Positions 1 through 59,924 of a stretch of 59,924 nucleotides of DNA are shown here, one piece after another. A program made the position numbers and the translations under genes. Below the pieces are notes generated by a model, which made no database searches, was not told the origin of the DNA, and saw only the letters and a list, made by a program, of their open reading frames with translations. Source of the stretch: a virus; the IMG/VR virus record IMGVR_UViG_3300046558_000406, positions 1 through 59,924 of that record. The stretch is one strand, 5' to 3'. How positions within the stretch are numbered: position 1 is the stretch's first letter; every line of letters begins with the position of its first letter.

Positions 1-1185
1 CTATACCTGCCTCCTTTTCAGGATCGTCAGCGCTGGTGCGCGTGAGTCGGTTACTGATACCTTATTTGCCGCCGCAATGATCTGATCCAGCTCTGCTGCC
101 GAGTAGTGACTGGTGATGCTTCCGTTCTTGTGGCCGAGCAATGCCTTCCGATCCTCCTCAGTCACGCCTGCTGCACGTAGCCTTCTGCCAAAGGTATGCT
201 TCAGGTCGTGGATGCGGATTCTTGCAAAGCCGTCATGCGCTTTTCTCAAGAACTTCTCACCCCACTTTTTAGCCGCCCTGATCCGTGCCTTCTTCCAGGC
301 CGAGTCATTCATCCGGTGGACGGTTGTCGGCTCGCCTTCACCGTCCGGCTTTCCAAACGGAAACACATACAGAGGATGCTGACCGCGCTGCTTGTCGATT
401 ACTGACTTGGCCACCGTATTCAGCACCACCAGGCGCTCATCGCGATTTTTCACGCCAGCCTTTGCGCTTCGTCCGCCGAACCCGGCCGGAATCAGAAACA
501 CGCTGATGTTTAGCTCGGGCACTGCAATCTCCCAATCCCACTGAAGCTTGCATACCTCCTGCTCCCGGCATCCTGTATTGACCTTGAACATCGCCATTGT
601 CTGGAGATGAGCCGGTAGCTCGGCGAACAGGATCGACTGCTCTTCCCACGAAAGCGGATAGGGCTTGCGGCTATTCGTCTTCTCATCCAGCAGCGAGATC
701 ATCGGAACAACATCCAGCCACGGCCGGCGCTCCTCGTCGCGCCACTTCCTTGCGCACAGATTCAGCACGCGAATTACCCGCTGAAGCGCAATGTTGACTG
801 TCCTGTTTGTCACTGGCCTGCCAACGGCCGGGCTCAGCTTGGACTTGATGTAAGGGGCCAAAGCGTCATCATCTATATGGGTTATCGGCATGTCCCCGAT
901 GAAGGGATCGAGCTGCTCCATATAAGTAGCCGAGATGTGAATAGAGGGCTGGTCCTTTACCTCCATCAGAAACTTGATCGATGCCTCGCGCCAGGTACGG
1001 ATCTGGCGCACGCCGTAGACCTTCCGCTGCCGGAGCTTTTCCAGCAGATGGATCAGGTATTGTTCCGCTTCCGCCCTGTCACAAGTGCCAGTACTCTCCT
1101 GAATTCTTTCTCCTCTGTATTTTTTGTCAATTTTCCAGATGCCGTTTGGCATTTTCTGGAGACCGGTGATTGCTTTCTGGGCCAT
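1..1185 (-). CDS. int: Tyrosine recombinase, phage integrase
   Basis: Catalyses site-specific integration and excision of the prophage. The 394 residues have the two-domain shape of the family: an N-terminal arm and core-binding part to about residue 165, then a catalytic domain with Arg207 (TGCREQEV), Lys246, His326, His352 (LLGHK) and the nucleophile Tyr361 (SHYSAAEL). The second catalytic arginine of the HxxR motif is a lysine here (HDLK, 326-329). The stop codon is at the very first base of the window, so attL should lie just beyond it. The gene is last in the leftward operon, and its start is overlapped by the preceding excisionase-like gene. Confidence 0.95.
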   Translation of the reverse strand: MAQKAITGLQKMPNGIWKIDKKYRGERIQESTGTCDRAEAEQYLIHLLEKLRQRKVYGVRQIRTWREASIKFLMEVKDQPSIHISATYMEQLDPFIGDMPITHIDDDALAPYIKSKLSPAVGRPVTNRTVNIALQRVIRVLNLCARKWRDEERRPWLDVVPMISLLDEKTNSRKPYPLSWEEQSILFAELPAHLQTMAMFKVNTGCREQEVCKLQWDWEIAVPELNISVFLIPAGFGGRSAKAGVKNRDERLVVLNTVAKSVIDKQRGQHPLYVFPFGKPDGEGEPTTVHRMNDSAWKKARIRAAKKWGEKFLRKAHDGFARIRIHDLKHTFGRRLRAAGVTEEDRKALLGHKNGSITSHYSAAELDQIIAAANKVSVTDSRAPALTILKRRQV

Positions 1186-1469
1186 TGAGAATCCTCTTTG
1201 CTCATGCCCGGGCGCTCGCTGCGGGGCCGATTGTTGTCCTGATTGGCTGGCTTTTCAATCGTCATGGCCGCGATGTAGGCGTCTGCCCACTCATCCAGTT
1301 CCAGTCGATCAAAGGCAACTCCTTGTTTGCCGATGGGAAATTCACGAATGTAGGGTCGTACCGTTTTGTCGAATTCGGCGCGGCACATTCCCAGGTATCC
1401 GGGCGCTGCTTTTGCCCTGATGAATCTCGGTAGCGGTTGTGCCACCTGTGCTGCGCTGGCATTGGCCAT
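1053..1469 (-). CDS. Excisionase-like small DNA-binding protein
   Basis: A 138-residue protein directly upstream of the integrase. Residues about 15-70 (RAKAAPGYLGM, then IGKQGVAFDRLELDEWADAY) have the look of the winged-helix excisionase/AlpA-type proteins that accompany phage integrases: a helix-turn-helix followed by a short wing and a helix. It would bend attachment-site DNA and steer the integrase towards excision. The C-terminal 44 codons overlap the integrase gene in another frame, an unusually long overlap. That tail is low in predicted structure and may be dispensable. Role inferred from motif and position. Confidence 0.7.
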   Translation of the reverse strand: MANASAAQVAQPLPRFIRAKAAPGYLGMCRAEFDKTVRPYIREFPIGKQGVAFDRLELDEWADAYIAAMTIEKPANQDNNRPRSERPGMSKEDSQWPRKQSPVSRKCQTASGKLTKNTEEKEFRRVLALVTGRKRNNT

Positions 1470-1505
1470 GGTTACTGCTCCGTGCCGCGCAGGGCGGCGA
1501 AGGGG

Positions 1506-1832
1506 TTATGCGGCGGCTTTAGCTGCGTGATTCCAATTGGTCATATACTCGACGGCCTTGTGATTGCCCCATGCATGCACATAGGTATCGCTCTTGGTGG
1601 TGTCGTCAGCCGTCAGTTCCTGGCGTACCGGGGTATCAGCCCAGTCGATGGATATAACTCGTTTGCGCCAGCCTATCCGCACCAAGCCGTGCTCGGTCTT
1701 CATCAGCCACCACGGGGAGTTCTGACGAGCTTCGACGTAGGCCTTGGGCCAGTAATCGTTTTCGATTTGGAAGACGGCGGACACGTCGACGCCCGCCAGC
1801 AGGAAGATGGCGCGTGCTTGCGCTTCGGTCAT
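1506..1832 (-). CDS. Phage hypothetical protein
   Basis: A 108-residue protein of unknown function. The start at 1832 was chosen because GGAG lies eight bases before it; an in-frame ATG further upstream has no such site. It begins MTEAQARAIFLLAGVDV and is rich in Trp, with a probable small alpha/beta fold. No catalytic motif is seen. It lies between a Cys-containing 48-residue gene and the excisionase in the leftward operon. Confidence 0.7.
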   Translation of the reverse strand: MTEAQARAIFLLAGVDVSAVFQIENDYWPKAYVEARQNSPWWLMKTEHGLVRIGWRKRVISIDWADTPVRQELTADDTTKSDTYVHAWGNHKAVEYMTNWNHAAKAAA

Positions 1833-1881
1833 GGTCTTTTCTCCGCCCGCCATGCGGCAGGCTTGAAGTGGGGAGGGGGAG

Positions 1882-2028
1882 TTAGCGGCGTTTGAATTCA
1901 GTGCAGCGGACGATGATCGTCTTTGCGTCACGGGCCAGCGCGGGCATGGTGTGGAATGGCAGGTGGCTGCAATTGCGGTGGGAGTGGGTGCAGGACATGC
2001 ACATGCCGCCCTTTGGTTGATGGGTCAT
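1882..2028 (-). CDS. Small Cys-rich phage protein (48 aa)
   Basis: Begins MTHQPKGGMCMSC and contains four cysteines (CMSC, a third about seven residues on, and one near the C-terminus, RCTEF), suggesting one bound zinc ion. AAGGAGG lies seven bases before the ATG. Short proteins opening with a QPKGGMC-like motif recur in early regions of Pseudomonas phages as I remember them; their function is unknown. Its start overlaps the upstream stop codon as ATGA, so the pair is translationally coupled. Confidence 0.75.
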   Translation of the reverse strand: MTHQPKGGMCMSCTHSHRNCSHLPFHTMPALARDAKTIIVRCTEFKRR

Positions 2029-2180
2029 GCTGCCTCCTTAGCACGCGACCACCAGTGCCAGGCCCGGGCGAGATACCGATCCAGGTAACTGCCAGTGCTC
2101 ATACGTTGATCCCGGCACCATTCCACGGTGCAGTTGTTGTCTTCGGCGTAGGCCTGTTCGAAGCGTTCTCGGCTATCCAT
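2025..2180 (-). CDS. Small phage protein (51 aa)
   Basis: Starts MDSRERFEQAYAED and ends in a Trp-rich helix (ARAWHWWSRAKEAA). Of two in-frame ATG codons six bases apart, the second is chosen because GGAG sits eight bases before it. Its stop overlaps the next start by four bases. Small proteins of this shape are common early-region phage genes without known function. Confidence 0.7.
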   Translation of the reverse strand: MDSRERFEQAYAEDNNCTVEWCRDQRMSTGSYLDRYLARAWHWWSRAKEAA

Positions 2181-2256
2181 TGGCATAGCTCCGCCATACC
2201 GCTGATGCGGTGTGTGAAAGGGAAGGGGATTTCGTCAGGAGTACAGGTGTACTCTT

Positions 2257-2676
2257 TCAGTCTTGCGGGGAGTTCAATTGCTCAGCCATGTGCGCGCACC
2301 AGTTGGAAGTGCCGACCAGATGCGGCGATCGGGCGGCTGACTGATAGGCTCGCAAGGTGTCGGCCATGGTGATGCGGGGCTGGGCCGGTGGCTTGGAGTG
2401 GCGGTAGAGCGGTTCAGTCAGAGGGCGCAACGCAGCTTCGGCGGGTCCGCCTCTTTCGGTTACGTACCGCTTATGTTCGGCCGTGCATATCCGTTCCGGC
2501 ATGTCGGGGTCTTGCCAAGCCACTGGCTCGCCCACATCGACGGCCTGCTCTGGCGTGGCGGCGAGCAGGTTGCGCAGCTCTTGATAGTCAGCTTCAAGCA
2601 TTGTGAACATACAGGTCTTGACTATGCGCTCAGCCAGCTCACGCGACACAACGACCGCGCTCTGTTTGTCAGTCAT
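2257..2676 (-). CDS. Phage hypothetical protein, early region
   Basis: A 139-residue protein. The middle carries GEPVAWQDP and PLTEPLYRH, the PVAW...PLY signature seen in many small phage proteins of Ead/DUF-type early regions, and the last third is helical. Function unknown. Start at 2676 (MTDKQSA) has GGAG upstream and overlaps the stop of the preceding gene as ATGA. Confidence 0.75.
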   Translation of the reverse strand: MTDKQSAVVVSRELAERIVKTCMFTMLEADYQELRNLLAATPEQAVDVGEPVAWQDPDMPERICTAEHKRYVTERGGPAEAALRPLTEPLYRHSKPPAQPRITMADTLRAYQSAARSPHLVGTSNWCAHMAEQLNSPQD

Positions 2677-2909
2677 GGCTGCTCTCCAAAACTGCTCTCC
2701 GCTTCCAGCCGGAAACGAATCTGGCTGCCCGCACCATGACGACCTTCGGCCCAATTGACCTTCCGGGTTTCGTGCTGACCCAAAGCAGAGCCCAGTTCAA
2801 AGTTGGGCCGGTACTCCAACTGAAAGCCGGTCATCTTGTGCTCGCGGCATAGGGCTACGAGCGCCCTGGCAAATGCCACGTCTTGATCGGTCACTACTGG
2901 ATTGCTCAT
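2673..2909 (-). CDS. Phage hypothetical protein (78 aa)
   Basis: Begins MSNPVVTDQDVAFARALVAL: an N-terminal helix, then beta-rich sequence ending in an acidic helix. No motif recognised. It overlaps both neighbours by four bases (ATGA), so it is part of a tightly coupled gene string. Function unknown. Confidence 0.7.
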   Translation of the reverse strand: MSNPVVTDQDVAFARALVALCREHKMTGFQLEYRPNFELGSALGQHETRKVNWAEGRHGAGSQIRFRLEAESSFGEQP

Positions 2910-3478
2910 TGCGCACCATCCTTGGCGGCTGGCGTTGATTGGGTTGCAAGGGCGCTGCAAAGTTTATTCCGCAAACCTTCTGCTACTTCATCAGAGCTTT
3001 TTCCGTGCTGGTGCAAGAATCTTACTTCGTGATCATATGCTGTCAGCATGTAGAGAAAGTCATCTGACTCTTGAATCAACTCCCGCGCCTTGGTCAGCTC
3101 AGCCTTGAGCGTGTCGCGCTCTGCTCGCATGTTGGTCAGGTCAATCGGGCGTTTGCTGATGCGGTCGCGAAGGGCGGAATTGTCAGCCAGCAGCGGGGCG
3201 ACGTGAGCGCGGTCGATCAGGGTTTTTACTTCCCACCCGGGCAGCGAGGCGATGTAAGCAAGGTTAAGTTGAGTGTCAGCATGCGCAAAGTCTGGACCTT
3301 CTGGCGACTCGATTCTGTATCCCAACACTTCCGGCTCCCCGCCGAGCGCTGGCGGTTGCGGTGCATTAAGAATGGCTTCGGCATCGCGCTGGGTCGGAGA
3401 GCCCTCCCCCCTTGCTACTTTGGTGGCAGAAATGAGCCTTTGCAGAAGCTCATCAGGCACAAGCTTGAATTCACTCAT
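2906..3478 (-). CDS. Phage hypothetical protein with coiled coil
   Basis: A 190-residue protein. The N-terminal helix MSEFKLVPDELLQRLISA is followed by a proline-rich stretch, a beta-rich centre (EVLGYRI, GWEVKTLIDRAHVAPL) and a coiled-coil-like helix (RAERDTLKAELTKARELIQ). This arrangement is common in small Ea-type phage early proteins. Function unknown. The second of two adjacent ATG codons fits better with the AGGAG upstream. Confidence 0.75.
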   Translation of the reverse strand: MSEFKLVPDELLQRLISATKVARGEGSPTQRDAEAILNAPQPPALGGEPEVLGYRIESPEGPDFAHADTQLNLAYIASLPGWEVKTLIDRAHVAPLLADNSALRDRISKRPIDLTNMRAERDTLKAELTKARELIQESDDFLYMLTAYDHEVRFLHQHGKSSDEVAEGLRNKLCSALATQSTPAAKDGAQ

Positions 3479-3567
3479 CATTCATTCTCTCCTTCGCATA
3501 AATGGCCTGCCGCTTTCTAGAGCAGGCTGCGTGGTTTCCGTGGGCATAGTCGTTCGGCGTAGCGCTG

Positions 3568-3762
3568 TCATGCGGCCACTTTCTTCACTTGATCGATCAC
3601 CGACTCAACACCGCGAACGAAGTCGGCCGGTTTGTTCGTTTTCCCGCGTTCGAGGTAGTTGATGAGCTGGCGGAACTGATCGCCTTTGCCTGCCGAGTTT
3701 TGAAGCTGGCGGATTGAGTCGACCGCCCAGGCAGCGCCCTCGCGGTAAAGTACGTTGCACAT
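3568..3762 (-). CDS. Phage hypothetical protein (64 aa)
   Basis: Begins MCNVLYREGAAWAVDSIRQL and is mainly helical and basic at the C-terminus. GAGG lies eight bases before the chosen start. A longer reading frame upstream is Pro/Arg-rich and looks untranslated. Between this gene and its upstream neighbour's stop is a short gap. Function unknown. Confidence 0.65.
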   Translation of the reverse strand: MCNVLYREGAAWAVDSIRQLQNSAGKGDQFRQLINYLERGKTNKPADFVRGVESVIDQVKKVAA

Positions 3763-3809
3763 GGGGCGTCCTCGCCTGGGAGGTGGCGTGATTCGTGGGA
3801 GTGGGGGGG

Positions 3810-5486
3810 TTAGGCTGTTGCTGCGAGTATCACGACTGAAACGCTTGTTCCGGCGAACTCGTTTGCGTAGATTTTTGACCACTCGTGCTTCAGGCCTGGT
3901 AGAACAACTTTGCCCCTTGCACTGGCAGGCAGAACTGCGACGAGCCTCCCGCCAAGCTTGAGCATTGATGCGGCATGCTCAATGTGAGACTGCCACCTTC
4001 CCTCGCTGTACGGCGGGTTCATAACGATTCGGTCGAACGGCCCATTTACCGGAAGAGCTAGGAAGTCGCCCTGCTTGACCGAATGACCCTTTGCCGCCAG
4101 GATCTTGCAGTGCAGCTCGCTAATCTCGACGCACTGCGTGAAGGCCAGCTCGGGGATCAGGTCAGCCAGGCCGCCCTGTCCGGCGCTCGGCTCCAGCACG
4201 CTATGACCAGGCTGGATCTGCGCCAGCTCAATCGCGTCTACTGCTACGGCTTCCGGTGTCGGGTAAAACTGGTGAGACTTGTGGTCAGGGATGCAGCCCG
4301 AGCACACGACCTGGTCGAGCACGTCGGCCGGGTGGTAGTCGAAGCGCCAGAATTCCGCGTTGCCCTCTTTGTCCCGCACGCCGCCGACGGCCTCCAGCAC
4401 CTTCTCGGCCTGAGCTATCGCGGCCTTGTCCTTCTCGCCATAGCCGAACTGGCGGGTGCACGGAATGTCATCCCAATAGTCCCGATGACCATTCACGACC
4501 TTGCGTTTCGCGGGCTTCATGCGCGCTAACAGCTCGATGACCACGAAAGGCAGCGGCTTGTCGAACAGCTCGAAGTCCTTGATCTTCTTCGCGCGCTTCG
4601 GCTTCGTCCTGAACTCGGACGGTATCGCCAGCGGGTACATGCTGGCCAACACCCCGTTCAGGCGCCAGGCCATCTCCGGGTGGACTTCCAGGTGAGCGGT
4701 GCCGACACCGTTGTAGATCCGGATGCGGATGGCATTGCCGTCCACGCCCATCCATTGCCCGTTGTGCTTGCGGGCAGCGGTGATGAGGGCATCGGTGGCG
4801 CCATATTTCGGCTCGTCCCTACCCATGAACTTGGCTATCACGCAGCGCAGGTCGTTGATCACGCCGGACGTGGAATGGTCGACGGTGCCGTAGCTGGTGA
4901 TAGCGCGAAGCAGGATCATGCGCTTGTTGAAGCCTTGCGGGCAGTTGGTCACGTGCTCGCGGCTCAGGGCCTGGAATATGCCATCGACGCGTTCGCCGAA
5001 GAACTTGGCGCGGCTTTCCAGCAGGCCAGACAGGGTGGCGCGCACGCTGGCCTCATCGAAGTCAGGCAGCGGCGGTAGTTCCGGCTCGCGGCTGTGCCTG
5101 TTAGCCTTCCGGCCCATCGGGTTCTTTATCTGTTCGAACCACTCGTTACGACGCTTCTGCGGCATGTAGTCGATGACGTCGGTCAGCTTCAGCGCGCGGT
5201 TCCAGAAGTCGGCGTTCAGCTGGGCCACGGCGCCCTCAAAGCCGAACAGCTCACCCACGGTTTTCGGCAGGGTGTAGCGCTCATCGCGCACGTTACCCTC
5301 AACGAAGTAGTGCAGCACGCCGCTGCACGCCTCCGACGATACGGCGGCAGACATCGCCTCTAGGCGCCTGCGGGTCGAATCGTACTGACCGATAAGGCCA
5401 TCGACCAAGTCACTTGCCATCGGAGCGAAGAAATCCGAGACATCCTCGACAATCTCCCCGTATGCCGGGGTAGCTACTGCGCTCAT
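3810..5486 (-). CDS. DUF4942 / class I SAM-dependent DNA methyltransferase
   Basis: A 558-residue two-part protein. The first about 330 residues match the DUF4942 type of accessory phage and plasmid proteins. The C-terminal third is a class I methyltransferase: SAM-binding VLEPSAGQGGLA near residue 427 and catalytic NPPY near 491, the motif of N6-adenine (or N4-cytosine) amino-methylases. It probably methylates DNA, either for protection against host restriction or for regulation; the target sequence cannot be read from here. The start at 5486 has GGAG seven bases upstream. No restriction endonuclease gene accompanies it. Confidence 0.85.
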   Translation of the reverse strand: MSAVATPAYGEIVEDVSDFFAPMASDLVDGLIGQYDSTRRRLEAMSAAVSSEACSGVLHYFVEGNVRDERYTLPKTVGELFGFEGAVAQLNADFWNRALKLTDVIDYMPQKRRNEWFEQIKNPMGRKANRHSREPELPPLPDFDEASVRATLSGLLESRAKFFGERVDGIFQALSREHVTNCPQGFNKRMILLRAITSYGTVDHSTSGVINDLRCVIAKFMGRDEPKYGATDALITAARKHNGQWMGVDGNAIRIRIYNGVGTAHLEVHPEMAWRLNGVLASMYPLAIPSEFRTKPKRAKKIKDFELFDKPLPFVVIELLARMKPAKRKVVNGHRDYWDDIPCTRQFGYGEKDKAAIAQAEKVLEAVGGVRDKEGNAEFWRFDYHPADVLDQVVCSGCIPDHKSHQFYPTPEAVAVDAIELAQIQPGHSVLEPSAGQGGLADLIPELAFTQCVEISELHCKILAAKGHSVKQGDFLALPVNGPFDRIVMNPPYSEGRWQSHIEHAASMLKLGGRLVAVLPASARGKVVLPGLKHEWSKIYANEFAGTSVSVVILAATA

Positions 5487-5609
5487 AGCAATCTCCAATA
5501 CAGGCGCCGCCCTCCGGTATCGGATGCGACGTGGTGGCAATTTGATTAGGGTTCAGGTATTACGGGTGACCGGCATGGAGCCGGAAAATATGGAAATTAG
5601 GTGAGTTAT

Positions 5610-5876
5610 ATGATTGAGAAAGGTACGCACATCCGATACGGAAACGAGCTTGAATACATCTCCATTGACCTCAGTGATAAGAAGCACCCAAATCGGGTAA
5701 TCGACTTCCTAGAAACGCGCGATCCTCTAAGTCAGGAATTCACATGCGATATCCACGCGAAATGGTCGGAGGGTAAATACCATCCAACGTTGACCATGAG
5801 CCAAAAGGACATTCTTGAATTGGCAGATCTTTTCGGAGCGTGGGCCGAACGAATTCGCAAAGCTAAAAAGGTTTAG
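5610..5876 (+). CDS. Lone rightward gene inside the leftward operon, unknown
   Basis: An 88-residue acidic and basic mixed protein starting MIEKGTHIRYGNELEYISID, a beta-rich first half followed by a long C-terminal helix (KDILELADLFGAWAERIRK). The ATG at 5610 has AGGTGA five bases upstream; a GTG at 5601 is an alternative. It is more A+T-rich than its neighbours, faces the opposite way from the surrounding operon, and its stop overlaps the stop of the next leftward gene by four bases. Its isolation fits a moron-type accessory gene. No family recognised. Confidence 0.65.
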   Translation: MIEKGTHIRYGNELEYISIDLSDKKHPNRVIDFLETRDPLSQEFTCDIHAKWSEGKYHPTLTMSQKDILELADLFGAWAERIRKAKKV

Positions 5877-6199
5877 TTTGGGCCAATAACCTCATCCCCC
5901 GGATCCTGCTGAATCATCCGCAGGCTCTTTCGCTCAAAAGCGAGCGCCACATTTTGAGAAACCTCGTAAACGTGGCGCGGCGCGGAAAGTAATGGCAACG
6001 CGCCTCCCGGCCCCAGCGCATGCAGATGATGAATCATCAGTGTCAGCGCCTCGCCTTGTTCCTCAAGCCCGGACCACTCCATCAGTTCAGCCAGGGCTTG
6101 CTTCGTGCCTGGTCTGACCTTGAGTCGTAGATCCTCTTCCTGAAGTCTGGCCGCCTTGTCGTGACGGCGTTTGTCGCGGTCTTTCTGAGCTAATGCCAT
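5873..6199 (-). CDS. Predicted small DNA-binding phage protein
   Basis: A 108-residue protein with a charged N-terminus (LAQKDRDKRRHDKAARLQEE) followed by LRLKVRPGTKQALAELMEW and a helical segment, which resembles a ribbon-helix-helix core. Proteins of this pattern are frequent in Pseudomonas prophage early operons, function unknown. The start overlaps the preceding stop as TGATG. Its end overlaps the stop of the converging rightward gene. Confidence 0.7.
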   Translation of the reverse strand: MALAQKDRDKRRHDKAARLQEEDLRLKVRPGTKQALAELMEWSGLEEQGEALTLMIHHLHALGPGGALPLLSAPRHVYEVSQNVALAFERKSLRMIQQDPGDEVIGPN

Positions 6200-6483
6200 C
6201 ACCGCTTCCTCTTTTTCTTCGCGCCCCGGCCATGAGCCGTCCAGCCTGCTCCGCGTACTTCGTTACCCATCTCGGCAATCATCGCGTCTACCTGCTCATT
6301 GACCAGCGGAACAAGGTCAAACATCAGTGCATTCGGCACGGTCATGCTGCGGATGGCCTTCTCGCCGTCCGGCATCAGAAACCATAGGCTGACCGCCCAG
6401 GTAACCGGTTTCGCCGGGCGAGTGCCCTTTGGCAGCGTACGGCCGCCATTCGGGCCTATCGTATGGATCACTGAGCAAGTCAT
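6199..6483 (-). CDS. Phage hypothetical protein, basic C-terminus
   Basis: A 94-residue protein with a beta-rich first half (KPVTWAVSLWFLMPDGEKAI), one helix, and a strongly basic tail ending GRGAKKKRKR that could bind nucleic acid. No good ribosome binding site is visible before the ATG. It is coupled to the next gene by TGATG. Function unknown. Confidence 0.6.
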   Translation of the reverse strand: MTCSVIHTIGPNGGRTLPKGTRPAKPVTWAVSLWFLMPDGEKAIRSMTVPNALMFDLVPLVNEQVDAMIAEMGNEVRGAGWTAHGRGAKKKRKR

Positions 6484-6520
6484 TGGATAGCCCGCTTGGT
6501 GGTAGGTGGTGCTGAGCTAT

Positions 6521-6552
6521 GCGCTTTCGCCGCTGCGGAGCCTTGAAAGCGC
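6521..6552. repeat. Perfect 8-base inverted repeat
   Basis: GCGCTTTC at 6521-6528 is followed, after 16 bases, by its exact complement GAAAGCGC at 6545-6552. It fills the short gap between two leftward genes, just after the stop of the 6556-7002 gene. It could be an RNA hairpin that modulates read-through or processing; no T-run follows, so it is not a standard terminator. Confidence 0.5.
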
Positions 6553-6555
6553 GCC

Positions 6556-7002
6556 TCATTTATGACCATTCACGGCTTTGGGATAGTCGATGGCATGGTC
6601 ACTGATCAGCCTCGTCATCAGCGTGTCGCTGATCTGCATATGCTTGGCGGCCTGCTTGCGAGTGACGCCCAGGTCGCGCATGTTTTTCACCCGGGCAACC
6701 ATCTTCATTTCGCTTTCGCTGAATACCTTGGGGCGAGAGGCCCGTGCCTCAGCTCTCGATTTAGCCGCGGCTGATTTGGCCTGGGCTTTCGCTATGGCCT
6801 CGTCAATGTCCGGACGCACGCGCTGCTTCTGCATGGACTCCTTCTTGTTTGGAGGCTCGATGCGGGGCGAGTTGTACTGCGCTACCACTCCTACCGGGCG
6901 GGCTATACCGGATTCGAGAAACTGAATCTGCCCGCCGCGCTGCATGAATGAATCGACCGCATCAGCGATTTGGGCTGACGCGATCCTGTTGTGCTGAACC
7001 AT
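6556..7002 (-). CDS. Helix-turn-helix phage protein
   Basis: A 148-residue protein. A Lys/Arg/Ala-rich helical middle (AIAKAQAKSAAAKSRAEARA) precedes a homeodomain-like helix-turn-helix (VKNMRDLGVTRKQAAKHMQI), so DNA binding is likely. It overlaps the upstream gene, also an HTH protein, by 41 bases. An ATG at 7023 is an alternative start without a better ribosome binding site. Target unknown. Confidence 0.7.
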   Translation of the reverse strand: MVQHNRIASAQIADAVDSFMQRGGQIQFLESGIARPVGVVAQYNSPRIEPPNKKESMQKQRVRPDIDEAIAKAQAKSAAAKSRAEARASRPKVFSESEMKMVARVKNMRDLGVTRKQAAKHMQISDTLMTRLISDHAIDYPKAVNGHK

Positions 7003-7366
7003 GCTCAGTTCCAGGGATATCATTTTTTCTGGCTCGCTTTCGACTATCTATGTCGATGAAGTTGATTTCGGCTATCTCGCGAAGGATGGCCCGAGTAATT
7101 CCGAGAGCTACGCAGATCTCGGCCTGGCTTCTGGTGCCAGCCAAAGCCCGCACCTGAGTGACCAACGAGGCCCGCTCCTGTCTGCGCTTGCGCATGGAGT
7201 CCTCGGTTATCGTGGAGAACTCGACTCCGAACTGCCTTGCTATCCGGTTGATGCTGCGGGTTGACCGGCCAAGAGCTTTAGCCGCAGCGAATACGCCTGC
7301 ATCGACGTAGAGATGCAGAGATTTTGCTATTTCGGGCTCTGCCGCCCGGTGCGCGTCCCATCTCAC
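6962..7366 (-). CDS. Helix-turn-helix phage protein
   Basis: A 134-residue protein with two HTH-like segments: AAAKALGRSTRSINRIARQF near the N-terminus and RSQAEICVALGITRAILREI in the second half, then a basic tail. It starts with GTG overlapping the stop of the exonuclease gene (GTGA). Two adjacent HTH genes between recombination and methylation genes suggest regulators or DNA-handling factors, but no specific role can be assigned. Confidence 0.7.
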   Translation of the reverse strand: MRWDAHRAAEPEIAKSLHLYVDAGVFAAAKALGRSTRSINRIARQFGVEFSTITEDSMRKRRQERASLVTQVRALAGTRSQAEICVALGITRAILREIAEINFIDIDSRKRARKNDIPGTEHGSAQQDRVSPNR

Positions 7367-9003
7367 GCCGCCACCTTCTCGAGGATTACCCCCGGCATGC
7401 TGAATGTGTCGCCCTGGACTTCCACAAGGTCATCGAGGTTCTGCCAGTTCACGGTGAGCACTGAAATAGGGGCTTCACCATTCGCCACGGCCTTCACTAA
7501 GGCATCAAGATCGGTAACCCGGGCCTGATTGCGCTCAGAGCGTGGCGCAACCTTCGGCGAACTGGATACCTGTCGTACGGTGGCGGCCGGAGCCACGCTC
7601 TTGACCGGCTCGGGCGCTACCGCTTGCTCAGGCTTCACCTCTGCGGCTTTCGCTGTTGCTGCCTGATCGTCAGCAATACGCTGTAGCTCCTGCTGCCTGA
7701 TCTGCTCGCGCTGCGCCTCCAGCTTTTTCGCCTCGGCCTGCTCGTGTTCGTTGATCCGAACCTTGATCAAGGAAACCAGATCCTCGTTCTGTTTCATGAC
7801 GAGCTGCTGCACATCGTTAAACAGGAAGGTGTGATCGACGGCCAGCTCAGCCAGGCTCGACAGATTCACGCGGATGGCGTCGGCAACCTGACTTGCTTCG
7901 ATCTTCGCCCGGGCAAGCTCGGTATCTACTGCGTCCTGCAGGCTGGCAATTGTCCGCTTGTTCTTCATTGCGCCAACGAAGTCTGCGGCAACCGCCGGGA
8001 TGGTTACGCGGCCCAGCGTCTGATTGATCGTCAAGACGTGAGCAGTGAGCGCCTGCTCAGCAGCCTGCTTGATGTTGGTTTTCACCAGCAGCTCTTGAGC
8101 CTTAACCAGCTTGTCGACCTTGAGGCGGGTTTCCCGGGCGTGAGCGCTGATTCGATCCAGCGACGAGAAAAGCTCATCGATGGTCTGAGTTTGCGACAGC
8201 GCCTGCTTCTTGGCTGCCGCTACTGCATCTTCAACGTCGCCGCACCACTTGACGGCCTTCTTCGCGTCTGCAAAGTCCTGATCGGTTGTTAGGGTGGTTT
8301 TCACCGAGTCGATAACCGCCATGGCAGACTGCTCGAACGCCTTGAGGTTGCTGGCGGTGACCATGCCGGTCAGCTCGATGCGCAGCGCTGGTAGCTCATC
8401 AGGGGCTTTGCCGACAACGATCGATGGAGCCTCGCCGATCACAAAGTCATCCAGATCGGCAGCGAACTGTTTCCAGCCTTCGACCAACTGTTCTGCGCGC
8501 CCCAGCATTGGCCGGTACTCCATGGAGACGAACTTGTCGTTGGTGCCATCCGAGCAAACGAAGATCACGCGCTCTGCACCACTGACCAGCAGTTGCTGCT
8601 CAAGCTGCCAGTAGTAGTGCGGGTCAAGTTGCTCGGCGCGCACCTGGGAGGCCAGGCCTTCGTTCCAGAGTTTGTGCTCGAACAGCGTCTCGCCCAGCAT
8701 GGTCGCGCCATCCATTGAGGCGAGCAGGTTGTCCTTCGTGCCCACAATCGGATACAGCTCTTCGCCGATCATGGTTTCTACGAGCGGCCTGGCCATGGCT
8801 TCGGTTGCGTGGCCGAGATCGAAGATGCGCTGCTGCTGAGGGGTAACCTCCGGCGTGAAGCCAGTCTTCTTCTGCGTCAGAAGCTCGGTGCGGGTTTGGT
8901 ATTTCGAGGCGCCCATCATGGCTGGCGCTTCGGAGGCGGTGAAGTAGTTGGCGCGCAGGGCGTGCCACTCAGCGCTGCCCTGAGCTACGTTATGGATGTT
9001 CAT
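7363..9003 (-). CDS. YqaJ-type (lambda exonuclease-like) recombination nuclease
   Basis: A 546-residue protein whose first about 200 residues form a YqaJ/lambda-Exo nuclease domain: SAEWHALRANYFTASEAPAM, then Asp98 (SMDG), Glu109-x-Lys111 (FEHK) and YYWQLEQQ, the PD-(D/E)XK core. It should degrade the 5' strand of double-stranded ends to give 3' single strands for annealing by the Bet protein. The rest is a long helical, coiled-coil-like extension with an Ala/Pro-rich linker (about 440-500), longer than in lambda Exo. Start overlaps the Bet stop as ATGA, so the two are co-translated. Confidence 0.9.
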   Translation of the reverse strand: MNIHNVAQGSAEWHALRANYFTASEAPAMMGASKYQTRTELLTQKKTGFTPEVTPQQQRIFDLGHATEAMARPLVETMIGEELYPIVGTKDNLLASMDGATMLGETLFEHKLWNEGLASQVRAEQLDPHYYWQLEQQLLVSGAERVIFVCSDGTNDKFVSMEYRPMLGRAEQLVEGWKQFAADLDDFVIGEAPSIVVGKAPDELPALRIELTGMVTASNLKAFEQSAMAVIDSVKTTLTTDQDFADAKKAVKWCGDVEDAVAAAKKQALSQTQTIDELFSSLDRISAHARETRLKVDKLVKAQELLVKTNIKQAAEQALTAHVLTINQTLGRVTIPAVAADFVGAMKNKRTIASLQDAVDTELARAKIEASQVADAIRVNLSSLAELAVDHTFLFNDVQQLVMKQNEDLVSLIKVRINEHEQAEAKKLEAQREQIRQQELQRIADDQAATAKAAEVKPEQAVAPEPVKSVAPAATVRQVSSSPKVAPRSERNQARVTDLDALVKAVANGEAPISVLTVNWQNLDDLVEVQGDTFSMPGVILEKVAA

Positions 9004-9824
9004 TCGGATGCTCCTTCGATTGGCGCGAGATTCGTGATCTGTTCGATCTGCTGCCCGCTCAGGGTGTATTTGCTGCTGACAGTGGCGATAAGGTGGGCTG
9101 GCGAGGATCGGCCGGCCTCAACAGCTATGCGCCACTTGGGAAGGTTTTCTTGAAGCTTCTCGTCTGGGTAGTCTTCCAGCACGGCAGGCTCACGAGATGG
9201 TTCTGGCTGCCGTTGCGAATTCACCTCTCGCGGCCCGTCGTCGAATACTTTTCCCTCCATCTCGTCAGCCGTAGGCGCTGATCCGACTTCAGGGAATGCC
9301 TTGCGTAACGCCTGGGCCTCGGCGCACTTCGCAAGCTGCGCGTATGCGCGGCGTTTCCACATGGAGTTTGGCGCGGCCGTGTCCTTGCTCGCCGTCGCAT
9401 AGTTCTCAAGCCAGCGCTCGTTCGCTGTGTACTCGGCGACCAGGCCGTTGCTCATCTGGCGCTTTACCGTAACCCGGCACCATTCGGGATACGTGACATC
9501 AACCCCGCTGAGCTTTGCTGTCACAGGAGGGCCATACTCTGGCTCTCCGATCCCGGCGTACTGGCCGGTGCGCGCTGCTTGGATTCGGTACAGCCCAATG
9601 CCAGGCATTACCGTGTCCTGCATCCGTTTCTCTTTCGAGTTCCAGATAGGAACGATATGCACCGGCTTTAGCATCGGGTCGAGCTGCGCCGCCTTGCAGT
9701 AGGCCAGCACCATAACGACTGAGTTGTGCGCAGCGCCTGGGTAAAGGCTGCCGCTGAGCACCTCGACGAGCGCATCCTCGGAAATGGCCGGAAAATTCTC
9801 GGCCTGCCTCATAACTGCGGACAT
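9000..9824 (-). CDS. bet: Bet/RecT-family single-strand annealing protein
   Basis: A 274-residue recombinase of the lambda Bet type: VVMVLAYCKAAQLDPMLKPV, then PGIGLYRIQAARTGQYAGIG, TYPEWCRVTVKR and WKRRAYAQLAKCAEAQALRK are family landmarks. It anneals the single strands made by the neighbouring exonuclease during phage replication and end repair. The C-terminal about 70 residues are low-complexity and acidic, then helical. GGAG precedes the start at 9824, and the gene overlaps the exonuclease start by four bases. Confidence 0.9.
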   Translation of the reverse strand: MSAVMRQAENFPAISEDALVEVLSGSLYPGAAHNSVVMVLAYCKAAQLDPMLKPVHIVPIWNSKEKRMQDTVMPGIGLYRIQAARTGQYAGIGEPEYGPPVTAKLSGVDVTYPEWCRVTVKRQMSNGLVAEYTANERWLENYATASKDTAAPNSMWKRRAYAQLAKCAEAQALRKAFPEVGSAPTADEMEGKVFDDGPREVNSQRQPEPSREPAVLEDYPDEKLQENLPKWRIAVEAGRSSPAHLIATVSSKYTLSGQQIEQITNLAPIEGASE

Positions 9825-9873
9825 GACTATCTCCACGCGCCATGCCGATTGCCGGGGCGCTGTGCGTTCAATG

Positions 9874-9902
9874 TTGTTTATGGGATATTCCGAAACTATT
9901 GA
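9874..9902 (+). promoter_or_regulatory. Possible promoter for the lone rightward gene
   Basis: TTGTTT at 9874-9879 and TATTGA at 9897-9902 are separated by 17 bases. They lie just upstream of the ribosome binding site (GGAG) of the rightward gene at 9914. The -10 match is only moderate. The gene would need its own promoter because everything around it is read leftwards. Confidence 0.3.
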
Positions 9903-9913
9903 TCGGAGAGCGA

Positions 9914-10189
9914 ATGATGGCAAAAGCTAAAATTCTTCCAGCACCGTCGCCAAGCAATGGTTATTACGGGGCAACTACTAAAAACACCGGGCTGGATCAG
10001 CGAGAAACGCTAGAGGAAATAATGATCAACTTGGCTACATCGCTGGGCATTCAGGTTATCTACAAAGCCTTGACTGCGAGATTCAGTTACATCTATGAAG
10101 TGCAATCACCCTCATTTAGCGGCTTCCAAAGCGCGTCAAATACTATTTTGGAGCTATCTAGAGCAGTAGCAAAAAAATCTAGTTCGTGA
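9914..10189 (+). CDS. Lone rightward gene inside the leftward operon, unknown
   Basis: A 91-residue basic protein with start MMAKAKILPAPSPS (two adjacent ATG codons, GGAG five bases before), followed by a helix and beta-rich sequence (IQVIYKALTARFSYIYEV) and a C-terminal helix. It is clearly A+T-richer than its neighbours and is transcribed against the surrounding operon, back to back with bet and towards the Lar-like gene. As with the gene at 5610, this fits a moron. No family recognised. Confidence 0.65.
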   Translation: MMAKAKILPAPSPSNGYYGATTKNTGLDQRETLEEIMINLATSLGIQVIYKALTARFSYIYEVQSPSFSGFQSASNTILELSRAVAKKSSS

Positions 10190-10288
10190 TTCGCTCTGCG
10201 TATGCGCTTGCGAGCATCCAGGCAGTTGCGAATAGGAGGGCGTATGCAGAGCCTCGCCAGTAAGCGAGTCTGCGGAGGCGCTGGCGGG

Positions 10289-10510
10289 TCAACTTATCGA
10301 CCCTTTATTTCTGGCATTCCAAAGCTTGATCACCATGTCGGCATCGACGTCCGGAACGTCCTCTCGGCAGATGGACATATTGGCGATACAGCCGGTGCAG
10401 TAAACGGCCACGGCCGAACCAAGAACGCCAGACTGAAAATTCCGGTAAGGCTGCTGAGTATCAATTTCAGCCGGATAGCCGCAGAAAGGGCAGGGTTTAA
10501 TTGAGCTCAT
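10289..10510 (-). CDS. Lar-like zinc-ribbon protein
   Basis: A 73-residue protein starting MSSIKPCPFCGYPAEID, with CPFC and CTGC zinc-binding pairs and a closing IKLWNARN. This is the layout of the Lar / restriction-alleviation family (KPCPFCG ... C-x2-C ... W-N-x-R). Lar of Rac prophage eases type I restriction by boosting modification; whether this homologue does so is inference, but a DNA methylase gene is in the same operon. Its start overlaps the upstream stop as ATGA. Confidence 0.75.
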   Translation of the reverse strand: MSSIKPCPFCGYPAEIDTQQPYRNFQSGVLGSAVAVYCTGCIANMSICREDVPDVDADMVIKLWNARNKGSIS

Positions 10511-10695
10511 GGCCGCACCTCAACCTTTGGCGCCACATACCGATGAACCCATGGCCCGCCCGGCTCGCGGTAAGACTTCAGCGGCCAGCCGACATAGCCC
10601 AGGCGCTCGGCGCGCTGGATTACGTCAGCAGGGTTAGCCCCGGCGATCTCTTCGAGCATTTCGTCTATCAGGGATTTAACGATTGGCGTGCTCAT
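10507..10695 (-). CDS. Phage hypothetical protein (62 aa)
   Basis: Begins MSTPIVKSLIDEMLEEIAGA: an N-terminal helix, then a basic beta-rich tail. It overlaps both neighbours by four bases and belongs to a chain of coupled small genes. No motif or family recognised. Confidence 0.65.
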   Translation of the reverse strand: MSTPIVKSLIDEMLEEIAGANPADVIQRAERLGYVGWPLKSYREPGGPWVHRYVAPKVEVRP

Positions 10696-10883
10696 GCTGC
10701 CTCCCTGCGCCCGGCGGTGATTTTGTTCAGGCGCTTGCAGTAGTGTGAAAACTCTTCGAGGGTGATCAGGTGGTCGGTCATCATCTTGGTGATGATTCGC
10801 TGCACCAGAATCGTCTCGCCGTAGGCGCTGGCTGGGTGCTCAAGGCTTTCCAGTGCGTCGTCGATCAGGATGTGAGGGCTCAA
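10692..10883 (-). CDS. Phage hypothetical protein (63 aa), TTG start
   Basis: Taken to start at a TTG that overlaps the upstream stop as TTGA, with GGAG about nine bases before it; the reading frame further upstream is inside the previous gene and has no site. The protein (SPHILIDDALESLEHPASAY, then TKMMTDHLITLEEFSHYCKR) is helical. A GTG nine bases upstream is an alternative. Function unknown. Confidence 0.55.
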   Translation of the reverse strand: MSPHILIDDALESLEHPASAYGETILVQRIITKMMTDHLITLEEFSHYCKRLNKITAGRREAA

Positions 10884-11338
10884 AATCCACACTCCGACTG
10901 GGCCTTGTCGTCTGCCCGTACCGCTTCGGCATACTCTTCGGCGACCGGTGATAGCAACTCCAGCGCCAAGTCCTGCACTACCCGGCACTCGCCCTCGTCA
11001 ACGCCCTCGTCAACGCCCAGGGCCTCGGATGCGAGCCGGTACAGTTCGTCATCTTTGTGAGCGCGGCGCATGAGCTCGATCAGGATCCGCTCGACTGCGA
11101 AGTGATCATTCGGCAACTCAGCCAAATGCTCGGCGACCTTTTCGACAAGCTTGAACTCGTCAATCAGAACCCCGTCGCGCCCCCATGGGTTGGGCTTAAT
11201 CACATTGCGCCCGGCCATCAGCTTGACCGTGGATCGCTCAACCCAATCTTGGCCCTCTGCAGTTTCGAGAAAACCGTCATCCTCCAGAGGCAACGCGCGG
11301 TCGTAGTTCTGTTGTGCAATCTGCAATGCAGCGTTCAT
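10880..11338 (-). CDS. Phage hypothetical acidic protein
   Basis: A 152-residue, mainly helical acidic protein. It contains WVERSTVKLMAGRNVIKPNP and a Glu/Asp-rich C-terminal half with a tandem GVDEGVDEG. A strong GGAGG precedes the ATG at 11338. It is the first of a run of coupled small genes leading to the recombination module. Function unknown. Confidence 0.7.
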   Translation of the reverse strand: MNAALQIAQQNYDRALPLEDDGFLETAEGQDWVERSTVKLMAGRNVIKPNPWGRDGVLIDEFKLVEKVAEHLAELPNDHFAVERILIELMRRAHKDDELYRLASEALGVDEGVDEGECRVVQDLALELLSPVAEEYAEAVRADDKAQSECGF

Positions 11339-11359
11339 GGTTGCCTCCAGTGGGCTGGG

Positions 11360-11584
11360 TTATGCGTTGCGGGCTACGATCATTGCGTCGGCCATTTGGT
11401 AGGCGCAGACGGCAACGCCTTCATTGGTGCTTTCCCAGCCATCAGCCGAGAAGTAACCATCAGCCATTGCCTGCCATGCGACCGGCAACGCCTTGGCTGC
11501 GAGGTAATCACGAAGGGTTATTCCCTGGTTCTCCTCAAGGGAATAGTCGCTAGGAAATACCGGTCCGCCTGTTTCTTTACTCAT
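11360..11584 (-). CDS. Phage hypothetical protein (74 aa)
   Basis: Begins MSKETGGPVFPSDYS and contains GITLRDYLAAKALPVAW and ending AYQMADAMIVARNA. The pattern G-x-T-L-R-D-Y-x-A-A-K-A followed by a C-terminal ADAM(I/L) helix is common to a widespread small phage early protein of unknown function. AGGA lies eight bases before the ATG; a GTG one codon upstream is less likely. Confidence 0.75.
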   Translation of the reverse strand: MSKETGGPVFPSDYSLEENQGITLRDYLAAKALPVAWQAMADGYFSADGWESTNEGVAVCAYQMADAMIVARNA

Positions 11585-12028
11585 CACTCAATCCTCAGTC
11601 AGTGAATCAATTCGGCTGGAAACCCGAACACGGCTGTAGTCCGCAAAGGAGCCGGTGGATTTCCATGCGAATTGATTCGGGGTAGGGGTGTAGGAGGGGT
11701 GCCGGTTACGCTGTCCGGCTCCAGCGCTCTATGGGGCTTTCGCCACGGTCGAACTGGACGTTGTGATGCAGAGACCGGAGCTGATCCCGGCACGACTATT
11801 AGCGGCCTTAGTGACACCGGAGTTTCACCGGGGCGAAGGTTTCAGCCGCTTATTCCTGGACTCGCCGTGGCCATCTGGGCGCTTACTCACTCTACCGGCC
11901 ACGATTCCCGCGATCCCTCAGGTCTTACACTTGCGCATCAGCCTGCGCATTCATCTGCATCGGTAGAGCGTCTCGCCGGTAACGACATTTGATCCGGACG
12001 ATTCGAGGCGCTCTCCGATGAAGACGAG
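11585..12028. other. About 440 bases without a convincing gene
   Basis: Between the 11360-11584 gene and the hairpin at 12029 no reading frame has both a ribosome binding site and a protein-like sequence. Short open frames exist on both strands but are Pro/Arg-rich shadows. The segment is within the leftward operon and may hold an untranslated leader or RNA. Confidence 0.5.
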
Positions 12029-12052
12029 AAAGCCCGAGAACACCCGGGCTTT
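12029..12052 (-). terminator. Hairpin terminator inside the leftward operon
   Basis: AAAGCCCG (12029-12036) pairs with CGGGCTTT (12045-12052) around an eight-base loop. Read leftwards it ends in TTTC rather than a long T-run, so it is a moderate terminator. It lies about 60 bases beyond the 12111-12251 gene and could be the site where antitermination from the upstream nut-like element matters. Confidence 0.55.
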
Positions 12053-12110
12053 CCAATTCATGTGTTTCTCAGGTATCGAAGGTTGTTGGCGGGACGGCGG
12101 CACCCGAACG

Positions 12111-12251
12111 CTAGGCCGCCCCGATGGATGTTCGCCAGACTTCGGCAGGGCGCGATGCCCGTTCAAACTCGGCGCTCGCACTGTTCTGGCATGTAAGCGA
12201 TTCGGGTCGCTCAAAGCTCAGTGCTGCGCCGATCAGGATGATCTGGAGCAT
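12111..12251 (-). CDS. Small hypothetical protein (46 aa)
   Basis: Begins MLQIILIGAALSFERPESLT, a short hydrophobic N-terminus followed by a polar C-terminal half ending RTSIGAA. The case for a real gene is an excellent AGGAG six bases before the ATG. It sits alone between the 12353-12658 gene and a terminator. Function unknown; could be a small membrane-associated peptide. Confidence 0.5.
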   Translation of the reverse strand: MLQIILIGAALSFERPESLTCQNSASAEFERASRPAEVWRTSIGAA

Positions 12252-12352
12252 GGTTTCTCCTGTGGTTGGTGATGCAGGTGGGCGGTTATAGGCCGCAGTT
12301 TCGTCCACATCCTTCAGCCAACTCTGTGAATTGGCTGAGGCGATGCTTTCTC

Positions 12353-12658
12353 TCACTCCTTGCCCATAGGGCTGGCTGTGGCCTTGGTGATGGCGGCATG
12401 GCTTGCCTTGATGGCCGGTTGCGCCCAATCCGGCTGAACGCCATCGTCATACGCCTCAAGCATCAGCCGAACAGCTGCAAGAAGATCAGGCGCCGCTACG
12501 GACAGATCGGTATTCGCCTCAGCTTCGGCAACCCGCTCCGGAGCACCAGAGCAAACGATGGTCACGCCGCGAAATCCGACTCGCTCACCGGCGGCATCAA
12601 CCACGTTGCCGAACTTGTCGCGGCTCCATGGCCCCGGCGTAAACTTCGACTCACTCAT
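12353..12658 (-). CDS. Phage hypothetical protein, FTPGPW type
   Basis: A 101-residue protein starting MSESKFTPGPWSRDKFGNVV and containing EANTDLSVAAPDLLAAVRLM. The F-T-P-G-P-W opening and the A-x-x-x-AAAPDLLAAL-like helix are hallmarks of a very common small phage protein of unknown function. Its ATG overlaps the upstream stop (TGATG). Confidence 0.85.
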   Translation of the reverse strand: MSESKFTPGPWSRDKFGNVVDAAGERVGFRGVTIVCSGAPERVAEAEANTDLSVAAPDLLAAVRLMLEAYDDGVQPDWAQPAIKASHAAITKATASPMGKE

Positions 12659-12795
12659 CACTTACCTCCCACAGATCTAGCCAGGCGCATCCATACATCA
12701 CGCTGAGCCAGGCAATCGTTTTTGAATTGTTTCTCGCGGAGTGCGAGATGGTTATGGTTACGGGCTGCTTGTACTGCGAGTTGCTTGAGGGACAT
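12658..12795 (-). CDS. Small phage protein (45 aa)
   Basis: Reads MSLKQLAVQAARNHNHLALR and ends RLARSVGGK; helical and basic. AAGGA lies eight bases before the ATG, and the stop overlaps the next start as TGATG, which together mark it as translated. Function unknown. Confidence 0.65.
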   Translation of the reverse strand: MSLKQLAVQAARNHNHLALREKQFKNDCLAQRDVWMRLARSVGGK

Positions 12796-12858
12796 GAGGG
12801 GCTTCCTTGCGGATTGATTTCCCGATGCGGCCTAGGCTTAAGCCGCATAAGGAAAGCG

Positions 12859-13077
12859 TTACGTTGCAAAATCATGCCAAGCATTCAGGTACTGGCTGCC
12901 GTTGCTGCTGTTGGTAAACCTCCAGATCAACACATCCATACCGCCGCCAACCTCGCGGAAGTAACAGAGGTTTTCATCGACGCGATCAACCCAGCCGAGT
13001 AACTCCCCGGCAGGCTTGGTCATGTGTTTGTCGCTGGTGAAGACGCGACAGCCCTTCATGGGCTTGAACAGCCGCAT
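12859..13077 (-). CDS. Phage hypothetical protein (72 aa)
   Basis: Starts MRLFKPMKGCRVFTSDKHM, compact and beta-rich with several aromatic residues (CYFREVGGGMDVLIWRF). TGATG coupling to the gene before it fixes the start. No family recognised. Confidence 0.65.
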   Translation of the reverse strand: MRLFKPMKGCRVFTSDKHMTKPAGELLGWVDRVDENLCYFREVGGGMDVLIWRFTNSSNGSQYLNAWHDFAT

Positions 13078-13283
13078 CACGCATGCATCCGCACGGTGAT
13101 GTAGCCGTTACTGGCCACGATGCGCTCCCACTGGTTGAAGAAGACGATGCCGCCGAACTTGTCGATGGCTGCCTGCTTCACCTTGCTGAGCACATCGTCT
13201 GGACTCTCGCTGCCCTCTGGCAGAGCAAGCCATTCGAGACGCTTGCCGTTGCTGAGACTTGAATCGATATTGAACTGAGCCAT
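13077..13283 (-). CDS. Phage hypothetical protein (68 aa)
   Basis: Starts MAQFNIDSSLSNGKRLEWLA with AGGAGG seven bases before it, and ends GYITVRMHA. Alpha/beta, no motif. It lies between a Cys-motif protein and the 12859-13077 gene to which it is coupled. Function unknown. Confidence 0.7.
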   Translation of the reverse strand: MAQFNIDSSLSNGKRLEWLALPEGSESPDDVLSKVKQAAIDKFGGIVFFNQWERIVASNGYITVRMHA

Positions 13284-13326
13284 CTCTCTACCTCCTGATT
13301 GCCCATAGGCGAATGGGGGAATGGGG

Positions 13327-13521
13327 TTAGGCTGCGATGACCTTAATAGGCGTGAAGCGCGACGGACTCCAGTCGCACGACTCGTCTTCAGGGATATGGC
13401 CAAACATCGCAGTGCAGCGGCGGCAATGGGCGCAGTCACCGCAGGTTTTGCCCTCAGGCAGATTCATCTTGTCCGCGTTGTTGGCTGAGCGCGGGTAGGG
13501 CGCTCTCTTTTCGGTAGTCAT
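13327..13521 (-). CDS. Small phage zinc-binding protein
   Basis: A 64-residue protein with MNLPEGKTCGDCAHCRRCTA, then FGHIPEDESCDWSPSRF: five or six cysteines in the arrangement C-x2-C-x2-C-x2-C, then a further C, typical of a small zinc-binding phage protein seen in several siphovirus early regions. GGAGG lies eight bases before the ATG. Function unknown. Confidence 0.75.
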   Translation of the reverse strand: MTTEKRAPYPRSANNADKMNLPEGKTCGDCAHCRRCTAMFGHIPEDESCDWSPSRFTPIKVIAA

Positions 13522-13581
13522 CAGTTGGTCCTCCGTTGATTTCCAATGCCGCCTCATCGAAGCGGCATCAGGAATCTGCGG

Positions 13582-13773
13582 TCATGCTGCGAGTGCATTC
13601 AGCTTCTTGCGGCAATCAGTCATCTCGGCGTAGCAACGGCTTGCTTCGACTGAGTCGCCTTTGCGAAGTGCTTGGATCGCCCAGCGCTTCCACTCAGAGA
13701 TGAAAAAGCGAAGATCCATTGCAATGGCGGCGGTTTCAGAAATGAACTGACCTTTCTCGTTGCGGTAAACCAT
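13582..13773 (-). CDS. First gene of the leftward operon (63 aa), unknown
   Basis: Starts MVYRNEKGQFISETAAIAMD with GGGAGG upstream; the remainder is one or two long helices (ISEWKRWAIQALRKGD, CYAEMTDCRKKLNAL). It is the promoter-proximal gene of the PL operon, the place of N in lambda, but it has no arginine-rich RNA-binding motif, so calling it an antiterminator would be guesswork. Confidence 0.65.
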   Translation of the reverse strand: MVYRNEKGQFISETAAIAMDLRFFISEWKRWAIQALRKGDSVEASRCYAEMTDCRKKLNALAA

Positions 13774-13963
13774 GGTGAATCCCTCCCGGTTGATTTCCCT
13801 GATACCCCTGTCTCCAAGGGCATCGAGGAAATCTGTGCTCAAACCAGGCCCCGGTCGCTTATCCGGTATCACGCTTCCCGCTTCGCTTGGGGCCTGCGTG
13901 TCGCTTGAATGACAGCTTCATGGCCGTCACACCTGTTTGCAGCTCGCCCTGTTGGGTCTGCTG

Positions 13964-14008
13964 GCCTTCTATGCCTGAAGGCTCGGCGGTCTAAGTTGTG
14001 AAAGAGCG
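13964..14008 (-). promoter_or_regulatory. nut-like site (boxA and boxB hairpin)
   Basis: Read leftwards, CGCTCTTTCACA (14008-13997) closely matches the boxA antitermination element (lambda CGCTCTTACACA, rrn TGCTCTTTAACA). It is followed 14 bases later by a hairpin, GCCTTC and GAAGGC (13982-13964) with a seven-base loop, in the place of boxB. Both lie in the untranslated leader between PL and the first gene. This suggests N-type or Nus-dependent antitermination of the leftward operon. Confidence 0.55.
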
Positions 14009-14058
14009 CAGACCCGATTGAGGCCCTGGCGAGTCGCTGTAGTGGCTCGATGGAGTGA

Positions 14059-14087
14059 ACATTACGCTGTGTAATATTCATCGTCAA
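14059..14087 (-). promoter_or_regulatory. PL early promoter
   Basis: Leftward TTGACG (14087-14082), 17-base spacer, then TAATGT (14064-14059): a good sigma-70 promoter. It overlaps two of the repressor half-site repeats, so it should be shut by the S24 repressor in the lysogen. It would drive the whole leftward operon down to the integrase. Confidence 0.65.
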
Positions 14088-14121
14088 TACTATGTGTAAT
14101 ATTTTTTCAGTCATCCGTAAT
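14061..14121. promoter_or_regulatory. Left operator cluster (OL)
   Basis: Three GTAAT-containing sites: ATTAC-N5-GTAAT at 14061-14075, AATAC-N5-GTAAT at 14086-14100 and a half site GTAAT at 14117-14121, centres about 21-25 bases apart. The same ATTAC-N5-GTAAT palindrome recurs on the other side of the repressor gene, which is the OL/OR logic of lambdoid phages. Confidence 0.6.
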
Positions 14122-14136
14122 ATCCCTTCGGCCGGT

Positions 14137-14149
14137 CAAATCGCAGGCA
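14137..14149. repeat. 13-base direct repeat, copy 1
   Basis: CAAATCGCAGGCA occurs here and again at 15750-15762, each time directly before an A-run and a terminator hairpin. The two copies bracket the immunity region. Confidence 0.7.
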
Positions 14150-14150
14150 T

Positions 14151-14174
14151 GAAAAAGCCCGCGCTGGGCGGGCT
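14151..14174 (-). terminator. Terminator of the repressor gene
   Basis: AAGCCCGC ... GCGGGCTT hairpin; read leftwards it is followed by five T residues. It lies about 25 bases after the repressor stop codon and would keep repressor transcription out of the PL operon. Confidence 0.8.
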
Positions 14175-14196
14175 TATATAATGCGGTGGCTGCTGT

Positions 14197-14916
14197 CTAC
14201 TTTCGTCTCGGTGACCGGCGCACGGTGGACCACCAGAAGACTCGGCCCAGCATGCGAGCCTCCTCGCGCCAGGTTTCGGCGGTGATTAGTTCGTCCGGGT
14301 GTTCGTCGCCGTTCTCGCTGCTTACCCGTATAGCGCCCTGAGGCATTCGGTAGAGGTACTTCACCCGGAGCATGCCACCATGGTTGAAGGCGTATATCTC
14401 GCCATCGATGATTGAGGTGTCGCCGCGATCAAAGCCTATGGCTGCGCCATCCATTATAAGGCGCTCCATGCTGTTGCCCTTAACCCTGGCTACTGCGGCG
14501 TTCTCGCAGTCAACGCCTGCGGCCTTTAAAGTGGCATGGCTGAATCGGAGCTTCCTGTCTGCTACCTCTATTACTTCCGTCATTCCTTCCCCGCCAGCGA
14601 ACTCCACTTCGGCGTAGTAAGGCACTTCGCAATCATCCTCGTCTAGTGGGTCACCATCCTCCCAAACGGATAGATCGCCCAAAAGCTCGACATTCGACTC
14701 AATCGCAGGCGGCACATAGATAGGCTGGGCGATAGTCATCGCTGGAAGATCCAGATATTTCAGGATGCGCCCGATCACATCGAGGGTGGGCTCGCGCCTC
14801 CCGCTCAACCAGTGAGCCACGCCGCCCTGGCTGACGCCGATGTGTTCGGCCAGTTGATCCTGGGTGACTTTGCGCTCTTTCATTCTGGCCTTTGCCAGCT
14901 CGTACCATTTCTTCAT
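14197..14916 (-). CDS. cI: CI-like repressor, HTH plus S24 self-cleavage domain
   Basis: The lysogeny master repressor. In 239 residues, an N-terminal XRE helix-turn-helix (residues 17-40, TQDQLAEHIGVSQGGVAHWL) is joined to a C-terminal LexA/S24 peptidase domain with the cleavage site Ala107-Gly108 (EFAGGEG), nucleophile Ser149 (KGNSMERL) and general base Lys186 (LRVKYLY). All catalytic residues are intact, so RecA-stimulated self-cleavage and SOS induction of the prophage are expected. It is divergent from cro and lies between two clusters of ATTAC-N5-GTAAT operators. Confidence 0.93.
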   Translation of the reverse strand: MKKWYELAKARMKERKVTQDQLAEHIGVSQGGVAHWLSGRREPTLDVIGRILKYLDLPAMTIAQPIYVPPAIESNVELLGDLSVWEDGDPLDEDDCEVPYYAEVEFAGGEGMTEVIEVADRKLRFSHATLKAAGVDCENAAVARVKGNSMERLIMDGAAIGFDRGDTSIIDGEIYAFNHGGMLRVKYLYRMPQGAIRVSSENGDEHPDELITAETWREEARMLGRVFWWSTVRRSPRRK

Positions 14917-14925
14917 TCGCTAATT

Positions 14926-14998
14926 ATTACGACCTGTAGGGCTGAATCCCATTGACAGCCTGTAATGATGCTTGCGGTTAAAAATTACTAAACGTAAT
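14926..14998. promoter_or_regulatory. Right operator cluster (OR)
   Basis: Between cI and cro: ATTAC-N5-GTAGG (14926-14940), ATTGA-N6-GTAAT (14951-14966) and the perfect ATTAC-N5-GTAAT (14984-14998). Three sites, like OR1-3. The perfect one covers PR. The same sequence is found in the left cluster at 14061-14075. Confidence 0.6.
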
Positions 14999-15000
14999 AT
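14972..15000 (+). promoter_or_regulatory. PR early promoter
   Basis: TTGCGG (14972-14977), 17-base spacer and TAATAT (14995-15000), about 27 bases before the cro start. The perfect operator at 14984-14998 fills the spacer and -10, so repressor binding would block it. A TTGACA at 14952-14957 has no good -10 partner. Confidence 0.55.
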
Positions 15001-15026
15001 CCGCATTACGCAAACGGAGAACCGCT

Positions 15027-15248
15027 ATGTCGAACATCAAAACTATCCGCGAAAGCTTGCGCATGACCCAGGCCGCGCTGGCCGATTCGGTTGGTGTGAC
15101 GCAGAGCGCAATCGCCCACTACGAGAACGAACGCCGCAAGCCTGGGCTTGATGAGTGTCGTCGGATCGTGACTGCCCTGAATAACTCAGGCGCTGCCGTG
15201 ACCCTCGACGAGGTGTTCCCTCCAAGCCAATCCCTTTCTGCCGCCTAA
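15027..15248 (+). CDS. cro: Cro-like HTH regulator
   Basis: A 73-residue single-domain XRE/Cro-type protein: TIRESLRMTQAALADSVGVT then QSAIAHYENERRKPGL is a textbook helix-turn-helix with Q-S-A-I-x-x-Y-E-N. It is the first gene of the rightward early operon, divergent from the repressor, and should compete for the same operators to favour lytic growth. GGAG precedes the ATG. Confidence 0.88.
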   Translation: MSNIKTIRESLRMTQAALADSVGVTQSAIAHYENERRKPGLDECRRIVTALNNSGAAVTLDEVFPPSQSLSAA

Positions 15249-15279
15249 CCACTTCATCAGCCACAAGGAAAAACCAAGC

Positions 15280-15471
15280 ATGTACGACGAACCACGCCAT
15301 CTGAAGGACCGGGAAATCAAGTCCCGCTACGACGATGAAACATACGAGGCGCTGAAGGCGGTAGCGAGGCTGCACAAGCTTCAGCTCGCTGTCTTCGTGC
15401 GCATGTGCGTCGAAGAAAAATTGGAAAGCATCATCGAGACCGATGTTACCGACAAACACCAAGTGGCCTGA
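15280..15471 (+). CDS. Ribbon-helix-helix-like regulator (63 aa)
   Basis: Second gene of the rightward operon, in the position of cII. EIKSRYDDETYEALKAVARL followed by a second helix (LAVFVRMCVEEKLESI) fits an Arc/MetJ-type ribbon-helix-helix, an obligate dimer that binds DNA through the strand. AAGGA lies upstream of the ATG. Regulatory target unknown. Confidence 0.65.
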   Translation: MYDEPRHLKDREIKSRYDDETYEALKAVARLHKLQLAVFVRMCVEEKLESIIETDVTDKHQVA

Positions 15472-15491
15472 AGTCCCGCAAGGAGGCCTAC

Positions 15492-15740
15492 GTGCCCGAA
15501 AACACGATCTGCCATGGGATCGATGGGCGGCTCTACGAAAAGCTTGAACGGCTGGCTAAAGCAGCGGGGGTAACCCCCGAGCAGTATGCCGCGCAGCTTG
15601 GAACAGAACGTTTCTTCGAGAAGACCAGGCCAAAAGGGGTCGGAAAGCTCCGAAACCTGCCAGTACCAAAGCGCAGCCCTGCGCGGGACTCAACAGTCCC
15701 TGAAAAGGGAGGGGGAGGGGCTGATGAAGACCTCGAATAG
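15492..15740 (+). CDS. Small phage regulator candidate (82 aa), GTG start
   Basis: Start is GTG at 15492, with AAGGAGG five bases before it. The first half (GIDGRLYEKLERLAKAAGVTPEQYAAQL) is helical and could be a ribbon-helix-helix variant; the second half is Lys/Pro/Gly-rich and disordered. It ends just before a terminator hairpin. Function unknown. Confidence 0.55.
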   Translation: MPENTICHGIDGRLYEKLERLAKAAGVTPEQYAAQLGTERFFEKTRPKGVGKLRNLPVPKRSPARDSTVPEKGGGGADEDLE

Positions 15741-15749
15741 CTGGACCAC

Positions 15750-15762
15750 CAAATCGCAGGCA
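15750..15762. repeat. 13-base direct repeat, copy 2
   Basis: CAAATCGCAGGCA, identical to 14137-14149, again immediately before an A-run and a terminator. The pair could be linkers at which the immunity cassette is exchanged. Confidence 0.7.
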
Positions 15763-15768
15763 CAAAAA

Positions 15769-15795
15769 AGCCGGGGCGCAATCCCGGCTCTTTCA
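15769..15795 (+). terminator. Early terminator after the cro operon
   Basis: AGCCGGG (15769-15775) pairs with CCCGGCT (15783-15789), preceded by six A residues and followed by CTTTC. Probable rho-independent terminator in the place of lambda tR1, which would need antitermination for expression of the replication genes. Confidence 0.6.
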
Positions 15796-15830
15796 ACTGC
15801 AAATTACACAACATTCTGAGGCGACATTAT

Positions 15831-16658
15831 ATGCATACCTCGAATCATGATGTACAGGCCCTCAAGCGGCCCGCGCCACAAAATGCGAACCACGAAAACG
15901 TGGCGCGCACAGTTTCAATGACCAGCATGGAGTTGGTCGACTTCATCAACTCCCAGCGTGAAGAGGGTGAGGCAATCCTTGATCACGCAGACCTGATGAA
16001 AAAGGTGCCGAAGGTACTGAAAAAAGATGCCGGAAGATTTTCCGACATCTATCTGGACTCCATGAACCGTCGCCAAAAATGCTACCGCCTCCCAAAGCGT
16101 GAAGCATGTCTTGTCGCAATGTCATACAGCTATGAATTGCAGGCCAAGGTCTTCGACCGGATGACCGCCCTGGAAGAAAGCGTGAAAGCGCAGTTCACCC
16201 CAAACAATCCGAAAATTGTCGGGGAGTTGGCGATTTTCCAATGCTATACCGCCGTCCTCAAGCCTTCCGACTCCAGCAAGCTGTTGAGCCTGAGCAAAAT
16301 TGCAGCCAACAACGGGCTCGATCCGAGCTTCTTGCCGGGCTATGCCATCGATGCCGCGCCAGATGTTGCTGGCGGCAGCTCCATGCCAACCAAGTCCGCA
16401 ACTGCCCTACTGAAGGACTTCGCCCTTGGCGGCTCTGTCGTCTCCTTTAACAAGCGACTTGAAGACGCTGGCTATCTGAAGGTGATGACCCGCAAGAACT
16501 CCAAACAGGAAACGGTGCCGTTCTGGTCCGTCACTGATAAGGGCCTGGCATATGGCAAGAATCTGACAAGCCCCCAATCCCCCCGCGAGACGCAGCCTCA
16601 CTGGTACGTGGATCGCTTCCTTCAGCTCGCCGAGCTTGTCGGCAAAGGACGCCCATGA
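15831..16658 (+). CDS. Rha-family phage regulatory protein
   Basis: A 275-residue protein. Residues about 28-110 (MTSMELVDFINSQREEGEAI, FSDIYLDSMNRRQKCYRLPK, AMSYSYELQAKVFDRM) have the features of the Rha/antirepressor N-terminal domain. The C-terminal part (KLLSLSKIAANNGLDPSFLP, RLEDAGYL) resembles the KilAC-type DNA-binding tail. Proteins of this kind modulate phage repressors or block other phages. It is the first gene after the early terminator and overlaps the replication gene by four bases (ATGA). GAGG precedes the ATG. Confidence 0.75.
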   Translation: MHTSNHDVQALKRPAPQNANHENVARTVSMTSMELVDFINSQREEGEAILDHADLMKKVPKVLKKDAGRFSDIYLDSMNRRQKCYRLPKREACLVAMSYSYELQAKVFDRMTALEESVKAQFTPNNPKIVGELAIFQCYTAVLKPSDSSKLLSLSKIAANNGLDPSFLPGYAIDAAPDVAGGSSMPTKSATALLKDFALGGSVVSFNKRLEDAGYLKVMTRKNSKQETVPFWSVTDKGLAYGKNLTSPQSPRETQPHWYVDRFLQLAELVGKGRP

Positions 16659-17461
16659 TGGCCAGATCCCGAAATATCAAACCAGGCTTCTTTTCGAACG
16701 AGCATCTGGCAGAGCTGGACTTTGCTACACGCCTTCTTTTCATTGGCATGTGGACTGAGGCAGACCGGGAAGGGCGCCTTGAAGATCGTCCACGCCGACT
16801 GAAAATGGCTCTGTTCCCGGCAGATAGCGTCGACATCGAAAGCATGCTCGCCGACCTGGATCATTTGGGGTTCATCAAGCGTTACACCGTCGGCGACGTT
16901 CAGGCTATCCAGATCATCAATTGGGCGAAACACCAGAACCCTCACATGAAGGAAGCCAAGAGCACCATCCCTGAAATGCCCGTAGTAGAAGGCTCTCAGG
17001 GAAAGCATGAGGAAAGCACCGTGCAAGCACCAGACTCGCACAGTTCTTTCCCTGCTGATTCCCTCTCTCTTGATTCCGGATTCCTGATTCCTGATTCCCT
17101 CAACCCGTCGCCCGCTCCGGTTGATCGCGCGGCCCTGTTTGCCCGGTTCTGGAAGCTTTACCCGCGCAAGGTCGGAAAGGACAAGGCCGAGAAGGCCTGG
17201 GCAAAGATCAAGCTGACACAAGCCCTGTTCGACCAGATTCTGAAAGCGCTGGCCTCGCACGCGCTGACACCGGGCTGGACCAAAGATCAGGGCCAGTTCA
17301 TCCCGCACCCGGCCACATGGCTCAACGGCAAGCGCTGGGAGGACGAGGTATCGACCCCGAGCAACGTCCATCACCTGCCATTCAGCCGTCACACCGGCTT
17401 CGACAAGCGAGATTACACGGCGGGCCTGACTGCTCGTGAGGACGGCACCTATGCGTTCTGA
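16655..17461 (+). CDS. Phage replication initiation protein
   Basis: A 268-residue O-type replication protein. The N-terminal winged-helix part opens RNIKPGFFSNEHLAEL and continues RLLFIGMWTEADREGRLEDR, a motif typical of phage initiators of this class. After a Ser/Pro-rich linker (about 115-150), the C-terminal domain has FWKLYPRKVGKDKAEKAWAK and IPHPATWLNGKRWEDE. It is expected to bind the phage origin, possibly inside this gene, and hand over the helicase through the next gene product. Confidence 0.85.
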   Translation: MMARSRNIKPGFFSNEHLAELDFATRLLFIGMWTEADREGRLEDRPRRLKMALFPADSVDIESMLADLDHLGFIKRYTVGDVQAIQIINWAKHQNPHMKEAKSTIPEMPVVEGSQGKHEESTVQAPDSHSSFPADSLSLDSGFLIPDSLNPSPAPVDRAALFARFWKLYPRKVGKDKAEKAWAKIKLTQALFDQILKALASHALTPGWTKDQGQFIPHPATWLNGKRWEDEVSTPSNVHHLPFSRHTGFDKRDYTAGLTAREDGTYAF

Positions 17462-18263
17462 CATCTCCACACCGTCGACCGCCTCGCTAAGCGATGTTGC
17501 TCGCGGCTCGCATCAGGCGATTTGCGAAGACCATGGCCCATTCGAGCAGCGCATCACTGTGATCCTCGATCGCGAGTTCAGGACCGGCTGCCCAGAGTGC
17601 ACAAGCATTCGCAGGGCGCAGGAAGAGGCTGAGCAGGCCGAGACAGCGGCGCGCGATCGCAGGATGGCAATGGCACGCAAGCTCGGCGGGGCGCTAATCC
17701 CCAAGCGTTTTGCTGACCGCTCTCTGAGCGAATACCGAGCGACCAACCCAGGGCAGAAGGAAGCCCTTCGGGTTTGCCGCAAGTACTCCGAGCAGTTCGC
17801 GAGTATTTCCGAAACCGGTCGCTGCCTGCTCCTGCTAGGCAAGCCCGGCACAGGCAAAACCCACTTGGCTGTCGGCATTGCCAACGAAATCATGCGCACA
17901 ACCACGGGAACGGCGATCTACCGGACCTTCGGTGCTGTCCTGCAGACGATTCGGGCCACCTACGACAAGACCAGCACCCAGTCCGAGGCCGACATCATCG
18001 CCAGCTTGGTCGAGCCGTCACTGCTGATCCTCGATGAGATCGGCGTGACCAAGCAACAGCCTAGCGACTTCGAGCTGACCACGATGTTTTCCGTGATCAA
18101 CGGCCGTTACGAGCAGCTTCGCCCAACCGTGATCATTTCTAACCTTGAGGCCCATGAGCTACCGATCGCTATCGGTGACCGCTGCATGGATCGCTTGCGC
18201 GAAGGAGGCGGCATTGCCGTCAAGTTCGACTGGGAATCACAGCGCGGCAAGGAGGGGTTCTGA
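17451..18263 (+). CDS. DnaC-like AAA+ helicase loader
   Basis: A 270-residue ATPase of the DnaC/IstB type: Walker A GKPGTGKTH, Walker B LLILDEIG, a sensor segment PTVIISNLEA and the arginine-finger region DRCMDRLREG. N-terminal cysteines (AICEDHGPFE, GCPECTS) suggest a zinc site. It would load the host DnaB helicase on the phage origin together with the preceding initiator. Its start overlaps the end of the initiator gene by 11 bases. Confidence 0.9.
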   Translation: MRSDISTPSTASLSDVARGSHQAICEDHGPFEQRITVILDREFRTGCPECTSIRRAQEEAEQAETAARDRRMAMARKLGGALIPKRFADRSLSEYRATNPGQKEALRVCRKYSEQFASISETGRCLLLLGKPGTGKTHLAVGIANEIMRTTTGTAIYRTFGAVLQTIRATYDKTSTQSEADIIASLVEPSLLILDEIGVTKQQPSDFELTTMFSVINGRYEQLRPTVIISNLEAHELPIAIGDRCMDRLREGGGIAVKFDWESQRGKEGF

Positions 18264-18445
18264 TGAGTAACGTGAAAAGTATCCGTGCCGCACTGATCTT
18301 GGCGCAGACCTTCGCCAAGCACGGCGTTCTGTTCGTTCCAATGCCGGTCAGCACGCCAGCAGAGCATGAAGAGATGGTTGCCAAGGCATGGGCGAAGCTT
18401 GATGAACTGGAAGCCGCAGCGGAAGCAGTGGAGGTTGCCCAATGA
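18263..18445 (+). CDS. DUF1382-family protein
   Basis: A 60-residue protein: AALILAQTFAKHGVLFVPMP followed by an acidic C-terminal helix. The A-K-x-G-V-x-F-V-P-M-P-V core is the DUF1382 signature of small lambdoid phage proteins, function unknown. TGATG couples it to the loader gene. Confidence 0.8.
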   Translation: MSNVKSIRAALILAQTFAKHGVLFVPMPVSTPAEHEEMVAKAWAKLDELEAAAEAVEVAQ

Positions 18446-18645
18446 CCCCCTTCGACCAGTCCGTACTCGCTTACTACCAGCAGCAAGGCGGCGCCACTGC
18501 CTGGATCTGCTCAATAGCCCTTCGAGTCACCCGGGAAGAAGTGAGCAAAGCCCTCCAGCGTCTCAAGCGTAAGGGCGTCATGAAGAACAAAGGCCCCTTT
18601 TGGGAGTGGAAAGCGCCATCGCGCCAGGAGGTTGGTTATGAGTGA
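18442..18645 (+). CDS. Small winged-helix protein
   Basis: A 67-residue protein. ACSIALRVTREEVSKALQRL-like sequence (here WICSIALRVTREEVSKALQR) followed by a short wing KGVMKNKGPFWEW is a winged helix-turn-helix. It probably binds DNA; the target is unknown. Overlaps the preceding stop as ATGA. Confidence 0.65.
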   Translation: MTPFDQSVLAYYQQQGGATAWICSIALRVTREEVSKALQRLKRKGVMKNKGPFWEWKAPSRQEVGYE

Positions 18646-19045
18646 TTCGAAGATGCGTGAAGAGTTTGAAGTGTGGGCCGAGAGTCGAGGCCTTGACCTG
18701 TACTGCAGTCGCAAAGACATCTACGAAGAAATGGAGACGCTTTGGGCTTGGTCGGCATGGAAGGCCTCCCGCACCTCGTTACCGACATGGCAGCCGATGG
18801 ATACCTGCCCCAAGCATGTCGACGTTCTGTTTTTCCAAGAGCGCAACGGCGTGATCCCCGGCCGCCTGACCGATGCCGACTCATTCATGACCGACAAAGA
18901 GCGCGACGAGTGGGATGGCGGCGAAGAGGCCCAGTTCCGCATCGATGCATTTGGCTTCGGCCATTGGGGCGTTGATCGCATGGAAGGTTCAGAAGCTCCT
19001 ACCCATTGGATGCCATGCCCAGAAGGGCCGGAGGCTGCGCAATGA
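18638..19045 (+). CDS. DUF551-like phage protein
   Basis: A 135-residue protein. The centre WQPMDTCPKHVDVLFFQERN and the end PTHWMPCPEGPEA match the DUF551 layout (W-x-P-M-D-T-x-P ... V-T-H-W-x-P-x-P) found in many phage accessory proteins without known function. An N-terminal helical extension (MREEFEVWAESRGLDL) precedes it. AGGAGG lies seven bases before the ATG. Confidence 0.75.
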   Translation: MSDSKMREEFEVWAESRGLDLYCSRKDIYEEMETLWAWSAWKASRTSLPTWQPMDTCPKHVDVLFFQERNGVIPGRLTDADSFMTDKERDEWDGGEEAQFRIDAFGFGHWGVDRMEGSEAPTHWMPCPEGPEAAQ

Positions 19046-19560
19046 ATCTCTCAGCAGAAAATATCAGCAAGATTCGCGAGTTAGTGCGCAGCGGTTATCC
19101 GCTAAAGGCGCGTGATGCCCAAGACTTGCAGGGCCACAACGACCACCTGATCGAGCTGCTTGAGGCTCGCTTTCGGCTGATGCTCGGCCTAGAGATTGAG
19201 CGCGACCAGCTCAAAGTCGACCTGGGTGAACTGGCGACAAAGCATGCGGAGTGCGCCGAGTTTATAGATCAGGCATGTCTAGACGCTGCGCCACTTGACG
19301 CGGTTGATGGCGATCAACTTCCCCCGATTGGCAGCAACGTGCTGATCCATTTGGGCCGCCCGGACGCATGGGTAGAGCACACCGTTGCCGGTTATTACGC
19401 TTGGGGCGACTTGGGCGGCAACGAAAACTTGAGCCGCGTGTTTGTCAGAGTTCGGGATGAGGCTGGCTGCCTGAATGCGCGCCTGCTGAAGGATGTGAAG
19501 CCCAGCGTTGCCTCTGTGCTTGGCCCTGTCGTGTCTGTGCCGAAGGAGCTTATGCCTTGA
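19042..19560 (+). CDS. Phage hypothetical protein (172 aa)
   Basis: An N-terminal helical region (ISKIRELVRSGYPLKARDAQ, then a coiled coil to about residue 75) joined to a beta-rich C-terminal half (GSNVLIHLGRPDAWVEHTVA). The layout resembles other Ea-type early proteins that combine a coiled coil with a small beta domain. Stop-start overlaps link it to both neighbours. Function unknown. Confidence 0.7.
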   Translation: MNLSAENISKIRELVRSGYPLKARDAQDLQGHNDHLIELLEARFRLMLGLEIERDQLKVDLGELATKHAECAEFIDQACLDAAPLDAVDGDQLPPIGSNVLIHLGRPDAWVEHTVAGYYAWGDLGGNENLSRVFVRVRDEAGCLNARLLKDVKPSVASVLGPVVSVPKELMP

Positions 19561-19784
19561 AAACTCACTATTGCCCACATCCCCAAGACGAATCGGAAGA
19601 GCAGGCGGTCTGCGGAACCTGGCTTGGCGAAGCTAGCAACCTGTCTGGCGAGTGGTCTCGCGTGGACTGCCGACGCTGCATCGGAAGCAAGGTGAAGATA
19701 TCTCTGTCAGTCGCTACCGAGGAGGCTGCAATCGTTCAGCAGATGGGCGACATGGCGAATTTCATGCGCGAGGTTCAGCCATGA
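19557..19784 (+). CDS. Small Cys-containing phage protein, TTG start
   Basis: A 75-residue protein starting at a TTG that overlaps the upstream stop (TTGA). It reads KTHYCPHPQ, AVCGTWLGEA and VDCRRCIG, giving a probable zinc site from Cys and His pairs, followed by a C-terminal helix. Function unknown. Confidence 0.65.
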   Translation: MKTHYCPHPQDESEEQAVCGTWLGEASNLSGEWSRVDCRRCIGSKVKISLSVATEEAAIVQQMGDMANFMREVQP

Positions 19785-20200
19785 CCAATGAAGATCTGAA
19801 GGCGCTGGCTTTGGCCGCCATCGACCAGGAACAGCGCTGGAAAGAAGCGGGTGAGCCGTGGCCGATATGGAATACGCGACTGCTGGAAATGCAGGCCGCC
19901 GCCAATCCTGCCGCAGTGCTGGGGCTGATTGCGGATAACGAGAGTCTGGCCAAAAACTACAAATCCCTGTGTGATTCGGTTGCGCATCTGAATGATGCAG
20001 CCACGTCGGCAAGCGATGAGGTGGCACGGCTCGAGGCTGAGTGCGAAGGGCTGCGGAAAGATGCTGAGCGATATCGCTTCGTGGTCGATTGCCCAATCCG
20101 CACTATGGTCGCGCTGGGCCGTAAGGCGCATGAGACGGACTTCGACCTGTCGGCCGAATGTGACCGGCTGATGGGGCAGGGAGGGCAGAGCAATGGCTGA
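19781..20200 (+). CDS. Ead/Ea22-like phage protein
   Basis: A 139-residue helical protein (MTNEDLKALALAAIDQEQRW) with a coiled coil from about 65 to 100 and the segment CEGLRKDAERYRFVVDCP, a combination common in Ea22-type early phage proteins. Coupled to both neighbours by overlaps. Function unknown. Confidence 0.7.
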   Translation: MTNEDLKALALAAIDQEQRWKEAGEPWPIWNTRLLEMQAAANPAAVLGLIADNESLAKNYKSLCDSVAHLNDAATSASDEVARLEAECEGLRKDAERYRFVVDCPIRTMVALGRKAHETDFDLSAECDRLMGQGGQSNG

Positions 20201-20780
20201 CCTCGCGCTCATTCGCACCGCCCAAGGCCTGGTCCCGGCAACAGAAGCTGACCGCGAACTGGCCCAGAAATGGAAGCTGGGCCAGGTCATCCACGGCAAG
20301 TTCACCAAGATGCGGAACGCAAAATTCCACGGCAAGTTCTTCGCCATGCTGGATTTGGCTTGGGATTACTGGGAGCCGGTCGGCGGCCTGATCCCCCGAC
20401 AGGAGATGCGTGGCATCCAGGGGCTGGCCAAGTACTTCGAGAACCTGAACGGCAAGCCGGGGCAGCTGACCGGTGCCGTAGCGACCTATCTCGCCAAGCT
20501 GGAGTCGGACCGAGCTGAGCGCTTCCCGGCAGTCGACAAGAGCCGCGAAGCATTCCGCGAGTGGGTGACGATCGAGGCTGGCCACTTCCACCTGGTGCAG
20601 GCGCCGGACGGCATTCGCAAAGAGGCCAAGTCGATCAGCTGGTCATCCATGGACGATTTGGCGTTCGAGCCGCTTTACCGCGACGTGTTCAGCGCCTGCT
20701 GGCGGCTGGTGTTGTCGGCCCACTTCGATAGCGAGCAGGACGCGCTGAGTGCTGCTGATCAGATGGGGAGCTTTGCATGA
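20193..20780 (+). CDS. DUF1367-family protein
   Basis: A 195-residue protein with GKFTKMRNAKFHGKFFAMLD, the lambdoid Nin-region DUF1367 hallmark, then a variable middle and SISWSSMDDLAFEPLYRDVF. The family is found beside NinG, as here, and has no established biochemical function; a role in recombination or DNA metabolism is often assumed from the neighbourhood. Overlaps both flanking genes. Confidence 0.85.
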   Translation: MADLALIRTAQGLVPATEADRELAQKWKLGQVIHGKFTKMRNAKFHGKFFAMLDLAWDYWEPVGGLIPRQEMRGIQGLAKYFENLNGKPGQLTGAVATYLAKLESDRAERFPAVDKSREAFREWVTIEAGHFHLVQAPDGIRKEAKSISWSSMDDLAFEPLYRDVFSACWRLVLSAHFDSEQDALSAADQMGSFA

Positions 20781-21088
20781 GCAATCAATTCAAGGCTGGG
20801 GATTTAGCTTTGATCGTTGCATGCCAGCAGGCGCCGCGAATGGTGGGGCGATGCGTGCAATTGGTGGAGTGCGTAGGGCCGGGTGGAGACTCGTTTTCGG
20901 CACATGGGCCATGGTTCAACCGAGGCGATATGAATGCTTGGGTAGTTGAGGCGGAAGGTTTGGTTTCGCTGACCCTAAACAAGACCCTCGTCGAACATCC
21001 TCGCTGCCTAATAGCGGAGAAATTGCTGATGCCCCTGCGCGGCGACTTCGCCCCTGACCTGCAGAAGTCCCACGAGGTGCCGGCATGA
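20777..21088 (+). CDS. Phage hypothetical protein (103 aa)
   Basis: Begins MSNQFKAGDLALIVACQQAP, a beta-rich small domain with an SH3-like look (F-x-x-G-D-L-A-L-I-V), and ends LMPLRGDFAPDLQKSHEVPA. Such proteins often sit between DUF1367 and NinG genes. Function unknown. Confidence 0.65.
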   Translation: MSNQFKAGDLALIVACQQAPRMVGRCVQLVECVGPGGDSFSAHGPWFNRGDMNAWVVEAEGLVSLTLNKTLVEHPRCLIAEKLLMPLRGDFAPDLQKSHEVPA

Positions 21089-21705
21089 GACGCACGGAAC
21101 TGAAACGAACCGTCCCCCTCAAGGCCAGCGGCATAAACCCGCGCACACCCCGCAAGAAGAAGTGCGCCAACTGCACGGAGGCCTTCCAGCCTTCGCGTGT
21201 CGGTCAAAAGGTATGCAGCCCTGCCTGCGCCATAGCTCTGCCGCCAGAGAACCTGGTGCAGGCGCGCAAGGCGTTGGCTGATGTGGGGCGCAAGGAGCAC
21301 CGGGCGGCGAAGGAGAGGGTGAAGTCGCGGGCTGATCACATGCGCGAGGCCCAACAAGCCTTTAACCAGTGGATCCGCCTACGTGACGCCGATCTTGGAT
21401 GCGTGAGCTGCAGTAAGCCGGCGACCTGGCAGGGGCAATGGCACGCATCGCATTTTCTCAGCGTCGGATCGTCGCCAGAGCACCGCTTTAACCCGGCCAA
21501 CGTCCATAAGGCCTGCTCCATCTGTAATAACCATTTGAGCGGCAACATCCTGGGATTCAGGCCTGAGCTGGAGCGTCGGATCGGGCTGCGGGCAGTAGAG
21601 GAATTGATCGGACCTTGCGAGCCGCGGCGCTACACGATTGAGGAATTGAAGGCGCTGAAGGCCGAGTACCGAGCAAAAACGCGAGAGCTGAAGAAGTCCG
21701 CTTAA
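21085..21705 (+). CDS. ninG: NinG recombination protein
   Basis: A 206-residue NinG/Rap-type Holliday-junction resolvase homologue. The N-terminal zinc cluster (KKCANCTEAFQP, VCSPACA) is followed by basic helices, then an HNH-like core CVSCSKPATW, HASHFLSVGSSPEHRF and CSICNNHLSGN. In lambda, Rap resolves recombination intermediates in the Red pathway; here it would partner the exonuclease and Bet of the leftward operon. Confidence 0.92.
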   Translation: MRRTELKRTVPLKASGINPRTPRKKKCANCTEAFQPSRVGQKVCSPACAIALPPENLVQARKALADVGRKEHRAAKERVKSRADHMREAQQAFNQWIRLRDADLGCVSCSKPATWQGQWHASHFLSVGSSPEHRFNPANVHKACSICNNHLSGNILGFRPELERRIGLRAVEELIGPCEPRRYTIEELKALKAEYRAKTRELKKSA

Positions 21706-21719
21706 CGGAGGGGTAGACC

Positions 21720-22082
21720 ATGCCAGAGCAGATGTCATTCGAGTTGCCAGCTCAGTCAGTACGTCCGCGCCTTCGACTTGTACCGAAGGCCCGGGCCGAA
21801 TCAGGCCCTCAGCCTGAGCAACTGTGCATCGACTTCACTGCGCCTGTTCTGGCGTTGGCTACCTACATTCCCCGGATGCCGCACCGGGACACGACTTGCG
21901 CCGGGGCTACACCAATCACCCGAGACGGGATAACCCTTCCGGCCGCCGAGTGGGCGGCCAGGCTGGGCATCAAGTGGAACACGGTGAAGATGCGCCGTCT
22001 TCGCGGAGATGGCTGGACCGAGGCCCTGAAGCCGGAGCTGCGCCGGACCACCTTCATGTCGAGCTGGAGGATGCATGCTTAG
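21720..22082 (+). CDS. HTH protein at the place of a late regulator
   Basis: A 120-residue protein with a disordered N-terminal half and a C-terminal recognition motif ITLPAAEWAARLGIKWNTVK followed by MRRLRGDGWTEALKP. This is a homeodomain-like HTH of the kind that accompanies HNH/AP2 phage proteins. It is the last gene of the rightward early operon, where Q or another late activator usually lies, and stands directly before the first copies of the late promoter-like motif. That makes it the best positional candidate for the late activator, which is inference only. Confidence 0.65.
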   Translation: MPEQMSFELPAQSVRPRLRLVPKARAESGPQPEQLCIDFTAPVLALATYIPRMPHRDTTCAGATPITRDGITLPAAEWAARLGIKWNTVKMRRLRGDGWTEALKPELRRTTFMSSWRMHA

Positions 22083-22345
22083 CGCCAGACGTGCAGAACC
22101 TTGTCGCCGTCGCCTTCATTGGCTGCGCGGAACTTCAATTCGTCGAGCAATGCCTGGAGCCGGGTGATTTTCTCAGAATCAAGCGTGCCGCCAATGAGCG
22201 CGTTCTCGCTCTTGCCGGACAAGCTGATCACCAGCAGGGCGTCGGATTCGCCCTGGTCCATGGCGTCGGCGGTCAGCGCCATCACTTCAGTGATTGCGAA
22301 GTAAGCCGAATCGCGGGTGTTACTGCTGAATTGTCGTTGTGTCAT
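22079..22345 (-). CDS. Leftward phage protein (88 aa), unknown
   Basis: MTQRQFSSNTRDSAYFAITE, with helical segments and DALLVISLSGKSENALIGGT, ends KVLHVWR. It runs against the surrounding operons, and its stop overlaps that of the converging gene. A leftward copy of the late promoter-like motif lies 29-56 bases upstream of its start, so it is probably a late gene. Conserved-looking and well composed, but no function known. Confidence 0.75.
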   Translation of the reverse strand: MTQRQFSSNTRDSAYFAITEVMALTADAMDQGESDALLVISLSGKSENALIGGTLDSEKITRLQALLDELKFRAANEGDGDKVLHVWR

Positions 22346-22373
22346 GTGGAGTGCCCCTGTGGATTGAGCGGCC

Positions 22374-22401
22374 AGTACATGTGGCTGATCGGGAAGGGCA
22401 A
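22374..22401 (-). promoter_or_regulatory. Late promoter-like motif, leftward copy
   Basis: Read leftwards: TTGCCC (22401-22396), a 16-base spacer ending GATCAGCCACA, then TGTACT (22379-22374). It lacks one C of the GATCCAGCCACA consensus. It stands upstream of the leftward gene 22079-22345 and only a few bases from a rightward copy. Confidence 0.55.
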
Positions 22402-22404
22402 GTG

Positions 22405-22432
22405 TTGCGTTGTGGATTCAGCCACAGAAGCT
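22405..22432 (+). promoter_or_regulatory. Late promoter-like motif, copy 1
   Basis: TTGCGT, 16-base spacer ending GATTCAGCCACA, then GAAGCT. It lies 40 bases before the rightward gene at 22472. The -10 hexamer is weaker than in other copies, but the core block and spacing are the same. Confidence 0.6.
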
Positions 22433-22471
22433 TGAGGCTCGTCATTCGACATTCACGAAAAGGGGCATGAC

Positions 22472-22870
22472 ATGAGCGAAATCCAAGGGCGTCAAGTAGG
22501 CAATTACCACTTTTCCAGTCTATCCCTCGAGACAGAACTGCCAAGCGATGAGGTGCTGGAAGGCCTGATCAAATCCAAGGCGGGCGGAAAGCCTGAAACT
22601 ATCCATGGCCTGCCCAATGCGATTTTTGAAGATGAAAGCGAAAAGGGCCGGGCCTTCCGCGGCGCGTACAACGATCTGTGCCAGGAGGTTTCGCTTAAGC
22701 ATCCCTACATCATCTGTTTCGACCTCAACAACCTCGAGGGCTTAGGTGACGAAGAGGAAGAAGAAGAGGAAGAGATCGAGATTTCTAGCATCGTTCTCAT
22801 GACCGCCGAGTTTGACGCAGCCATCGAGCCGCGAGCAGTGGAACTGGCGAAGTCATTTGGCCTGATCTAA
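22472..22870 (+). CDS. Acidic phage protein with a Glu tract
   Basis: A 132-residue acidic protein. The middle (HPYIICFDLNNLEGLGD) is followed by a tract of eight consecutive glutamates near residue 95, then a beta segment and a C-terminal helix. It is the only gene between two copies of the late motif, so it has its own transcription unit. The strong negative charge could mimic DNA or serve as a chaperone, but nothing identifies a function. Confidence 0.7.
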   Translation: MSEIQGRQVGNYHFSSLSLETELPSDEVLEGLIKSKAGGKPETIHGLPNAIFEDESEKGRAFRGAYNDLCQEVSLKHPYIICFDLNNLEGLGDEEEEEEEEIEISSIVLMTAEFDAAIEPRAVELAKSFGLI

Positions 22871-22877
22871 TCACCTG

Positions 22878-22905
22878 TTGCATCGTCGATCCAGCCACAT
22901 AGCCT
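22878..22905 (+). promoter_or_regulatory. Late promoter-like motif, copy 2
   Basis: TTGCAT, 16-base spacer ending GATCCAGCCACA, then TAGCCT. It lies 63 bases before the holin-like gene and would open the lysis/packaging unit 22969-26062. Confidence 0.7.
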
Positions 22906-22968
22906 TGATGGCAAGTAGCAATCAAGCCCAAGGGCCGACGATGACCAATCACACAGCGAGGGCCGGAC

Positions 22969-23292
22969 ATGGAGTTCGTGTATCGGCTCTTTGAGAAAAT
23001 CGACGTAATCGTCGCAGGCCTGATCGGCTCACTGGTCGCCAGTTGGTGGCACCGAGACGATTTGGTCGACTATCGCGCCTGGATCATCTTCATGATCACT
23101 GGCGTGGCATGTGCGTTGTATTTGACGGGGATGGTCAGCTCGCACTTAGGCATCACGGAGCCCAGCAATGTCGCCGGGGTTGGCTTTCTGCTGGGGACCT
23201 TTGGTGGCTCCCTGATGACGGCCATCAACCGGGCGATTAAAGCCGCTGACCTTTGGGCGCTCATACGCTCGAAGTTCGGAGGAGGCAGCTAA
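22969..23292 (+). CDS. Holin-like membrane protein
   Basis: A 107-residue protein with three hydrophobic segments (VIVAGLIGSLVASWW, IIFMITGVACALYLTGMV and VAGVGFLLGTFGGSLM) and a basic C-terminus, the shape of a phage holin. It would sit in the inner membrane and form the lesion that frees the endolysin. The second gene overlaps its stop. Function from topology and position, because the endolysin is far away at 55912. Confidence 0.65.
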   Translation: MEFVYRLFEKIDVIVAGLIGSLVASWWHRDDLVDYRAWIIFMITGVACALYLTGMVSSHLGITEPSNVAGVGFLLGTFGGSLMTAINRAIKAADLWALIRSKFGGGS

Positions 23293-23639
23293 TGACGCTT
23301 CAATTCCTGAGCACCACCTTCATCGCAATCATTTCAGCCTGGGCCTTGTGGTCAATGCTCAGCCCCAAGGTTCGGGACGGCATCGTGGGCAAGTGCATCT
23401 ACGCAACCATCGCCATGGCGGGCTACGCGATCGTCCAGCGCGACGAATCGTTCTTCATCACCCCTACGGTCGCGGGTGTCACCTTTCACGCTGCCCTGGC
23501 CCTTGCTGGGGTGCGCCACATCTTCATGGTCACCTACTGGCTGACCGTCAAGGCCTGGATCTGCCGTCATCTCAACTGTGAGCACTGCGTCAACTTCGGG
23601 CCAGGTGAGACCCAGACCGAGCGCCGAAAGGGTGAATGA
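23292..23639 (+). CDS. Second holin-like membrane protein
   Basis: A 115-residue protein with three hydrophobic segments (FLSTTFIAIISAWALWSML, IYATIAMAGYAIV, TFHAALALAGVRHIFMVTYW) and a charged C-terminus with HLNCEHC. It overlaps the preceding gene by one base (TAATG), so the two are probably a holin/holin-partner or holin/antiholin pair. Confidence 0.6.
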   Translation: MTLQFLSTTFIAIISAWALWSMLSPKVRDGIVGKCIYATIAMAGYAIVQRDESFFITPTVAGVTFHAALALAGVRHIFMVTYWLTVKAWICRHLNCEHCVNFGPGETQTERRKGE

Positions 23640-23959
23640 GCTGGCTCAACCTATTCAGGCCCAAACCACATCAAGAGGACTTACCCATGGACAACGAACC
23701 ACAAGTAGTACCAGCAAACTCCGGCATTTCGGTATCGGCACAACCTGCGTTGGCGTCCGCCCCGGCTGCTGATAACAACCTCTCGCTGACCGGCGTTGCC
23801 AGCCCGACACCGGCCACGCCGCTGCAGTCCACCACCCCGACCGGAGTACCACAAGCCTCCGTCGACACCGGAAAGCTCAAAGCCCTCCTGATCACTCTGG
23901 GCCACGACATCGAGGCCGAATGGGACCACCTGATCGCCCTGGCCAAGAAAGCGCTGTAA
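23636..23959 (+). CDS. Phage hypothetical, Pro/Ala/Thr-rich linker protein
   Basis: A 107-residue protein: a short N-terminus (MSWLNLFRPKPHQED), a disordered Ala/Pro/Thr/Ser-rich middle, and one C-terminal amphipathic helix (KLKALLITLGHDIEAEWDHL). Overlaps the preceding holin-like gene by four bases. Probably lysis-associated; function unknown. Confidence 0.6.
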   Translation: MSWLNLFRPKPHQEDLPMDNEPQVVPANSGISVSAQPALASAPAADNNLSLTGVASPTPATPLQSTTPTGVPQASVDTGKLKALLITLGHDIEAEWDHLIALAKKAL

Positions 23960-23988
23960 TCGATCAATCAAGCACGGGAGCAGTGCAG

Positions 23989-24606
23989 ATGCTAGATAAG
24001 CGTTGGGACCATGATTTGGCGAAGAGGACTGACAGCTGCCTGAAGCCAGCTCTTTGGGAGAAATTCAAAGCGCTGTGCCTTCTCGCTGAGATTCCGCAGA
24101 TTCTTTATCAATACCTGGATAAGCGCGGCGAGCCATACCTGTCCGGCGCAATGAAGGTGATGCTCGTTGCGTCGAATCCGCACATACATCTCTTCGAAGG
24201 GTTTGTGCCGGAAATAATCCAGTGGGAGCCCGAGTTCGTAGTGCGGCGTGGTCGCATCGACTTCATGCTTTATCACGCTGACGGCTCGATCTCTGTGGTT
24301 GAGCTAAAAGACGGCTCAAATGGTTTGCAATCCGTACTTGCTGGGATCGGCCAAATCATGGGCTATGCAGTGCAGGTGGGGATGAATAACCCCGCTATCA
24401 GCCGGATGCAAAAGGTACTGGTGTTCTCTGCATGCCACACCATGGCTGATGACCAGATAATCATTGATGCGTGCGAGGCTGCTGGCGTGATCCCCATTCC
24501 ATTTGGTAGTGAGGGGGCGTTCCGCAAAGCAACTATGGATCACCTTTTCCGTGTTCTGGAGGAAAAGAAGCATCGGAAGCAAGAGCAGCAACATGTCCTC
24601 TTCTAG
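23989..24606 (+). CDS. Predicted PD-(D/E)XK nuclease
   Basis: A 205-residue protein. Residues 84-126 carry a complete PD-(D/E)XK core: Asp91 in RGRIDFML, Glu105-x-Lys107 in VVELKDG, and a RecB-like Gln122-x3-Tyr126 in GQIMGY. This predicts a metal-dependent DNA nuclease, related in shape to VSR/Shedu-like folds, though I cannot name a family. It is inserted between the holins and the small terminase and its last 14 bases overlap the terminase start. It might process DNA at packaging or act against other phages. GGGAG precedes the ATG. Confidence 0.65.
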   Translation: MLDKRWDHDLAKRTDSCLKPALWEKFKALCLLAEIPQILYQYLDKRGEPYLSGAMKVMLVASNPHIHLFEGFVPEIIQWEPEFVVRRGRIDFMLYHADGSISVVELKDGSNGLQSVLAGIGQIMGYAVQVGMNNPAISRMQKVLVFSACHTMADDQIIIDACEAAGVIPIPFGSEGAFRKATMDHLFRVLEEKKHRKQEQQHVLF

Positions 24607-25120
24607 TAAGCCTGAGCCGAATTGGGCGGCTATCGAAGAGGACTACCGCGCAGGGCAAATGTCAGTGCGCGGAGTCGCCGAAAAGCACGACGTCAGTGAG
24701 AGCACGTTGCGCAGCCGCGCGAAGGCATCACAATGGGCAAGAGACCTTACAAATCAAGTAGCTGCGGCAACAAGGGCGAAGATTTCGCGCACTACTTCGC
24801 GCAGCTCTGATGCCCCTGAAGAAGTGCGCGAAGATGACGATATTGTTGAGGCTAAAGCCAATGACGGGGCAAGCCTAGTCTTTGGGCATATCGCATCCCT
24901 GGATCGCTGGCAGAAGTTGGTTGATGTGTTGGCTGAAGGCCTTGTGGGCATGAAGGTCAACGAAGAGACGCATGCAGACTATGCGCGCTCGCTCAACACA
25001 GGCCTGGATGCGCAGCTAAAGATCATCAGGGCCCAGCGCCAGGCTTTCAACATTGATGAAGACTCGCACCAAGAATCCTACGAAGACCGCCTAGCGCGGC
25101 TGATGAAGGGGGAGGGATGA
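24593..25120 (+). CDS. terS: Terminase small subunit
   Basis: A 175-residue protein. The N-terminal part PNWAAIEEDYRAGQMSVRGV then EKHDVSESTLRSRAKASQWA is the DNA-recognition HTH of small terminases. A coiled middle and a C-terminal segment follow. It would bind the pac site and recruit the large subunit for headful packaging. Several small genes separate it from the large subunit gene at 26405. Confidence 0.8.
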   Translation: MSSSSKPEPNWAAIEEDYRAGQMSVRGVAEKHDVSESTLRSRAKASQWARDLTNQVAAATRAKISRTTSRSSDAPEEVREDDDIVEAKANDGASLVFGHIASLDRWQKLVDVLAEGLVGMKVNEETHADYARSLNTGLDAQLKIIRAQRQAFNIDEDSHQESYEDRLARLMKGEG

Positions 25121-25386
25121 GCGTAAATTCAGATCTTGCGATCGAGGCGTTACTCCGCTGCAAACGAGCCGAGTTCAGCAAGTCGGGCGATGGGCAAAAG
25201 ATCCTGTTGGTGTTCGGTAGCCATGTGTCCGCTCAGGATGCTGAGGATTTATCGTCAGGGTTTGAGTTAGCAGGCTATGAGGTGAGCGTACAAATTGAGC
25301 GGGAGCCGTTATCAAGGCCGCCGACCATCAGGCAGGAGCCCGTTATCGGCAACGGCCCGCGCAATCGCTGGGGAGTAGTCTCATGA
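25117..25386 (+). CDS. Phage hypothetical protein (89 aa)
   Basis: MSVNSDLAIEALLRCKRAEF, followed by a probable alpha/beta fold (KILLVFGSHVSAQDAEDL, YEVSVQIER) and a Pro-rich tail. Start and stop overlap its neighbours by four bases. It lies between the two terminase genes; function unknown. Confidence 0.6.
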   Translation: MSVNSDLAIEALLRCKRAEFSKSGDGQKILLVFGSHVSAQDAEDLSSGFELAGYEVSVQIEREPLSRPPTIRQEPVIGNGPRNRWGVVS

Positions 25387-25643
25387 GATCCACTCTTTCC
25401 CGACTGCTTAAATCTGTCGCTGATCGAATTAGCAATACGCCAGCCATGCCGACACCGCAGGAAATACAGGCGAAGATCGACTTTGTGATGCCTTGCTCGC
25501 TGTGCGGACAGCCTGCTGTATGGGCCGTGCCTGGGTATAACGCCTATGGAGAATTTGGCAGGGCGCTGCTTCGCTGCGACAAATGCGTTCATTCTGCGAC
25601 AGGCCGCCGTCGCCTCGTCGATCCGCGCCACGAAACGCCATGA
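25383..25643 (+). CDS. Small zinc-binding phage protein
   Basis: An 86-residue basic protein with CSLCGQPAVW and CDKCVHSA, two Cys pairs that probably hold one zinc ion, after an Arg/Lys-rich N-terminus. Coupled by overlaps to both neighbours. Function unknown. Confidence 0.65.
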   Translation: MRSTLSRLLKSVADRISNTPAMPTPQEIQAKIDFVMPCSLCGQPAVWAVPGYNAYGEFGRALLRCDKCVHSATGRRRLVDPRHETP

Positions 25644-25792
25644 CTGAAATCGTGGCGCGCACAAAAAAGAACTGGACCATCACCACGCCCGGCTATCGGC
25701 CATTCCCCATGATTCTGCTGGAAGAGGCATTGGATTATGGGAGGGCGCTGGCGTTTGCGCGTAGTATTTGGCCAAGGTGCGATATCAACTGA
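25640..25792 (+). CDS. Small phage protein (50 aa)
   Basis: Begins MTEIVARTKKNWTITTPGYR and continues with one helix (EEALDYGRALAFARSIW). It overlaps the preceding stop as ATGA. No family recognised. Confidence 0.55.
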   Translation: MTEIVARTKKNWTITTPGYRPFPMILLEEALDYGRALAFARSIWPRCDIN

Positions 25793-25816
25793 AGTAGGGT
25801 CGTCTTGGAGAAGGGA

Positions 25817-26062
25817 ATGAATCAGCAGGAATCACATGAGATGGTTGGCGAGCTTCTTGATGCGCTTAATCAGGATAGGCTTGATGGGCGGCAGCCGACC
25901 GCAATAGTAATGCTTGGCGACGCTTGGGCAGGCCTCATGGCAGACGTCTCGGCAATGCAGTTCATCGTTGCGGCACCTATTGGGCAGCCATATACGTTTC
26001 AGCAGATCCCGCTGAAGTCTTCTAATGCAGATGGTCCTCATAAATTTCGGCTTGAGTACTAG
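25817..26062 (+). CDS. Phage hypothetical protein (81 aa)
   Basis: MNQQESHEMVGELLDALNQD, helical start, then a beta-rich centre and end. GGAG lies upstream of the ATG at 25817. Last gene before a strong terminator. Function unknown. Confidence 0.55.
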   Translation: MNQQESHEMVGELLDALNQDRLDGRQPTAIVMLGDAWAGLMADVSAMQFIVAAPIGQPYTFQQIPLKSSNADGPHKFRLEY

Positions 26063-26127
26063 TAGAGCCAGCCATCTGCACCAAACAGCGCCGCCACGCC
26101 GCATGCGAGTACAAGATGCGTGGAGTG

Positions 26128-26155
26128 AAAGCCCGGCCTAACCCGTCGGGCTTTT
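26128..26155 (+). terminator. Terminator before the head operon
   Basis: AAAGCCCG (26128-26135) pairs with CGGGCTTT (26147-26154), followed by a T-run. It would end the lysis/small-terminase unit, ten bases before the next late promoter-like copy. Confidence 0.8.
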
Positions 26156-26164
26156 TCTTGCCTG

Positions 26165-26192
26165 TTGCACTCCCGATCCAGCCACATAACGT
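26165..26192 (+). promoter_or_regulatory. Late promoter-like motif, copy 3
   Basis: TTGCAC, 16-base spacer ending GATCCAGCCACA, then TAACGT. Directly after a terminator and 33 bases before the first gene of the head operon, so new initiation here is needed for terminase and portal expression. Confidence 0.75.
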
Positions 26193-26224
26193 CGCCCCAT
26201 CGATAAATGAGATAGGGGCGGGTT

Positions 26225-26401
26225 ATGAGTGAGGCAAAAGCATGCTCGGCGCTGAATGCTGCTGACGCCCAGGTTGGCGCGGCTGCTCAAGAGGTTGTGC
26301 GATTGGTGCTCGCCATGGGCGCCAACGCCGCAACTCTGCCGCTTGAGCTGGACGGCAAGCGATATGTCGTCAAGGTCGCCCCAGCAAAGGCGGTCGCATA
26401 A
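26225..26401 (+). CDS. Small phage protein (58 aa)
   Basis: MSEAKACSALNAADAQVGAA, one long helix, then VRLVLAMGANAATLPLELDG and a basic beta end. First gene of the head operon, three bases before the large terminase gene. A G-rich ribosome binding site precedes the ATG. Function unknown. Confidence 0.65.
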   Translation: MSEAKACSALNAADAQVGAAAQEVVRLVLAMGANAATLPLELDGKRYVVKVAPAKAVA

Positions 26402-26404
26402 CCC

Positions 26405-27940
26405 ATGTCAGCCGACGCCATGCTCAGCCAGCTCATCACCGACGATGAGCTTTACTGCGCGCGCAATCTGAAGATCCGCACGAAGAAAGGCGAGATCGTC
26501 CCTTTCATTTGGAACGACGCCCAGCGAATCCTGCACGCGGCAATTGAGAAGCAGAAGGCTGACAAGGGCTGGGTGCGCATCATCGTGCTGAAGGGCAGGC
26601 AGCAGGGCATCAGCACCTACGTGGCCGCCCGATTCTACAAGCGCACAAGCATGGGGTTCGGCAAACGAACCATGATCCTGACGCACTTGGACGCGGCCAC
26701 GCAGAACCTGTTCGGCATGGCTAAGACCTTCTTTGAGCTGAGCGACGACACTCTTCGCCCGACGATCAAGGCGAACTCCGGCACTGAACTGTCATTCGCA
26801 AAGCTGCGTAGCGGCTACAAGGTGGCGACTGCGGGAAGCCCAGGCGCTGGCCGGTCCGACACCATCCAGTACCTGCACGCCTCGGAAATGGCGTTTTGGG
26901 CCAATGCTCAGAAGATCATGGCCGGTCTCGGCCAGACGGTTCCGTTGGTCGAGGATAGCGAATCGATCATTGAATCCACAGCCAATGGCATGGGCAACCT
27001 GTTCCACGACTTCTGGGGGCTGGCAGAGGTCGGCAAGTCTGACTACGTTGCCGTGTTCATCCCTTGGTTCGCCGATCAGGAATACCGGCGCAATGCCGAC
27101 GGCTTGGACCTTTCCGACGAAGACTACGAATACATGGAGGCGTACGGCCTCGATGAAGAACAGATGGCCTGGCGGGCCGCGAAGATCCAGACGGACTTTG
27201 CTGGCGACCACAACTGGTTCAACCAGGAATACCCAGCCACGGTAGACCTTGCATTCCAGCGCATCGGTCACAAGCCGCTGATCAACACCGTCAAGGTGTC
27301 GCTGGCGCGCAAAAAACCACTGAAGAATGCCCCGCGCATCGGCGCCCACGTCGTCGGCCTCGATCCTGGCCGTGGTGGCGACCCGTCATCTTTCATTCAT
27401 CGCCAGGGCCGCGTTGCCTGGGGCCTTGAGCGCAACAACTCAGCCGACACCATGGCGGTAGCAGGGCAAGCGGCTCGCATGCTCAGTGAAGACCCGACCA
27501 TCCGCATGATGTTCATCGACATTGGCGGCATTGGTGCCGGGGTTTACGACCGTCTTGTCGAGTTGGGCTTCGGCGATCGCGTCACCGCCGTCAACTTTGG
27601 CGCATCCGCCACCGATCAGCGCAAGTACTTCAACAAGCGCTCCGAGATGTGGGGAGAGATGGCCGAGTGGATTCATGACGACATTACCCCCTGCATCCCT
27701 GACGACGACCGCCTGCATGGCGACCTGACGTCGGCTCGCGGCGATCAGTACAGCAGCAATGGTCAGCTCAAGCTGGATAAGAAAGAAGTCATCAAGAAGG
27801 AACTGCGCCGCTCCCCCGACGACGGCGACGCCCTGGCCCTGACATTCGCCGAGCCAGTGGCTGCGGACGATCAATTCACCGAAGACTGGAAGGCGAAGCT
27901 CTTGCGCCGGAACGCTCGAAAATCTGCGATGAGTGCCTGA
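26405..27940 (+). CDS. terL: Terminase large subunit
   Basis: A 511-residue packaging motor. The ATPase has a Walker A variant LKGRQQGIST (residues 62-71), a Walker B region YLHASEMAFW near 157-166 and a coupling segment SIIESTANGMG. The C-terminal RNase H-like nuclease shows VVGLDPGRGGDPSS (about 316) and MFIDIGGIGAGVYDRL (about 366). It cuts concatemeric DNA and pumps it through the portal encoded next. Length is usual for headful terminases. Confidence 0.93.
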   Translation: MSADAMLSQLITDDELYCARNLKIRTKKGEIVPFIWNDAQRILHAAIEKQKADKGWVRIIVLKGRQQGISTYVAARFYKRTSMGFGKRTMILTHLDAATQNLFGMAKTFFELSDDTLRPTIKANSGTELSFAKLRSGYKVATAGSPGAGRSDTIQYLHASEMAFWANAQKIMAGLGQTVPLVEDSESIIESTANGMGNLFHDFWGLAEVGKSDYVAVFIPWFADQEYRRNADGLDLSDEDYEYMEAYGLDEEQMAWRAAKIQTDFAGDHNWFNQEYPATVDLAFQRIGHKPLINTVKVSLARKKPLKNAPRIGAHVVGLDPGRGGDPSSFIHRQGRVAWGLERNNSADTMAVAGQAARMLSEDPTIRMMFIDIGGIGAGVYDRLVELGFGDRVTAVNFGASATDQRKYFNKRSEMWGEMAEWIHDDITPCIPDDDRLHGDLTSARGDQYSSNGQLKLDKKEVIKKELRRSPDDGDALALTFAEPVAADDQFTEDWKAKLLRRNARKSAMSA

Positions 27941-27941
27941 T

Positions 27942-30122
27942 ATGGCTGATGCCTCCGACAAGCAAAAAGCGACGGATAACTGGGCTCGGTACGAGTACGG
28001 GCTGAATCGTGGTCACCGGAACTACGTGGATACGGCCCGGGAGTGCGAGGACTACTACCTGGGCGGCGGCTGCCAGTGGAAAGCGGCTGACGTTGCTATC
28101 CTCACCGAAGCGGGTCGGCCGGCGCTTGAGTTCAACCAGATCAAGAACAAGATCAACGCTGCAGTCGGGTATCAGATCGGTAATCGCATGGACATCGGGT
28201 TTCGCCCGCGCTCCGGAGCCGCTGATGCCGAGACAGCTACAACGCTGTCGAAGCTGGCTATGCAGATCGCCGACAACAATCAGCTTCACTTCAAAGAAAC
28301 TCAGGTGTTCAGCGATGGTGTGATCCAGCAGCGCGGGTACTTCGACATCCGCATGAGCTACGAGGATACGATCCTGGGTGAGGTCAAGATTGACATTCTC
28401 GACCCGATGGACGTGATCCCTGATCCTGACGCCAACAGCTACGACCCGGACGATTGGGCTGATGTGACCATCACCCGGATGTTGACCGCTATCGAAATCG
28501 AGGCCATGCACGGCAGTAAGGCCGCCCGGGCTATCGATGACGAAAGCGACTCCGGCGACACCTTCTTACCAGTCTTGGATGATATCGAGCGCGCGACGTT
28601 TGGCGAATCAGACTCGCTGTTCCCGGAATTCTATGGTGATGACCCCGACGACAAGTCTACCAAGCGCTATCGCATCATCGATCGCCAGTTCTGGCAGATG
28701 GACCTTGCCGAGGTAATCATTACTGCAACGGGCGATATCCGGCTGGTCGAAGATATCAACCCGAAGGCCGTTCAAGAGATGGTAGAGGCGGGCGGCATCC
28801 AGCAGAAGCGCAAGATTCGCCGCGTCCGCTGGCTGATCACCACCAAGGACAAGGTTCTGCACGACGATTGGTCCCCGTTCAACCATTTCACCGTGGTTCC
28901 GTTCTTCCCCACGTTTCGCCGCGGTAAAACCCGTGGCCTGGTGGATGACGCGATTGGGCCGCAACAACTCCTGAACAAGTCGATGAGCCAGTTCCTGCAC
29001 ATCATCAACACTACTGCCAATAGCGGCTGGGTAACGGTTGCAGGCACGCTTGTGAACATGGCAGACGATGAGTTGGCTAATCGCGGCGCCGAGACTGGGC
29101 TGCACATAGTTATCAAGAAGGGCACCGAGCAACTCGACAGGCCTCAGAAGATCCAGCCCAACCAGGTGCCGACCGGATTCGATCGCATCATTGATAGAGC
29201 CTCCGCACTGCTGGAGTCGGCAACCGGCGTAAACCAGGCCATGTCCGGCAACCAGAGCAACGAAGTCTCCGGCATTGCCATTCAGACTCGCCAGTTCGCC
29301 GCTCAGCAGCAACTCGCCGTTCCTCTGGATAACCTTGCCAGAACACGGGCGATGGTCGCCACGCGCATTCTTGAGCTGGTCCAGGCCTATTACGATCAGC
29401 CGCGCATCATGCGCATCACCGAGTCCGATCCTTCCGGCCAGGAAGCCACGACCGAAATCCCCCTGAACTGGCCGCAGCCTGACCAGCGCATCCTGAATGA
29501 CCTGACCATCGGCGAATATGACGTCATCGTCACCGAGGCACCGGCACAGATCACTTTCGAGAACAGCCAGTTCCTGCAAGCCATCGAACTGAACGAGAAG
29601 GGCGCCAACATCCCGTGGCCGTTCATCATCCAGTACTCCAATCTTGCGAATAAGCAGGAAATCGTCAAGGCGATGCAGGATCAGCAGCACGCCGCACCTG
29701 TCGATCCAACGCTGCAGGCCAAGGCTGAGCTTATTTCCGCTCAGACACTGAAGGCTCAGGCCGACGCAGGTCGTTCACAGGTGGATGCCGCCAAATCCAA
29801 GGCATCGCTGGATCTGCTCAACGCGCAGACCGACGACACCCGGGCGGACACCGTTTCGAAGTCCGTCACTGCGATGTACAGCGCAATCCAGACCGCAGGT
29901 GTCATTGCCGCGACACCGGCCACCTCGAATCTGGCCGATGCGCTCCTGCTGTCAGCCGGCTTCCAAGACCACAACGCCGCGCCAATCGTCCCGCAGTACG
30001 TGGGAACGGTCCTGGCCTCGCCTGATATCCCGCACAACACGAATCCTCTAACCCCAGCCAGCCCGGCCGTCGGCCTTGACGCAGGCATTGAAACCCCACG
30101 CATTGAAGGAGCGCCAGCATGA
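27942..30122 (+). CDS. P22-type portal protein
   Basis: A 726-residue portal of the P22 gp1 class, longer than siphovirus portals. The N-terminal NWARYEYGLNRGHRNYVDTA, then PALEFNQIKNKINAAVGYQI and ILDPMDVIPDPDANSYD are typical. The C-terminal helical barrel (about 590-660) is Gln/Ala-rich (LNAQTDDTRADTVSK). It forms the dodecameric DNA gate at one vertex. The start at 27942 follows the terminase stop; a GTG at 27933 is possible but without a better ribosome site. Confidence 0.9.
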   Translation: MADASDKQKATDNWARYEYGLNRGHRNYVDTARECEDYYLGGGCQWKAADVAILTEAGRPALEFNQIKNKINAAVGYQIGNRMDIGFRPRSGAADAETATTLSKLAMQIADNNQLHFKETQVFSDGVIQQRGYFDIRMSYEDTILGEVKIDILDPMDVIPDPDANSYDPDDWADVTITRMLTAIEIEAMHGSKAARAIDDESDSGDTFLPVLDDIERATFGESDSLFPEFYGDDPDDKSTKRYRIIDRQFWQMDLAEVIITATGDIRLVEDINPKAVQEMVEAGGIQQKRKIRRVRWLITTKDKVLHDDWSPFNHFTVVPFFPTFRRGKTRGLVDDAIGPQQLLNKSMSQFLHIINTTANSGWVTVAGTLVNMADDELANRGAETGLHIVIKKGTEQLDRPQKIQPNQVPTGFDRIIDRASALLESATGVNQAMSGNQSNEVSGIAIQTRQFAAQQQLAVPLDNLARTRAMVATRILELVQAYYDQPRIMRITESDPSGQEATTEIPLNWPQPDQRILNDLTIGEYDVIVTEAPAQITFENSQFLQAIELNEKGANIPWPFIIQYSNLANKQEIVKAMQDQQHAAPVDPTLQAKAELISAQTLKAQADAGRSQVDAAKSKASLDLLNAQTDDTRADTVSKSVTAMYSAIQTAGVIAATPATSNLADALLLSAGFQDHNAAPIVPQYVGTVLASPDIPHNTNPLTPASPAVGLDAGIETPRIEGAPA

Positions 30123-30280
30123 GCAAGTCCGACGTCGAAATTGACCAGAAGTGGAAAGTTGAACAAGACCTTCGCTCACTGGTCGAGGCTGCAGAAATCA
30201 ACAAAGACCAGAAACGCTTGGCGGCAGTGAAGGCTCTCGCCAAGGAAAAAGCTGCCGAACTGGCAAAAATCACCAAGTAA
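30119..30280 (+). CDS. Small charged helical protein (53 aa)
   Basis: MSKSDVEIDQKWKVEQDLRS, almost entirely helical and rich in Lys and Glu, ending LAKITK. Its ATG overlaps the portal stop (ATGA), and the scaffold gene follows. Possibly an assembly factor; no function known. Confidence 0.65.
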   Translation: MSKSDVEIDQKWKVEQDLRSLVEAAEINKDQKRLAAVKALAKEKAAELAKITK

Positions 30281-30303
30281 TCACGAATACCCAGGGGCAA
30301 ACC

Positions 30304-31266
30304 ATGAGCACAGCAGCAAACGCAGCAGCACAAGAGACCCAAGAGCAGATCGACGCGCGCCTGGCCGAAGAAGCGGCGCTGAGTGGCGAGGACTTCAACC
30401 CTGACGAAGGCGGTGCGGAAGATAAGGCGCCGGCGGCTTCCCTGTCGGACGCTGGCAATGATTCTGGCGCGACGGATGACGGCGCGAAGATCGAATACGA
30501 CGCTGACACGCTCGCTTCGATTGTCGGGGATGAAAAGCCTACGACCGTACCGCATGCCCGCTTCAACGAAGTGAACCAAGGCAAGAAGGCCGCAGAGGCA
30601 CGCGTTCACGAACTGGAATTGCAGCTCGCCCGCCTGAATGGCAAGGCTGAGGCGTCCGCGCCGAAGGATGAGCAGAAGCAGGAGGCCGCCGCTTACGACT
30701 TCGACGTCGCCGAGGCGAATTACCAGGATGCGCTGCTGGACGGTGACAAGACCAAGGCAAATGCGATCAGGGCTGAAATCCGCACGCATGAGCGGGAAGC
30801 AGCGCGCATCGAGGCCGAGGCTGCTGCTGATCGCCGCTACAGCACCAACAAAGCCGCCGATGACGCCAAGCGCGCAAAGCTGGAGTTTGACCTTGAGGTC
30901 AGCAAGGCCTACTCCGCATTTCCCTTCCTGAATGGCGAGAGCGCCGACGCCAATCCCGAGGCGATCGAAGAGGTGCTGGTATGGCATCAGTCTCAAATGA
31001 GCAAGGGCAAGTCTCCTGCTGAGGCCATGGCGGCGGCGGTTGCCCGGGTCGCGCCGCGTTACGCCAAGCCAGACGAGAAGGAGGCCGCCGCTCCTGTCGG
31101 CAAACCAGATATCCAGAAGGGCATCGATCGGGCCAATAAGGTCCCGAGCAAGCCAAATGGCGTGGGCGCCAGGGCCTCCACTCTGGACGTCAGCAAGATG
31201 ACCGGCAAAGACCTCAAGTCCTTGTCCGCCGAAGATGAGGCCAGTCTGGCAGGTGACATTGTTTAG
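30304..31266 (+). CDS. Head scaffolding protein
   Basis: A 320-residue protein between portal and capsid genes, the usual scaffold place. Composition fits: Ala/Glu/Asp-rich disordered N-terminus, a long coiled-coil segment (ARVHELELQLARLNGKA and the helical stretch near 145-190) and a basic C-terminal region (SKMTGKDLKSLSAEDEASLA) that would touch the capsid shell. It directs procapsid assembly and leaves before maturation. No protease motif is seen. Confidence 0.8.
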   Translation: MSTAANAAAQETQEQIDARLAEEAALSGEDFNPDEGGAEDKAPAASLSDAGNDSGATDDGAKIEYDADTLASIVGDEKPTTVPHARFNEVNQGKKAAEARVHELELQLARLNGKAEASAPKDEQKQEAAAYDFDVAEANYQDALLDGDKTKANAIRAEIRTHEREAARIEAEAAADRRYSTNKAADDAKRAKLEFDLEVSKAYSAFPFLNGESADANPEAIEEVLVWHQSQMSKGKSPAEAMAAAVARVAPRYAKPDEKEAAAPVGKPDIQKGIDRANKVPSKPNGVGARASTLDVSKMTGKDLKSLSAEDEASLAGDIV

Positions 31267-31294
31267 TTGACAGCTTGATCCAGCCACATAATTT
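31267..31294 (+). promoter_or_regulatory. Late promoter-like motif, copy 4 (capsid)
   Basis: TTGACA, 16-base spacer ending GATCCAGCCACA, then TAATTT. It has the best -35 and -10 hexamers of the set, fitting the need for large amounts of capsid protein. It lies one base after the scaffold stop codon and about 210 bases before the capsid start. Confidence 0.8.
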
Positions 31295-31299
31295 CGCAA

Positions 31300-31503
31300 C
31301 TGCAACGCCATTGAGACAAGGACGTCACCCAGCTTCCTAAGTGGGTGACCCGCTCAATACGTAGCTCGCTCACCGAGTCCGGTGTCTCTCGCCAGCAGGG
31401 CGTAAAGCTGACCGATTCAAGCGCATCAGGAGCGTCCAAACCTGTCCTCGCAAGGGTGGCGACATACCCAGAACCACAAAGCCACCTTTATAGGACTGCC
31501 CTC
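31300..31503 (+). promoter_or_regulatory. Structured 5' leader of the capsid gene
   Basis: About 200 bases between the promoter-like copy at 31267 and the capsid ATG, with no gene. A perfect hairpin, GTCACCCA (31324-31331) with TGGGTGAC (31342-31349), stands near its 5' end. The length is unusual in a phage whose genes otherwise overlap. It may stabilise the capsid message. Confidence 0.4.
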
Positions 31504-32622
31504 ATGGCAACTACCAATTTCGCGGCCTTGCAGCCGCAGCAAAAAGCTTACTGGTCGAAAAAGACCTGGGAAGCCGCCCGCGACGACATGTTCGTCAACA
31601 AATTCCTGGGCGATGGCGAATCGGCAATCATCCAGCACATTACCGAGCTGACCAAAACCGAGAAAGGCACGCAGGTAATCATGAACCTGGTGGCCGATCT
31701 GGTCGGCGACGGCGTGACCGGTGATAACTGGCGCGAAGGCAACGAAGAAGAAATGCAAGCGTACTTCCAGGAGATTCAGATTGACCTGATCTCCAACGCA
31801 GTGCGCAGCAAGGGCAAGCTGGCCGAACAGAAGTCTGTTATCGACTTCCGCCGCATGGCTCGCGGCCGTCTTTCCAACTGGCTGGCTCAACGTGTTGACG
31901 AGCTGGCAATCCTGACCCTGTCCGGCATTGCCTACAACTTCAACACCGACGGCTCGGCCCGTGTCGGTTCCGCCTTCCCAGGCCTGGCTTTTGCCGAAGA
32001 CGTGAGTGCCCCCTCATCGAAGCGGTATCTGACCTGGGACGGCTCTAACTTGATCGCTGGCAGCACTGCCTCGGTCGCGGCTACTGGCATCCCGAAATAC
32101 AAGATGATCGTGGACCTCATCGCCTACGCGAAGTCGCACCACATTCGTCCGGTGATCGCCAACGGCAAAGAGTACTACGTGCTGCTGGTTCAGCCCGGCA
32201 CCCTGGCGGCCCTGAAAATGGACCCGCTGTGGCAGAACGGTCTGACCAATGCCGGTGTGCGCGGCGACAACAACCCATGGTTCACCGGCGCGACCGTGAC
32301 CGTGGACGGCGCAATCATCCAGGAATCGAACAAGGTGTACACCACCTTGGGCGCCGCTGCGGGCAGCAAGTGGGGCGCTGGCGGCAACATCAACGGCACC
32401 CGCACTCTGCTACTGGGTTCGCAGGCTCTCGGCTTCGCTGATATCGAGCAAGGCGGCGCGGGCTGGGTTGAGAAGCTTTTCAACTACGACACCCAGATGG
32501 GCGTCTCGCTGGATCGCTTCATCGGCTTCAAAAAACCGCAGTTCTACAGCATCTACGACAAGTCGGTTCAAGACTTCGGCGTAATCGCTGTCGACCACTA
32601 CCTGCCGAACTCGGGCGCTTAA
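31504..32622 (+). CDS. Major capsid protein, N4-gp56 (DUF4043) type
   Basis: A 372-residue HK97-fold coat protein. The opening MATTNFAALQPQQKAYWSKK and the segments GDGESAIIQHITELTKTEKG, RGRLSNWLAQRVDELAI and RFIGFKKPQFYSIYDKS belong to the N4-gp56/DUF4043 coat family used by several podoviruses and large phages. It follows the scaffold gene and has its own promoter-like element and leader. A longer reading frame upstream of the chosen ATG is not expected to be translated. Confidence 0.9.
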   Translation: MATTNFAALQPQQKAYWSKKTWEAARDDMFVNKFLGDGESAIIQHITELTKTEKGTQVIMNLVADLVGDGVTGDNWREGNEEEMQAYFQEIQIDLISNAVRSKGKLAEQKSVIDFRRMARGRLSNWLAQRVDELAILTLSGIAYNFNTDGSARVGSAFPGLAFAEDVSAPSSKRYLTWDGSNLIAGSTASVAATGIPKYKMIVDLIAYAKSHHIRPVIANGKEYYVLLVQPGTLAALKMDPLWQNGLTNAGVRGDNNPWFTGATVTVDGAIIQESNKVYTTLGAAAGSKWGAGGNINGTRTLLLGSQALGFADIEQGGAGWVEKLFNYDTQMGVSLDRFIGFKKPQFYSIYDKSVQDFGVIAVDHYLPNSGA

Positions 32623-32631
32623 GGAGGCCTC

Positions 32632-33024
32632 ATGAACTACTTCCATTACGACCATCAGTGGCCGCTGATTGGCTACAACGAGATGCTTTCCGCTGACTTC
32701 GCCACGACTGCAACTCAAAACGTCGTGGTGTTGCCGGAAGGCGCCATGGTCATCCGCGCCTTTGTGTTGGTGACCACTGCCTACAACTCGGCCACCACCG
32801 CGACCCTGAGTGTCGGTGACAGCGTCACGCCTGCCCGTTACGGCTCTGGTATCGACCTGAAGACCACTGGCATCAAAGCGCTGGTTCCGACTGGCTATAT
32901 CACGCCAGGCCAGGGCCCGGTGACCGTGACATTCGCCCAAACCGGCGCGGCTGCTACCGCTGGCGCTGCTCGGGTGTATGTCGAGTACATCGTCGAGCGT
33001 AAAGGCGACGAAATCTCCGAGTAA
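32632..33024 (+). CDS. Head decoration or capsid-associated protein
   Basis: A 130-residue beta-rich protein (NVVVLPEGAMVIRAFVLVTT, TATLSVGDSVTPARYG, GAARVYVEYIVERKGDEISE) starting ten bases after the capsid stop. The position and all-beta composition fit a decoration protein that stabilises the mature head. Assigned by context. Confidence 0.6.
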   Translation: MNYFHYDHQWPLIGYNEMLSADFATTATQNVVVLPEGAMVIRAFVLVTTAYNSATTATLSVGDSVTPARYGSGIDLKTTGIKALVPTGYITPGQGPVTVTFAQTGAAATAGAARVYVEYIVERKGDEISE

Positions 33025-33031
33025 CACCACC

Positions 33032-33049
33032 GCCCCGGTTCGCCGGGGC
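33032..33049 (+). terminator. GC-rich hairpin after the decoration gene
   Basis: GCCCCGG, TTCG loop, CCGGGGC: a perfect seven-base stem. It is not followed by a T-run, so it may be a processing or attenuation hairpin that lowers expression of the genes downstream of the capsid. Confidence 0.45.
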
Positions 33050-33076
33050 AGTTCATCATGAGAAGGGGCAATAACC

Positions 33077-33472
33077 ATGGCTGAAGCACTGCGTATCCTC
33101 CCGCCAAAAGGCGACGAATCTTTTCCGGTATTCCTGCCGTCGGGGCATAGCGTGCGCGTTTACCGCATTGACCCCGAAGACCAGAAGCCGGGCAGCGTCA
33201 TTCCGAGCAAGTACCACAAGCACGCGCTCAAAGCTGGTTGCATCTACCTGGGCGCAGAGTACGACGAAGACGAAAGCGACGATCAAGGCGGTTCTGAGAA
33301 CGGCGCTCTGATCATTGCGGCCATTGAAGCGATCGTTACCCGTGACGAAGCGGATGATCTCGATAGCACCGGCAAGCCAACGCTCAAGGCATTGAAGGCT
33401 CAGGCCGGGTTCAACGTGACCCGCGCTCAAGCTAACGATGCCTGGGATCACTTCCAAGACTCGCTGGCATAA
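33077..33472 (+). CDS. Virion-region hypothetical protein
   Basis: A 131-residue acidic protein: LPSGHSVRVYRIDPEDQKPG, AEYDEDESDDQGGSENG, then a helical C-terminus (KALKAQAGFNVTRAQANDAW). It lies between the capsid/decoration genes and the adaptor gene. It could be a head-completion or head-tail factor; nothing specific is seen. Confidence 0.65.
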   Translation: MAEALRILPPKGDESFPVFLPSGHSVRVYRIDPEDQKPGSVIPSKYHKHALKAGCIYLGAEYDEDESDDQGGSENGALIIAAIEAIVTRDEADDLDSTGKPTLKALKAQAGFNVTRAQANDAWDHFQDSLA

Positions 33473-33475
33473 CCC

Positions 33476-34129
33476 ATGGCCTACGAAACCGTCGAGTCCC
33501 TCATCAAAGCCTTTCGTGATGACGAAAAGGACACTGTTCAGCCGTATTTCTGGTCGGACGGCCAGTTGGTGCGCTGGGTGAATGAGGGGCTTGTCGAGTT
33601 CGCCGAGAATGCCAAGAGCTTCTACGACGACCAGGGCGACGTGACGCTGATCCCTTACGGCATTGGCGATGACTGCTTCCAGCTCGATCCGTGCATCATT
33701 GATGTGGTCGGCGCCTGGATTGAGGGTAGTCCGTCGTGCTCGCTGACGCGATGCGGCGACGATTACGGCAGAGGCCGATATTGGCTGGCCTTCAACGGCT
33801 GCGGTTCTCACTTCCATTTCGATGGTGCGGGCAGCCTGAGGCTTTATCCGAAGCCTGCCGCTGCGGGTGAGATTCGTCTGCGTGTCATCCGCCGGCCGGT
33901 CAAGGACGTCGATAAATGCGATGCCATCCCGGACATGCTGCCGTCTGAGCGCCGCCACTTGCTGCTGTACCTGGCCTACAAGGCCTACAACGTCAGCGAT
34001 GCCGAGACGTTCGACAAGTCCAAATCCAACAACCGCTATGCCGAATTCCTTGGCAAATGCCAGTCCGCGCTTGAGGCCTCGATCCTGCGGCGCGGCGCAT
34101 GCTCCAGGCCGATCCGGAGTCACTGGTAA
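33476..34129 (+). CDS. Head-tail adaptor-type protein
   Basis: A 217-residue protein. The opening MAYETVESLIKAFRDDEKDT followed by WSDGQLVRWVNEGLVEFAEN and the C-terminal helices ERRHLLLYLAYKAYNVSDAE are typical of the phage gp6/DUF6682-type adaptors that bind under the portal. It is the first gene of the tail module and overlaps the next gene by one base (TAATG). Confidence 0.7.
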   Translation: MAYETVESLIKAFRDDEKDTVQPYFWSDGQLVRWVNEGLVEFAENAKSFYDDQGDVTLIPYGIGDDCFQLDPCIIDVVGAWIEGSPSCSLTRCGDDYGRGRYWLAFNGCGSHFHFDGAGSLRLYPKPAAAGEIRLRVIRRPVKDVDKCDAIPDMLPSERRHLLLYLAYKAYNVSDAETFDKSKSNNRYAEFLGKCQSALEASILRRGACSRPIRSHW

Positions 34130-35325
34130 TGGCTGGTACCACCGCTTGGGCGGGCGGGATCAACAACCGGGCGAATTACCGGGATATTCCAGACGGCTAC
34201 GTCCGTGACATGGTGAACCTCGATCCTCTGGTCGGCGGCACCCTCGGTCTGCGCTCTGGGTTCGACAAGGTGTGTCCAGCCACGAATGGCCGCGGCGCAT
34301 TGTCAGTCGGTTCGAAAATCCTGTTCGCAGACGGTGGCTCGCTGATCTGCTTCGACACCGCGACCAACACCCAAACAGTCCTGGGCTCTATCGCGGGCGG
34401 AGGCCGACTGGCTGGCGTTGTGATGAATCAAGAGTTGTTCTTTTGCACCGCGAACGACGTATTGCGATTTGATGGATCGACACTGCGTCCTTGGGGCGTG
34501 CCCACCGTCGTTAATCAGCCATACCCTGGCGTTGGTGGCGGCGGCATCCCGGCAGGCCTGTATCAAGCTGCAATGACGCTGGTGAATGCCAAAGGAGAAG
34601 AAGGCGGCACCGTAAACCCCATTCAGGTGACGGTTCCGGCCAAGTCGTCTTTGCAGTTCTCGCTGGCGCCACCGGCTGGTTACACGGCGCGGCTGTACGT
34701 CAGCACCTCCAGTGGCGAAAGCCTCTATCTGCAATATCAAGGCTCCGGCGGCTATACGGTCAGCACCATTCGTGATGACACAGCACGCCTGGATACGCTG
34801 AACCTGCGCGAGCCGGTGGGCGGCGACCACATCGCTGCGCTGGGCGGCATCCTGCTCATCGCTGATGGTAAAACGCTTTGGCACACCTCGCCAATGAGCC
34901 CGCACCTGCTCAGCATGGCTAACTCCTTCTTCCAGTACCCGTCAGCCATCAGCTTGGTCATCCAAGTGAATGGCGGCGTGTTTGTGTGCGCCGATAAGAC
35001 CTATTTCCTGCAATCGCCTGAATCTGGCGATGCAGTCGTGCAGACCACAAAACTCGAATACGGCGCCATCCCGGGCACAGGAACCATCCTGCCCGACGGC
35101 CGCGCCTCATGGATGACCCAGTACGGCCTCGCGGTCGGCGCCTTGGACGGCAGCGTCACGCTGCTCAGTCAGGGCAACTTTATCCCCGACATGAGCACCA
35201 CGGGCGCCTCAGGCGTCATCGATCACAACGGCAACCAGATGGTTGTCACCACTATGGCCGGTCAGCGCGGACCAAACCCGCTTGCCGCCACCGATTACTA
35301 CGAAGCGGAGATCGTCACCCCATGA
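34129..35325 (+). CDS. Tail/stabilisation protein, beta-propeller-like
   Basis: A 398-residue beta-rich protein with short repeating units: GGGRLAGVVMNQELFFCTAN, GILLIADGKTLWHTSPMSPH, GGVFVCADKTYFLQSPESG. These regular beta blades suggest a propeller, as in podovirus tail nozzle or plug proteins (for example P22 gp10 region). Position after the adaptor supports a tail role. GGAG lies nine bases before the ATG. Confidence 0.65.
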   Translation: MAGTTAWAGGINNRANYRDIPDGYVRDMVNLDPLVGGTLGLRSGFDKVCPATNGRGALSVGSKILFADGGSLICFDTATNTQTVLGSIAGGGRLAGVVMNQELFFCTANDVLRFDGSTLRPWGVPTVVNQPYPGVGGGGIPAGLYQAAMTLVNAKGEEGGTVNPIQVTVPAKSSLQFSLAPPAGYTARLYVSTSSGESLYLQYQGSGGYTVSTIRDDTARLDTLNLREPVGGDHIAALGGILLIADGKTLWHTSPMSPHLLSMANSFFQYPSAISLVIQVNGGVFVCADKTYFLQSPESGDAVVQTTKLEYGAIPGTGTILPDGRASWMTQYGLAVGALDGSVTLLSQGNFIPDMSTTGASGVIDHNGNQMVVTTMAGQRGPNPLAATDYYEAEIVTP

Positions 35326-35837
35326 CCTGCATGACGGAAGGCCTGGCAAAGTTCGGCTTTGTCTTTACCGGTGAGGTCGTGTCGCCGTCTGGCGAGGTGA
35401 TCTATTCGCGCACCGACCACAACATCATCCCGCAGAGCGGTATTGACCACATTGTGGGCCTGCTGCGCGGCACCGGCACGATCAACTCAAGCTGGTACGT
35501 GGGCGTTGGTGCTGCCAACTATGTGCCGACCTCGGCGACCACGTCTGCAGACCTACCGGTAGCCGTGGGCGAGAGCGTCGGCTACTCCCAGGCGACCCGG
35601 CCCACCTGGTCGAATACCTACGACGGCGTGTCCATGGTGGGCAACCTCGATGCCAAGGCCGAGTTCACATTCCCGGCAGCGACCCGGCTGTACAGCGGGT
35701 TTCTGGTATCGAACTCTGGCAAGGGTGCGAACGCGGGTATTCTGCTGTCGATCTCGCGTTTCGCCTCGCCCTACGACATCCCGGCCGGTTCAACTTTCCG
35801 CCTGGGCGTTGCCATCTCTCTTCTGTCGGCGAGCTGA
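35322..35837 (+). CDS. Virion structural protein
   Basis: A 171-residue protein (KFGFVFTGEVVSPSGEVIYS, SGIDHIVGLLRGTGTINSSW). The core, with a short loop of Gly, Asn and aromatics and FTFPAATRLYSGFLVSNSGK, is all beta. It overlaps the previous stop by four bases. It resembles small tail or baseplate-associated proteins; function unknown. Confidence 0.65.
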   Translation: MTCMTEGLAKFGFVFTGEVVSPSGEVIYSRTDHNIIPQSGIDHIVGLLRGTGTINSSWYVGVGAANYVPTSATTSADLPVAVGESVGYSQATRPTWSNTYDGVSMVGNLDAKAEFTFPAATRLYSGFLVSNSGKGANAGILLSISRFASPYDIPAGSTFRLGVAISLLSAS

Positions 35838-35840
35838 GCC

Positions 35841-36200
35841 ATGAGCCTGACCCTCTCTGCACGAAATTCGATTCTGCCGACACTGGTTGGCGGAACGGTC
35901 TATATCGGCCTGCACTCAGCCAACCCGGGCGACACCGGCGCGGCCAGTGAAGTATCCGGCGGCAGCTATAACCGGCAGGCGGCAACTTTCACCCTGAACA
36001 CTACGACCGGCACGGCGATCTTGGCGGCAGGCCTGAGCTTCAGCGTCACCGCTTCGACCACGCTGACCCATATCACCATGTGGTCGGCCTCGACTGGCGG
36101 CAACGCATTCGAGCGCCAAGCTCTGACCGCGCCGGTCACCGTCACTTCCGGCACCTTCACCATCGCTGCGGGCGATATCACCCTGGGGGGCGCGTCATGA
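35841..36200 (+). CDS. Small beta-rich virion protein
   Basis: A 119-residue protein: RNSILPTLVGGTVYIGLHSA NPGDTG, then threonine-rich beta strands (TFTLNTTTGTAILAAGLSF). The VYIGLH-(S/T)-ANPGDTG motif is shared with a class of small phage tail proteins. Function unknown. Confidence 0.7.
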   Translation: MSLTLSARNSILPTLVGGTVYIGLHSANPGDTGAASEVSGGSYNRQAATFTLNTTTGTAILAAGLSFSVTASTTLTHITMWSASTGGNAFERQALTAPVTVTSGTFTIAAGDITLGGAS

Positions 36201-36640
36201 AGCGCAGCACTGGTCTTCGTAACTCAATGTTGGCAACCGGGTCGTTCAGGGCGGCGTTGACTGGCACGGTAATCAACATTTACTCGGCGGCCACAGAGCC
36301 AGCGACAGCCGACGCGGCATTGCCAGGCGATGCCTTACTACTGCTGACCTACTCACTGGATGGCAATGGTGGAGGCGTTTCGTTTGAAGCTACGCCATCA
36401 GGCGGCACGCTTCAGAAGAATGCCGCTGAAGTCTGGCAGGGCACCATCGTTACCTCCGGAACGCCGCTGTTCTTCCGTATGCAGTTGCCGTCTGACGCGA
36501 ACACGGACAGCACGACCCTTGCTCGCCTTCAGGGTGGTATCGGGCTCGTCGACGCCGATCTGGTTGTCAGCAGCACGACCTGGACGGCCGGCGACCAACG
36601 AAAACTCAACTACTTCGTGGCCTCTATCGCCGCCGGCTAA
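36197..36640 (+). CDS. Small beta-rich virion protein, paralogue-like
   Basis: A 147-residue protein (RNSMLATGSFRAALTGTVIN IYSA, then ALLLLTYSLDGNGGG). Its layout, opening with L-R-N-S-M-L followed by a short beta barrel, mirrors the 35841-36200 protein, suggesting an old duplication. Overlaps the previous stop as ATGA. Confidence 0.65.
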   Translation: MKRSTGLRNSMLATGSFRAALTGTVINIYSAATEPATADAALPGDALLLLTYSLDGNGGGVSFEATPSGGTLQKNAAEVWQGTIVTSGTPLFFRMQLPSDANTDSTTLARLQGGIGLVDADLVVSSTTWTAGDQRKLNYFVASIAAG

Positions 36641-36654
36641 TCGGGAAGACCGCC

Positions 36655-38433
36655 ATGTCTAACCGACTGACGAAGCAAGGCAAGGTCACGTTCATTGCCG
36701 CCATCCCGGCGGTGGTCGCAACTCCGGCCCGGTGCGTGACGACCACCGGCAATGCCGTGAAGTACTTCCTCGTTACTGACGTGATCAACCTCGGCTATGA
36801 AGTGGCGCCCGGATATCCAGTGCGCATGGATACGCATGAGGAAAACGGGCAGACCGTAATCGACAATATTTATTACCCGTTTCTGGTCCCTAATTCGAAA
36901 GTGACGGTGTGCTATCCCGCAGTCAAAGGGGTTGCGGGTCGCGAGGCATCGGTCATCACCGAGGGCTTCACTGGCTGGAATTCTGGTGCGCGCAGCGTTG
37001 ACTCTGTCGATAACGACTTCAGCGTTTCATTTCAACTTCCATATGCCGCTAGCGGCGCAGTGATTTGCGGGCTGGCGCCTGACTCTGTATCGATCGGCGA
37101 CTTCGCAGCCATTCAGCATGGCCTGTATAGCGCTGGAGGTGGCATTAAGGTCTATGAGTCCGGCATCGAGCTTGCAACGCTCTCGATCAGTGCTGATGAT
37201 GCCTCAGCGCTAGTCATTCAGCGCATAGCAGGGGTCGTCACCTACCGAGCCGGGATCAACTCTTACACCAGCGGCCAGCGATCGAGCGGTCCGAAGAAGC
37301 TGACTGCGGCCATGTATACGGCCGGCGACTACGTGGATTCGCCCACACTGGGCACTTCGAATTCTGGATCGTCGTTTGCGCCGCTGAGCCTTGGCACTCC
37401 AACCGCAGCTAATTCTGGATCCTCGTTTGAGGTGAATCTGCTCGGCGGGACAGCCTCCGGTAAAAATGCCAAACCCATCGTGGTGCCCGACATCGGCCTT
37501 GATGGCATCGCCACAGAGTTCGATCTGGTCATGAGCGCGATCGATATCGGCTTGTCGATTGATCCTGGCGTGCTGAATTTCGACGTTACGCCAACCGCCA
37601 GGATGTCTGAAGAGTTCCAATCGGGCATCCGGTTCGTGATGGATGTCCCGGCGATCAGCGCCTACGACACCGATAACTTCTTCGACGTTTCCTTGGTCGA
37701 GGGAATCATCGCACAGTCTGAGCCGTACTTTCAGCCCGTCCTGTTCGCCACGATCAACGAGAAGCTGCGGCTCGGAAGCGTCATCGACTTCTTCATCGCG
37801 ATTGATGCCCGCATTGCTGAAATGCTGGTCATCTCGGACCGGACCGACGCGAGTCTGCTCATCACAGCACTAATCCAGGGCGGCCTGACGCTGAGCGATT
37901 ACTCGCTGCGCAATCGCATCACCAACAGCTCCTATACCGGCAGCGACGGCGGAATCCAGTACGCCGCGGCTAACGAGGCAATCCAGTACGCCACCAACAT
38001 CGCTACCGGTGCCGTCACTCGGTATGTGGGATTCGGCTTCACCAGCTTTTGCCGAGTGGGGCAAGTGCTCTACGGGGTTCGCCAGGACGGTCTCTACAAG
38101 ATCGGCGGGGATACGGATGACGGCAAGCTACTGTCCTTCCTGATCGATTTCGCCGCCGAGGATCAGGGCACGGCCCGAACCAAGCGCCTGGAAAACATCT
38201 TCTTCGGCATCACCACTGACGGCCAGGCCCTGGCGCGGCTGAAGGACGACTACGGTCGTGAAATCACCTACAAACTGATTCAGCGCGACAGCTCAGAATC
38301 CAGGATCAACACGGCAAAGGGCGTGTCGTCGCGCTATTGGCATCTACGCCTTGAGGTCGAAGAGGCCAGCTACGCCGAGATCGACAATATTGAATGGGTG
38401 GCCGCGACCGGCGCCAGGAGAACCAAGCGATGA
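36655..38433 (+). CDS. Large tail protein
   Basis: A 592-residue beta-rich protein. An N-terminal beta domain (VTFIAAIPAVVATPARCVTT) is followed by a Ser/Gly-rich middle and a C-terminal half with SSYTGSDGGIQYAAANEAIQ and RYVGFGFTSFCRVGQVLYGV, then LRLEVEEASYAEIDNIEWVA. The end resembles phage tail/virion proteins placed between nozzle and fibre genes. Likely part of the tail machine; the exact role is unknown. Confidence 0.65.
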   Translation: MSNRLTKQGKVTFIAAIPAVVATPARCVTTTGNAVKYFLVTDVINLGYEVAPGYPVRMDTHEENGQTVIDNIYYPFLVPNSKVTVCYPAVKGVAGREASVITEGFTGWNSGARSVDSVDNDFSVSFQLPYAASGAVICGLAPDSVSIGDFAAIQHGLYSAGGGIKVYESGIELATLSISADDASALVIQRIAGVVTYRAGINSYTSGQRSSGPKKLTAAMYTAGDYVDSPTLGTSNSGSSFAPLSLGTPTAANSGSSFEVNLLGGTASGKNAKPIVVPDIGLDGIATEFDLVMSAIDIGLSIDPGVLNFDVTPTARMSEEFQSGIRFVMDVPAISAYDTDNFFDVSLVEGIIAQSEPYFQPVLFATINEKLRLGSVIDFFIAIDARIAEMLVISDRTDASLLITALIQGGLTLSDYSLRNRITNSSYTGSDGGIQYAAANEAIQYATNIATGAVTRYVGFGFTSFCRVGQVLYGVRQDGLYKIGGDTDDGKLLSFLIDFAAEDQGTARTKRLENIFFGITTDGQALARLKDDYGREITYKLIQRDSSESRINTAKGVSSRYWHLRLEVEEASYAEIDNIEWVAATGARRTKR

Positions 38434-39377
38434 CCATCGACAGCACAACCAGTCAGCTATTTTCGCTGGCTCAGCAGTCTCTGAGCTATGCCTCGGGGAG
38501 CGCCGGTCGGATTCAGATCACATCGAAACCAACGCTGAAGGAAACGCCATTTTCCTACACTGTTGGCAACATCGCGCTGGAGGCCCCGCCCAAGTTCAGC
38601 GACTTGTTCGGCGGCACGGACAACGCCGCGACCAACGTCCAGGCCATTGACGGAAACGTTGCTGAGTGGATGAAGACCTACTTCCCGTCGATCAGTGGTG
38701 ACTTCCAGGGTATCCCTGAGGACTACCTGATCGGCGTGATCAGCGGCGTAACCCCTTTCGGCACGGCATCCACCATCTTCGACCTGGTCTGGGATCATGC
38801 GCGGGATCGAGCATCGCGGACGGTTCGGTCCGAGACGGCAACCATAACAGCGACGTTTTCGGCCCGTGGGTTCTCGCTCCCGCCTGGCGCGATGGTTGAT
38901 CAGATCGCATTCTCAGAGCGGCGCGGTACTGACAATGTGCTCGACGTTAACCGTGATCAGACCCAAAAGGACGCGGACATCCGGGTGCAACTGCTCCAGC
39001 AGGCCGTACAGCTCGCTAATCAGCTCAAGCTGGGCATTCTCGGCGCCGCATCCGATCTGTTCCGCTCCTATACGGCACTGTATCAGCTCGATTCCCAAAC
39101 CGCGCAGATCAAGGCTTCAGCCTATCAGTCGTTCTATAACGCCCTGGCCAGCTACTACAGCGTTGAAGTGAACCTTGAGCAGTTGAAGCTCCGGGCGGCA
39201 GAGACGAAGGCAGGCGTCGACGGGAATATCGACCGAAACCGAGTTGCCAACAACGGTTCGAACTCCACAGGCAATGCGCATGCTACGGCGGCTAACGCAT
39301 TCGCAGCGATCGCCAACGGCGCGGCAAGCGCGGCAGGGACTCTTCAGGCAAACATCACAACCGGCAGCGGCCAATAA
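38430..39377 (+). CDS. Virion protein with long helical C-terminus
   Basis: A 315-residue protein. The first half is mixed (FSYTVGNIALEAPPKFSDLF), the second half almost wholly helical and Gln/Ala-rich (LQQAVQLANQLKLGILGAAS, QTAQIKASAYQSFYNALAS), ending in Ala/Gly/Asn-rich low complexity. This is a needle- or ejection-like layout. Overlaps the previous gene by four bases. Confidence 0.6.
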   Translation: MTIDSTTSQLFSLAQQSLSYASGSAGRIQITSKPTLKETPFSYTVGNIALEAPPKFSDLFGGTDNAATNVQAIDGNVAEWMKTYFPSISGDFQGIPEDYLIGVISGVTPFGTASTIFDLVWDHARDRASRTVRSETATITATFSARGFSLPPGAMVDQIAFSERRGTDNVLDVNRDQTQKDADIRVQLLQQAVQLANQLKLGILGAASDLFRSYTALYQLDSQTAQIKASAYQSFYNALASYYSVEVNLEQLKLRAAETKAGVDGNIDRNRVANNGSNSTGNAHATAANAFAAIANGAASAAGTLQANITTGSGQ

Positions 39378-41588
39378 ATGGCCGTCGTCCGTCGATCGAT
39401 ATCGTCGTCCGGTCTTTTTTTGACAAAGACCGTCGTCGATATGGCCGAGTCTTTAGGGAAGCGTAATGGCCCGGCGCTTTCTTCAAAGAAAGTCATGTCG
39501 GGATACATCCTGATCGCAAAGAAAAACCAGACCCAGCCAGATGTGCCAGGGCTACCGCCGCACTTGCAGTCGCCGCTGGTGCGAAATTCTGTGCACCTGA
39601 ACGCGATAATTCTGGATTGCCCAGGGTATCTCTGCCTGCCGGGGCGTTACATCATCGGTAGCAACGTCTATCTGGAGTTTGCATACGTGCAGCCGCTCCC
39701 TCTGGGGCGTGATACCTACATGCCAGGCGCGATCGATGATGTACTCGAGAGCCAAGATGATCCGCCGGCCTTGGCTGGGCCTTACACATTCATCAAGCTT
39801 GGGTCGGAGGGGGCTGGCAACAAGGTGGCTACGCGCGTCTGGGGGGTTGGAACATCGTTTAATGGGGCTGGGTGTGCCTACGGGTTTGCGGCCGTGTACC
39901 TGTCCCTCAATCAGCTGAGCTGGGCGCTGTCCTATGCGAGGGAGGGCGATCCATTCGTCTATGCCATCCATGTGCTAAGCCCAAGCAATGTGCTGTGGAC
40001 GCCTACCGATACTCCTGGGCAGTTTTCAGGCCAGGGAAACGTAAATTCACCGGTGATCCATTGGTCACTTGAAATCGGGGAGTCGGTCCTTGCTGCAGTT
40101 GGGGCAAAGGCATTCGTCCGGCGCATGGGGGTGCCTTCGCAAAACTATGAGGCGACGTGGGATCTTGAAAACTACCCATGGATGACCTTTTCGGCACCTC
40201 AGCCATACGTCGATGATGACGGCCAGCAGTCCTACCGGATGATCGTAGCAGGGCAGGTCGTGTACGACGTAGGTGGACCGTATTACACCGATGACACGCC
40301 AGACGAGTATGGGTGGGGTGGCGGCAATTTCAAGACCGCCTCTGGATCGAAGGGCCTATGGGCTTGCCAGGTAGATGTCAACGGATTGGATGGAATGATT
40401 ACCGCTCAGTACAAAATCGACGGTGCTGACGACCCTGATGAGGATCGGCACCCATGGGAGGTATCAGAGAAAGAGGATGATCCTCAGCCAGCAGGCACAT
40501 GGTATCAACCAAATCATCATTTCAAGTCGTCTCCGGTGATGCTGGATACCGGCGAAGGGGTGATGATTGATATCTCTTATGTCCAGCGAACCAAGCAGTA
40601 CGAGGATAGCCCTACTCCATCTACAGAGGGCGCAAACCTATTCGTAGATGTCTGCTGGTTTATCGGTGGGGGGAGTCGATCCCAAACCATCAAAAAGACC
40701 CGGCTCCGAGCGGACATCTACGATAAAGACGGCGAACAAATCACGGACCAATACGGGCATGACGTTAAGTTCGACGCTGGCGACGACGAGATGAGATTTT
40801 TTTGCGGATCAGCTACCAACGGAGAGGTGATGGTTTCGGTGCTGTTCTCAACCTTTATCCCCGACAGTTCGCCCCTACTGAGTATCGTGGTTGCGAATCG
40901 ATCAGGCGCATCTGTCGCCTACTCAGGCAAGCCTGGCTTTGCTCAGAACATATCAAGCACCCTCGACGAGGCAGTAACGGCTCAGTACACGGATCACCCC
41001 ACACTGGATCCTGACGCAGAAGATCCCAACGACCGCGATACCAGTCGATACTGGACAATGCCTACAGGTGACGGCCAGGTCTCCTACATCGGTAATGGCA
41101 GGTTTATGTTTTACGTATCTTCAGAGTGGACAACACCTGAAGAGGACGACATTTTCTTTACTCCGCACGGGAATCTCGCAGTCGCAATATTCGACCTTGA
41201 GGGTGGGATAGAACTGGCCGGAGTAATCGAGTCAGCCTTGACAGATTCAATGGTTCGCGGCGGCGGTACGTCTGGCGGTGGCATTCTCACTCAGCAATAT
41301 AGAGGCCCGCGGGTTGGCCGAATTGAGGTCGTCAGACCCGAGAGCGACGGCTATGACGCCTCCACCGACTCTGGTCACCCGGCGACCTTGATAGCCACCA
41401 GGGGCTGGGGAAGTCCAGCGATCTCATCTACCGAGCAGAACGGCCAAGACATCAGAAACGGCACGACGTGGATCAGCTACGACTCTGGCGCGAGCTGGAC
41501 CGTCATGCTGAATTACGGCTCGCCCGCCGGCGCATTCCATTGCGGCAATGCCGCCCAGGCCCGAGACGAGCCCATCGTTCGGGTCTAA
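39378..41588 (+). CDS. Very large virion protein of unknown family
   Basis: A 736-residue protein, beta-rich throughout. It has many Trp, Tyr, Asp and Gly residues and a C-terminal domain with ATRGWGSPAISSTEQ and GTTWISYDSGASWTVMLNYG, the last resembling an Asp-box (S-x-D-x-G-x-x-W) as in sialidase-type propellers. It could be a receptor-binding or carbohydrate-binding tail component. The gene starts one base after the previous stop. Family unknown, hence only moderate confidence in the role. Confidence 0.65.
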   Translation: MAVVRRSISSSGLFLTKTVVDMAESLGKRNGPALSSKKVMSGYILIAKKNQTQPDVPGLPPHLQSPLVRNSVHLNAIILDCPGYLCLPGRYIIGSNVYLEFAYVQPLPLGRDTYMPGAIDDVLESQDDPPALAGPYTFIKLGSEGAGNKVATRVWGVGTSFNGAGCAYGFAAVYLSLNQLSWALSYAREGDPFVYAIHVLSPSNVLWTPTDTPGQFSGQGNVNSPVIHWSLEIGESVLAAVGAKAFVRRMGVPSQNYEATWDLENYPWMTFSAPQPYVDDDGQQSYRMIVAGQVVYDVGGPYYTDDTPDEYGWGGGNFKTASGSKGLWACQVDVNGLDGMITAQYKIDGADDPDEDRHPWEVSEKEDDPQPAGTWYQPNHHFKSSPVMLDTGEGVMIDISYVQRTKQYEDSPTPSTEGANLFVDVCWFIGGGSRSQTIKKTRLRADIYDKDGEQITDQYGHDVKFDAGDDEMRFFCGSATNGEVMVSVLFSTFIPDSSPLLSIVVANRSGASVAYSGKPGFAQNISSTLDEAVTAQYTDHPTLDPDAEDPNDRDTSRYWTMPTGDGQVSYIGNGRFMFYVSSEWTTPEEDDIFFTPHGNLAVAIFDLEGGIELAGVIESALTDSMVRGGGTSGGGILTQQYRGPRVGRIEVVRPESDGYDASTDSGHPATLIATRGWGSPAISSTEQNGQDIRNGTTWISYDSGASWTVMLNYGSPAGAFHCGNAAQARDEPIVRV

Positions 41589-41604
41589 CTGAAGAGGATT
41601 ATTC

Positions 41605-42681
41605 ATGGCGATTATTGGCTATCTTGACGCTGGCACTCGGGCGACCCCTGATGATGATTACGTCTACTCGCTTTTCCTGTTCGACTCGGTTAGTGGGGCG
41701 CAGACCGCGCAGATCGCCCTGCAGAGTCAGGCATACAACTTTGGCAATGGCACCTTGTCGAGAGATGGGTCGACCCTGGCGGTCAAGGGAGTTAACGACA
41801 GCTTTATCTATTTTTGCGACACGGCAAGCGGGAATATTCGAAAAACGCCAATCACCGGATTTATTAGTGCCGGGCAGTACGGATTTGGCCCTGAGGGTAA
41901 TTTTTACGCTTACGTTTTCGGCACCCCCGGAGTTCTGATTAGCATTCCACCTCCCTACACTACGCCGTCGTATATTTCTCTATCGTCCGATCCGATCACT
42001 GATTTCAGCGTAACCGGGGTGGCAGATCTAATTGTTATCTCAACCCGCGATCAGAATAGCGGGAGCCCCACAGGGATATTTCGGCTGAATGCCAGTACTG
42101 GGGCGCAATCTACCTATATCGACCTCGGGCAGACGGCCTGGTCGTACGGGCCCTATGCTGGCGTGACAGCAAGCCCGGATGCGCGATTCATGGCTCTATC
42201 CCCGGCAAACCTGAGACAGAACATCACTACATTCGACGTCGACGCAACTCTGTTGACGTCATCTGACTCTTCAGGCAGTAACACTGACAAGTCCAAAAAT
42301 GCTGGGTTCAGCGGCGATGGCGAACAGCTTGTATACCGGTATGGCGACACCACGCTCGCGGTGCGAAACCTAACATCCAATGTGCTCAATATTCGAGACT
42401 TCCAAGTACAACTGGATGACAACGTCACAGGCAGCCTCGCCGCCGACTACGCCCTGGTGGGAATGGTCGATGACAGTCATGTGTTGTTGCATAACCGTGG
42501 GTTGTTGGCGGTATTGGACTTTAACTCCGGGGTCGTCACGACGCGGATCAACAAGCGTAACCAAGGGCTATATGAGACTGACGGCCTACCAATCGCTTAT
42601 CTAGGGCTCGGCATCGGTGGCCCGCCACCTGAACCTACCGGGTTCTGGCAGGACTTCGTCAAAGCGACCGAGGCTGCATAG
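41605..42681 (+). CDS. WD40-like beta-propeller virion protein
   Basis: A 358-residue protein of repeated beta blades: GTLSRDGSTLAVKGVND, GFGPEGNFYAYVFGTPG, ASPDARFMALSPAN, GFSGDGEQLVYRYGD. The S-x-D-G/A-x-x-(L/F)-A motif every 45-60 residues predicts a WD40/TolB-like propeller, unusual in a phage. Downstream of the 736-residue protein, so probably an external tail component. Base composition is slightly lower in G+C than in the head genes. Confidence 0.65.
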   Translation: MAIIGYLDAGTRATPDDDYVYSLFLFDSVSGAQTAQIALQSQAYNFGNGTLSRDGSTLAVKGVNDSFIYFCDTASGNIRKTPITGFISAGQYGFGPEGNFYAYVFGTPGVLISIPPPYTTPSYISLSSDPITDFSVTGVADLIVISTRDQNSGSPTGIFRLNASTGAQSTYIDLGQTAWSYGPYAGVTASPDARFMALSPANLRQNITTFDVDATLLTSSDSSGSNTDKSKNAGFSGDGEQLVYRYGDTTLAVRNLTSNVLNIRDFQVQLDDNVTGSLAADYALVGMVDDSHVLLHNRGLLAVLDFNSGVVTTRINKRNQGLYETDGLPIAYLGLGIGGPPPEPTGFWQDFVKATEAA

Positions 42682-42684
42682 GGA

Positions 42685-42712
42685 TTGCCATAGTCATCCA
42701 GCCACATAGTTT
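42685..42712 (+). promoter_or_regulatory. Late promoter-like motif, copy 5
   Basis: TTGCCA, 16-base spacer ending CATCCAGCCACA, then TAGTTT. It begins three bases after the propeller gene and drives the two ejection-protein genes. Confidence 0.75.
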
Positions 42713-42745
42713 GACCGCATCAGAATTGGGCGTGGAGTGATTGAG

Positions 42746-44707
42746 ATGGCTGTCGGGGATTTGATTGGTGAGATCGGCAACAGTTACCTGACGGCGGCCG
42801 AACGCGCGGCCAGGGCAGGGATCAAGCCAAGTTTGGCGGATGGGTTCAATCCGGCCTCTGGGCCGGTGGCACGGGCGACTCAGCAGCTCACAAGCCTCAG
42901 CCAGGTCGCGCCCCAGACGGCGCCAGCTTCGAATCCAACCCAGGTGACTACTCCTACGCCAGCAAGTCCGCCTAGCCTGTCATCGGCGCTGCCAGCCGGA
43001 GTTGCAGCGGCAGCCCCGGCAGCATCACCTCCGGACCTGTCGCAGGCATACACGCAAAGCACTGGACTGCCTACTCAGGCACCTACCAGCTTTGCGGAGG
43101 CTGGCGCCAATATCGGCCGCGACCTCCTGCAAAATCCCCAGCTCGCGGCCCAGCAGCAGCCAGCACCAGTAACCGAAGCACCTCCGGCGGTCACGACGCC
43201 CGCGCCGATAACCCCGGACCTGCGCAGCATCGATACCACGGCCCAAGTCAATGTTCAGCCACCCGTCACCTCTCTCGGTGATGCTTATCGGCCAGTAGTC
43301 GGGACCGCCGACACGTCTAATGGCCGCACAAGTATCGTAGGCAAGCTCAATCCGGATGGCACGGCATCGTTTTCGAATGACAAAACCGACCTGCGGAGCG
43401 CTTACGGTATGGCGCCAGTAAGCGACCCTAAAACCCTGTCCCCGGCTGATCAGGCGAATATCGAGAATGCTGCTGGTTCCGGCCCCTCGTTCGCGGCTCT
43501 GGGCTCGGCCAAGAATATGGGTGATGGGGTTGGCTCGTTTTCGCAATTCAACCAGGGCGACGCCAAGCTTGCGATGGATCGGTACCAGCGGGCTCACGAT
43601 CTTCGTCAGGGCTACAAGGAAGAAGACGCTCTTGCCGTGGCGCGTCAGCAAGCCAGTATCGACGGAAGCTTCGGGTACGTAGCGGACAGTAGCAGGCCGA
43701 CTACGCGGAGCGACCTTGCGCAGGCGGGGCTTACTCAGCAGGCAGGGCAAAGCGATCAGCAAGCCATTCAAAATGCCCAGAACGCAATTTCTACAGGGCA
43801 GGCCCAGCGCGCCGCAGCAGCTCAGGCGCGACAAGCTCAGAACGTCGAAGACCTTCGGGTTGCGGCCGCCGCTCCTGATGCCACGCCACAGGCTAAGGCC
43901 GCATACAATTCGGTTATCGACCCAGATGGCTCGAAGGCGCTCGCCAGGCAAGTGCAGCAGGCGCAAATCAACAAGACCATTGCCGAAACCAGCAAAACCA
44001 AGGCAGAGGCAGATACGGCTCCCGATCTTGCCAAGTCTCAGGTTGGGAAAAACCAGGCCGAGACCGCAAAACTGACCGGTGAGGCCAATGGTACTGGCGC
44101 GGCAGGGCAGCAGCGGCAATTGAACCAGCTTGAGATTGATAAAAAGAAAACCGATGCAGCAAGTGCAGCCCAGGCCACGGCCTCACAGAAAGCCAACGCT
44201 TATGATCTGACTCGGGAGGCAAGTTCACTTGTTGCCGATATCGCCAAAAGTGATTATTTGAACAGTATTACAGGAACGCTGGACTCAAGAACGCCTACTC
44301 TTTTGGGCGGCTCGCAGGATTTGGTGAATAAGGCTCAGCGACTTCAGACGCTGCTCACGGTTGATAATTTGAAGCTGATGACCGGCGTCTTGACAGATAG
44401 GGACATAACATTCCTTTCGCAGGTTGGCTCCGGCTTGAATATTGGTGAGAACGGTATACGCGGATCCGAGGAGGGGACGAGGGAACGACTCGGCAAGATA
44501 TCCGAAAAGCTCTCATCCAAGCTTTCTGAATATGAAAAAGCCAATCCAAACGCAGGAAAGCCTCAGCCAGCACAGCAGAGCCAGCCAGCTCAGGCCCAAG
44601 CAACGCAAGGCACACCAGTCCAGATTGTCGACGCGGCTGGTTACGCAGCTCTACCATCCGGCGCCGAGTACATCGACCCGAACGGCGTTCACAGGAGTAA
44701 ACGCTAA
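42746..44707 (+). CDS. Internal virion/ejection-type protein
   Basis: A 653-residue protein. A Pro/Ala/Thr-rich disordered N-terminal third (about 30-190) precedes helical, Gln/Ala-rich coiled-coil stretches (QAQRAAAAQARQAQNVEDLR, NKTIAETSKTKAEADTAPD) and a compact C-terminal part (SLVADIAKSDYLNSITG). Such proteins are carried inside the head and sent ahead of the DNA in podoviruses. GGAG lies eight bases before the chosen ATG. Confidence 0.7.
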   Translation: MAVGDLIGEIGNSYLTAAERAARAGIKPSLADGFNPASGPVARATQQLTSLSQVAPQTAPASNPTQVTTPTPASPPSLSSALPAGVAAAAPAASPPDLSQAYTQSTGLPTQAPTSFAEAGANIGRDLLQNPQLAAQQQPAPVTEAPPAVTTPAPITPDLRSIDTTAQVNVQPPVTSLGDAYRPVVGTADTSNGRTSIVGKLNPDGTASFSNDKTDLRSAYGMAPVSDPKTLSPADQANIENAAGSGPSFAALGSAKNMGDGVGSFSQFNQGDAKLAMDRYQRAHDLRQGYKEEDALAVARQQASIDGSFGYVADSSRPTTRSDLAQAGLTQQAGQSDQQAIQNAQNAISTGQAQRAAAAQARQAQNVEDLRVAAAAPDATPQAKAAYNSVIDPDGSKALARQVQQAQINKTIAETSKTKAEADTAPDLAKSQVGKNQAETAKLTGEANGTGAAGQQRQLNQLEIDKKKTDAASAAQATASQKANAYDLTREASSLVADIAKSDYLNSITGTLDSRTPTLLGGSQDLVNKAQRLQTLLTVDNLKLMTGVLTDRDITFLSQVGSGLNIGENGIRGSEEGTRERLGKISEKLSSKLSEYEKANPNAGKPQPAQQSQPAQAQATQGTPVQIVDAAGYAALPSGAEYIDPNGVHRSKR

Positions 44708-47115
44708 TGGCCGCATGGGATGAGGATCCAGTTGTTCAGCCCGCCACGACTGTGGTCTCGCCGCCAACTCTGCCGCCGCAGACTGTCGCCCCTGTGGCCG
44801 CCAATGCATGGGAGACTGACCCGGTTGTAGCACCAGCGCCATCTGGCGCCGCCACTGCTCCGGCAAGCAGCCCGGCCAGCCCGCAAGCCTACAGTTACGT
44901 TAAACCGCCAGACGTCGGCACCGGCGAAGCATTCTTGCGCGGGGCTGGCGATGGCCTCACGTTCGGCTTTTCTGACGAGCTTGTCGGGGGCGCCAAAGCA
45001 GCCTTGCAGCCAGTATTCGGCACTGGCGACAGCAGCGATTCGTTTGGCGATCGCTTTGACAAGAACGTCGATGAGCAGCGCGGGCTACTTAAGGCCGCAC
45101 AGGACCAGCACCCGGTAGCGACCATTGCGGGTGGGTTGGTCGGCGGTATTGCGCCAGCCGTGCTGACCGGCGGTACCACGGCCGGGGCGAGCCTCGCGGC
45201 CAATGTTGGCCGGGGCGCGCTGTATGGCGCGGGATATGGAGCGGCCTACGGCTTTGGTTCTGCCGAGGGAGATCCGCTTGAGCGTCTGCCTGAAGCCGCA
45301 AAGGGCGCGGCTATTGGCGGCGTTCTGGGCGCTGCGCTCCCGGCAGTTATCGGTGGCGCCGGGGCGCTCACCCGCAGCGCGGCGAAAAAGACCGAGGCTG
45401 AGCTTGTCGCGCAGCAGGCCGCGACGCAGACAGCTCGCAACGATCAGGCGGCGGCGAACGCAGCGAACGGTAGCGCCGACGTCCTATCGGATCGGGAGGG
45501 CGTGGTTCAGGCGTTCGCTGATGCTGCTCAGTCTGGACGCAGAACTCAGGCGCAGACGCTGGCATCTCTCGCCGATGAAGTGGCGCCTGACCAGAAGATA
45601 TTGGACGCCGCAGACCATCTCGGCATGCGCGGAGACCTGATCCCATCCCAGTATTCCAAGAGCCAGGCATACCGAGAAACCGAGCAAGCCATAGCTTCTA
45701 TTCCTGGCAGCGAGATAAACGCAAAGCAGGTCGCCAGCTATCAGACGCTCTCCCAGAAAGCGGATGACCTGATAACGCAGTATGGGGGCTCGCTCGACAA
45801 GAGTGCATTTTCGGACAAGTTCAGAGTTGAAAGCCAGGCCACTATTAATGGTCTGAACAAGCAAGCTGAAGACCTGTACTCTCGCGTGACCAGCGCCATA
45901 CCGGCACAGACTCAGGCGCCGGCCGACAACACAATCGCGCTAATCCAGGGGCGAATCGCTGATTTTGGTGGTGCTTCGCTGCTGTCTGCAGATGAGCGGA
46001 AAGCTCTCAATGTGCTGATGCCGTCATCGGAAGTAATTCCCAATCCGATGATCCCCGGCACTGTGCAGACGGTAACAAAATTCCCAACGTATGCCGCATT
46101 GGATGCAGTGCGCAAGTCTGTGGGTGACGGATACAAGGGTAGAGGACCATTTGCCAATTCCAGCAGCAGAACGCTTGATGCTCTGTATTCAAGCCTGAGC
46201 AAGGATCAGCAGGCAATCGCAGATGCGGCTGGTGTCGGCAACATCTTTACCGCGGCCAAATCAGTAGTTGCTCAACGTAAGGGCCTCGAAGACAACCTCG
46301 TTCAAGCCATCGGCAAAGATATGACCGGAGCGATCACGTCCTCCTTCGGCACGGCGGTCAAAAGCTTAGAAAAGGGAGACTTCAAAAACTTCGATAAATT
46401 GATCGGCCTAATACCGCCACATCTGCGGCAAGAGGCTGTGATCACCTCTCTAAACGACGCATTCACCAACCGCAGTGGCGCTCAAAAGCAGCTCAATGTG
46501 CCTGGGTTCGTTGACTGGTATACCGGCATAAGCCGTAACGAAGCGGCAAAGGAACGCTTCACAAAGTACCTTGACCCTGGCGCCGTTAAAACGTTAGACG
46601 CCATAGCGGTCCTGGGGGGCGGCATGCGCAGAGCGTCAAAGGAATACATCACGACTGGTAAGGCTAACTCGGTCAACATGCTCAGGGACATTACCGAGGA
46701 CGGCGGGCTGCTATCCAAGGTCATGGATATAGGTAAGCAGGTTGGCGCTGCGGAGGGGGTAACAAGCTCGCTCGGCTTCCCCGGCGCTGGTACCGTCGGC
46801 GTAATGACCAAGATTCTTTCCGCCAAAAAAACTCCGATTACTGAGGCCGCCGAGGCATTGATCCAAAATCCGAAATTCCATGATGCGATTTTCACCGCAG
46901 CTAATACCAACGGCGCACAGATTGGTCGTATGCAGGCGCGGGAGGCTCAGCTCATGCGAACGCTGGCATACCGCAAGTGGTTTGCTGCTTTAGGTGAAGA
47001 TGCCAAGGCGCAAATTCGATCAGTCGGCCCGGTTACGTACCTGATGACGGATCAGACGCCGCAGACAGCAAAGCCGAAGCCGGTCGAGCTGCCGCCTACC
47101 ACTGTCACGCCATAA
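44707..47115 (+). CDS. DNA ejection protein
   Basis: An 802-residue protein, the largest in the window. The N-terminus holds a duplicated motif AWDEDPVV/AWETDPVV, then GEAFLRGAGDGLTFGFSDEL and a Gly/Ala-rich, membrane-active-looking segment (GGVLGAALPAVIGGAGALT, about 195-225). Helical coiled coils follow to the C-terminus. The pattern matches P22 gp16/gp20-like ejection proteins or a lytic-transglycosylase-free T7 gp16-type protein; no transglycosylase motif is visible. Confidence 0.75.
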   Translation: MAAWDEDPVVQPATTVVSPPTLPPQTVAPVAANAWETDPVVAPAPSGAATAPASSPASPQAYSYVKPPDVGTGEAFLRGAGDGLTFGFSDELVGGAKAALQPVFGTGDSSDSFGDRFDKNVDEQRGLLKAAQDQHPVATIAGGLVGGIAPAVLTGGTTAGASLAANVGRGALYGAGYGAAYGFGSAEGDPLERLPEAAKGAAIGGVLGAALPAVIGGAGALTRSAAKKTEAELVAQQAATQTARNDQAAANAANGSADVLSDREGVVQAFADAAQSGRRTQAQTLASLADEVAPDQKILDAADHLGMRGDLIPSQYSKSQAYRETEQAIASIPGSEINAKQVASYQTLSQKADDLITQYGGSLDKSAFSDKFRVESQATINGLNKQAEDLYSRVTSAIPAQTQAPADNTIALIQGRIADFGGASLLSADERKALNVLMPSSEVIPNPMIPGTVQTVTKFPTYAALDAVRKSVGDGYKGRGPFANSSSRTLDALYSSLSKDQQAIADAAGVGNIFTAAKSVVAQRKGLEDNLVQAIGKDMTGAITSSFGTAVKSLEKGDFKNFDKLIGLIPPHLRQEAVITSLNDAFTNRSGAQKQLNVPGFVDWYTGISRNEAAKERFTKYLDPGAVKTLDAIAVLGGGMRRASKEYITTGKANSVNMLRDITEDGGLLSKVMDIGKQVGAAEGVTSSLGFPGAGTVGVMTKILSAKKTPITEAAEALIQNPKFHDAIFTAANTNGAQIGRMQAREAQLMRTLAYRKWFAALGEDAKAQIRSVGPVTYLMTDQTPQTAKPKPVELPPTTVTP

Positions 47116-47153
47116 CCACTATGATGGCGTCTTGCTCCCCGGATCAGGACGCC

Positions 47154-47372
47154 ATGCGCGATATCAATTCAAAGCAATCACGCAAGGCTGGGCTGCGCCG
47201 CCTATGGCTCGTCATTTCGGTAATCTGGCTGGTTGGCACGATTGCCATGGTTTTCGATCACCATAATGCATTTATGCTGTTCGTACTTGCTGGCGCGCTA
47301 CCCGTTGCTGCCCTCTACACCCTGATCGCCGGTATCAACTGGGTGATCGAAGGGTTTCGCTCAGATAGATAG
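47154..47372 (+). CDS. Small membrane protein (72 aa)
   Basis: Two hydrophobic segments (LWLVISVIWLVGTIAMVF and AFMLFVLAGALPVAALYTL) connected by a short loop, with a basic N-terminus. AGGA lies five bases before the ATG at 47154; an upstream ATG pair at 47121 lacks a site. It ends exactly where the leftward exported-protein gene ends. Could be a superinfection-exclusion-type membrane protein, by position only. Confidence 0.5.
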   Translation: MRDINSKQSRKAGLRRLWLVISVIWLVGTIAMVFDHHNAFMLFVLAGALPVAALYTLIAGINWVIEGFRSDR

Positions 47373-47774
47373 CTAACAACCTGGCTTAGCAACGCCCAGA
47401 AACATAGACGCTTTATTGAGCGGCCCGAACCCGCCCCGAGATTGCGTCATGTAGGCCACGCCTTTCGCAGCGTCTACCGACCAAACCTCTACAGTCGTCC
47501 CTTGCCCGTTCGCTGCGTAGATGACAGTGGAATCACCGAGCGTGATGGTTTTGCCGCCGTCGTATGAGCCAGCATTTCCGACAACTGCAATCGATGGCTT
47601 GTCGCCGATCCTGATCACAAATACCCCGTTGCGGAAGCCGTCTTCGGATATTTTGTAGTCCTCCGTGGCGTATGCAGCGACTCCGCTCATCTGGGTAACT
47701 ACCCAGCAGGTGTCAGCCATTGCAGGGGCGGCGACCAGCACCGCTACCATCCCCGCGTAACTCCGCAGCTTCAT
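47373..47774 (-). CDS. Leftward exported protein, moron candidate
   Basis: A 133-residue protein with a signal peptide (MKLRSYAGMVAVLVAAPAMA, cleavage likely after AMA), then a beta-rich mature part with two cysteines (TCWVV near the N-terminus and the last residue) able to form a disulfide. It is transcribed against the late operons in the position of P22 sieA. An envelope-located lysogenic conversion or exclusion protein is a fair guess, not shown by sequence. Confidence 0.65.
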   Translation of the reverse strand: MKLRSYAGMVAVLVAAPAMADTCWVVTQMSGVAAYATEDYKISEDGFRNGVFVIRIGDKPSIAVVGNAGSYDGGKTITLGDSTVIYAANGQGTTVEVWSVDAAKGVAYMTQSRGGFGPLNKASMFLGVAKPGC

Positions 47775-47840
47775 CGCATCATCCTTGATCTACATTGAGA
47801 GATGGCACTATGTCATCTATCCCGACCAGGGCGATAGTCC

Positions 47841-47868
47841 TTGCAACTCTATTTCAGCCACATAGCTT
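47841..47868 (+). promoter_or_regulatory. Late promoter-like motif, copy 6
   Basis: TTGCAA, 16-base spacer ending ATTTCAGCCACA, then TAGCTT. It lies 28 bases before the 56-residue gene at 47896. Confidence 0.65.
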
Positions 47869-47895
47869 GCCCTCTAACGCCAAGAGGGCCGTATC

Positions 47896-48066
47896 ATGCA
47901 AACAAAATTCAACCCGGAAGACGACGCCTGTATCGACGCCGTAGCCGCGCGAGTTATCCAAAAGCTGGATGAACGCGAAAAGGAGCGGTCCGCGAAGACA
48001 GTAGCCGCATTCAAGGCGATTTCCGAAGGATTCGCCACTACGGTGGTTGGTCAGCGAAAGGGATAA
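47896..48066 (+). CDS. Small helical phage protein (56 aa)
   Basis: MQTKFNPEDDACIDAVAARV, one long helix rich in Glu and Lys, ending ATTVVGQRKG. It is a single-gene transcription unit: preceded by a late motif and followed by the converging leftward repressor gene. Function unknown. Confidence 0.55.
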   Translation: MQTKFNPEDDACIDAVAARVIQKLDEREKERSAKTVAAFKAISEGFATTVVGQRKG

Positions 48067-48070
48067 CGGC

Positions 48071-48451
48071 TTATCGCTTAAGTCTCCTGGGGTCCTCGCC
48101 CTTCAGGCGTGGCTTCATGGCGTCTATCTCGTCCTCATCAAAAAGCTCGGTCATATTACTGAAATCAATGGCTGCATCCGAGCCTGAGTAGCCCTTCTTG
48201 GCGTCCCGCTCAATCACTGCGAGCCGAACCTTTTCGACGAGTCCGGCCTGGGTCTCGACGAGCATCTTTAAAAATTGTTCTTGGGTGTATCGCTCAGCCG
48301 GAGACTGGTGATTGAAATAACTTTCCTCGAGGCGAGCGATTATTTCAGCATTCATCGATTTGCTGGACTGTTCAGCAGATTCCGCGAGGTGCTCATGTAG
48401 AGCCTTCGGAATGCGCAGTGTTATGCGGGTGTAGCGGTCTTCGGTATCCAT
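48071..48451 (-). CDS. Mnt-like ribbon-helix-helix repressor
   Basis: A 126-residue protein. RYTRITLRIPKALHEHLAES followed by SSKSMNAEIIARLEESYF is an Arc/Mnt ribbon-helix-helix (strand TRITLRIP, the asparagine in S-M-N-A-E-I-I-A-R-L as in Mnt). The remaining C-terminal 70 residues form a helical oligomerisation region. It is leftward and divergent from another ribbon-helix-helix gene, with three palindromic operators between, exactly the mnt-arc arrangement of P22 immI. Confidence 0.85.
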   Translation of the reverse strand: MDTEDRYTRITLRIPKALHEHLAESAEQSSKSMNAEIIARLEESYFNHQSPAERYTQEQFLKMLVETQAGLVEKVRLAVIERDAKKGYSGSDAAIDFSNMTELFDEDEIDAMKPRLKGEDPRRLKR

Positions 48452-48460
48452 TTCATCAAT

Positions 48461-48541
48461 TTACACGAAAATCGTGTCACATTTAAAGTTGACACAGTTT
48501 CAGTGTCATGTGATTCTGCGTGTGACACAACTGTCGTGTCA
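48461..48541. promoter_or_regulatory. Three TGACAC-N7-GTGTCA operators
   Basis: TTACAC-N7-GTGTCA (48461-48479), TGACAC-N7-GTGTCA (48490-48508) and TGACAC-N7-GTGTCA (48523-48541), 29 and 33 bases apart, between the divergent ribbon-helix-helix genes. The second overlaps a rightward TTGACA -35 (48489-48494), the probable promoter of the arc/ant-like operon. Confidence 0.75.
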
Positions 48542-48556
48542 CCTAAGGAGAAGGAA

Positions 48557-48709
48557 ATGGCGGAAGACGTAAGAGCAACCACAAGGATTCCAAAGCACAT
48601 CGCTGAATGGCTCAAGCTGCAAGCTAAGCAGCACCATCGCTCCATGAATGGCCAGCTCATTGAATGCCTGGAAACCCTGATGCGAAGTTCTAAAAGTGAG
48701 CGCGCATAA
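48557..48709 (+). CDS. Arc-like ribbon-helix-helix repressor (50 aa)
   Basis: MAEDVRATTRIPKHIAEWLK then HHRSMNGQLIECLETLM: the complete ribbon-helix-helix fold and almost nothing else, like Arc (53 residues). AAGGAG precedes the ATG. It lies ahead of the antirepressor gene and would repress it, as Arc does for ant in P22. Confidence 0.85.
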   Translation: MAEDVRATTRIPKHIAEWLKLQAKQHHRSMNGQLIECLETLMRSSKSERA

Positions 48710-48710
48710 A

Positions 48711-48742
48711 AAAGCCCCAGCGCTGGCAGGCGACGGGGCTTT
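48711..48742 (+). terminator. Hairpin between arc-like and ant-like genes
   Basis: AAAGCCCC (48711-48718) pairs with GGGGCTTT (48735-48742) with a 16-base partly paired loop, starting just after the Arc-like stop. A moderate terminator that would reduce antirepressor expression. Confidence 0.6.
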
Positions 48743-48776
48743 GGTTAACGAATCCAACTATCAGGAAAGAAACGTC

Positions 48777-49685
48777 ATGACGAATACTACCACAGTGGTT
48801 GACATGCGCAAATTCGTGGAGGCCCGTAACGGCGAAGTCTTCACCACGTCTCAACATGTTGCAGAGGCATTCGGGAAGCTGCACAACCATGTCCTGGCGA
48901 AGGTTCGCGGGCTCGAATGCTCTGCTCAATTTTTAACCGACAACTTTTCGTCGGTTCAGTTTGAGCATCGCGGCAACACCTACGAAGCCTTCGAGATGAC
49001 CAAAGACGGCTTCATGTTTCTGGTCATGGGGTTCACCGGCAAGAAGGCCGCCGCGATCAAGGAAAGCTACATAGCCGCCTTCAACTGGATGGCTGAACAG
49101 CTCAGCCTTTCGAGCAAGACGCTGGTTGCCAATGCCGTAGAGCAGGCTCTCGGAGTTGATGGCGCGCGGAAGCTCAGCAATGTCATGCGCTGCCGGGTGG
49201 CGAAGATGGATGTAGAGCATCAGCGCAGTGCTACCGCGAAGCTGTCATCTGCATTGCATGCCCGGTTTGGCGTGCCGCGCCTAGAACTGATTCCGGCAAG
49301 CCAGATGGATTCGGCCTGCAACTTCGTGGCGAGCTATGCGATTGAAGGCGAATACCTCGCCAAAGAAGCCGCGCACAAACCAAAGCTCAGTTACCCAATC
49401 GAGACCTTGGTCGCCCGGCGCGCAAGCATGATGACGGTGCGTAACTGCGAGCAAGCATGGCTCGACGTGACACTGCATGACCTACGCGATCTTCGAGGCA
49501 GCGAGACGCCGTGCGAGGAACTGCTGGGCGAACTGCAGAAAGCTGGCTACGACATTGAGGGCTGCTGGTGGGAGCTGAGGACGTATCGCAACAAGCTGCG
49601 CGAGCTTGCGTCGTTCGCGTCTGCCATGACCGTTACTGTTGAAAAGCCACAGCGTTATGCAGTAAAGCCGAGGAGTGCAGCATGA
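48777..49685 (+). CDS. Rha-family antirepressor
   Basis: A 302-residue protein. Residues about 10-105 form an Rha-type domain: VFTTSQHVAEAFGKLHNHVL, NTYEAFEMTKDGFMFLVMGF and AAAIKESYIAAFNWM. The C-terminal half (VEHQRSATAKLSSALHARFG, TYRNKLRELASF) is an unassigned helical domain. It holds the place of ant in P22 immI, behind the Arc-like repressor, and overlaps the KilA-N gene by four bases. Its target may be the CI repressor or another phage's repressor. Confidence 0.85.
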   Translation: MTNTTTVVDMRKFVEARNGEVFTTSQHVAEAFGKLHNHVLAKVRGLECSAQFLTDNFSSVQFEHRGNTYEAFEMTKDGFMFLVMGFTGKKAAAIKESYIAAFNWMAEQLSLSSKTLVANAVEQALGVDGARKLSNVMRCRVAKMDVEHQRSATAKLSSALHARFGVPRLELIPASQMDSACNFVASYAIEGEYLAKEAAHKPKLSYPIETLVARRASMMTVRNCEQAWLDVTLHDLRDLRGSETPCEELLGELQKAGYDIEGCWWELRTYRNKLRELASFASAMTVTVEKPQRYAVKPRSAA

Positions 49686-50182
49686 ATACCGCGATCATTC
49701 CATTTCGCTACGAGGGCGATATGGTCCGCTTTAATAGCGACGGCTGGATCAATGCGACCGAGATCGCCAAGCGAGAAGATCGTCGCCTGGATAAATGGAT
49801 TTCCACCCAGGAGACTCAGGATTACATTCGCGCCTTGGGCCATCATCTTAATACCCCTGAAAAGGGGGATTTGATTAAGACTCAGCGCGGAAGATCTGGC
49901 GGGACATGGCTGCACCCAAAACTGGCGGTGGCGTTCGCTCGGTGGTTGTCGGCTGACTTTGCTGTCTGGTGCGATCTGCACATCGACGCTTTGCTCCATG
50001 GCGAACTGAATGAAAAACAGCAGTTCGAGCGGGCCTGCCGGGCACTTGATGACGCTCAGAAAGTTGCAAGCCTCAGCGGAAGCGCACTTGCTCGGTTCAG
50101 ATACTCCAAGCCCAGGCTTGTGCGTGAAGTTGATCACTGGCGTGAGCAGCTACAGCTGACGCTAGGCCTAGACCCGGCCTAG
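49682..50182 (+). CDS. KilA-N domain protein
   Basis: A 166-residue protein with a classic KilA-N domain: FRYEGDMVRFNSDGWINATE, RLDKWISTQETQDYIRAL, GGTWLHPKLAVAFARWLSAD FAVW. KilA-N domains bind DNA and occur in phage antirepressors and killing proteins. Together with the preceding Rha protein it gives this locus two antirepressor-type genes. Followed by a terminator. Confidence 0.85.
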   Translation: MNTAIIPFRYEGDMVRFNSDGWINATEIAKREDRRLDKWISTQETQDYIRALGHHLNTPEKGDLIKTQRGRSGGTWLHPKLAVAFARWLSADFAVWCDLHIDALLHGELNEKQQFERACRALDDAQKVASLSGSALARFRYSKPRLVREVDHWREQLQLTLGLDPA

Positions 50183-50200
50183 TAACAGCTCAATCAAATT

Positions 50201-50223
50201 AACCTCGCCTCGGCGGGGTTTTG
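50201..50223 (+). terminator. Terminator after the antirepressor operon
   Basis: AACCTCGCC pairs with GGCGGGGTT around a very small loop, followed by TTGG. It closes the immI-like operon before the tail-fibre promoter-like copy. Confidence 0.6.
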
Positions 50224-50237
50224 GTCGTTCTTTGGGG

Positions 50238-50265
50238 TTGCGTCGCGGATCCAGCCACATAGCTT
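50238..50265 (+). promoter_or_regulatory. Late promoter-like motif, copy 7 (tail fibres)
   Basis: TTGCGT, 16-base spacer ending GATCCAGCCACA, then TAGCTT. It follows a terminator and precedes the first tail-fibre gene by 25 bases. Confidence 0.75.
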
Positions 50266-50289
50266 ATTTGGAAATCGCAGGAGATTTCC

Positions 50290-50895
50290 ATGGGCGCCCC
50301 CGTCGTCGACATCAACATCGTCAGAGGCAAGACATTCGAGTTCATGTACCGCTATGCGGACAAGGAGCTGGTCTATCTGCCTATTACTGGCATGCCGAAC
50401 ACAGCGCCTGTACGCCTGACTGTCGCCAATCATGAAATCCCTGATGGCTGGCCGGTCCGCATCGAGGGCGTTCGCCAGCCTGAAGAGTTGAACAGCGAAG
50501 ACGACAGCTTCTACTTCGCCACGACCTTCAGCTCCAACGTCATCGAGCTTAACGCCGTCCGTGCCGACTCGTGGCGCACCTATACCACTGGCGGCCTGGT
50601 CATCTTCAACCGCCCATTCGACCTGACTGGCTGCTCTGCCAGGATGCAGATCCGCGACAAGGTGGACGGCAAGATCCTGCTCACCCTGAGTTCGGATTCC
50701 TCTACCGATCCTGATGGCGAGATCGAAATCGACGAGGCCCTGGCTGCGCTGGTGGTTCGTCTGAGCCCGATCGTCACTGCCGCCATTGATTGGACGAAGG
50801 GCGTCTACGACCTCGAACTGATCACCCCGGGTGGCAATGTCTACCCGATCACTGCCATCAGCAAGGTCAGCGTCGGCGCCGAGGTGACCAAATGA
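50290..50895 (+). CDS. Tail-fibre module protein, N-terminal anchor type
   Basis: A 201-residue beta-rich protein (MGAPVVDINIVRGKTFEFMY, NRPFDLTGCSARMQIRDKVD, VYDLELITPGGNVYPI). The segment F-D-L-T-G-x-x-x-R-M-Q-I-R and Y-D-L-E-L mark a small phage adaptor family that precedes fibre genes. Overlaps the next gene by four bases. Confidence 0.7.
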   Translation: MGAPVVDINIVRGKTFEFMYRYADKELVYLPITGMPNTAPVRLTVANHEIPDGWPVRIEGVRQPEELNSEDDSFYFATTFSSNVIELNAVRADSWRTYTTGGLVIFNRPFDLTGCSARMQIRDKVDGKILLTLSSDSSTDPDGEIEIDEALAALVVRLSPIVTAAIDWTKGVYDLELITPGGNVYPITAISKVSVGAEVTK

Positions 50896-51359
50896 ATTCG
50901 GCATTCGTGGTTCGTGGCTCTACCGGCTGCTGTGTCCGGCAGGATTGCGGCGCATTCACCATTATGGTGGGCCAGCGCGGCGCCCAAGGCAGGCCCGGCA
51001 CCGACACGGGCGGCGGCATCCAGACCATTGTCCGCACCGCTGGCGCAACCATCAGCGCATTGCGCGTCGTCTACGAATCTCAGGCCAAGGTCTTTGCGGT
51101 CGACCCGCAGACCCTTTCTGTGTTCCAGGCGCTTGGCCTGGCTATCACCTCCGCCACCACCGGCACCGACATCAGCATCCAGACGCAGGGCTTCATCGAC
51201 GATCAATCGTGGTCGTGGGCCGAGGGCATCGTCTGGTGCAGCCCAACTGGCGCACTCACTCAAACCCCGCCGACCTCCGGCTGGGACTTCATCATTGGCT
51301 TCGCCACCAGCGCGACACGCCTTTATATCGACCTCAATGAGCCGGTTTTACTGGCGTAG
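50892..51359 (+). CDS. Tail-fibre module protein with short collagen-like stretch
   Basis: A 155-residue protein. Near residue 27 it has GQRGAQGRPG, three Gly-x-y units that may hold a trimer together, then an all-beta domain (IQTIVRTAGATISALRVVYE). Function: part of the fibre set, no separate role known. Confidence 0.65.
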   Translation: MNSAFVVRGSTGCCVRQDCGAFTIMVGQRGAQGRPGTDTGGGIQTIVRTAGATISALRVVYESQAKVFAVDPQTLSVFQALGLAITSATTGTDISIQTQGFIDDQSWSWAEGIVWCSPTGALTQTPPTSGWDFIIGFATSATRLYIDLNEPVLLA

Positions 51360-51368
51360 GAGCATATC

Positions 51369-51884
51369 GTGGTAGACAAAGTTCTTCGCCGGGTAAATGG
51401 CCAGAATCAGCAGTACACCCCCATCACTGCCTCGGCCGGTTCGTCTGATGCCGGGAAGATTCCGGCCTTGGGTGCTGACGGCAAGCTGGACCCGACCCTG
51501 TACAACGCAGGCAGCGGCCCATCCAGCCGATCCATTCCGGCGAGCGAGGCCATTGCGGCCGGGAAGTTGGTCAACATCTTCTCCAATGCCGGTGTGGTGA
51601 ATGTGCGTTTGGCTGACAACTCGAACGGTCGCCCGGCTCATGGCTATGTGCTTGCCGCCGTGGCGTCCGGCGGTAACGCCTCGGTTTACGACCTCGATGG
51701 CGTGAACTCGCAACTGACCGGCCTGACCCTTGGCGCCACTTACTACCTGGGTGTCGCCGGCGGCGTCATCACTCCCGCCCTCGACGCGACCACGGCAACC
51801 TCCGGCACAATTGACCAGAAGATCGGCGTAGCCCTGTCGGCAACTGAGCTGGACACCGACGACTACGACTTCGTGGTGCTGTAA
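51369..51884 (+). CDS. Tail-fibre module protein, GTG start
   Basis: A 171-residue protein starting at GTG with AGGAG eleven bases before it. It is beta-rich (YVLAAVASGGNASVYDLDGV, GLTLGATYYLGVAGGVITPA) and resembles the repeat domain shared by phage fibre proteins, in which a G-x-x-Y-Y-L-(G/D)-x-x-G-x-(I/L)-T-x-x motif marks each unit. Directly abuts the next gene. Confidence 0.65.
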   Translation: MVDKVLRRVNGQNQQYTPITASAGSSDAGKIPALGADGKLDPTLYNAGSGPSSRSIPASEAIAAGKLVNIFSNAGVVNVRLADNSNGRPAHGYVLAAVASGGNASVYDLDGVNSQLTGLTLGATYYLGVAGGVITPALDATTATSGTIDQKIGVALSATELDTDDYDFVVL

Positions 51885-52894
51885 TGGCCTCCCGCCTGAC
51901 GCTGGTTCGCAAGGACGGCCAGCCCGTTCAGATCCCGGAAGGCGACGCGCTACTACTGCGCGGGGCTCTATACGGCCCAAATATTGTGTCGGTCGCCAGC
52001 GGGGACTACCCAGATTTGGCCGCAGCCAAAAGCAACAACATAGCCATCACAGGCGCAGTTCAGATAATTGGCTTTGAGCTGGGCGGCGCGCAAACACCGT
52101 CCGGGACCGAGTGGCGAGTTATGTTCGAGCAAAGCCTGCGCATTGTGCACAACTATGCGAACGACAGGCACGTCCTTAACCTCGGTCAGGCGGATGTAGT
52201 AACCCAGCCGGGTGATGTTGCAGTGTTCCAAAAGACGGGGACTGGCAACGAAGCGAAAATGGTTTCGTACACCCGGCTGGATGGGACAGCGTTGACAGGG
52301 TCGTCATTCCGTGGCGGCACGATGACGAGCGCTATCAACGAAGCGCCGATTACTCGTTTGTACGCACAGAACCCGTCAGACCTTGGAGCGACCACATCTA
52401 ACGTGGTCAATCTGGTGTACTTCAACTCTACCGTAACATCGTTCGGAACGTCGCCAATAGGATTTAGACGCACCGTCATAAGGACGGGGTCCGATCAGCC
52501 TGACGGCGTAACTGGCGCAGGCGATACCGGCCCAATAACCCTTGTCCACAGCTCCGCCCTTCGCCTGCCCGGCGCCGCAAACATTGTGATGGTGATAGGC
52601 GACAGCGCTGAATTCGAGAGCCTTGGCTCTGGCAACTGGTTCTGCACCTATTACAAGAAGGCCGATGGCACCGCTGTCGTGGCTTCCGGCTCCGGCGGCG
52701 CCAGCACTTACACATGGACACAGGACACCGCAGCCGCCGTCTGGACCATCCCGCACAACCTAAATCGCCGACCTTCGGTAACCGTTGTCGACACGCTCGA
52801 TAACGTCATTGTCCCCGACGTTTCCTACGTCGATTCGAACACTGTCCAAGTAACCCATGGCGCGGCCTACGCAGGCAAGGCGTACTTAAACTGA
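51884..52894 (+). CDS. Tail fibre protein
   Basis: A 336-residue beta-rich protein. Its C-terminal about 65 residues (WTIPHNLNRRPSVTVVDTLD, VQVTHGAAYAGKAYLN) form a small beta sandwich found at the ends of phage fibres, and a like domain ends the next gene product. The middle is probably the shaft. One base overlap with the gene before. Confidence 0.7.
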   Translation: MASRLTLVRKDGQPVQIPEGDALLLRGALYGPNIVSVASGDYPDLAAAKSNNIAITGAVQIIGFELGGAQTPSGTEWRVMFEQSLRIVHNYANDRHVLNLGQADVVTQPGDVAVFQKTGTGNEAKMVSYTRLDGTALTGSSFRGGTMTSAINEAPITRLYAQNPSDLGATTSNVVNLVYFNSTVTSFGTSPIGFRRTVIRTGSDQPDGVTGAGDTGPITLVHSSALRLPGAANIVMVIGDSAEFESLGSGNWFCTYYKKADGTAVVASGSGGASTYTWTQDTAAAVWTIPHNLNRRPSVTVVDTLDNVIVPDVSYVDSNTVQVTHGAAYAGKAYLN

Positions 52895-52905
52895 GGTAGA
52901 CCCGC

Positions 52906-53628
52906 ATGAAGACAACCAACACGCTGGACGCAAGTGGCTTCGGGATTGTCAACCTGAAGGATGGCGTAAACCCGCAAGACGCGGTGAGTTATGCCCAACT
53001 CCAGGCAGCAGTCCAAGGCTACAGCTGGAAGCAGCCGGTGCGAGCCGCGACCACGGCCAACATCACGTTGTCCGGCGCCCAAACCATCGACGGGGTGTCA
53101 GTCATCGCTGGCGACCGTGTGCTGGTCAAGAGCCAGACCGCAGGTTCCGGCAATGGCATCTATGTGGCAGCTACTGGCGCGTGGACCCGTACAACCGACA
53201 TGGACACCGGCGCTGAAGCCCTGGGCGCGGCCACCTTCATCAGTGAAGGCACCACGCTGGGCAATACCGTCTGGCTGCAAACGGCTGACGCTCCGATCAC
53301 TATCGGCACCACCACGTTGGTATTCGCCCAGATCGGTGGGGGATCGTCCTATACCGCAGGCAACGGCGTCACCATCAGTAGCGGCGTTATCGCGGTAGAC
53401 CCGACCGTCGTGGCCCGCAAAGCCTCGGCCACTATCGGCGACGGCACAGCAACCACGATCACCTTCACGCACAACCTGAACACTCAGGATGTTCTGGTCA
53501 TGGTCCGCTTGGTCAGTTCGAACGAGCAAGTCATCGTTGACAACGTGGCGAACGGCGTCAATACGGTGCAGCTGACCTTTGGCACGGCGCCAACGACCGG
53601 CCAGTACCGCGTCACTGTGGTGGCGTAA
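52906..53628 (+). CDS. Tail fibre protein
   Basis: A 240-residue protein. It opens LDASGFGIVNLKDGVNPQDA VSYAQL, the usual fibre N-terminal motif. The centre ANITLSGAQTIDGVSVIAGD RVLVK and GNGIYVAATGAWTRTTDMD is a widespread phage fibre domain. The C-terminus (TFTHNLNTQDVLVMVRLVSS) is a beta sandwich like that of the preceding protein. Likely contacts the host surface or carries the next fibre part. Confidence 0.8.
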   Translation: MKTTNTLDASGFGIVNLKDGVNPQDAVSYAQLQAAVQGYSWKQPVRAATTANITLSGAQTIDGVSVIAGDRVLVKSQTAGSGNGIYVAATGAWTRTTDMDTGAEALGAATFISEGTTLGNTVWLQTADAPITIGTTTLVFAQIGGGSSYTAGNGVTISSGVIAVDPTVVARKASATIGDGTATTITFTHNLNTQDVLVMVRLVSSNEQVIVDNVANGVNTVQLTFGTAPTTGQYRVTVVA

Positions 53629-54084
53629 GTGTTACACGCAGGGCTTCAGTCCAGGCCCAAGGACCTCGTCACGCAGGACCAGCTGACCGCCCTCGGCCAA
53701 ATCTTCCGTGTCGAGACCATCGCCGCAACTACGGTGGGCCAAACTGCCTACACGGTGCCCAACGGCTACACCGTCGGCTCGATTCTGGTCCTGTTCAACG
53801 GCGTGCTCCAGCAGCCCGCTGACTACACCGCCACGGCCAGCCCGACGGTGACCTTGGCCGTGGGCGCGCTCGCGACAACCGACGTCATGTCCGTGGTGGT
53901 GCTCAGCGCCATCCGGGCGCAGGACGACGCGCTGATGCAATACACGGTAGCTGCGCTTCCCTCGGCATCGACCAACGCCTTCAAGCAGCGCTGGTGCACG
54001 AACATGGCCGGTGGCGCGGGGGTAGTGGTGAGCAACGGAACCAACTGGGTTCGGGTCGCGGACAACACAACAGTGACGGTGTGA
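53629..54084 (+). CDS. Tail-fibre module protein, GTG start
   Basis: A 151-residue beta-rich protein. GTG immediately follows the previous stop. Contains TAYTVPNGYTVGSILVLFNG VLQQPADY, a frequent fibre-tip motif (Y-T-V-P-x-G-Y-x-x-G-x-x-x-V-x-x-N-G), and a C-terminal NGTNWVRVADNTTVTV. Probably a short fibre unit. Confidence 0.65.
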   Translation: MLHAGLQSRPKDLVTQDQLTALGQIFRVETIAATTVGQTAYTVPNGYTVGSILVLFNGVLQQPADYTATASPTVTLAVGALATTDVMSVVVLSAIRAQDDALMQYTVAALPSASTNAFKQRWCTNMAGGAGVVVSNGTNWVRVADNTTVTV

Positions 54085-54085
54085 T

Positions 54086-54796
54086 ATGGCCTATAACGTA
54101 AACGACGCAAGGATTGTCGGGCTTAAACTGAGCGTTGCCGGTGATGGTGTGACGGTCAGTCTGAGCCCCGGCGCGGCGTACATCCCGAATCAGGGCCGGG
54201 CCTTGTCGCAGGCCGATATGTCCGTGGTGGTGACTGGCGTTACAAGCGCTTGGCGCCATTTCTACCTCGGCAACGACAACGGAACGCTGGCATTCGAGTA
54301 TTCCGCTACGGCCCCAGCAGACCCCTATCAGGGCACGGCCCGGACCAAATCGAACGACGCCACCCGGCGCTACCTCGGCTCGCTTTATTTCAATGCATCG
54401 GGCGTAACGCTGGCGTTCCTGCACTCCCAAGTCGGCGACCGGGCAAACCGCATCAGCTTCACCCCTCCGGGCGGCGCGGCAATTGCTCAGTCTCGCCTGC
54501 TCAATATCGCCACAGGCACAACGCCGACACTCGTTGACGCCTCGGCAGTAGTCCCGATGACCTGCCGCCTCATGTACACGCTGATCAACAACACATCGAC
54601 CAGTGATGCCTATCTCGGCACTCCAGACGGTGGAACGCTATCGACCACAAACTACCTCCTGTTCGTGAAGGCGAATCAGGCAGGCCAGTTCGACGTGGAA
54701 GTAAACGGTAACCAGTTGCTGAACTACTTCCTCAACGGAATCATAACTATCGGCGGCCTGACTATTCAGGTGCGCGGATACTTGTTCGACAGGTGA
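54086..54796 (+). CDS. Tail-fibre module protein
   Basis: A 236-residue beta-rich protein: VNDARIVGLKLSVAGDGVTV SLSPGAAYIPN, RHFYLGNDNGTLAFEYS, TSDAYLGTPDGGTLSTT. It begins one base after the previous stop codon. Part of the fibre set, perhaps the receptor-binding unit; no catalytic motif for depolymerase is seen. Confidence 0.65.
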   Translation: MAYNVNDARIVGLKLSVAGDGVTVSLSPGAAYIPNQGRALSQADMSVVVTGVTSAWRHFYLGNDNGTLAFEYSATAPADPYQGTARTKSNDATRRYLGSLYFNASGVTLAFLHSQVGDRANRISFTPPGGAAIAQSRLLNIATGTTPTLVDASAVVPMTCRLMYTLINNTSTSDAYLGTPDGGTLSTTNYLLFVKANQAGQFDVEVNGNQLLNYFLNGIITIGGLTIQVRGYLFDR

Positions 54797-54799
54797 TTT

Positions 54800-55360
54800 A
54801 TGAGCAATGCACGCAACCTGGCGAACTTAGGCCAGTACGCCGTACCGACTGATACAACGAAGACGTATACGCTCACGCCGGGGACGGGGTTTGTGCCTGC
54901 TGCTTCTGGGGGCGGCTCGGTAAGCTATATGCATGTAACGGAAGAGCGGGCCAGTGGCGTTGGGGGCGCGAGTATCACTGCTGCCGCTGGGTACGTTACA
55001 AGGGTTCTCAATACTACTAGGGCAAATACGATAGCCGGGGCATCGCTATCAGCCAACGTAGTAAGTCTTCCTCCCGGAACCTACCTTTTACGTGGGAAAG
55101 GAACGATAACCGACGCAGCGGCGGCTAACCATAAAATCAGGCTCTATAATGTAACAGCTAGTTCGGTAATAGGACTTGGCTCGTCGGAGATACAGACAAA
55201 CTACCCGACATCGTCATGGGTATTCGCCGCCGTAGTACTGTCAGTGACGACAAGTATAAGACTTGAACACAGGGTTTCTGCGAACGCAAGCCAAGGGGCG
55301 CCTACAAGCCTTGGGGATAACGAAGTTTACACCGAGCTAACCATAGAGAAGATTGCCTAA
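54800..55360 (+). CDS. Putative receptor-binding tail-fibre tip
   Basis: A 186-residue protein. Its N-terminal SNARNLANLGQYAV is a common fibre start (A-R-N-L-A-x-L). The rest is a beta-sandwich domain (YLLRGKGTITDAAAANHKIR LYNV, SSEIQTNYPTSSWVFAAVVL) of the TNF/C1q-like kind found at fibre tips. The gene is visibly more A+T-rich than its neighbours, with rarer codons such as ATA and AGG, suggesting recent acquisition. Confidence 0.7.
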   Translation: MSNARNLANLGQYAVPTDTTKTYTLTPGTGFVPAASGGGSVSYMHVTEERASGVGGASITAAAGYVTRVLNTTRANTIAGASLSANVVSLPPGTYLLRGKGTITDAAAANHKIRLYNVTASSVIGLGSSEIQTNYPTSSWVFAAVVLSVTTSIRLEHRVSANASQGAPTSLGDNEVYTELTIEKIA

Positions 55361-55361
55361 A

Positions 55362-55844
55362 ATGCCCGAAGAAGTTATCTGCTATTTCCTCATCGAAGAC
55401 GGCGTAGTCATCCAGAAGTCCTATCCCTTTGTCGAGGGCTGGATTGAAGGCCCTGACTACGTTGCCCCCGGCTACCTCTACACCGACGGCGTATTCACGG
55501 CCCCACCCATCCCACCGCCTGACTATCTGGCGATCAACACGGCGGAACTTGAGCGCCTGCAACGGCTGGCAAATGCCCAAGTCACCGCCCTACAAGGCCG
55601 AGTCAACACCCTCGACTACCTGATCAACCAGCAAGACCCTGACGACGAGGACTACATCGAACCGTCTGCGGCTGAAATCGCGGAACTCCCGGTGCGCAAA
55701 GCCCAGCTCAAGTCGTGGAACAGCTACAACGTGAAGCTGGGCCGGGTATCTACCCAAACCACATGGCCAAGCGCCCCGGTGTGGCCGGTACAGCCAGAGC
55801 CGTACACAAACGAAACGTCGGCAGTGGTTCAGCCATCGACATAG
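55362..55844 (+). CDS. Tail-fibre assembly-like protein
   Basis: A 160-residue protein. The C-terminal half has helical segments (NTAELERLQRLANAQVTALQ, GRVNTLDYLINQQDPDDEDY) and a final segment LKSWNSYNVKLGRVSTQTTW, the L-x-x-W-x-x-Y-x-x-x-L signature of the Tfa/fibre-assembly family. The N-terminal half is beta. It would help fold or trimerise the fibre just upstream. Confidence 0.75.
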   Translation: MPEEVICYFLIEDGVVIQKSYPFVEGWIEGPDYVAPGYLYTDGVFTAPPIPPPDYLAINTAELERLQRLANAQVTALQGRVNTLDYLINQQDPDDEDYIEPSAAEIAELPVRKAQLKSWNSYNVKLGRVSTQTTWPSAPVWPVQPEPYTNETSAVVQPST

Positions 55845-55847
55845 CTT
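55829..55847 (+). promoter_or_regulatory. Degenerate late-motif copy (doubtful)
   Basis: TTCAGCC, an extra ATCG, then ACATAGCTT. It repeats both ends of the late motif with a four-base insertion and no TTG -35. It overlaps the end of the fibre-assembly gene and precedes a terminator and the lysis genes. Possibly a dead or weak copy. Confidence 0.3.
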
Positions 55848-55868
55848 GCCAAACCGATACAGCCACAG

Positions 55869-55893
55869 AGCCTGCCTTGAGCGGGCTTTTTTT
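55869..55893 (+). terminator. Terminator of the tail-fibre operon
   Basis: AGCCTGC (55869-55875) pairs with GCGGGCT (55881-55887) with one G-T pair, followed by seven T residues: a strong rho-independent terminator between fibre and lysis genes. Confidence 0.85.
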
Positions 55894-55911
55894 CGTCTTG
55901 AGGAAAGTGGA

Positions 55912-56346
55912 ATGCCAACTACACGCGGCGTCAGGAATTTTAATCCCGGCAACATCGATTTCAACAAGGCCAACCAGTGGCAGGGCCAGCTCGGTATCGA
56001 GGAAGGCGTACCGACTCCACGCTTTGCCCGATTCGATTCGGCAGAGAACGGAATCCGGGCCCTGGGCAAGCTGCTGCTGACCTACCAGTCCAAGTACGGG
56101 CTGAAGACGGTCAAGGCCATCATTGGTCGCTGGGCGCCCCCCGGCGAGAACGATACCGGCGCCTACGTGGCATCGGTGCAGCAGAGCATCAAGCTCAGCA
56201 CCGGCAAGGACGCAACCGGTGAGCTGGTGCTGACCGATCCTGCGGTCATGACCGGGCTGGTCAGGGCGATCATCAAGCATGAGAACGCGGGCTTTGAATA
56301 CCCTGCCACCATCGTTGCTGAAGGCGTACGGCGGGCTTTGGCATGA
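55912..56346 (+). CDS. Muramidase-like peptidoglycan hydrolase (virion/endolysin)
   Basis: A 144-residue protein: RGVRNFNPGNIDFNKANQWQ G, RFARFDSAENGIRALGKLLL TYQ and RWAPPGENDTGAYVASVQ are the hallmarks of a small phage enzyme family often called structural protein P5 or endolysin. It would cut cell-wall glycan strands at the end of infection. AGGAAAGTGG precedes the ATG. Followed by spanin genes, as in other lysis cassettes. Confidence 0.8.
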   Translation: MPTTRGVRNFNPGNIDFNKANQWQGQLGIEEGVPTPRFARFDSAENGIRALGKLLLTYQSKYGLKTVKAIIGRWAPPGENDTGAYVASVQQSIKLSTGKDATGELVLTDPAVMTGLVRAIIKHENAGFEYPATIVAEGVRRALA

Positions 56347-56759
56347 GCGCTATCAAAACTATGGGCCGCTGCCTGGGCGAAGGGGCTGACGGCTCGGTCT
56401 GGTTCTTCTGCAATGGCTGCAATGGACCGCACAGCATAAAGGTCAACTCCCCTGGCACGCCCGGCCCGAACTGGGGCTACAACGGGAATCCTGACGCACC
56501 CACTTTCACGCCATCTGTTCTGGCGCGGACAACGGGCGCGCCTGAGGGGCGTGACGTCATGACCGACGAGGAGGTGCGGGAGTACGACGCGATTTACAAG
56601 TCTGGCGGGCGAGACGCGGTGTACGCCAGCCGCTTCGGCAAGATCTGCCACTCGTTCGTCACTGACGGTCGCATCCAGTACCTGGGTGACTGTACGCACG
56701 CTCTGGCCGGGCAGACGGTCGATCTGCCGAACTGGGAGGAATCATGGAAGCATTGGTAG
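56343..56759 (+). CDS. DUF6527-family protein
   Basis: A 138-residue protein with two CNGC-like residues (FFCNGCNGPHSI), GPNWGYNGNPDAPTFTPSVL and the closing CHSFVTDGRIQYLGDCTHAL AGQTVDLPNW. This is the DUF6527 signature; members commonly occur in phage lysis regions, with unknown function. Cys/His content suggests bound metal. Coupled by overlaps to both neighbours. Confidence 0.85.
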   Translation: MSAIKTMGRCLGEGADGSVWFFCNGCNGPHSIKVNSPGTPGPNWGYNGNPDAPTFTPSVLARTTGAPEGRDVMTDEEVREYDAIYKSGGRDAVYASRFGKICHSFVTDGRIQYLGDCTHALAGQTVDLPNWEESWKHW

Positions 56760-57283
56760 GGCAATTCAAGGTCGCGCTCTACGTGGTGGCGGCCCTGGCC
56801 ATCGCCGGAATTCTCTACGGCGCCTATCATCACGGCGTGACCGTCACTGATGCCCGGTGGCAGGCGAAGTGGTCAGACCGAGACAAGGCCGATACCGCAG
56901 CAACGCTCAAGGCCACCGAAGCCGCCCGCGAACTTGAACAATCCCGCCAATCTCAGATGGAAGAGGTACAGACCGATGCAACGAAACGACTCGATCAGGC
57001 CCGCGCTACTGCTGCTACTGCCTCTACTGCTGCTGACGGGCTGCGCAAGCAAGTCGAGCAACTACTCGCCGCCGGTCGCGCCCGCAGCAATTCCGGCTCT
57101 GGCCCCGGCAGCGCGCCAAGGGACACTTCCGCCGATCTGCTCGCCGGACTGCTCGACAAATCTGTCCAAAGAAATCGGGAACTGGCAGCAATCGCTGATT
57201 CTTCCCGAATAGCCGGGCTGGCGTGCGAGGCGGCTTATGATTCAGTGCGCGGCGACCCGAAAAGGACCTCAGGCACTCCGTAA
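56744..57283 (+). CDS. Rz: Rz-like i-spanin
   Basis: A 179-residue protein with one N-terminal transmembrane segment (YVVAALAIAGILYGAYHHG) and a long periplasmic coiled coil (residues about 35-110), ending in SRIAGLACEAAYDSVRGD. The shape is a DUF2514/Rz-type inner-membrane spanin that fuses inner and outer membranes at lysis together with the Rz1 lipoprotein encoded inside it. Its last 49 bases overlap the converging gene. Confidence 0.85.
   Translation: MEALVGQFKVALYVVAALAIAGILYGAYHHGVTVTDARWQAKWSDRDKADTAATLKATEAARELEQSRQSQMEEVQTDATKRLDQARATAATASTAADGLRKQVEQLLAAGRARSNSGSGPGSAPRDTSADLLAGLLDKSVQRNRELAAIADSSRIAGLACEAAYDSVRGDPKRTSGTP
56976..57212 (+). CDS. Rz1: Rz1-like outer-membrane lipoprotein (embedded)
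   Basis: A 78-residue reading frame lying wholly within Rz in another frame. It has a signal sequence ending in a lipobox (LLLLPLLLLTGC, cysteine at about residue 23), then a Pro/Ala-rich mature part (SPPVAPAAIPALAPAARQ). This is the classic embedded Rz1 layout: an outer-membrane lipoprotein that pairs with Rz. Confidence 0.85.
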   Translation: MQRNDSIRPALLLLLPLLLLTGCASKSSNYSPPVAPAAIPALAPAARQGTLPPICSPDCSTNLSKEIGNWQQSLILPE

Positions 57284-57591
57284 TCACGCATGATCGCATC
57301 CCGCTGTGATACGACGCGCTGTAGCTCACTGATCTCCCGCATCCTTTCATAGCTCTGGCTGCTGGTTTCAGACAAGCGTGTTTTTGTGGTTTCCAGATCC
57401 TTGCCCAGCCGGTCGCGCTCAATCGTCAACGCCGAAACCATATCGATTAGCTTGGCCTGATTCTTCCGGTACCGGTCAACCTCCTGGCGCAGGAGTTCGT
57501 TCTCTGCCTCGATCAGCTTGTTGTGGTGCTCGAGCATTTCTTCCCGGGTCGGATTGCCGAGCCAGTTCTCGGCGTCGTAGTCGATGCACAT
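57235..57591 (-). CDS. Leftward coiled-coil protein
   Basis: A 118-residue protein: MCIDYDAENWLGNPTREEML, then continuous heptad-like helix (NKLIEAENELLRQEVDRYRK, LTIERDRLGKDLETTKTRLS) and SELQRVVSQRDAIMRDYG. It converges with Rz and overlaps it by 49 bases. It is the last prophage gene before attR and could be a lysogen-expressed moron. Function unknown. Confidence 0.65.
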   Translation of the reverse strand: MCIDYDAENWLGNPTREEMLEHHNKLIEAENELLRQEVDRYRKNQAKLIDMVSALTIERDRLGKDLETTKTRLSETSSQSYERMREISELQRVVSQRDAIMRDYGVPEVLFGSPRTES

Positions 57592-57823
57592 GTGGGTTAT
57601 CCGATACTGTTTGGATATACAGTAATCGAGATGATGGATGGATGACGAGTGTCAGGTGATGAAAGGGTGTTTTGAATGTCGGCAGGACGCCGGGGAGGGT
57701 GCCAAAAGGCACAGTGACTTTCCGAGTAACATCGTTATTCTTGGTAGAACACCGTTAAGCATCGTTGCAGCGAACGCCCAGGGTGGAGACCTTGATTTAC
57801 ATGGCGCGCAGAGCCTCCTGCGT
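57592..57823. other. Gene-free stretch before attR
   Basis: About 230 bases between the last prophage gene and the tRNA fragment, with no gene seen. It should contain the phage-side arm of the attachment site. Confidence 0.5.
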
Positions 57824-57870
57824 GCATGGGGTGCTAGGGGTCGAGTGTTCGAATCACTCCGTCCCGACCA
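57824..57870 (+). other. attR: 3' half of a tRNA-Pro(GGG)
   Basis: Starting at GCATGGGGTGCTAG, this is the anticodon loop (GGG, preceded by T, followed by G), the 3' anticodon stem, T-arm GAGTG-TTCGAAT-CACTC and acceptor CGTCCCG-A-CCA of a proline tRNA. The 5' anticodon strand is replaced by unrelated bases, so the gene is cut here. This is what remains when a phage integrates into a tRNA 3' end; the repaired full gene should be left of position 1. Confidence 0.8.
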
Positions 57871-57886
57871 TATTTTTCAGTGACTT

Positions 57887-57914
57887 AGCCCAATCTGAAA
57901 AGGTTGGGCTTTTT
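57887..57914 (+). terminator. Host tRNA terminator
   Basis: AGCCCAA (57887-57893) pairs with TTGGGCT (57904-57910) followed by a T-run. It stands 16 bases after the tRNA CCA end and marks the start of original host downstream sequence. Confidence 0.75.
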
Positions 57915-58625
57915 CATACCTGGAAACTTACTCCCACATTTACTCTCACGGATATCTTGGATCTCGGTAGCTATACCATCTGAGAGGCGTTCGAGTCTCG
58001 TGTCTCCGGGTAGTAGCCCGTACCAATGCAAGAACCTGAAGATGCGAAAACGTTCGTCAATGGGTTGCTGATCTGGACATTCCGCGAGGCAAGCTTCGGG
58101 CGATGGCTATAGGTAGCGCGGGGCTCTCTGTTGCTGGCGAGGTGATCCGGACATTCGCCCAGACTCCGGTAGAGTCATCGGATATCACATGCTTCCAACG
58201 ACGGAGGTTCGTGTCGATGGGGGCTATGAAGTTCCTGGAGATGGAAACATAGGGCCGATCAAGCGCAGTCTGATTGTTGAAGCTATCGATGCCGTGTTTG
58301 CGTGTTTGCGGTTGGTGCTGAGCCGCGCCGCAAAGCGTGGTGAATCCGAAGCCTGTAAATACAGTCGAGGTCGTTCTCTCCAAAGAACATTTCACTAGGG
58401 CTCTAACTGGGCTTTACAGGCAGTAGAGCCATAAATTTTCCCCCAGTTTTGACCCTTGTAACGCTTGATGGATCGAGGATCGCGATCAGCGAGTGATCGC
58501 TTTGTCTCGGGACTTCCACAGTCATCCAGCGCTTGGTCACAACATAGAGTTTTTAACATCGCCGCCTCATCGTGCACTGCGTGCACCCCGACTTTTCTGA
58601 GTTATGCAGTGAGCACAGGTCCGAA
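57915..58625. other. Host intergenic region without recognisable gene
   Basis: About 700 bases. Short open frames on both strands (for example 58057-58395) have no ribosome binding site or familiar motif. It may hold decayed gene remnants from earlier insertions at this tRNA, which is a typical hot spot. Confidence 0.45.
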
Positions 58626-59924
58626 TCACATATTTTGTATGTCATCTGGCCCCAAATAGACTATGTCGACCATGTTGCCGTTTCGTGCGACCTGCGCACG
58701 CACCAGTCCGGCTCGTGCGGGATTTAATGCAGCCTGCACCGTACCAAGTGGTGCGCCATCTGCTGCAAGAACGCGTGGTTGGCCGGCCCACTCGTAAATC
58801 TGAACAGGAGTCTCTGGAGGCGGGGGCGCGCCGAGCCATTCAACAGGCGCCTGATATCGTCGGTTAGCCCAAGTTTGTCGATCTCGGGGAGTGAAGCATT
58901 TCAAAAACTCTGCCCACATTGATTTTGTCTCTGCCGTGGGCCATTCGGGGGAGGCGCTCCCGATGGCGATAGCTTCTGAGTTGAGCCATTGCCGAAGTGC
59001 CTGGCCAGTCTGGAACGATCCGCCCGTATCGTTGACTACTTTGATAGCTGCTAGTCGCGAACTGAAGCCCGCTTGGATGAGAATCGAAACCGAGCGGTTC
59101 AGTGTCCCGGTTTCAACCGCGGCTGCTGCCAATCCAAGCTCATACTCTTCGAGTAATAAGCCGTCGACGGTGTCGCCATTGGCCGCCGCACGGACACGAA
59201 TGGCCTCCATTGCCCAGGGAAGACGAAAGACGAGCCCGCTCTCAAGGAATTGCAGCGTCTCCGACTCCTGCCCCACGGCAACTGCGGCAATAGGCTGCCC
59301 CAGCAGCCATGCGCGTAAAATATCTCGCCAATTGAGTGGCATGGGGTCGGGTGTAAATGGGTAGAACGTGAAAACGCGCTCGGCAATGCCGGTTATTGCT
59401 GTAATCGCAACTTCTGCGTTAGTTGTAAGGATGCCTCCGTTCGCTTCCATAAGAAGCGGGTTGACGTCCATGGCGATGGCATCCAGTGAATGTCCGGTTT
59501 GCAATCCCACTCGCGCCAGGAAATATCCTCGACGTTGCTCCGCTGTCGACTGGTTCCAAATGACCCGGGTGCGTGAAACGAGACCAGCCTTGAGTGCCTG
59601 CCGTGCATTTCCGTGTTGCCGCAGCAGACGACGTTGCCAGAGAGAGGACTGAAGAATGGCATCCAGTGCAGTTTCAATATCTGCGTCTGGGATGTCATTC
59701 TCACCAATCAAACTGAGGATAGCAGTGTCGAGTGTCGCGACGTGGCGTTCCCAGTCGGCTCGGGCACGCTCGCGATCCTCCAGCTTCTCATTCGCGACTT
59801 CGGGGAAGGACCAAACCGCAGCGTTGTTAACGACATATTCGGTAAGTTGATTAAGGTCCCCTCCGATGCGGGCATGCATACGGCTAAGCAGCGTGACGAC
59901 GAGCCGTACTAGGCCGCTCTCCAT
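58626..59924 (-). CDS. C-terminal part of a large host protein (partial)
   Basis: At least 432 residues, open at the window edge; the ATG at the edge is probably internal. It is mainly helical (QLTEYVVNNAAVWSFPEVAN, SLWQRRLLRQHGNARQALKA) and includes NWRDILRAWLLGQPIAAVAV and LVFRLPWAMEAIRVRA, which recall the helical C-terminal region of large Ski2-like helicases from defence islands. The last 60 residues are a small beta domain (YEWAGQPRVLAADGAPLGTV). No helicase motif falls inside the window, so the assignment is tentative. Confidence 0.45.
   Translation of the reverse strand: MESGLVRLVVTLLSRMHARIGGDLNQLTEYVVNNAAVWSFPEVANEKLEDRERARADWERHVATLDTAILSLIGENDIPDADIETALDAILQSSLWQRRLLRQHGNARQALKAGLVSRTRVIWNQSTAEQRRGYFLARVGLQTGHSLDAIAMDVNPLLMEANGGILTTNAEVAITAITGIAERVFTFYPFTPDPMPLNWRDILRAWLLGQPIAAVAVGQESETLQFLESGLVFRLPWAMEAIRVRAAANGDTVDGLLLEEYELGLAAAAVETGTLNRSVSILIQAGFSSRLAAIKVVNDTGGSFQTGQALRQWLNSEAIAIGSASPEWPTAETKSMWAEFLKCFTPRDRQTWANRRYQAPVEWLGAPPPPETPVQIYEWAGQPRVLAADGAPLGTVQAALNPARAGLVRAQVARNGNMVDIVYLGPDDIQNM

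Follow-up and report, generated by a model that had tools for sequence, protein, structure and literature searches.

The window analysed here, by which we mean the whole stretch of 59,924 bases from a single IMG/VR virus record (IMGVR_UViG_3300046558_000406), has a lambdoid layout, with an early region followed by a late region. The early genes include those for RecT and YqaJ recombination functions, a Cro-like protein, an antirepressor, a replication initiator, a DnaC-like loader, NinB and NinG, and downstream of this block lie the late genes, with holins, terminase, portal, capsid, tail-type genes, an endolysin-like gene and Rz. Pseudomonas phages make up 105 of the 136 records that match the early region, and on the strength of this similarity a Pseudomonas host is likely, although not proven. 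The features relevant to late expression, together with the integrase and CI repressor genes, are as follows:

1-1185, integrase gene
14197-14916, CI repressor gene
21720-22082, + strand, gene A, directly 3' of ninG, encoding a 120-aa HTH protein, the proposed late activator that would read CAGCCACA; residue N87 lies at the start of its predicted recognition helix
22079-22345, - strand, gene B, whose 88-aa product has no known function; it converges on gene A and follows the leftward copy
22374-22401, - strand, leftward element copy, back to back with copy 1, ahead of gene B and conserved in 19 of 19 phages
22405-22432, + strand, copy 1, TTGCGT-16-GAAGCT, ahead of the gene at 22472-22870, with orthologues of the T type (defined below) in relatives
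22878-22905, + strand, copy 2, 63 bases 5' of the first holin gene (22969)
26165-26192, + strand, copy 3, following a terminator-like hairpin and upstream of the large terminase gene
31267-31294, + strand, copy 4, 209 bases 5' of the major capsid ATG (31504)
42685-42712, + strand, copy 5, 33 bases 5' of the gene at 42746-44707
47841-47868, + strand, copy 6, 27 bases 5' of a 56-codon ORF (47896)
50238-50265, + strand, copy 7, following a terminator-like hairpin and 24 bases 5' of the gene at 50290-50895
55846-55873, + strand, copy 8, 38 bases 5' of the endolysin-like gene ATG (55912), with orthologues in relatives

The strict pattern TTG-N11-CAGCCACA-(T/G)ANNNT matches the window eight times, all on the + strand and hence in the direction of late transcription, against a chance expectation of 0.0027 per strand. 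A matrix trained on the six main copies (22878, 26165, 31267, 42685, 47841 and 50238) scored these at 34.4-36.0 and the copies at 55846 and 22405 at 25.6 and 24.8, respectively, while the best score in ten shuffled windows was 17.9 and nothing in the window beyond the eight rightward copies exceeded 13.1. The preliminary description of this DNA had placed all of its copies correctly, with TTG, the exact 16-base spacing and the block present at the six main positions and at 22405, but its inventory was incomplete, as the eighth rightward copy at 55846-55873 was absent from it. It had also put two copies directly after terminators, as holds for 26165 and 50238, and had given distances to the start codon of 25-63 bases, or about 210 at the capsid, which come close to the 24-63 and 209 bases that we measure from the hexamer. 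The block is most diverged at 47841, where it reads ATTTCAGCCACA, and GANNNT replaces TANNNT at 22405 and 55846.

The leftward copy at 22401-22374 calls for separate treatment, since its score of 13.1 is at chance level when taken alone. We nevertheless accept it as real, as had been described, because it is kept, in the same divergent position, in all 19 phages checked that have the neighbouring leftward gene. Its spacing had been noted earlier. Its -10 hexamer lacks the A at position 2, as do those of leftward copies in general, and these may therefore be weak promoters or additional binding sites. In four of the relatives (G012, G024, G048 and G049) the two divergent copies overlap, with a self-complementary TTGCAA common to both.

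Several local observations accompany these copies. At copy 8 (in the stretch 55846-55889) a terminator hairpin has the -10 hexamer within its 5' arm; a transcript starting from this copy would hence lack that arm and would escape the terminator. The capsid mRNA would carry a long leader (31295-31440) with a nearly invariant stretch around GCTCACCGAG..CGGTGT and CGCCAGCAGGGCG, and 10 of its 25 predicted pairs show changes on both sides across 11 phages; no Rfam match to 31295-31440 was found, and a structured regulatory leader is possible from the sequences alone. Between the copies at 47841 and 50238 the late region also holds a Rha-like regulator gene and a second regulator-like gene (phrog_129) at 48696-50182.

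Scanning viral contigs with the window spelling identified three close relatives in which the full set of copies recurs, and relatives of gene A led to a second group in which the copies are spelled CAGTCACA; a viral-contig scan for this second spelling then found a large group of GC-rich phages, each long record having 4-9 copies. Searching the window and its relatives, as the preliminary description had suggested, here by matrix and by pattern, respectively, thus yields eight rightward copies in the window and about 20 further viral records, known only from sequence surveys, with 4-10 copies each, mostly CAGTCACA. An exact scan of 84,980 species genomes for the window spelling returned seven single matches, approximately the number expected by chance and none in a Pseudomonas-type prophage, and no description of this element was found in the literature. 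Three phages with related capsids and without gene A (AP1, R18 and MW202615) had been considered as carriers of a diverged version and were rejected, as they contain neither an element copy nor gene A. Acidovorax phage AP1 (L024), whose capsid protein is 60% identical, has its own dispersed intergenic motif, TAGGGTTCGCGCGCG, ahead of late genes at 18296, 32898, 41591 and 45250, the last copy being degenerate, and its sequence suggests that this is perhaps another late regulon.

Our alignment comprises 108 rightward copies, the eight of the window and 100 contributed by 17 other viral records. These records are related and several are near-duplicates, so that the counts are not independent, and conservation at the searched positions is partly by construction, with only the last hexamer T being free of search bias. 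The resulting profile consists of TTG, a fixed 16-base spacing containing a free stretch followed by (A)TC and CAG(T/C)CACA, and (T/G)ANNNT, which places the block in the spacer and directly against the -10. The seven columns 5' of (A)TC carry no more than 0.25 bits each, which indicates that the copies represent a constrained site rather than duplicated DNA. No search pattern included the last T of the -10 hexamer, yet 107/108 copies have it; 106/108 have an A at the second hexamer position and most have TTG at -35, which together with the 16-base distance agrees with what a sigma-70 promoter needs, including a spacing of 16-18 bases. The middle of the -10 is GC-rich and 48 of the 64 non-redundant copies match only three of the six consensus bases; furthermore, the extended -10 TG is absent from all 64, and generic sigma-70 promoter scans listed no copy of the element.

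One base of the block varies in concert. It is C in 22/22 copies of the window clade (the window and G001-G003) and T in 86/86 copies elsewhere, and the leftward copies of all 19 phages examined likewise have C or T according to clade. The simplest cause of such a concerted change is a trans-acting reader, the specificity of which would, judging from the sites, have changed in the window clade.

Gene A is our candidate for this reader. It lies just after ninG, the place that Q occupies in lambda, and its homologues are about 80-120 aa in length, the shortest, of about 80 aa, consisting mostly of the HTH. Gene A matches no Pfam family and no nuclease family, searches of the PDB by sequence (up to E 10) and by fold returned nothing, and the protein was not found in 50,697 deposited phages. 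Fold comparison with predicted viral proteins places HTH-containing HNH and homing endonucleases among its nearest matches, and PHROGs agrees weakly, with a profile match to phrog_3377 (best E 6e-4). A profile search found gene A in 20 of the 22 long records with multiple copies, the remaining two (G010 and G036) being fragments of about 30 kb, and in none of the six long records with a single copy, where that copy is probably due to chance. The association gives a Fisher p of about 7e-5 on the assumption of independent records, which these are not. One carrier is especially informative here: G046 has five element copies and gene A, but neither its terminase nor its capsid resembles that of the window, and its portal reaches only 25%; across 60,000 of 61,997 bases compared, gene A is the sole window protein that the two have in common outside the virion gene region. 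In G047 gene A is present and the element sites are only weak and atypical. Just 5' of gene A in that genome (L227 7240-7285, minus strand) are two CAGTCACA words 18 bases apart, an arrangement suggesting that gene A may be autoregulated there.

The spelling of the block is matched by a change in the protein. At 27 columns that are invariant in 19 proteins of the CAGTCACA type the window protein differs at exactly two, L84I and Q87N, and both fall at the start of the second HTH helix, the predicted recognition helix. The start of this helix is the usual base-reading position. The placement relies on a model of an 89-aa homologue with a core pLDDT of about 90, as the model of the full-length window protein is poor (pLDDT 59), and the co-variation of base and residue represents a single evolutionary event.

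We propose a model in which the copies are late promoters of a temperate Pseudomonas-type phage and the gene A protein binds their spacer and recruits or stabilises host sigma-70 polymerase, a reading to which we assign a probability of roughly 75% in the absence of transcript, binding or genetic data. Gene A, the last gene of the early operon after ninG, would supply a small HTH protein whose target, CAG(T/C)CACA, spans roughly -20 to -13 and abuts the -10 hexamer. The bound protein would recruit or stabilise host sigma-70 RNA polymerase, which itself would contact the TTG at -35 plus the A and the last T of an otherwise poor -10. As a single factor acting at initiation, it could turn on all late units in parallel, and the leftward copy would bring gene B under the same control. 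What the sequences show directly is an element spelled alike within each genome and placed ahead of late genes, the presence of gene A alongside it, and the corresponding change in the predicted recognition helix; binding, activation, sigma-70 contact and timing are inferences of the model. The preliminary description had already envisaged many late units, each switched on by one factor that reads the spacer, with sigma-70 on weak hexamers, and this proposal passes every available comparative test, namely the element ahead of late genes in about 20 other records, the concerted change, the retained -10 A and last T, and the company of gene A; transcription remains unshown. Standing against the model are the weak sites in G047, the leftward copies without the -10 A that a promoter would want, a co-variation seen only once, and the relatedness of the records.

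Antitermination is the main rival to activation because the sites of Q and AlpA also lie in the spacer. The promoters would then fire by themselves, and gene A would encode a processive antiterminator of the Q/AlpA type, loaded at the spacer element of each late promoter to carry polymerase past downstream terminators. Its position, that of Q in lambda, would suit such a role, as would the HTH, which in Q proteins is found at the C-terminal side, and the sites of Q, AlpA and GafZ all fall between -35 and -10 (PMC9371919, PMC7969949, PMC11150451). However, antiterminators of the Q/AlpA type need a sigma-dependent pause (PMC9371919), and none was found in the initial transcribed region, where downstream positions carry no more than 0.31 bits each and a -10-like A-N3-T is common to at most 7/64 non-redundant copies at any offset; the lack of a conserved pause argues against Q-type antitermination. 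Furthermore, promoters with such poor hexamers are unlikely to fire alone, a processive factor would make many of them redundant, and the shortest homologues, at about 80 aa, consist mostly of the HTH. Nor does gene A match any solved Q or AlpA structure by sequence, albeit a weak test given that Q families are mutually dissimilar too. We consider antitermination unlikely. Activation at initiation is favoured by the weak hexamers, the site adjoining the -10 and the many parallel promoters.

The element could instead be read by another factor, either the gene B product or some host or phage protein not yet identified, with gene A having a different role. Most records with the element and gene A also have gene B, and a copy precedes gene B itself, yet gene B was rejected as the reader, as it is absent from G046, which keeps the element. 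A host protein would leave the clade-specific, genome-wide change unexplained, and gene A alone is common to G046 outside the virion gene region, so that only a slim chance is left to any other reader. Independently of this question, gene B is conserved in nearly all carriers, and its end overlaps the end of gene A. It is also conceivable that host polymerase fires these promoters unaided and that gene A, with the block as its operator, represses them or sets their timing, as the site adjoins the -10, where repressor operators are commonly found, and the paired words in G047 stand just 5' of gene A. Hexamers this poor would scarcely need repression, though, the phage already has its own CI repressor, and gene A is at the end of a lytic operon, from which its product would appear shortly before the late genes are required; we regard repression as very improbable.

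Control of several late promoters by one phage activator is familiar from C of phage Mu and Ogr of P2, the sites of which lie around or upstream of -35 and not in the spacer. The Lpa late regulon of P1 is the closest working analogue, although it is not homologous, and it is a better precedent than the lambda Q element to which the preliminary description had turned. P1 has 11 Lpa-dependent late promoters (PMC10695390), and its late transcription requires host SspA (PMC8201110). As proposed for the window, a common site lies 5' of the sigma-70 -10 at each of many dispersed late promoters, which require host polymerase together with a single small phage factor (Lpa, gp10), and two divergent P1 promoters (LP26/LPpmgL) even rely on one site. 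The P1 site, however, is a palindromic 9-bp inverted repeat at -22, further upstream and apart from the -10, whereas the window has a non-palindromic 8-mer immediately beside the -10 and retains a TTG at -35. Lpa (150 aa) was rejected as a homologue of gene A, as comparison found the proteins unrelated. On its other strand the Lpa site of P1 LPpac (L243 12476-12484) reads AAGTCACAT, close to the AGTCACAT of the element, a resemblance that is possibly a coincidence, the proteins being unrelated.

The lambda comparison retains its value as regards position, with an element between -35 and -10 and a small factor, as also for phage 21 Q, P. aeruginosa AlpA and Caulobacter GafZ, and with gene A at the locus of Q. 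It fails in that those factors act mostly at one or a few promoters, as opposed to about eight per phage here, and in that there is no conserved pause signal and the protein core is small. Finally, the HTH domains of phage HNH and homing endonucleases are among the best fold matches of gene A, which has no nuclease domain and would therefore be a stand-alone DNA-reading domain.

This analysis confirms and extends the earlier observation and identifies a candidate factor, with dispersed, activator-controlled phage late promoters being already known as a kind. Beyond the promoter reading we lean, with only modest conviction, towards a widespread, undeposited group of Pseudomonas-type phages with an undescribed late activator, a stand-alone HTH of about 80-120 aa and of homing-endonuclease ancestry, which reads an 8-base word against the -10 of about 5-10 dispersed promoters, replaces Q at the Q locus, and changed its specificity in one clade (Q87N with L84I) as all sites moved from CAGTCACA to CAGCCACA. 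The usual picture of the lambdoid late switch is a single Q-controlled promoter; if the proposal is true, a lambdoid-style early region would here be coupled to a P1-style dispersed late regulon under a very small factor. With its whole site set and two helix residues changed together, the system would offer a natural example of a transcription factor co-evolving with its regulon, one that lends itself to direct tests, and the cognate pair could find use in Pseudomonas as a compact orthogonal promoter system.
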